A DNA stretch of 16,393 nt from Thermoplasmata archaeon (GTDB lineage: Archaea > Thermoplasmatota > Thermoplasmata > Thermoplasmatales > Thermoplasmataceae): positions 1-16,393 of the forward strand of contig JAJZXP010000009.1 in NCBI GenBank assembly GCA_021806345.1, given 5' to 3'. Position numbers and translations under genes: made by a program. How positions within the stretch are numbered: the first letter of the stretch is position 1; each line of letters opens with the position of its first letter. This document shows positions 1-16,393 of the stretch, piece after piece. The notes below the pieces were generated by a model. The model was not told where the DNA came from, did no database searches, and saw nothing but the letters and a program-made list of their open reading frames with translations.

Positions 1-1
1 G

Positions 2-742
2 CCAGTTGTCAGGTCTGCATGGGGAATGAACAATTCTGACCAGCTGATCAAGGATATACTCTGTGCATTCAGATTCCATGGTGGACTGGTAATGCTCGCA
101 AAGGACAACAATGAAACAATTGGGATACAGTTTAGCTTTCCAGGATACAAAAATGGAAGGAGGTATCTCTATTCACACATGACCGGCGTTCTTGAAGGAA
201 AGAAATATGGGGGAGTTGGAAGGCAATTAAAGGAAAAACAGAGGCAGTGGGCAATGGAAAATGATTACGACCTCATTGCATGGACTTTTGATCCGTTGAT
301 GAACCTGAATGCAACGTTCAACATTCACAAACTTGGGGCAATATCAAGGACATATCTTAGGGATTTTTACGGAGAAATGGAGGACACTTTGAATTTCGGA
401 ATGCCCACTGATCGTTTCGTCGCAGAATGGTACGTGAACAAAAAGGAACAGGCAAGACCAAAGGTTTCCGCAGGCACATTCTCTTTTGAGGAGGTGGGAA
501 ATCTAGATGAATCTGCGATCCCAGATGATCTGTATCTTAAAATTCCTGATAATTACCTGGAAATGAAGAAAAGAGATCCTGAAAAGGCGATGGATCAGAG
601 ATTAAAAAGTAGGAATATCTTTGAGAATCTATTCAGCAAAGGATACATAGTTTCAGATTTCTCAAAGGAACTCAATGCATATTTTCTTGAGAAAAAACCA
701 GAATTAGGACTATCCTTAGGTCCAAACATTTTCAATCATTAA
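2..742 (+). CDS. GNAT acyltransferase of COG3375 type, 5'-partial (possible D-amino acid N-succinyltransferase)
   Basis: The reading frame is open to the left edge, and the residues before the first ATG (base 26) read VVRSAWG. This matches the VQRxVWG start of COG3375-type GNAT proteins, so that ATG is internal and the gene begins outside the window. Visible GNAT features are the acetyl-/acyl-CoA loop (GKKYGGVGRQLKEKQR, bases about 191-244), then AWTFDPLMNLNATFNIHKLG, a family-typical core, and the later PTDRFVAEWYV. The C-terminal third is less conserved. COG3375 proteins often sit beside N-succinylamino acid racemases. In Geobacillus such a GNAT is the succinyl-CoA:D-amino acid N-succinyltransferase of the D-to-L amino acid route. 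The two genes that follow are the racemase and an M20 hydrolase, so that role is the best inference here. The acyl donor cannot be read from sequence. The family call is firm; the substrate is inferred. Confidence 0.85.
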   Translation, partial: PVVRSAWGMNNSDQLIKDILCAFRFHGGLVMLAKDNNETIGIQFSFPGYKNGRRYLYSHMTGVLEGKKYGGVGRQLKEKQRQWAMENDYDLIAWTFDPLMNLNATFNIHKLGAISRTYLRDFYGEMEDTLNFGMPTDRFVAEWYVNKKEQARPKVSAGTFSFEEVGNLDESAIPDDLYLKIPDNYLEMKKRDPEKAMDQRLKSRNIFENLFSKGYIVSDFSKELNAYFLEKKPELGLSLGPNIFNH

Positions 743-770
743 TAAACTCGACTTAACAGGTTTAAAAACA

Positions 771-778
771 TATTTATC
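771..778 (+). promoter_or_regulatory. TATA box of the racemase/M20 unit
   Basis: TATTTATC preceded by A-rich sequence lies with its TTTAT core about 26-28 nt before the ATG at 801. That places the transcription start at or next to the start codon, so the mRNA should be leaderless. The racemase and M20 genes therefore appear to have their own promoter, separate from the GNAT gene. Confidence 0.6.
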
Positions 779-800
779 CCTTACTTATCTTAGCGAAATA

Positions 801-1889
801 ATGAATTTGAATTATAGAAGATTGAAGATGCCGATGAAGTCTCCATTCACAACAAGCTTTGGCACATCGTGGATTAAGGATGTTCTTGTGTTTCACTTAG
901 AGAATGATGGGATAAACGCGTATTCAGAATGCATCACCAATGAAAGTCCCTTCTACGGTCCGGAGGACAATTTCACATCATTGCACATCATAAAGGAATT
1001 CATTTCAGAACCGGTTAAAAAACTTCCCAGGCCCTGTGAATACAATGAAGCCATTGGATTTGTGAAGGGAAACAACATGGCAAAGGCGGCAATGGAAATG
1101 CTTCTTTTCGACTATCACTCCAAAGTCGAAAATATTGCACTGGATAGGTATCTTGATAAAGAGTCAAAAAACAGGGCAGATGTAGGGATATCCATAGGTA
1201 TGAATCAAATAGATGTCACACTGAAAAAGATTGAAGAGTCGGTCAAAGAGGGATACAAAAGAATCAAGGTAAAGATAAAGAAGGGAGAAGAACGTAACAT
1301 TCTTTCTTCCGTCAGGGACAGCTTTCCAGAAATTAAATTAAGTGCGGACGCAAACTGTGACTTCACCGAGAAAGATTTTGAATTGTTGACTTCACTGGAC
1401 CGATACGAATTGGAGTACCTGGAGCAGCCATTATATCATGATGATTTACTATTTCATTCAAAACTTTCAAAGAAGATGGAAACGCCAATCTGCCTGGACG
1501 AATCCATAGTCTCACCGAAACTCGCAGAAAATGCCTTGGAAATGGAAGCGTGCAATATCATCAACATTAAACCTGGAAGGGTGGGAGGACTGTTCAATTC
1601 AATGGAGATTGCCAGAATAACAAGAGAATTCGGTGGTCACTGTTGGGTTGGAGGCATGCTAGAAACTGGAATAGGAAGATCCTTCAATATAGCTTTTGCT
1701 TCTTCAAGTAGAGTGGATTTCCCAGGCGATAGTTCTCCAAATGACAGGTATTTCCAAAAGGACATAGTGACAAATCCATTCATAATGGAAAATGGCACAA
1801 TCGTACCGAACAAGCAGGATGGAATAGGTGTCACCATTGATAGAACTGCGCTTGAGAAGTATACAGTTGAAAAAGGAGTGATATTCTGA
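801..1889 (+). CDS. N-succinylamino acid racemase (NSAR/OSBS group, enolase superfamily)
   Basis: This 362-residue protein has the full enolase-superfamily set of the NSAR/o-succinylbenzoate synthase group. The KxK motif is K156-V-K158 in RIKVKIKKG. The metal ligands are D183 (SADAN), E208 (LEYLEQP) and D233 (CLDES), and the second catalytic lysine is K257 (NIKPGRVGG). The late motif GGMLETGIGR (about 284-293) is characteristic of this group. K158 and K257 would act as the acid/base pair that moves the alpha proton of an N-succinyl amino acid. Many members are promiscuous for OSBS and NSAR. Here the neighbours are a GNAT acyltransferase and an M20 amidohydrolase, not menaquinone genes, so NSAR in D-to-L amino acid conversion is preferred. 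The ATG has a TATA box 26-28 nt upstream and fits a leaderless start. Its stop overlaps the probable start region of the next gene. Confidence 0.88.
   Translation: MNLNYRRLKMPMKSPFTTSFGTSWIKDVLVFHLENDGINAYSECITNESPFYGPEDNFTSLHIIKEFISEPVKKLPRPCEYNEAIGFVKGNNMAKAAMEMLLFDYHSKVENIALDRYLDKESKNRADVGISIGMNQIDVTLKKIEESVKEGYKRIKVKIKKGEERNILSSVRDSFPEIKLSADANCDFTEKDFELLTSLDRYELEYLEQPLYHDDLLFHSKLSKKMETPICLDESIVSPKLAENALEMEACNIINIKPGRVGGLFNSMEIARITREFGGHCWVGGMLETGIGRSFNIAFASSSRVDFPGDSSPNDRYFQKDIVTNPFIMENGTIVPNKQDGIGVTIDRTALEKYTVEKGVIF
1875..1882 (+). promoter_or_regulatory. Strong Shine-Dalgarno inside the end of the racemase gene
   Basis: GGAGTGAT is close to the perfect complement of the archaeal 16S 3' end. 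It sits 42 nt before the first ATG of the M20 gene, too far to serve it. It is well spaced for a non-ATG start at CTG 1886, which would overlap the racemase stop as CTGA, or at ATC 1889. The site therefore bears on where the M20 protein begins. Confidence 0.5.
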
Positions 1890-1924
1890 TCATACCCGAG
1901 TTCCTCAAGGAAAGCGAAAATGAA

Positions 1925-3004
1925 ATGCTTGAATTGACTGAGGAACTCGTTATGTTAGAGAGCCCGTCCAGGCACAAAGTTCTTCTCGACAAATTTGCCG
2001 AACATCTCATTTCAACATTGGAGAAGAGATTTAATTTTCTCCCGGAAAAAGTATTCAATGGTCCAGAGGGTAATGTTTTGAGATATATCTTTAACAAAGA
2101 AGGAAAGGATCAGGTTCTGATTGTGTGTCATTATGACACTGTTTTTCCAGAAGGAACTATTCATGAAATTCCATTCAGGGTTGATGGAGACAGGGCATTT
2201 GGACCCGGAGTATTTGACATGAAAGCCGGGATTGTTCAGGTACTCTATGCACTACACTACAAATTAAGTAAGGGAGAGTTAAAGAGCAGAGTATGTCTGC
2301 TGCTTACACCAGACGAGGAAGTGGGATCCAAATTCTCAAAGAAGATAATAGAGGAAGCGGCAGCTAGATCAAAATTCGCCATTATTACTGAACCGCCACT
2401 GGAAGGAAAGCTTAAAACTTCGAGGAAGGGAATATGTGACCTCAAAATCCATGTTAAGGGGAAGTCTGTACATGCAGCCCTGGATCCAGAAAAAGGAATT
2501 AATGCAATAACAGAGGCTGTGGATTACTTGAACCTTATAGACGAACAGAGTGAAATTTTCAAGAACAAGCTGATTGTAAACCCTGGGGTGATAAGAGGGG
2601 GAACAAGACCTAATGTGGTTCCAGATCAATGCGATCTGGAGATTGATATAAGGTACACAGAGGAAAAGGATTTAGAGAATCTAATTGAAACATTGAGAAA
2701 GAAAAAACACGTAAAAGAGGGAACCAAAGTAGAATTCAATATGGATGTAAGACCACCAATGAAAAGAGATGAAAAAACAATTAAAATCTTTTCAGAATTG
2801 AAAAAAAATGCAACAAATCAGGGACTGATACTGGAAGAAACGGAAGCTTCCGGTGCAAGCGATGGAAATCTCTGCTCTCTTTTTTGTCCCGTTCTCGATG
2901 GAATGGGTGCCATAGGTGAGGGTGCACATTCAAAAGAAGAATTTGTTTTAATTAAAAAAATGCCAGAAAGAGCAACTCTTATCTCTCTGGCTCTGGATCT
3001 TTAA
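1925..3004 (+). CDS. M20 family metallopeptidase (probable N-succinyl-L-amino acid desuccinylase)
   Basis: The 359-residue reading from the first ATG shows the complete dinuclear zinc site of M20/CPG2/ArgE-DapE enzymes: H69-x-D71 (CHYDTVFPEG), bridging D98 (GVFDMKAG), general base E131 with ligand E132 (TPDEEVGS), E156 (ITEPP) and H335 (GEGAHSKEEF). GKSVHAALDPEKG and RGGTRPNVVPD mark the dimerisation domain. The frame stays open upstream through IIPEFLKESENE, which resembles a normal M20 N-terminal helix. No ATG, GTG or TTG lies there, only CTG/ATC/ATA behind a strong Shine-Dalgarno at 1875-1882, so the true start may be non-ATG at 1886-1889. The gene directly follows the racemase, which supports hydrolysis of N-succinyl-L-amino acids as the last step of D-to-L conversion. 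A general dipeptidase or carboxypeptidase role is the alternative. Confidence 0.85.
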   Translation: MLELTEELVMLESPSRHKVLLDKFAEHLISTLEKRFNFLPEKVFNGPEGNVLRYIFNKEGKDQVLIVCHYDTVFPEGTIHEIPFRVDGDRAFGPGVFDMKAGIVQVLYALHYKLSKGELKSRVCLLLTPDEEVGSKFSKKIIEEAAARSKFAIITEPPLEGKLKTSRKGICDLKIHVKGKSVHAALDPEKGINAITEAVDYLNLIDEQSEIFKNKLIVNPGVIRGGTRPNVVPDQCDLEIDIRYTEEKDLENLIETLRKKKHVKEGTKVEFNMDVRPPMKRDEKTIKIFSELKKNATNQGLILEETEASGASDGNLCSLFCPVLDGMGAIGEGAHSKEEFVLIKKMPERATLISLALDL

Positions 3005-3008
3005 AAAT

Positions 3009-6000
3009 TTAAGATTTTGGAGTTTTCGGTTTTCTCATTACAAGCACAACTGCTCCAACAACCAACGCTGCAGCAACAACTCCTAACACTACGTAAAGAT
3101 AGGTGTTACTACTGGATGCAGGCACAGGTTTACCCTTTTCCGTAACTGTGAAATTCACCGTTACAGTATAGGAAGCTACTGAACTGCTTGATTCACTTGC
3201 CTTTGCAACAAGAGACTCATTTTGCAATGTGGTTGTTCCAGACGAGGCATTTCCAACTTTAAATGAAAACACTGCCATTCCAGAGGAGTTTGTTGTCATT
3301 GAGACTGCGCTGCTTGAGTAGTTCAAACCAACAAGGACAGCTGAAGTTATATCCACACTTGCGCCACTGACCGCACTTCCATTTTCCGTAACTGTAAATG
3401 TCACGGTTCCTGTTTGTCCGGTTGTATAACTGGTGCTTCCGACTGCATATGTCATATACAGTGCTGGATTAATCAGGAATACATTGGTGTAAGTTGTTCC
3501 AGCCCCCGTTTGGTTTTGGCCACCTACTGTAACGACCGCAGTTATATTCACTTCCTGGTAGAATATAGGCATTACCGCCCCACTTGAACTGTAGGTCTGC
3601 ATTATCTGTGCTAGAGCGTTGGATACGCTGAAACTGAATGTTCCGTTCTTTCCAGTTGATGCATTAAATGTATAAGACTTGCTTGATAAACTTCCCACCA
3701 TTCCGGTCATTACAATTGTAATGTTAGCATCGTGAACTGCGCTTCCAGTTGTGTTGGCTACACTGTAACTGATCGAACCGGTATTGCCTGTATAAAGGTG
3801 TGATTTCCCAGTATATTTTGCCGAGATAGAAAGGTGATTCTTCTCATTAGTATTGATAAGTTCTATGTTCAGATAAGTAGAGGTTGTTTTAGTGTGCACC
3901 TCACTGGAAGGTGGATTAACCGTTGCAGTTATGTTCACCTCCTCACTGGGTAGGTTAATGATTTTATTATTTTTCAAAGTTTGGAGCAATTGGTTCAGGC
4001 CTGCAAATACCTCGTACTTCCATGTAGCTTGACCTGCAGCATTTGTTGTCAATTGATTTGAGGTCACATTGATTATACCCTTAGCAATTGAAGATACTGA
4101 AATACCTATCGTGGCACCCTGGACTGGCAATCCTGACGTTGTATTTAGTACAGTATACACTATGCTTCCTGTGTTACCTGCCGTCTGTACTAGGGAACCG
4201 GTAAAATTCTGCTCAATCTTCATACCATAGTTATAACTGATAGTCTTGGATGATGCAATCTTATGCACTTCCAGTAGAGTGAAATAAACACTGAACAAAG
4301 AACTAGACTGCGTAGTGGTGAAGTTGGCAAATTGGTTCGTCTGGAATGCATCCATAACTGTTGTGTATCCTATATTGATCAGAGTAGCCTCTTCAGCTAT
4401 TATTGTTTGTATTTCCCCGGATATCTTGGTCGCCTGTGAGAATGAGTCGGAAGCCAAAAGCTCATTTGAGAGGTTTGTAAGTAACAAAGTTACCTGCTTG
4501 CCAGTGAGGTGGACTCCGTTGTATGTAAGTGATGTATATGGTCCAAGTGTACAGCCAAATGCGAAATAGGCTGGTGCATCATTTACGAAAAGTGCGCATA
4601 GTATTGCTGGATCTGCTGCCTCTGTTCCCTGCCCGTATATTGCAACCTGATAATCGTTCGCTTTGCCAATGACTGAATAGTAAATATTTGCGAACATTGT
4701 TGTGTATGCCTCCTCAACTATGGTAGTTTTCACACCAAGATGAGCCCAGCCCTGACTGATTTCAGTTGCAACTTCCACATCGCACGGAGTTTCACTACCT
4801 GGAGCGATCTGGATCTGAATCGTGATCGGTTTTCCATTGTAATTGAGAACACCACTTATATTCTGCATCCCTGGAATGCTGTTGATCAATTGCCTTGCCT
4901 TAACCAGGTTGTAACTGTATTGGGGCGTTGAAGAATTGTACCATAATATATTACATGGGGGTACTGTGTTTGACGTAACAGTCAGCAATCCATCGTAAAC
5001 TGTACCATCAATTGTCTGATATGGTGTTGCATAGCTGAGAGCCTGTCTGAACGCTGTTATATTCAGTGGAGTATAGTTCTCATTTATCCTTACTGCGCAG
5101 AAGACCTGTGATGGAGCAGTATAAATATATGCTCCCGGGGTACCTTTCACGAGTGAGAGGAATGTTGGGGTTACCGGCAGCATGTCCAATTGTCCCTTAG
5201 TAAATGCAGCCACCATCGAAGATTGTGACGCAAAGTAAGGTTGATAAAATTCGTATATCTTTGGAGTGAACTGTCTTAATCCACTGCTTACATTGGCATA
5301 TTGAGCAAAGAAATGTGGATTTACGTAGAATTTGTCCAAGTGGTTAGGATTTATTTCTCCATTTGGCATTCCATATCCGTTATTTACCATAAATGGACCA
5401 TTACCTACTAAACCTGGAACACTGCCTGTTGCAATATTCCATCCCAAATTCCATCCTAAATATCCATTCCCCGAACTAATTCCAGGTGTGCAGTTATACA
5501 ATTTTGCGGAACTTGTGAAGTCGTGGTGCACCCATATGTGATATGGCAATATGTAGGATTCCAAAGAGCTTGTCTGTAAAAGCAATGTCGGTTTGGAAAC
5601 ATACAGTTTTACTGAAAGATTTCCGTTAGGAACTACATTTACGACACCTGGCCATCCTCCCATTCCTGCTTCCAGTCTCCAGGATAGGGCAACATCAGCT
5701 GACTGCAAATAGTATTTTTTCATCGTTGTTGTTGAGAAACTCTTGTAGGTGTGAGTGGTCAAATTGCCTTTATAGTAAAACTGGGTTGTGTTTGAGAAAG
5801 TGTATGTTTGAGAGGCATTTGCTGCGCTCCAGTCAGTCCACTGCACATATGGTCTCAAATTTATTGTGTAGACATATGAGTAGTTTACCATGGAATTTGT
5901 TTCAATATCAAAGGTCTTGTTATTTGTTGTTACGTGGGCCAATTTGTATCCAGTTGCCAGCCAAGGTACTATTTGGCCATTCGGCAACTGATAGTACAAA

Positions 6001-6314
6001 CTTCCGTAAACCAACTTGATAATAAACAAATCACCAAAGGTGTTCGCAGTGAATGTGTTCAAATCACCAATAGTACAGTCCAGCCCGCATTGAAAAGTTC
6101 CATTGGTATATCCCGGTTCCTGCATGGTCGTTGTCGGCATTTGCCACGGGGTACTGCTGGAACTATATGCCTGAGCTGCAGTTTCTGCGTTCAAGCCTAA
6201 ATTACTAGTCTCATTCGTAGAGCTAATAGGTGATGCGTTCTGAAATACCACGAAAGCGGTACCCACCATCAATAGAACTACAAATATTGCTAAAACTATT
6301 TTCTTATTTTCCAT
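3009..6314 (-). CDS. ABC-type peptide-binding protein, family 5, with three Ig-like repeats and two membrane anchors
   Basis: At 1101 residues this is about twice the usual length of an Opp/Dpp-type solute-binding protein. An N-terminal hydrophobic helix (about 5-24) is followed by a Ser/Thr-rich linker. The family-5 binding domain runs roughly 60-690, with GDLNTFTANTFGDLFIIKLVYGSL as the usual entry region and TAFRQALSYATPYQTI in the middle. Three Ig-like repeats (about 706-1058) and a C-terminal transmembrane helix (about 1072-1093) with a basic tail, RKPKTPKS, complete it. Many N-x-S/T sequons suggest heavy surface glycosylation. The family binds oligopeptides, dipeptides or sometimes sugars outside the cell for an ABC importer. 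No permease or ATPase gene is in the window. Because the surrounding genes degrade muropeptides, a murein-peptide ligand is plausible but unproven. The stop lies 4 nt from the convergent M20 stop. Confidence 0.88.
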   Translation of the reverse strand: MENKKIVLAIFVVLLMVGTAFVVFQNASPISSTNETSNLGLNAETAAQAYSSSSTPWQMPTTTMQEPGYTNGTFQCGLDCTIGDLNTFTANTFGDLFIIKLVYGSLYYQLPNGQIVPWLATGYKLAHVTTNNKTFDIETNSMVNYSYVYTINLRPYVQWTDWSAANASQTYTFSNTTQFYYKGNLTTHTYKSFSTTTMKKYYLQSADVALSWRLEAGMGGWPGVVNVVPNGNLSVKLYVSKPTLLLQTSSLESYILPYHIWVHHDFTSSAKLYNCTPGISSGNGYLGWNLGWNIATGSVPGLVGNGPFMVNNGYGMPNGEINPNHLDKFYVNPHFFAQYANVSSGLRQFTPKIYEFYQPYFASQSSMVAAFTKGQLDMLPVTPTFLSLVKGTPGAYIYTAPSQVFCAVRINENYTPLNITAFRQALSYATPYQTIDGTVYDGLLTVTSNTVPPCNILWYNSSTPQYSYNLVKARQLINSIPGMQNISGVLNYNGKPITIQIQIAPGSETPCDVEVATEISQGWAHLGVKTTIVEEAYTTMFANIYYSVIGKANDYQVAIYGQGTEAADPAILCALFVNDAPAYFAFGCTLGPYTSLTYNGVHLTGKQVTLLLTNLSNELLASDSFSQATKISGEIQTIIAEEATLINIGYTTVMDAFQTNQFANFTTTQSSSLFSVYFTLLEVHKIASSKTISYNYGMKIEQNFTGSLVQTAGNTGSIVYTVLNTTSGLPVQGATIGISVSSIAKGIINVTSNQLTTNAAGQATWKYEVFAGLNQLLQTLKNNKIINLPSEEVNITATVNPPSSEVHTKTTSTYLNIELINTNEKNHLSISAKYTGKSHLYTGNTGSISYSVANTTGSAVHDANITIVMTGMVGSLSSKSYTFNASTGKNGTFSFSVSNALAQIMQTYSSSGAVMPIFYQEVNITAVVTVGGQNQTGAGTTYTNVFLINPALYMTYAVGSTSYTTGQTGTVTFTVTENGSAVSGASVDITSAVLVGLNYSSSAVSMTTNSSGMAVFSFKVGNASSGTTTLQNESLVAKASESSSSVASYTVTVNFTVTEKGKPVPASSSNTYLYVVLGVVAAALVVGAVVLVMRKPKTPKS
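3141..4199 (-). repeat. Three tandem Ig-like repeats in the binding protein
   Basis: Residues about 706-1058 hold three diverged units of roughly 110-125 residues. They begin with QTAGNTGSIVYTV (about 710), YTGNTGSISYSV (about 841) and YTTGQTGTVTFTV (about 963). Each continues with a 'VxGAxIxI' turn, a 'TxxxGxAxxxF' strand and, at the end, an EVNITA-like or VTVNFTV strand. The pattern fits invasin/Big-1-like beta sandwiches. They probably form a stalk that holds the binding domain away from the membrane. Confidence 0.75.
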
Positions 6315-6665
6315 CCCCCTGCAATCAGTTCAATGATTTAAAACTCTTTTTGTCAATGCAAAAAAATTAAATACTAAAAAGAATCTAAAATTAACCTATT
6401 ATAAGGTACAAAGTACAATCTAAGAGTTGTTTATTAGTAAAAAATTATAGTAGTTAATTATTTTTAGGAACTTGGTACGTTTTATCGTAGCACTAGGGTA
6501 TATAATTTCAAAAATATATTTTATATAGCCTTTTTTCGGATATCAGTCATCAACCTTTAGATAAATCAGTTACAGTCTATTGTTCTTATAAGGCAAATCC
6601 ATATGATTCAGATCTATTTTAAGTTAGATGAGAATAATAAACCCGGTTTCATTAACTTAAAAAGT
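6315..6665. other. Divergent, very AT-rich intergenic region
   Basis: This stretch separates the divergent binding-protein and CocE genes and holds no convincing gene. It contains the binding-protein TATA box (6336-6342), several other TATA-like tracts (about 6500-6536, 6585-6592, 6631-6639) and a small dyad, GTACAAAGTAC, at 6406-6416 that could be an operator. Bases 6603-6665 are an in-frame extension of the CocE gene that I consider untranslated. No tRNA-like or strongly structured RNA was seen. Confidence 0.5.
6336..6342 (-). promoter_or_regulatory. TATA box of the peptide-binding protein
   Basis: On the minus strand TTTAAAT begins 28 nt before the ATG (6314), inside an A/T-rich stretch. 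This predicts a leaderless transcript. A run of five G directly before the ATG is too close to act as a normal Shine-Dalgarno site. Confidence 0.6.
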
Positions 6666-8300
6666 ATGAAAATTCTCTATAATATCCCTTCAAAATTATC
6701 TGATGAAACAAGACTTTCCAGCGATATATACCTTCCAGATGTAGAGGGAAAATATCCTGTCATATTGTTAAGAACTCCCTATGGCAAGCAAAGTGAGACA
6801 ATAGTAGAAAACGCAATAAAATTCAGCAATAATGGGTTCATATTTGTAGCAAATGATGTTCGAGGAAGAGGAGACTCGGATGGAACTTTTGTCCCATATT
6901 TTAATGAGGCCTCAGATGGATGTGACATGATTGAATGGTGTTCCCATCTGGATCAAAGTGATGGGAATGTGTTCACATGGGGAGCATCTTATAGCGCGAG
7001 GATTCAATGGTTAACAGCTTTGAAAAATCCGAAAAAACTGAAAGGAATAATCAGCACAGTTTCACCCTCAGATCCATTTGTTGAAAATCCAACCGGCCAG
7101 CCTTCGCCTCTATCCGTAAGTTGGCTATTTTCAATTTCAGGAAGAACAATGCAGAGAACGGATCTGGTAAATTGGAAAGAAGTATATGATCATCTACCCC
7201 TATTATCAATGAGTGATGAAACAGGCCAGGAAATAAATTTTTGGAAAAAAATCGTTTCCGAAGCAAAAGATAGCGATTTTTGGAAACCTTTATTCTACCA
7301 GACCAAGTTTGACTCCATACCGTACCCGGCTATGCACATTGGTGGTTGGTATGACGATGAACAGATTGGAACTTTTAAGAATTTTATGGGAATGGTAAAT
7401 GGTCACAGCGGGACAAGAATTGCCGAATTGCAAAGAATGATTATCGGATCTTGGCCACATAATGTAAACAGAAATAGGAAACTGGGAAGGTTAGAATTTG
7501 GAATGGATTCAATTATTGATCTGGTGGGAGAGGAGATTAAGTTTATAGATCATGTCCTAAAGAATAAAAAGTCAATAGAAAAACCCGTAAAGTTATACCT
7601 AATGGGAGAGAATCAATGGATGAGTTTTTCAGGTTGGCCTCCAGAGAAATATCAAACCGAAATTCTCTACTTATCATCGTCAGGCAATGCCAACAGTCGC
7701 TTTGGTGACGGAAAATTGATCAATCAATTCCCTGAGTATGATGAAATGCATGACGCATTTACATATGATCCGGGCGAACCTGTTCTCTTTATATCGGAAA
7801 GTAACTTTGAGCAAATCGGAGGACCGGATGACTATTCCAAAGAAGAGGATAGAAATGATTTGCTGGTATACACATCTGAAGTATTAGGGCAAAAGTTGAC
7901 AATTCTGGGCAACGTGGAGGCTGAAATCTACGTAGATTCCGATGCACCTGATACGGACTTTACTGTAAAACTGCTTGACGTGTGGCCAGATGATCACTCT
8001 ATGAGATTGTTGGATGGAATTAAGAGAATATCAGGGATGCATAATAATGCAGTCGAGAATATTGAATCAAAAGAAAGAGTAAGAATGATTAAGATCGACC
8101 TCTGGAATATGGGGATTACAATTCCGAAAGGACACAAATTAAGGGTTGAAATTGCATCCAGTGCATTTCCAAAATACGCAAGAAATTTAAATATTTCGGG
8201 GTTTCAGGGCGGCAGGTCCGAGTACAGGGTTGCCCACCAAAAGGTTTTCCATGGAAGAAAATACGGGTCAAATATCAGGTTACCAATTTTTAATTTTTAA
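6666..8300 (+). CDS. CocE/NonD-type X-Pro dipeptidyl-peptidase family hydrolase
   Basis: This alpha/beta hydrolase of about 544 residues has the PF02129 (S15) core followed by a PepX C-terminal jelly-roll domain. Using the start at 6666, the catalytic triad is nucleophile S108 in WGASYSA (the GxSYxG position), D230 in GGWYDD and H265 in GSWPHN. NDVRGRGDSDG just before the nucleophile is the usual oxyanion/strand signature. The C-terminal domain includes NVEAEIYVDSDAPDTDFTVKL. Relatives cleave acyl-peptides, X-Pro dipeptides, esters or beta-lactam side chains. The substrate here is unknown, but peptide or ester cleavage would fit the cluster. An earlier in-frame ATG at 6603 would add 21 residues with no family similarity, and its nearest TATA-like box (6585-6592) is too close. 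The ATG at 6666 gives the family-typical opening MKILYNIPSKLSDETRLSSD. There is no signal peptide. Confidence 0.82.
   Translation: MKILYNIPSKLSDETRLSSDIYLPDVEGKYPVILLRTPYGKQSETIVENAIKFSNNGFIFVANDVRGRGDSDGTFVPYFNEASDGCDMIEWCSHLDQSDGNVFTWGASYSARIQWLTALKNPKKLKGIISTVSPSDPFVENPTGQPSPLSVSWLFSISGRTMQRTDLVNWKEVYDHLPLLSMSDETGQEINFWKKIVSEAKDSDFWKPLFYQTKFDSIPYPAMHIGGWYDDEQIGTFKNFMGMVNGHSGTRIAELQRMIIGSWPHNVNRNRKLGRLEFGMDSIIDLVGEEIKFIDHVLKNKKSIEKPVKLYLMGENQWMSFSGWPPEKYQTEILYLSSSGNANSRFGDGKLINQFPEYDEMHDAFTYDPGEPVLFISESNFEQIGGPDDYSKEEDRNDLLVYTSEVLGQKLTILGNVEAEIYVDSDAPDTDFTVKLLDVWPDDHSMRLLDGIKRISGMHNNAVENIESKERVRMIKIDLWNMGITIPKGHKLRVEIASSAFPKYARNLNISGFQGGRSEYRVAHQKVFHGRKYGSNIRLPIFNF
8287..8298 (+). terminator. 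Possible oligo-T terminator after the CocE gene
   Basis: Two runs of five T separated by AA lie at the very end of the CocE coding sequence, just before the murQ promoter. Archaeal transcription can end at such oligo-T tracts. Because it lies inside codons, the assignment is tentative. Confidence 0.3.
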
Positions 8301-8322
8301 AACAGCTGGCGGAAAATCATAA

Positions 8323-8330
8323 TATTAATA
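8323..8330 (+). promoter_or_regulatory. TATA box of the murQ-dacB unit
   Basis: TATTAATA lies with its core about 22-29 nt before the murQ ATG at 8352, consistent with a leaderless transcript. No Shine-Dalgarno is present before this ATG. Confidence 0.5.
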
Positions 8331-8351
8331 GTTCAGGACAATCACTTAACC

Positions 8352-9179
8352 ATGGAGACTACAGAGGATAACAATCTGTTCTCGAGAGAAATTTCAGGCT
8401 GGAGCACAGGTAAAATCATCGAATTTATCCACACATCTGACTACAGGGCGTTTGAAGCAGTCGGTTGGGCATTGGAAAATATTGCAGAAGCAACTGAGAA
8501 GATTTATGAAAGAATAACTGAGGGTGGAAGGGTAATTTACGTAGGTGCTGGAACAAGCGGAAGACTTGCTGCACAGGATGTGGCAGAATTAAGGCCAACC
8601 TATGGAATAGGATCAGATATTTTTGATTACGTTATGGCGGGAGGTAACGATGCAATCCTCCACTCAATAGAAGGGGCCGAAGATGACAGGGAAGAGGCAG
8701 TCAGAATACTGAAGGAGGAGAAGCACCTTAAAAAAAATGATATAGTGTTCGGAATAAGCGCATCAGGATCAACACCATTTGTTATTTCGTCATTAGAATA
8801 TGGAAAGAAATTGGGGGCCCTCACAGTATCGTTAACAAACAACAGGGACAAACCGGTTTCAAAAATTTCAGATGTCAGCATTTGCTGTCTAACAGGTGCG
8901 GAAATAATACAGGGTTCTACCAGAATGAAAGCAGGAACATGCCAAAAAATGGTTCTTGGAGCAATATCGACAACAATAGCAATCAAGCTTGGTCTGACCT
9001 ATAAGAATACAATGTCAAACATGGGTGCATGGTACAATGAAAAACTTCGCAAAAGGGCGCAAAACATGCTAATCAGAGAGTTTGGTCTTGAGCAGTCAAA
9101 CGCTATCCAGCTTCTGGAGGAGAATATGTATGACATGAATAGGGTAATGGCAATGCTCGAAAGAGAGAGGAAAGAATAA
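8352..9179 (+). CDS. murQ: N-acetylmuramic acid 6-phosphate etherase
   Basis: The protein (275 residues) is a SIS-fold MurQ, which cleaves the D-lactyl ether of MurNAc-6-phosphate to give GlcNAc-6-phosphate and D-lactate. The phosphosugar loop GAGTSGRL (65-72) is intact. E79 (AELRPTYG) and E110 (IEGAEDDRE) match the catalytic glutamates known as E83 and E114 in Escherichia coli MurQ. SGSTPFV and the signature GSTRMKAGTCQKMVL are also present. It is about 25 residues shorter than E. coli MurQ because the C-terminal tail that follows the last helix is missing; the catalytic part looks whole. It heads a two-gene unit with the DD-peptidase, 17 nt downstream. MurNAc-6-P is known only from peptidoglycan turnover, so this gene is the strongest pointer to murein use. 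No sugar kinase to make MurNAc-6-P is in the window. Confidence 0.93.
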   Translation: METTEDNNLFSREISGWSTGKIIEFIHTSDYRAFEAVGWALENIAEATEKIYERITEGGRVIYVGAGTSGRLAAQDVAELRPTYGIGSDIFDYVMAGGNDAILHSIEGAEDDREEAVRILKEEKHLKKNDIVFGISASGSTPFVISSLEYGKKLGALTVSLTNNRDKPVSKISDVSICCLTGAEIIQGSTRMKAGTCQKMVLGAISTTIAIKLGLTYKNTMSNMGAWYNEKLRKRAQNMLIREFGLEQSNAIQLLEENMYDMNRVMAMLERERKE

Positions 9180-9186
9180 AAAATAA

Positions 9187-9192
9187 GAGGGG
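9187..9192 (+). promoter_or_regulatory. Shine-Dalgarno of the DD-peptidase gene
   Basis: GAGGGG, 4 nt before ATG 9197, supports this start and translation from a murQ-dacB dicistronic mRNA. Confidence 0.6.
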
Positions 9193-9196
9193 AAAT

Positions 9197-10279
9197 ATGG
9201 CAGGAATAATATCTACATGCTTCAGGGACAGTGATGGAAACATTTTACAGTCCAGTAACGAAACTATGTCCTTGCTTCCAGCTTCAAACATGAAAGTAGT
9301 TTCAGGATATTCAGCATACAAAATACTCGGGCGTGAGTTCAATTTTGTCACGAAATTTTCTAACACTGGAGATAGGCTGTACGTATCAGGAGATCCATGC
9401 CCACTGTTTTCTTTGAGCGATATGCGGAATATTCTAAGAAAGAAAGAAAATAGGGATATAACTGGTATAACCTTCGATGATCAGGTGCTGGATAATTTAC
9501 CCTATGGTAGTGGATGGGAGATCGAAGATTCTCCATATTGTTACCAAACGTGCATAGTTCCCTACTCTGTAAACGAAGGGTGCATTCCCAGTAAGAAAAT
9601 CAGACACTCAAAATTAAAAGATCAGGTAAATCACAAAGATGACTCAATGAGTGTGAACAACCAGTATAGACATTTTACAATGGCCATGAGCAATATAATT
9701 GGACATAAGTTAGATTTTAAAATTGGGCACCTGAACACAGCGGAATATAACAGTACTTATGAGAAAAAATTGACAGACATATTACATCATATAGAGGAAT
9801 TCAGCTGCAATTTTTCAATCGAGGTTGTAACCAAATACCTTTCACACCATGTGAGCGGGGGGAGGGGAAACTGGAAGGAGTCCACAAAAATTATTGAAAA
9901 TCTGATGAAAGAACTAAATTTGGATATGGAAGGCATTAGAATAGTTGATGGAAGTGGCCTTTCAAGGCAAAATCTTCTCACAACATCATTCCTTTCGGAT
10001 TTAATATTCAGGATAAAGCAGGGTAAAAATAAGGAATTTATTGATCTATTGCCGTCCAAGGGAGAAGGGACTCTTAAAAACAGGCTCAATAAAATGGACG
10101 ATTTAAAAATAAGGGCAAAAACAGGATCCTTCCAGTATTGTTCTTCACTGACCGGATATATTAGTTCACTTGATGTTTCATTCAGTATAATACTGAATAA
10201 TTTCAATGAAAGTGATCAGCAATTGAGGGAGAGAATTGATGATATTTTGATGAATTTTGTTTCTTCCAGAATGAGGTAA
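9197..10279 (+). CDS. dacB: Minimal S13 D-Ala-D-Ala carboxypeptidase/endopeptidase (PBP4/DacB-like)
   Basis: All three penicillin-binding active-site motifs are present in the right order. The SxxK is S30-N-M-K33 in LLPASNMKVV, the SxN is S203-C-N205 in EEFSCNFSIE, and the KTG is K308-T-G310 in RAKTGSF. VDGSGLSRQNLL (250-261) is the usual S13 segment between the second and third motifs. In bacteria these enzymes remove terminal D-Ala or cut D-Ala-DAP cross-links in the periplasm. This one is about 360 residues, against about 480 for E. coli PBP4. It begins only 29 residues before the nucleophile and has no signal peptide. Seven cysteines also suit a reducing cytoplasm. It is co-transcribed with murQ, so trimming of imported muropeptides is the best inference. 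The start is supported by GAGGGG at 9187-9192. The stop abuts the convergent lysA stop with no spacer. A beta-lactamase-like esterase is a less likely alternative. Confidence 0.82.
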   Translation: MAGIISTCFRDSDGNILQSSNETMSLLPASNMKVVSGYSAYKILGREFNFVTKFSNTGDRLYVSGDPCPLFSLSDMRNILRKKENRDITGITFDDQVLDNLPYGSGWEIEDSPYCYQTCIVPYSVNEGCIPSKKIRHSKLKDQVNHKDDSMSVNNQYRHFTMAMSNIIGHKLDFKIGHLNTAEYNSTYEKKLTDILHHIEEFSCNFSIEVVTKYLSHHVSGGRGNWKESTKIIENLMKELNLDMEGIRIVDGSGLSRQNLLTTSFLSDLIFRIKQGKNKEFIDLLPSKGEGTLKNRLNKMDDLKIRAKTGSFQYCSSLTGYISSLDVSFSIILNNFNESDQQLRERIDDILMNFVSSRMR

Positions 10280-11545
10280 TCATACCACATTCTGTAAAAG
10301 ATCTTCAACAGTCTCTCTTTTCCTAACGAGGTAAGCTTTACCATCAGAAATTAACACTTCGGAGGATCTCAGATTTCCGTTGAAATTCATGCTCATAGCA
10401 TAGCCATAGGCTCCGGCATTCAAGACTGCAATCAGATCATCAATTTTCACATCGGGAATTGATCTCCAATTCACGATCACATCGGTATTTTCGCATACCT
10501 GACCCACTATTTTTCCTTCCCTCTCAGCACCTCCATGATCCGCGAGGACAACAATAGGATGGTAAGCTCCATACAGTGCGGGCCTGAGGAGTGTTGTCAT
10601 ACCCAGATCCGTGCCTATGAACCTCTTTCCATATTCCTTCACATTTGTCACTCTACCAATCAATATTGTGGAGTCTGCTACCAAATATCTTCCGGGTTCC
10701 AGAAGGATTTTTGGAAGCTTTCCATGGTAGCCCTCAAAATTCTTGTTCATCGAATTCCACACACCCTGGGCTACTTTTTTTAAGTCAAGCTCTTTTTCTC
10801 CAGACCTGTAGGGAACGCCAAATCCCCCTCCAAGATCTACATATTCAAATTCAATTCCCAATTCATTTGATATTTTCCTTACAAGAGCAAATAGCTTTCC
10901 TGCCACAAAGCCAAAATAATCTGCATCCAGAACATTGGATCCCGTCATCATATGAATGCCGAATTTCTTTGCGCCCTGATCTCTTGCAACACTGTAAGCG
11001 TCAAGCGATCTTTCTGATGGTATTCCAAATTTCGCGTCAGGTCCGGCTGTAGTAGTTCCCTGAAATTCTCCTTTTCCGACACCCGGGTTAATTCTAAACG
11101 AGACTGTGTGGGGTAACTTTCTCCCCAACAGGTTCATCTGATTAATATCATCAAAATTTATTGCCAGACCATAATCAGACGCTTGCGAAAGAGAATTTTT
11201 GTCAAGATTGTTTGGTGTCATTACTATTTTTTCCTTTGCAACTCCGCCTCTTAGGGCTATTTCATACTCTGTCAGATTAGAGACATCTGCCCCGGCACCC
11301 ATTCTTGAAAGAACTTCAACTATTCTTGGATTTGAATTTGCCTTGATTGCATACTTAATTTCAAAGTTCCAGTTAAACGATAAAAAAGCTTCCCTTATAT
11401 TTTCAAATCTTTCCTGAATTCTCCGTTGAGATGTGACATAAAGTGGAGTGCCATACCTTTCTGCCAGTTCGTGTAAATTAACTCCGTCCATAGTCCACTC
11501 TTTTTTATTCTTAAGAATAACAGATTCAATTTGAGATTCAGGCAT
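10280..11545 (-). CDS. lysA: Diaminopimelate decarboxylase
   Basis: Fold-type III PLP enzyme converting meso-diaminopimelate to L-lysine and CO2. Counting from the ATG at 11545 (421 residues), the PLP lysine is K68 in EIKYAIKANSNP. H198 lies in GIHMMTGSN, the glycine loop is VDLGGGFGVP, and LEPGRYLV is present. The substrate cysteine is C351 in VCENTDVI and the PLP tyrosine region is GAYGYAMSMNFN. The last motif usually reads SNYN, so F388 replaces the common Tyr. A TTG nine bases upstream is in frame, but a TATA box at 11563-11569 points to the ATG as a leaderless start. No other DAP or lysine biosynthesis gene is nearby. Among murein-degrading genes, a catabolic role on DAP freed from stem peptides is the likely one. 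A different but related amino acid decarboxylase cannot be excluded. Confidence 0.85.
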   Translation of the reverse strand: MPESQIESVILKNKKEWTMDGVNLHELAERYGTPLYVTSQRRIQERFENIREAFLSFNWNFEIKYAIKANSNPRIVEVLSRMGAGADVSNLTEYEIALRGGVAKEKIVMTPNNLDKNSLSQASDYGLAINFDDINQMNLLGRKLPHTVSFRINPGVGKGEFQGTTTAGPDAKFGIPSERSLDAYSVARDQGAKKFGIHMMTGSNVLDADYFGFVAGKLFALVRKISNELGIEFEYVDLGGGFGVPYRSGEKELDLKKVAQGVWNSMNKNFEGYHGKLPKILLEPGRYLVADSTILIGRVTNVKEYGKRFIGTDLGMTTLLRPALYGAYHPIVVLADHGGAEREGKIVGQVCENTDVIVNWRSIPDVKIDDLIAVLNAGAYGYAMSMNFNGNLRSSEVLISDGKAYLVRKRETVEDLLQNVV

Positions 11546-11562
11546 GATCTCCAATAGGACAA

Positions 11563-11569
11563 CTATAAA
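11563..11569 (-). promoter_or_regulatory. TATA box of lysA
   Basis: On the minus strand TTTATAG begins 24 nt before the ATG at 11545. This favours that ATG over the upstream TTG, which would fall only about 15 nt after the box. Confidence 0.55.
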
Positions 11570-11619
11570 TAACCTTATTCACATCTTATTCACTATTTAA
11601 GAGGAAGGCACTTAGGAGT

Positions 11620-11654
11620 GATTTTCATTAAGTGAAAGATGAGCTACGAAAATC
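11620..11654. repeat. Small inverted repeat between the esterase and lysA genes
   Basis: GATTTTC (11620-11626) and GAAAATC (11648-11654) form a 7-bp dyad with a 21-nt gap, in the 144-bp space upstream of lysA. TCATTAA follows both arms or nearly so. It could be an operator or chance in AT-rich DNA. Confidence 0.25.
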
Positions 11655-11698
11655 ATTAATTGGGTACCGCAGGAATCAAATTATGAATAATTTTTCGA

Positions 11699-12709
11699 CT
11701 ACTGCTCAATAGTTTTTAATTTCAATCTTCTTTTCATCCACTCAGTCCTGTTCAATAAGGCCATTTTGGATACTTTTGCATCCGGAACCACGCCGTACCA
11801 GCTGTGATATGCTCCGGGATATACGTGAATTTCAACCGGTATACCGTGTTTCATTAGCATATGGGCATAATCAATGTCCTCATCTCTGAATACCTCCTGT
11901 CCACCCACCTCCACGTAAGCTTCTGGAAGATTACTCAGATTGCTAGCCCTTGAAGCAGACGCGTAATATGAAACTCCGTCTTTTCCTGCTATTTCTCCAA
12001 GGAGAGCATACCACCCAAGTTCGTTGAGTTCCCTTGGCCATGAGGGCCACGGTCCCGAACACATAAGACTTGATTCCGTGTTATTCCTGTCGTTCAACAT
12101 TGGCGCAATCAAGCACTGGAATATCAATTTAGGTCCACCCCTATCCCTGGCCATTAACGCGAGGGATGCAGCAAGGCCCCCGCCTGCGCTTTCTCCCATA
12201 AGACCAATTCTGTTGGCATCTATTCCCAGATCATCTGCATGATCTGCAACCCACTGGAGACCATCGTAACAATCATTGATTCCATTCGGATAAGGGTACT
12301 CTGGGGCCAATCTATATTCAACATCCACGACGACTATTCCAAAATCCTTTACCAATTTAGACATCTCCAATTTACCGTATTCAACGCTCCCAACAATCAT
12401 CCCCCCTCCGTGAATATGGTAGATACACGGTAAATTTTTGTATTCAGAATTAGGAGAATAGATATTCACTTTAATTGGCATGCTGGAATTCTTTGTGTTT
12501 ATCTCCACAAATCTGAGGGATACTCCCGGATCCAGTTTAACATTTTTCATATTGTCAGGAGTTAAATCAATAAGCGTTTTCTTTAAAACCTTAATCTGGT
12601 CATTTTTATTTTTGTAATCTTCAACTATTTTCAAGATTTCTTTCATTCTTTCAGTACCGGCTTTCACAGAGTTTCTCAATTCCTCATCAAAATCAGATTC
12701 CAAAATCAT
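11699..12709 (-). CDS. HSL-family alpha/beta hydrolase (esterase)
   Basis: From the ATG at 12709 the product is about 336 residues. It has the hormone-sensitive-lipase signatures: oxyanion HGGG in IYHIHGGGMIVGS, nucleophile serine in GLMGESAGGG, and a histidine in VYPGAYHSW. The acid position reads GGQEVFRDED, where Glu replaces the Asp of many HSL esterases; this variant is seen in part of the family. EYRLAPEYPYP is a further family motif. These enzymes hydrolyse short acyl esters. The substrate here is unknown; removal of acetyl or other ester groups from wall fragments is only a guess from context. A GTG at 12751 would add 14 residues that look non-homologous, so the ATG is preferred. It is transcribed in the same direction as lysA but separated by 153 nt and probably has its own promoter. 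Confidence 0.8.
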   Translation of the reverse strand: MILESDFDEELRNSVKAGTERMKEILKIVEDYKNKNDQIKVLKKTLIDLTPDNMKNVKLDPGVSLRFVEINTKNSSMPIKVNIYSPNSEYKNLPCIYHIHGGGMIVGSVEYGKLEMSKLVKDFGIVVVDVEYRLAPEYPYPNGINDCYDGLQWVADHADDLGIDANRIGLMGESAGGGLAASLALMARDRGGPKLIFQCLIAPMLNDRNNTESSLMCSGPWPSWPRELNELGWYALLGEIAGKDGVSYYASASRASNLSNLPEAYVEVGGQEVFRDEDIDYAHMLMKHGIPVEIHVYPGAYHSWYGVVPDAKVSKMALLNRTEWMKRRLKLKTIEQ

Positions 12710-12882
12710 AAATCTCCAACAGTAAGCATTTCTAAGGATTAATCGTTTCACTTTCTGTGAATATCAACACACTCACGGTGCTTCTTTAATGAAAATTCGG
12801 GCCAAGTCCTGAATTGCTCCTCAGGAAAACACTGATTTTAGGATCGATCCGGTATATAAACTAACGCCCTCAACTAAAACTG

Positions 12883-12890
12883 TTTATAAT
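12883..12890 (+). promoter_or_regulatory. TATA box of the NlpC/P60-nagZ unit
   Basis: TTTATAAT begins 28 nt before ATG 12911, so the first gene should be leaderless. A second TATA-like tract (12853-12860) lies further upstream. The 201-bp region to the divergent esterase also holds a TCCTGA/TCAGGA dyad at 12807-12826 of unknown meaning. Confidence 0.65.
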
Positions 12891-12910
12891 CAAATATAAA
12901 TGCCCCATCA

Positions 12911-13630
12911 ATGAAATGTGTGGGAATGAGTACTGTTGACCTAAGGAGCGAACCTAAATTTAGAAGTGAAAGGTCTTCACAGCTTATTTTTGGAGAAGAG
13001 GTCGAAATAATTGGAGAAGAAGGAGAATACTGTCGTGTAATTGGAGTAGACCGGGTAAAGGGATATGTGATGAAAAATCTTATAGTAGACTCTTCGAAAA
13101 AGATTTACAAGTTGAGAAAAAACCACAGGTCAGGCAACATGGTGCTTCCCTTTGGTTCATACGTGAACGAAGATGATGCAACTGAACATAATATTCCCGA
13201 AAATTTACTTGTGAAAATTTCAAAAAATTTCAATCCTTGGGAACTCGCAAAGGAATTCATGGGAGTTCCATATCTATGGGGAGGCACCTCAGACCTCGGG
13301 TACGATTGTTCAGGTTTTACTCAGAGGTTATTCAGATTTTCCAACACAGAAATTCCAAGAAACTCAGGATGGCAGCGCGAAGCTTCAAAGACTGTTGAAT
13401 CATTTAATGAAGCTCAGGCGGGTGATCTGGTTTTTTATCACGGACATGTCACATTCTATATTGGAAACATGACCATCATACATTCAAATGTCCATAATGG
13501 AGGAGTATCTTACACCCAATTGAACGATAACAGTGAATATTCCAAATCACTGGATGGATCATTCGAGAAAATTGGAAGACTGGAGATAGGTAAGAAGTAT
13601 GATTTGCCATTTAAAAAAGATTCAGATTAG
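12911..13630 (+). CDS. SH3-NlpC/P60 endopeptidase (YkfC-like gamma-D-glutamyl-L-diamino acid peptidase)
   Basis: The 239-residue protein starts with an SH3b-like domain (about 1-60: VDLRSEPKFRSERSSQLIFG then YVMKNLIVD). A second SH3-like segment follows (about 61-105). The NlpC/P60 papain-fold domain has nucleophile C133 in GYDCSGFTQ, H179 in YHGHVTFYIG and a third polar residue at H191 (IIHSN). GVPYLWGGTSDLGYDCSGF is the classic family entry motif. YkfC-type enzymes of this architecture cut the gamma-D-Glu-DAP (or Lys) bond of free stem peptides and release L-Ala-D-Glu. The matching L-Ala-D/L-Glu epimerase is encoded about 1.4 kb downstream. No signal peptide or membrane segment is seen, so it probably acts on imported peptides. 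It leads an operon with nagZ (43-nt gap). Short second SH3 unit and precise peptide preference are unverified. Confidence 0.88.
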   Translation: MKCVGMSTVDLRSEPKFRSERSSQLIFGEEVEIIGEEGEYCRVIGVDRVKGYVMKNLIVDSSKKIYKLRKNHRSGNMVLPFGSYVNEDDATEHNIPENLLVKISKNFNPWELAKEFMGVPYLWGGTSDLGYDCSGFTQRLFRFSNTEIPRNSGWQREASKTVESFNEAQAGDLVFYHGHVTFYIGNMTIIHSNVHNGGVSYTQLNDNSEYSKSLDGSFEKIGRLEIGKKYDLPFKKDSD

Positions 13631-13662
13631 GGGAATAATAGGGGAGTTACAAGTTAAAAAAA

Positions 13663-13668
13663 GGTGAT
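13663..13668 (+). promoter_or_regulatory. Shine-Dalgarno of nagZ
   Basis: GGTGAT, 5 nt before ATG 13674, decides the start and supports translation from a shared mRNA with the NlpC/P60 gene. Confidence 0.7.
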
Positions 13669-13673
13669 AAGAA

Positions 13674-15074
13674 ATGAGAAGCGGGTATTTTATTCAGACT
13701 GGAATGGGCGGTGTTGACAGTAAAGAGGAGGCTTTCAAGTTTATAAGGGAAATACTCCCTTTTTCCGTAATACTTTTTAGGTCGGATTTTCAGGGAGCAG
13801 AAGACCTTTCAAAGTTAGTGAAAGAAATCAGGAATATTTATGTAAAAGAAAAAGGAACAAATCCACCGGTCATCGCAATTGATCAGGAAGGCGGCAATGT
13901 TGTAAGAATTCCATGGATGGACTATAGCCCAAGTAACTATTTTCTAGGAATGGTCAATAACGAGAAATTAAGTTATTTTGCTGCTTCCCTGATGGGAAAA
14001 CAGCTTAAATCATTCGGAATTGAGTGGAATTTGGCTCCGGTACTTGATGTTCTCTACGGAGTAAATCCCGTTCTTCTGGAAAGAAGTTATGGCTTTGACG
14101 TTTCATCCATTGAAAAACATGGAATTTCAATGATCAAAGGTCTTATGGATTCCGGTGTTGCAAGCACTGCAAAACACTTTCCAGGCCACGGTGGAGTTAT
14201 GGAAGATTCTCACGAGGAGCTTCCTATAGATAAGAGAAGAATGGAAATTGTGATGAACGATGCTAAACCATTTAAGTCCGCCATAGAGTGTGGTGTGAGT
14301 TCCATTATGCTATCTCATATAATTTATAACGCCATCGACAAAGAATTTCCAGCATCAATATCACCAAAAGTCCAACTTCTGTTAAGAAAGGAAATGGGAT
14401 ATAACGGAGTGATACTGACAGACTCCATCAATATGAAGGCACTTTCCTCAAATTTTGACCTGGAGCAAATTGTCAAAAACAGCATAGGAAGCGGTGTTGA
14501 TATAATCGAGACAAACAGTTTAATTTCAGCAAGCTCGATTAATGACATAATTAGCGAGAGCAATTACAGTAATATGCAAATGAAGGCAGACAGGCTTGCA
14601 AGACTGATTCCTGAAATAAAAATCAAATACAATCCCCCCGTTGAAGTTCTAAACGCTTTCTCTACAATTCACAATAATGTTGTTAGATGGAAGGATCTAG
14701 ACCCGAATAGGCATTTTTTCCTGGTCTTTCTTGATCAAAAACCCGAAAGTCAGGTCAACGATGCCAAAAACACCGGAAAGGGAGTTTTGGAAAGGCTCAG
14801 GAGCATGAATCTGAATTTTGACCTTTTGGACTTTGAAAACATCGGGGAAAATATTGAGGGAGATCAATTTATATTTATAGGCAGAAATGAACATTTTAAG
14901 GATAGATTTTCCAAAATTAACAGGATGAATGACAAAAACAGTTGTATGTTCATATCCACCAGCATTCCTCAGGACACAGGTATCCTAAGTGAAAAAATGG
15001 GATATATCACTGCAGGCTCTTCCAAAACAGAGAATATTCTTGGGGCTATCTACAGAACTTTTCACTTTTTCTGA
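13674..15074 (+). CDS. nagZ: GH3 beta-N-acetylhexosaminidase (NagZ)
   Basis: This 466-residue glycoside hydrolase family 3 enzyme would remove GlcNAc from GlcNAc-MurNAc fragments. The NagZ signatures are AIDQEGGNVVR (68-78, substrate-binding Asp), STAKHFPGHGGVMEDSHEEL (164-183) and ILTDSINMKA (247-256). The second includes the Asp178-His180 acid/base dyad that is specific to NagZ rather than to GH3 glucosidases. In the third, D250 is the nucleophile. Residues about 340-466 form a second, weakly conserved alpha/beta domain like the two-domain Bacillus NagZ, but shorter. No signal peptide is present, unlike secreted Bacillus NagZ, so a cytoplasmic location is inferred. It follows the NlpC/P60 gene in one unit. 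Its last 13 nt overlap the convergent epimerase gene. The hexosaminidase call is strong; the muropeptide substrate follows from the dyad and context. Confidence 0.9.
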   Translation: MRSGYFIQTGMGGVDSKEEAFKFIREILPFSVILFRSDFQGAEDLSKLVKEIRNIYVKEKGTNPPVIAIDQEGGNVVRIPWMDYSPSNYFLGMVNNEKLSYFAASLMGKQLKSFGIEWNLAPVLDVLYGVNPVLLERSYGFDVSSIEKHGISMIKGLMDSGVASTAKHFPGHGGVMEDSHEELPIDKRRMEIVMNDAKPFKSAIECGVSSIMLSHIIYNAIDKEFPASISPKVQLLLRKEMGYNGVILTDSINMKALSSNFDLEQIVKNSIGSGVDIIETNSLISASSINDIISESNYSNMQMKADRLARLIPEIKIKYNPPVEVLNAFSTIHNNVVRWKDLDPNRHFFLVFLDQKPESQVNDAKNTGKGVLERLRSMNLNFDLLDFENIGENIEGDQFIFIGRNEHFKDRFSKINRMNDKNSCMFISTSIPQDTGILSEKMGYITAGSSKTENILGAIYRTFHFF

Positions 15075-16153
15075 GAGAATTCCCTGTCAACAAATGTTTT
15101 CTTAAGTTCGACACCCACTCCCGGGCAGTCGTGTGGATAGAGTGTTCCCTTCCTGAATTCAATACCTTTCTCAACGATATCTTCCTTTAAACTGCTGTAG
15201 CCGTCCAAATCTGCATATTTAACAGATGGTTTTGAAAGGGCAACTGCCAGCCCTGCGCTGTTCGCCAGTCTGGTTTCTACCATGCATCCTATCATTACTG
15301 GAACCCTGTAGGAGTAAGCAAGGTCAGCCATTTTTATTGAGTCGGTGATCCCTCCCGATTTCATCAATTTTATATTTATTCCATCTACAGACTCAGTCTG
15401 AAGCACGTTTAACACATCATCTGTTGTAAATATACTTTCATCCGCAAATATGGGAATATTCGATCTATCTCTAACAAATTTTAATCCACGTATATCCTGC
15501 ATGGGCACTGGCTGTTCCATAAACTCAATTTCAAATTTTTCAAGCTTCTTAGAAATCTCAACTGATTTTCTGGGTGTGTAAGACTGATTAAAATCTACAT
15601 AAATCATTGGCTTTTCCCCAACCACGTCTCTAACCACCTTGACTCTTTCAAGATCATCCTGGATTCCAAGTCCCATTTTTATTTTGAATATTTTAACCCC
15701 ATCAGACATAAGTTCTTCCGCCTGAGCCTTGGCTTTCTTAGAATCTACGAGGTCAACAGTGTATGAAGTGTCAATATGATCTTTATTATTTCCGAGTAAC
15801 TTTCGAACGCTTGTTTTTGCGCGCTTTCCTATTATGTCCCAAATAGCCTGATCTATCGCCATTCTGCTTGCCTTTGCTGACCTGCAGAGATTTTTCATGG
15901 TTATATTCAGGTTTTCCTGGGACTCATCCATTCCCTTAAGGGATTCCGAAAATATCCTTAACTCGCTTTCCAGTGATCCTATGGTGTCACCAGTTATGAA
16001 TGGAGTGGTAGTGGCTTCCCCGTATCCAACAATTCCATCATCTGCGGTAACTGAAACAATAAAACCCTCATAGGAATTGGTTGATCCAAGGGAAATTTTA
16101 AACGGCTTTTTCATTGGCAGTTCTATTTTTTTAAATTTTATACTCTCAATCAC
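15062..16153 (-). CDS. L-Ala-D/L-Glu (dipeptide) epimerase, enolase superfamily
   Basis: Dipeptide epimerase of 363 residues when read from a GTG at 16153. The KxK is K157-I-K159 (FKIKMG), the metal ligands are D187 (YVDFNQ), E213 (FMEQP) and D238 (FADES), and the second lysine is K262 in NIKLMKSGGI. D315-L-D317 (ADLDGY) is the DxD motif that binds the dipeptide amino group in L-Ala-D/L-Glu epimerases such as YkfB and YcjG. Together with MKSGG and GCMVE it separates this protein from the racemase at 801-1889. It would turn L-Ala-D-Glu released by the NlpC/P60 enzyme into L-Ala-L-Glu for ordinary peptidases. A TTG further upstream gives a longer frame with a hydrophobic, non-homologous lead. 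The GTG is preferred because a TATA box lies 28 nt upstream, which predicts a leaderless mRNA starting at that codon. Confidence 0.88.
   Translation of the reverse strand: MIESIKFKKIELPMKKPFKISLGSTNSYEGFIVSVTADDGIVGYGEATTTPFITGDTIGSLESELRIFSESLKGMDESQENLNITMKNLCRSAKASRMAIDQAIWDIIGKRAKTSVRKLLGNNKDHIDTSYTVDLVDSKKAKAQAEELMSDGVKIFKIKMGLGIQDDLERVKVVRDVVGEKPMIYVDFNQSYTPRKSVEISKKLEKFEIEFMEQPVPMQDIRGLKFVRDRSNIPIFADESIFTTDDVLNVLQTESVDGINIKLMKSGGITDSIKMADLAYSYRVPVMIGCMVETRLANSAGLAVALSKPSVKYADLDGYSSLKEDIVEKGIEFRKGTLYPHDCPGVGVELKKTFVDREFSQKK
15066..15070 (+). terminator. Possible oligo-T terminator at the end of nagZ
   Basis: A run of five T in a T-rich tail lies in the last codons of nagZ, within the overlap with the convergent epimerase gene. 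It is the only terminator-like sequence available there, so the assignment is weak. Confidence 0.25.
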
Positions 16154-16174
16154 GCTGTAAAATTGCAAACATGC

Positions 16175-16181
16175 ATATAAA
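16175..16181 (-). promoter_or_regulatory. TATA box of the dipeptide epimerase
   Basis: Minus-strand TTTATAT begins 28 nt before the GTG at 16153 and is the main reason for choosing that start. Confidence 0.6.
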
Positions 16182-16252
16182 TTAGCGGAACACCAAGTGA
16201 GCTTAATAAGATCCAGGTTATTTTTGCATTCTCCAATTAACAAAAGAAGTGA

Positions 16253-16290
16253 CACTGGGTGAATCATACTTAACAGGATAACAACCAGTG
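16253..16290. repeat. Inverted repeat upstream of the last gene
   Basis: CACTGG (16253-16258) and CCAGTG (16285-16290) form a 6-bp perfect dyad with a 26-nt spacer. The right arm ends directly before the A-rich element and TATA-like box of the gene at 16324, a position suited to a regulator. Confidence 0.3.
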
Positions 16291-16297
16291 AAAAGGA

Positions 16298-16303
16298 TTT
16301 ATG
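16298..16303 (+). promoter_or_regulatory. TATA-like box of the last gene
   Basis: TTTATG preceded by the purine-rich AAAAGGA (BRE-like) begins 26 nt before ATG 16324. The spacing matches the other leaderless genes of the window. Confidence 0.45.
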
Positions 16304-16323
16304 AAGGGAATGAATGAACCGCA

Positions 16324-16393
16324 ATGGTCACACTTGGTATTGAGAACATCAAAAATCTTGTTGCAGGGAATTCGAACAAGAAGGTGGGTATAA
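16324..16393 (+). CDS. 3'-truncated start of a probable DUF1343 exo-beta-N-acetylmuramidase (NamZ-like)
   Basis: Only 23 codons are inside the window, with no stop. The reading is MVTLGIENI...NKKVGI. It resembles the opening of DUF1343/NamZ proteins, where a 'xTGIExLL' segment is followed after about ten residues by 'GKRVGLITN'. NamZ removes non-reducing-end MurNAc from peptidoglycan. In Bacillus subtilis its gene (ybbC) lies next to nagZ and in the same cluster as murQ, and here nagZ and murQ are also close. The call rests on a short match plus context and could be wrong; the frame and a TATA-like box 26 nt upstream make it a real gene start. No signal peptide is visible in the first residues. 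Confidence 0.5.
   Translation, partial: MVTLGIENIKNLVAGNSNKKVGI

Follow-up and report, generated by a model that had tools for sequence, protein, structure and literature searches.

The window (the whole stretch of DNA analysed, 16,393 nucleotides) is very probably part of a conserved archaeal cluster for the intracellular breakdown of imported bacterial wall fragments, the products of which would enter metabolism. It most likely derives from a relative of the acid-loving Thermoplasmata archaea and, judged from sequence, scavenging is the likely use of the cluster. The genes of the window, with the evidence for each, are as follows:

2..742, + strand: GNAT-fold acyltransferase, 5' end cut (AlphaFold2 model of the 99% identical protein P0121, Foldseek)
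801..1889, + strand: N-acylamino-acid racemase / o-succinylbenzoate synthase (OSBS)-type enolase-superfamily enzyme (TIGR01928 366 bits, cut-off 200.65)
1925..3004, + strand: M20 metallopeptidase/deacylase (PF01546 78 bits, PF07687 77 bits)
3009..6314, − strand: oligopeptide-type extracellular binding protein (PF00496 106 bits; hydrophobicity scan)
6603..8300, + strand: S15/CocE-type hydrolase (TIGR00976 320 bits, cut-off 66)
8352..9179, + strand: MurQ, predicted N-acetylmuramic acid 6-phosphate etherase (NF003915 294 bits; structures; tree)
9197..10279, + strand: S13 (PBP4/DacB-like) serine peptidase, short form (PF02113 143 bits; motifs)
10280..11554, − strand: LysA, diaminopimelate decarboxylase (TIGR01048 359 bits, cut-off 298)
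11699..12751, − strand: alpha/beta-hydrolase esterase (PF07859 184 bits)
12911..13630, + strand: SH3 + NlpC/P60 cysteine peptidase, YkfC-like (PF00877 80 bits, PF08239 31 bits; motifs)
13674..15074, + strand: NagZ-type GH3 beta-N-acetylglucosaminidase with C-terminal extension (PF00933 187 bits; active-site motif)
15062..16153, − strand: dipeptide (L-Ala-D/L-Glu-type) epimerase, start GTG 16153 (solved relatives, homologues)
16324..16393, + strand: NamZ-like exo-muramidase gene, first 23 codons, cut by the window end (translation compared with relatives)

Apart from the NamZ start, the murein genes named in the original prediction (murQ, nagZ, a DacB-like peptidase, an NlpC/P60 enzyme, an epimerase, lysA and a binding protein) are all present as long reading frames that match their families. 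The active sites it described as intact were recognized by invariant glutamates in MurQ and by motifs in NagZ, the S13 peptidase and the NlpC/P60 enzyme. Its list lacked the GNAT/racemase/M20 trio (2..3004). Genes for AnmK, NagA, NagB-II, a kinase, an AmiE-like enzyme and a transporter are not in the window; found in relatives, they round out the set there. The S15/CocE-type hydrolase was found near murQ in 6/21 related loci; a role of the esterase in the murein system is doubtful, its family not being among the conserved murQ-neighbour families of relatives.

We propose that wall fragments would be cut outside the cell (a step that a surface-anchored NlpC/P60-like enzyme may perform in 14/23 relatives) and taken up by the peptide-binding protein together with an Opp-type ABC transporter (the transporter being seen in relatives). 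Cytosolic NagZ and NamZ would then cleave the glycan, and an AmiE-like serine amidase (relatives, not window; we take AmiE to be a PF00144 family member) would release the stem peptide. Muramic acid may be phosphorylated by AnmK or a BadF-type kinase and split by MurQ into GlcNAc-6-phosphate and D-lactate, with NagA and NagB-II leading to glycolysis (both kinases, NagA and NagB-II in relatives, not window). The stem peptide would be trimmed by the S13 and NlpC/P60 peptidases, after which the epimerase would convert L-Ala-D-Glu to L-Ala-L-Glu, LysA meso-diaminopimelate to lysine, and the GNAT/racemase/M20 trio D-amino acids to their L-forms.

Motifs SNMK, SVN and AKTG were all found in the S13 enzyme, which scored just under the PBP4 cut-off (TIGR00666, 106.6 versus 107.8). 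The NlpC/P60 enzyme contains DCSGF and GHV motifs and, at 31.3 bits against a cut-off of 27, an SH3_3 domain, an SH3 plus NlpC/P60 arrangement with Cys and His that marks it as YkfC-like; its matches include dipeptidyl-peptidase VI structures, and a dipeptidyl-peptidase role is predicted. The NlpC/P60 protein of one relative locus (L131) is without the DCSG motif. For the epimerase, the best solved relatives were a dipeptide epimerase (3jva) and an L-Ala-D/L-Glu epimerase (1jpm); a TTG start at 16324 was rejected as too early, and GTG 16153 agrees with the homologues.

A genome-level search revealed MurQ in 23/400 genomes of the Thermoplasmata class. AnmK was detected in 14/400, all of them MurQ carriers (hypergeometric 3e-20, shared ancestry uncorrected), and NamZ in 20/400, of which 19 were MurQ carriers (1e-27, likewise uncorrected). 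We took the distribution from this search instead of from a MurQ contig scan, which gave mostly bacterial MurQ among at least 591 confirmed stretches, 80 of them kept. Neighbourhoods were mapped with a plain ORF caller and BLAST for 21 of the 23 carriers (G010 and G066 left out), several loci being truncated where their contig stops (4.2 to 20.7 kb) and each neighbour family being named from one or few representatives. Between 2 and 13 of 15 scored families sit near murQ per neighbourhood: S12/AmiE-like in 19 of the 21 loci, NagA in 17, NamZ in 16, NlpC in 14, NagB-II in 12, the epimerase, NagZ and a BadF-type kinase in 11 each, OppB in 10, and S13 and AnmK in 8 each. LysA is undercounted in these maps (3/21), as incomplete frames did not pass the length filter, and at L192 the overlap filter removed MurQ itself. 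Gene order and strand vary between loci; nevertheless, this clustering far exceeds a simple chance model, and the synteny check suggested with the original prediction thus yielded conserved neighbourhoods in 21 Thermoplasmata loci. In the Culexarchaeum phylum, MurQ was found in 21/300 genomes, with NamZ in 14 and a BadF-type kinase in 15 of 17 fetched loci.

A hydrophobicity scan (no signal-peptide predictor) showed an N-terminal hydrophobic segment in none of the window's enzymes, the binding protein being the sole exception, with a second segment that suggests membrane anchoring; the enzymes are therefore probably cytosolic. This bears on the possibility that they serve mainly as weapons against competing bacteria, as for haloarchaeal peptidoglycan hydrolases, with nutrition secondary. 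Thermoplasmatota are counted with the phyla rich in modular peptidoglycan hydrolases (PMC12352652), and the predicted surface-anchored NlpC/P60-like enzyme, found in 14/23 carriers versus 0/57 other genomes, would fit such a role; that protein scores below Pfam cut-offs, and its best 50 Foldseek matches cover its PKD/Ig part, not NlpC/P60. We consider the weapon reading improbable, as the scan gave no sign of secretion for the window's enzymes, and MurQ, AnmK, NagA, NagB-II, LysA and the epimerase act on small soluble products with no killing function. The original prediction had the archaeon either scavenging or preying on bacterial walls: its murein-catabolic core is upheld by the archaeal clade, the 21 loci and the wall genes at 0/23, with scavenging likely, whereas predation is not supported, the window's enzymes having no N-terminal hydrophobic segment.

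MurQ scored above the cut-offs of two subfamily models (NF003915, 294 bits, cut-off 168; NF009222, 269 bits, cut-off 255) and under the equivalog cut-off of TIGR00274 (245 versus 302), and known MurQ structures match it end to end. Glu79 and Glu110, presumably equivalent to the catalytic glutamates E83 and E114 of the E. coli enzyme, are invariant across 26 aligned homologues. The curated subfamily scores and these glutamates support its prediction as a MurNAc-6-phosphate etherase. NagZ contains the active-site motif KHFPGHG-x4-DSH as KHFPGHGGVMEDSH at residue 167, is matched by GH3 N-acetylglucosaminidases in structure comparison, and falls under the PRK05337 equivalog cut-off (182 versus 207). 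The 23 NamZ codons from 16324, too short for a family test, resemble by eye the N-termini of relatives' NamZ, which is complete in, for example, genome G176 (PF07075/PF20732, 219 and 97 bits). N-termini of AnmK read V/M-S/T-GTS-x-DG in 7/8 relatives; a different AnmK motif pattern matched 0/8. The S12 protein of L120, a cut frame, is without SxTK.

The equivalog shortfalls of MurQ and NagZ, together with the broad substrate ranges of the GH3, NagA, NagB-II, M20, S15 and Opp families, would suit a system mainly for salvage of GlcNAc and ordinary peptides, in which the MurQ, NamZ and AnmK homologues act on other sugars or acyl ethers. This is quite improbable: three muramic-acid-specific families co-occur almost perfectly, the catalytic glutamates are invariant in MurQ, and the epimerase, NlpC/P60 enzyme and LysA suit stem peptides.

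Among the 23 MurQ carriers, neither FtsW/RodA nor a Mur ligase was detected (0/23 each), whereas each was detected in 10/14 control genomes, and DapF was also found in 0/23; these absences are approximate, genome completeness not being given. LysA was present in 23/23 and DapB in 8/23. These results suggest that the cluster is likely catabolic on foreign murein, and not for recycling of an own wall. LysA lies 0.8–23 kb from murQ, the epimerase or namZ in 14/23 carriers; in 4/23, lysA adjoins dapB and is therefore regarded as biosynthetic there. That the enzymes recycle a wall polymer made by these archaea themselves is very unlikely: the missing FtsW/RodA and Mur ligase leave the relatives, a count outside which the window's own genome falls, without the own peptidoglycan that recycling presupposes. 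Pseudomurein is not known to contain muramic acid, so it would offer MurQ and NamZ nothing to act on. In favour of recycling, the same enzymes have this purpose in bacteria (PMC5061867). Picrophilus spp. possess an S-layer, according to part of PMC5155288.

In the MurQ tree, the window stands beside G176 (SH-aLRT 95) within a 24-row archaeal group (94). The tree held 39 bacterial rows (even-numbered loci among L004–L080, MurQ frames of 231–419 residues; odd-numbered bacterial loci and L002 left out for size) and, on the archaeal side, the window together with 22 loci (L001, L003, L113–L132), P0043, P0105 and six second copies. These second copies formed a separate clade among bacteria, where L003 (Culexarchaeum) was also placed. 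A bacterial or chimeric contig, for which one could cite that the window carries no rRNA or ribosomal protein, is extremely unlikely, since MurQ nests inside the Thermoplasmata group, almost every named match to the GNAT protein comes from Thermoplasmata (a single named bacterial MAG stands at the foot of the ranking), and gene content and neighbourhoods agree with the single-contig genomes G176 and G069.

The muropeptide recycling genes of E. coli are scattered. Compared with that system (NagZ, LdcA, AmpD, AnmK, MurQ, YcjG/MpaA), the archaea share a predicted cytosolic NagZ, AnmK, MurQ and an L-Ala-D/L-Glu epimerase; E. coli reuses the products for its own wall, whereas the archaeal genes are clustered and own wall synthesis was not found. 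The B. subtilis recycling cluster, ordered murQ-murR-murP-amiE-nagZ-ybbC (namZ) in the sections describing it (PMC5061867), likewise has MurQ, NagZ and NamZ, with a PF00144 serine hydrolase in archaeal relatives where AmiE stands. It differs in that the window's relatives are without FtsW/RodA or Mur ligase, have AnmK and BadF-type kinases instead of a PTS, and include stem-peptide and lysine genes in the cluster; NagZ and AmiE are described there as extracellular (PMC5061867, in part), whereas the window's NagZ is predicted to be cytosolic. Bacterial-type wall-cutting enzymes are known in archaea (Strock et al. 2025, PMC12352652; Aciduliprofundum GH25 lysozyme, Metcalf et al. 2014, PMC4241558). 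Both papers deal with individual secreted hydrolases as antibacterial agents and name scavenging as an open possibility, whereas the window probably encodes part of a downstream, mainly cytosolic catabolic pathway.

The enzyme families themselves are already known; our literature searches found no account of an assembled archaeal murein-catabolic pathway. Tentatively, at somewhat below an even chance, two archaeal phyla possess a dedicated murein-eating metabolism, to which Thermoplasmata add a new surface-anchored NlpC/P60-PKD family cutting walls outside; D-amino acids and diaminopimelate would there be turned into lysine, L-alanine and L-glutamate. If true, many of the archaeal 'peptidoglycan hydrolases' that have no signal would serve nutrition and not attack. 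Whether such hydrolases attack or scavenge is called open in part of PMC12352652; a clustered downstream pathway (kinases, etherase, deacetylase, deaminase, lysine salvage) in hosts without the tested wall-synthesis genes points to nutrition, and the question becomes testable in cultured Picrophilus, which one MurQ-carrying relative appears to be. Acidophilic archaea have so far figured as scavengers of proteinaceous compounds (Cuniculiplasma, parts of PMC5155288). With the pathway they would gain a further source of carbon, nitrogen and lysine, and dead bacterial walls would have a new sink.

In the trio (2–742, 801–1889, 1925–3004), the M20 gene starts 35 bases past the racemase gene. GNAT, racemase and M20 genes thus stand in a row, a layout that we take to be a D-to-L amino-acid conversion route; racemase and OSBS activity are indistinguishable here. 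A Geobacillus operon of GNAT succinyltransferase, N-succinylamino-acid racemase and M20 desuccinylase converts D- to L-amino acids. The identical three families are adjacent in the window, where, unlike in Geobacillus, they adjoin murein genes; the putative conversion trio is complete in only 6/20 fetched racemase loci. The closest named solved structures to the racemase are N-acylamino acid racemases; these matches and its TIGR01928 score ruled out a YkfB-like epimerase at 801–1889. TIGR01928 was over its cut-off in 23/23 MurQ carriers (counted in carriers only), and the model carries a menaquinone-synthesis name, which weighs against the D-to-L reading. The M20 protein would be an N-acyl-L-amino-acid deacylase or dipeptidase, and 2..742 is possibly a D-amino-acid N-acyltransferase. 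By sequence, the latter gave no Pfam or NCBIfam match and a single chance match in the PDB; its GNAT fold is visible only from the structure model of P0121 (pLDDT 89.3), whose top Foldseek matches are GNAT acetyltransferases.

The cluster most likely serves to take up bacterial muropeptides and break them down completely for nutrition. Twelve sizeable genes, plus one gene start cut by the window end, are present in the window, and family scans confirmed MurQ, NagZ, an S13 (PBP4/DacB-like) peptidase, an SH3-NlpC/P60 enzyme and LysA, together with matches to a family-5 peptide-binding protein, an M20 hydrolase, an S15/CocE hydrolase and an alpha/beta esterase; the murein genes listed in the original prediction (murQ, nagZ, DacB-like, NlpC/P60, lysA and binding protein) were thus recovered. 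Its claim of intact active sites held for MurQ, NagZ, S13 and NlpC/P60, whose catalytic motifs are complete. The right-hand end codes for MVTLGIENIKNLVAGNSNKKVGI, which by eye resembles the NamZ N-termini of relatives and is compatible with the probable namZ start proposed; the proposed epimerase is supported by its nearest relatives. Two genes were assigned as follows:

15062-16153, epimerase, nearest to dipeptide and L-Ala-D/L-Glu epimerases
801-1889, racemase gene of the N-acylamino-acid racemase/OSBS kind

Because an N-terminal hydrophobic segment was detected by hydrophobicity scan in the binding protein only, the window enzymes are probably cytosolic. The S15/CocE hydrolase (6603-8300) is kept near murQ in 6/21 Thermoplasmata loci; its substrates may be stem peptides or acyl groups.

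Acyltransferase, racemase and deacylase constitute a known D-to-L amino-acid conversion route, and the window's first three genes show the same layout, the first having a GNAT fold in a predicted structure model. Among 20 fetched racemase loci, 7 have the M20 relative, 7 the GNAT relative and 6 the complete trio; at two further racemase loci an M20 enzyme of another subfamily adjoins the racemase. The racemase gene may have a menaquinone role.

The closest relatives of the window's MurQ come from Thermoplasmata and Picrophilus. In a 70-row tree (quick method, SH-aLRT supports, without bootstrap) we found it paired with that of genome G176 (95), within a 24-row archaeal group (94). Genome G026 is probably Picrophilus oshimae, because its MurQ is identical to P0043, a protein so labelled. 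Almost all relatives of the GNAT protein that carry a name come from Thermoplasmata. A Thermoplasmata host is only likely, since the window holds no ribosomal marker. Six Thermoplasmata genomes (G380, G314, G058, G074, G010, G042) carry a second MurQ (loci L107-L112), 35-39% identical to that of the window. These six copies group together (100) amid the bacterial rows, adjoining Actinomycetota; judged by this placement, the second MurQ is a separate acquisition. The MurQ P0105 bears the label Conexivisphaerales but falls in a tight group (99) with those of Thermoplasmata G224 and G242, as expected from either a mislabelled bin or a recent transfer.

We then surveyed 21 Thermoplasmata murQ loci, with proteins grouped and groups named from representatives. 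Near murQ were S12/AmiE-like hydrolases (19/21), NagA (17/21), NamZ (16/21), NlpC/P60 (14/21), NagB-II/GlmS-isomerase-like proteins (12/21), epimerase, NagZ and BadF-type kinase (11/21 each), OppB (10/21), S13, AnmK and a surface NlpC/P60-like protein (8/21 each) and full-length LysA (3/21). The synteny check proposed originally thus returned recurring murein gene content, with gene order and strand varying. In G176, closest to the window, one 20-kb stretch carries NagZ, NamZ, NagA, kinase, S12, NagB-II, AnmK, MurQ, S13, a family M55 D-aminopeptidase, NlpC/P60 and LysA. At what is probably the Picrophilus locus, kinase, NagB-II, NagA, MurQ, S13, LysA, NlpC/P60, binding protein, S12 and NagZ occur together; epimerase and NamZ lie just outside.

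MurQ was found in 23/400 genomes from the class of G001 (E 1e-15 or better). All 14 genomes with AnmK, and 19 of the 20 with NamZ (exception G293), are MurQ carriers (hypergeometric 3e-20 and 1e-27, respectively, uncorrected for shared ancestry). FtsW/RodA and Mur ligase were each found in 0/23 carriers, an approximate absence (each control found in 10/14 known genomes). LysA is present in 23/23, DapB in 8/23 and DapF in 0/23. In 14/23 carriers, LysA is separated by 0.8 to 23 kb from murQ, epimerase or namZ, and in two further ones (G314, G329) it shares a contig with the predicted surface-anchored enzyme; in four it adjoins dapB instead and probably has a biosynthetic role.

All of the enzyme families have known members in bacterial recycling, e.g. 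in the B. subtilis cluster (PMC5061867, in part). An archaeal murein catabolic pathway, which the original prediction thought possibly undescribed, had no description among the papers listed from the literature library searched (for two queries the best 20 of 457 and of 1,029 matches), subscription papers and preprints outside that library aside. The nearest work reports modular hydrolases in 175/3,706 archaeal genomes; signal peptides are present on 32% of these proteins, and a scavenging role is left open (PMC12352652, in part). An Aciduliprofundum lysozyme has been described (PMC4241558, in part). Cuniculiplasma is presented as scavenging proteinaceous compounds and as having an incomplete lysine synthesis, in a paper whose main text lacks 'peptidoglycan', 'murein' and 'muram' (PMC5155288, in part).

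MurQ also occurs in 21/300 genomes of the Culexarchaeum phylum, where 17 fetched murQ loci hold BadF-type kinase (15/17), NamZ (14/17), AmiE-like S12 (8/17), AnmK (3/17) and NagZ-like GH3 (3/17). Further families recur at the archaeal loci:

L113:11534-12358, class-II glutamine-amidotransferase-like (Ntn) protein, relatives in L114, L118 and L126
L121:12905-14293 and L114:624-1793, GlcD/D-lactate-dehydrogenase-like FAD oxidase and CCG/4Fe-4S protein
L121:7409-8302, L129 and L132, ~300-residue GNAT acetyltransferase family, Thermoplasmata
L193, L200, L201 and L206-L208, the same GNAT family, Culexarchaeum phylum

The Ntn protein, which gives only weak Pfam matches, is found close to the cluster at 4 loci. 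The FAD oxidase and CCG/4Fe-4S protein, near murQ in 4 (4/21) and 6 loci respectively, could oxidise the D-lactate released by MurQ. The GNAT acetyltransferase family recurs adjoining murQ/namZ in both archaeal groups.
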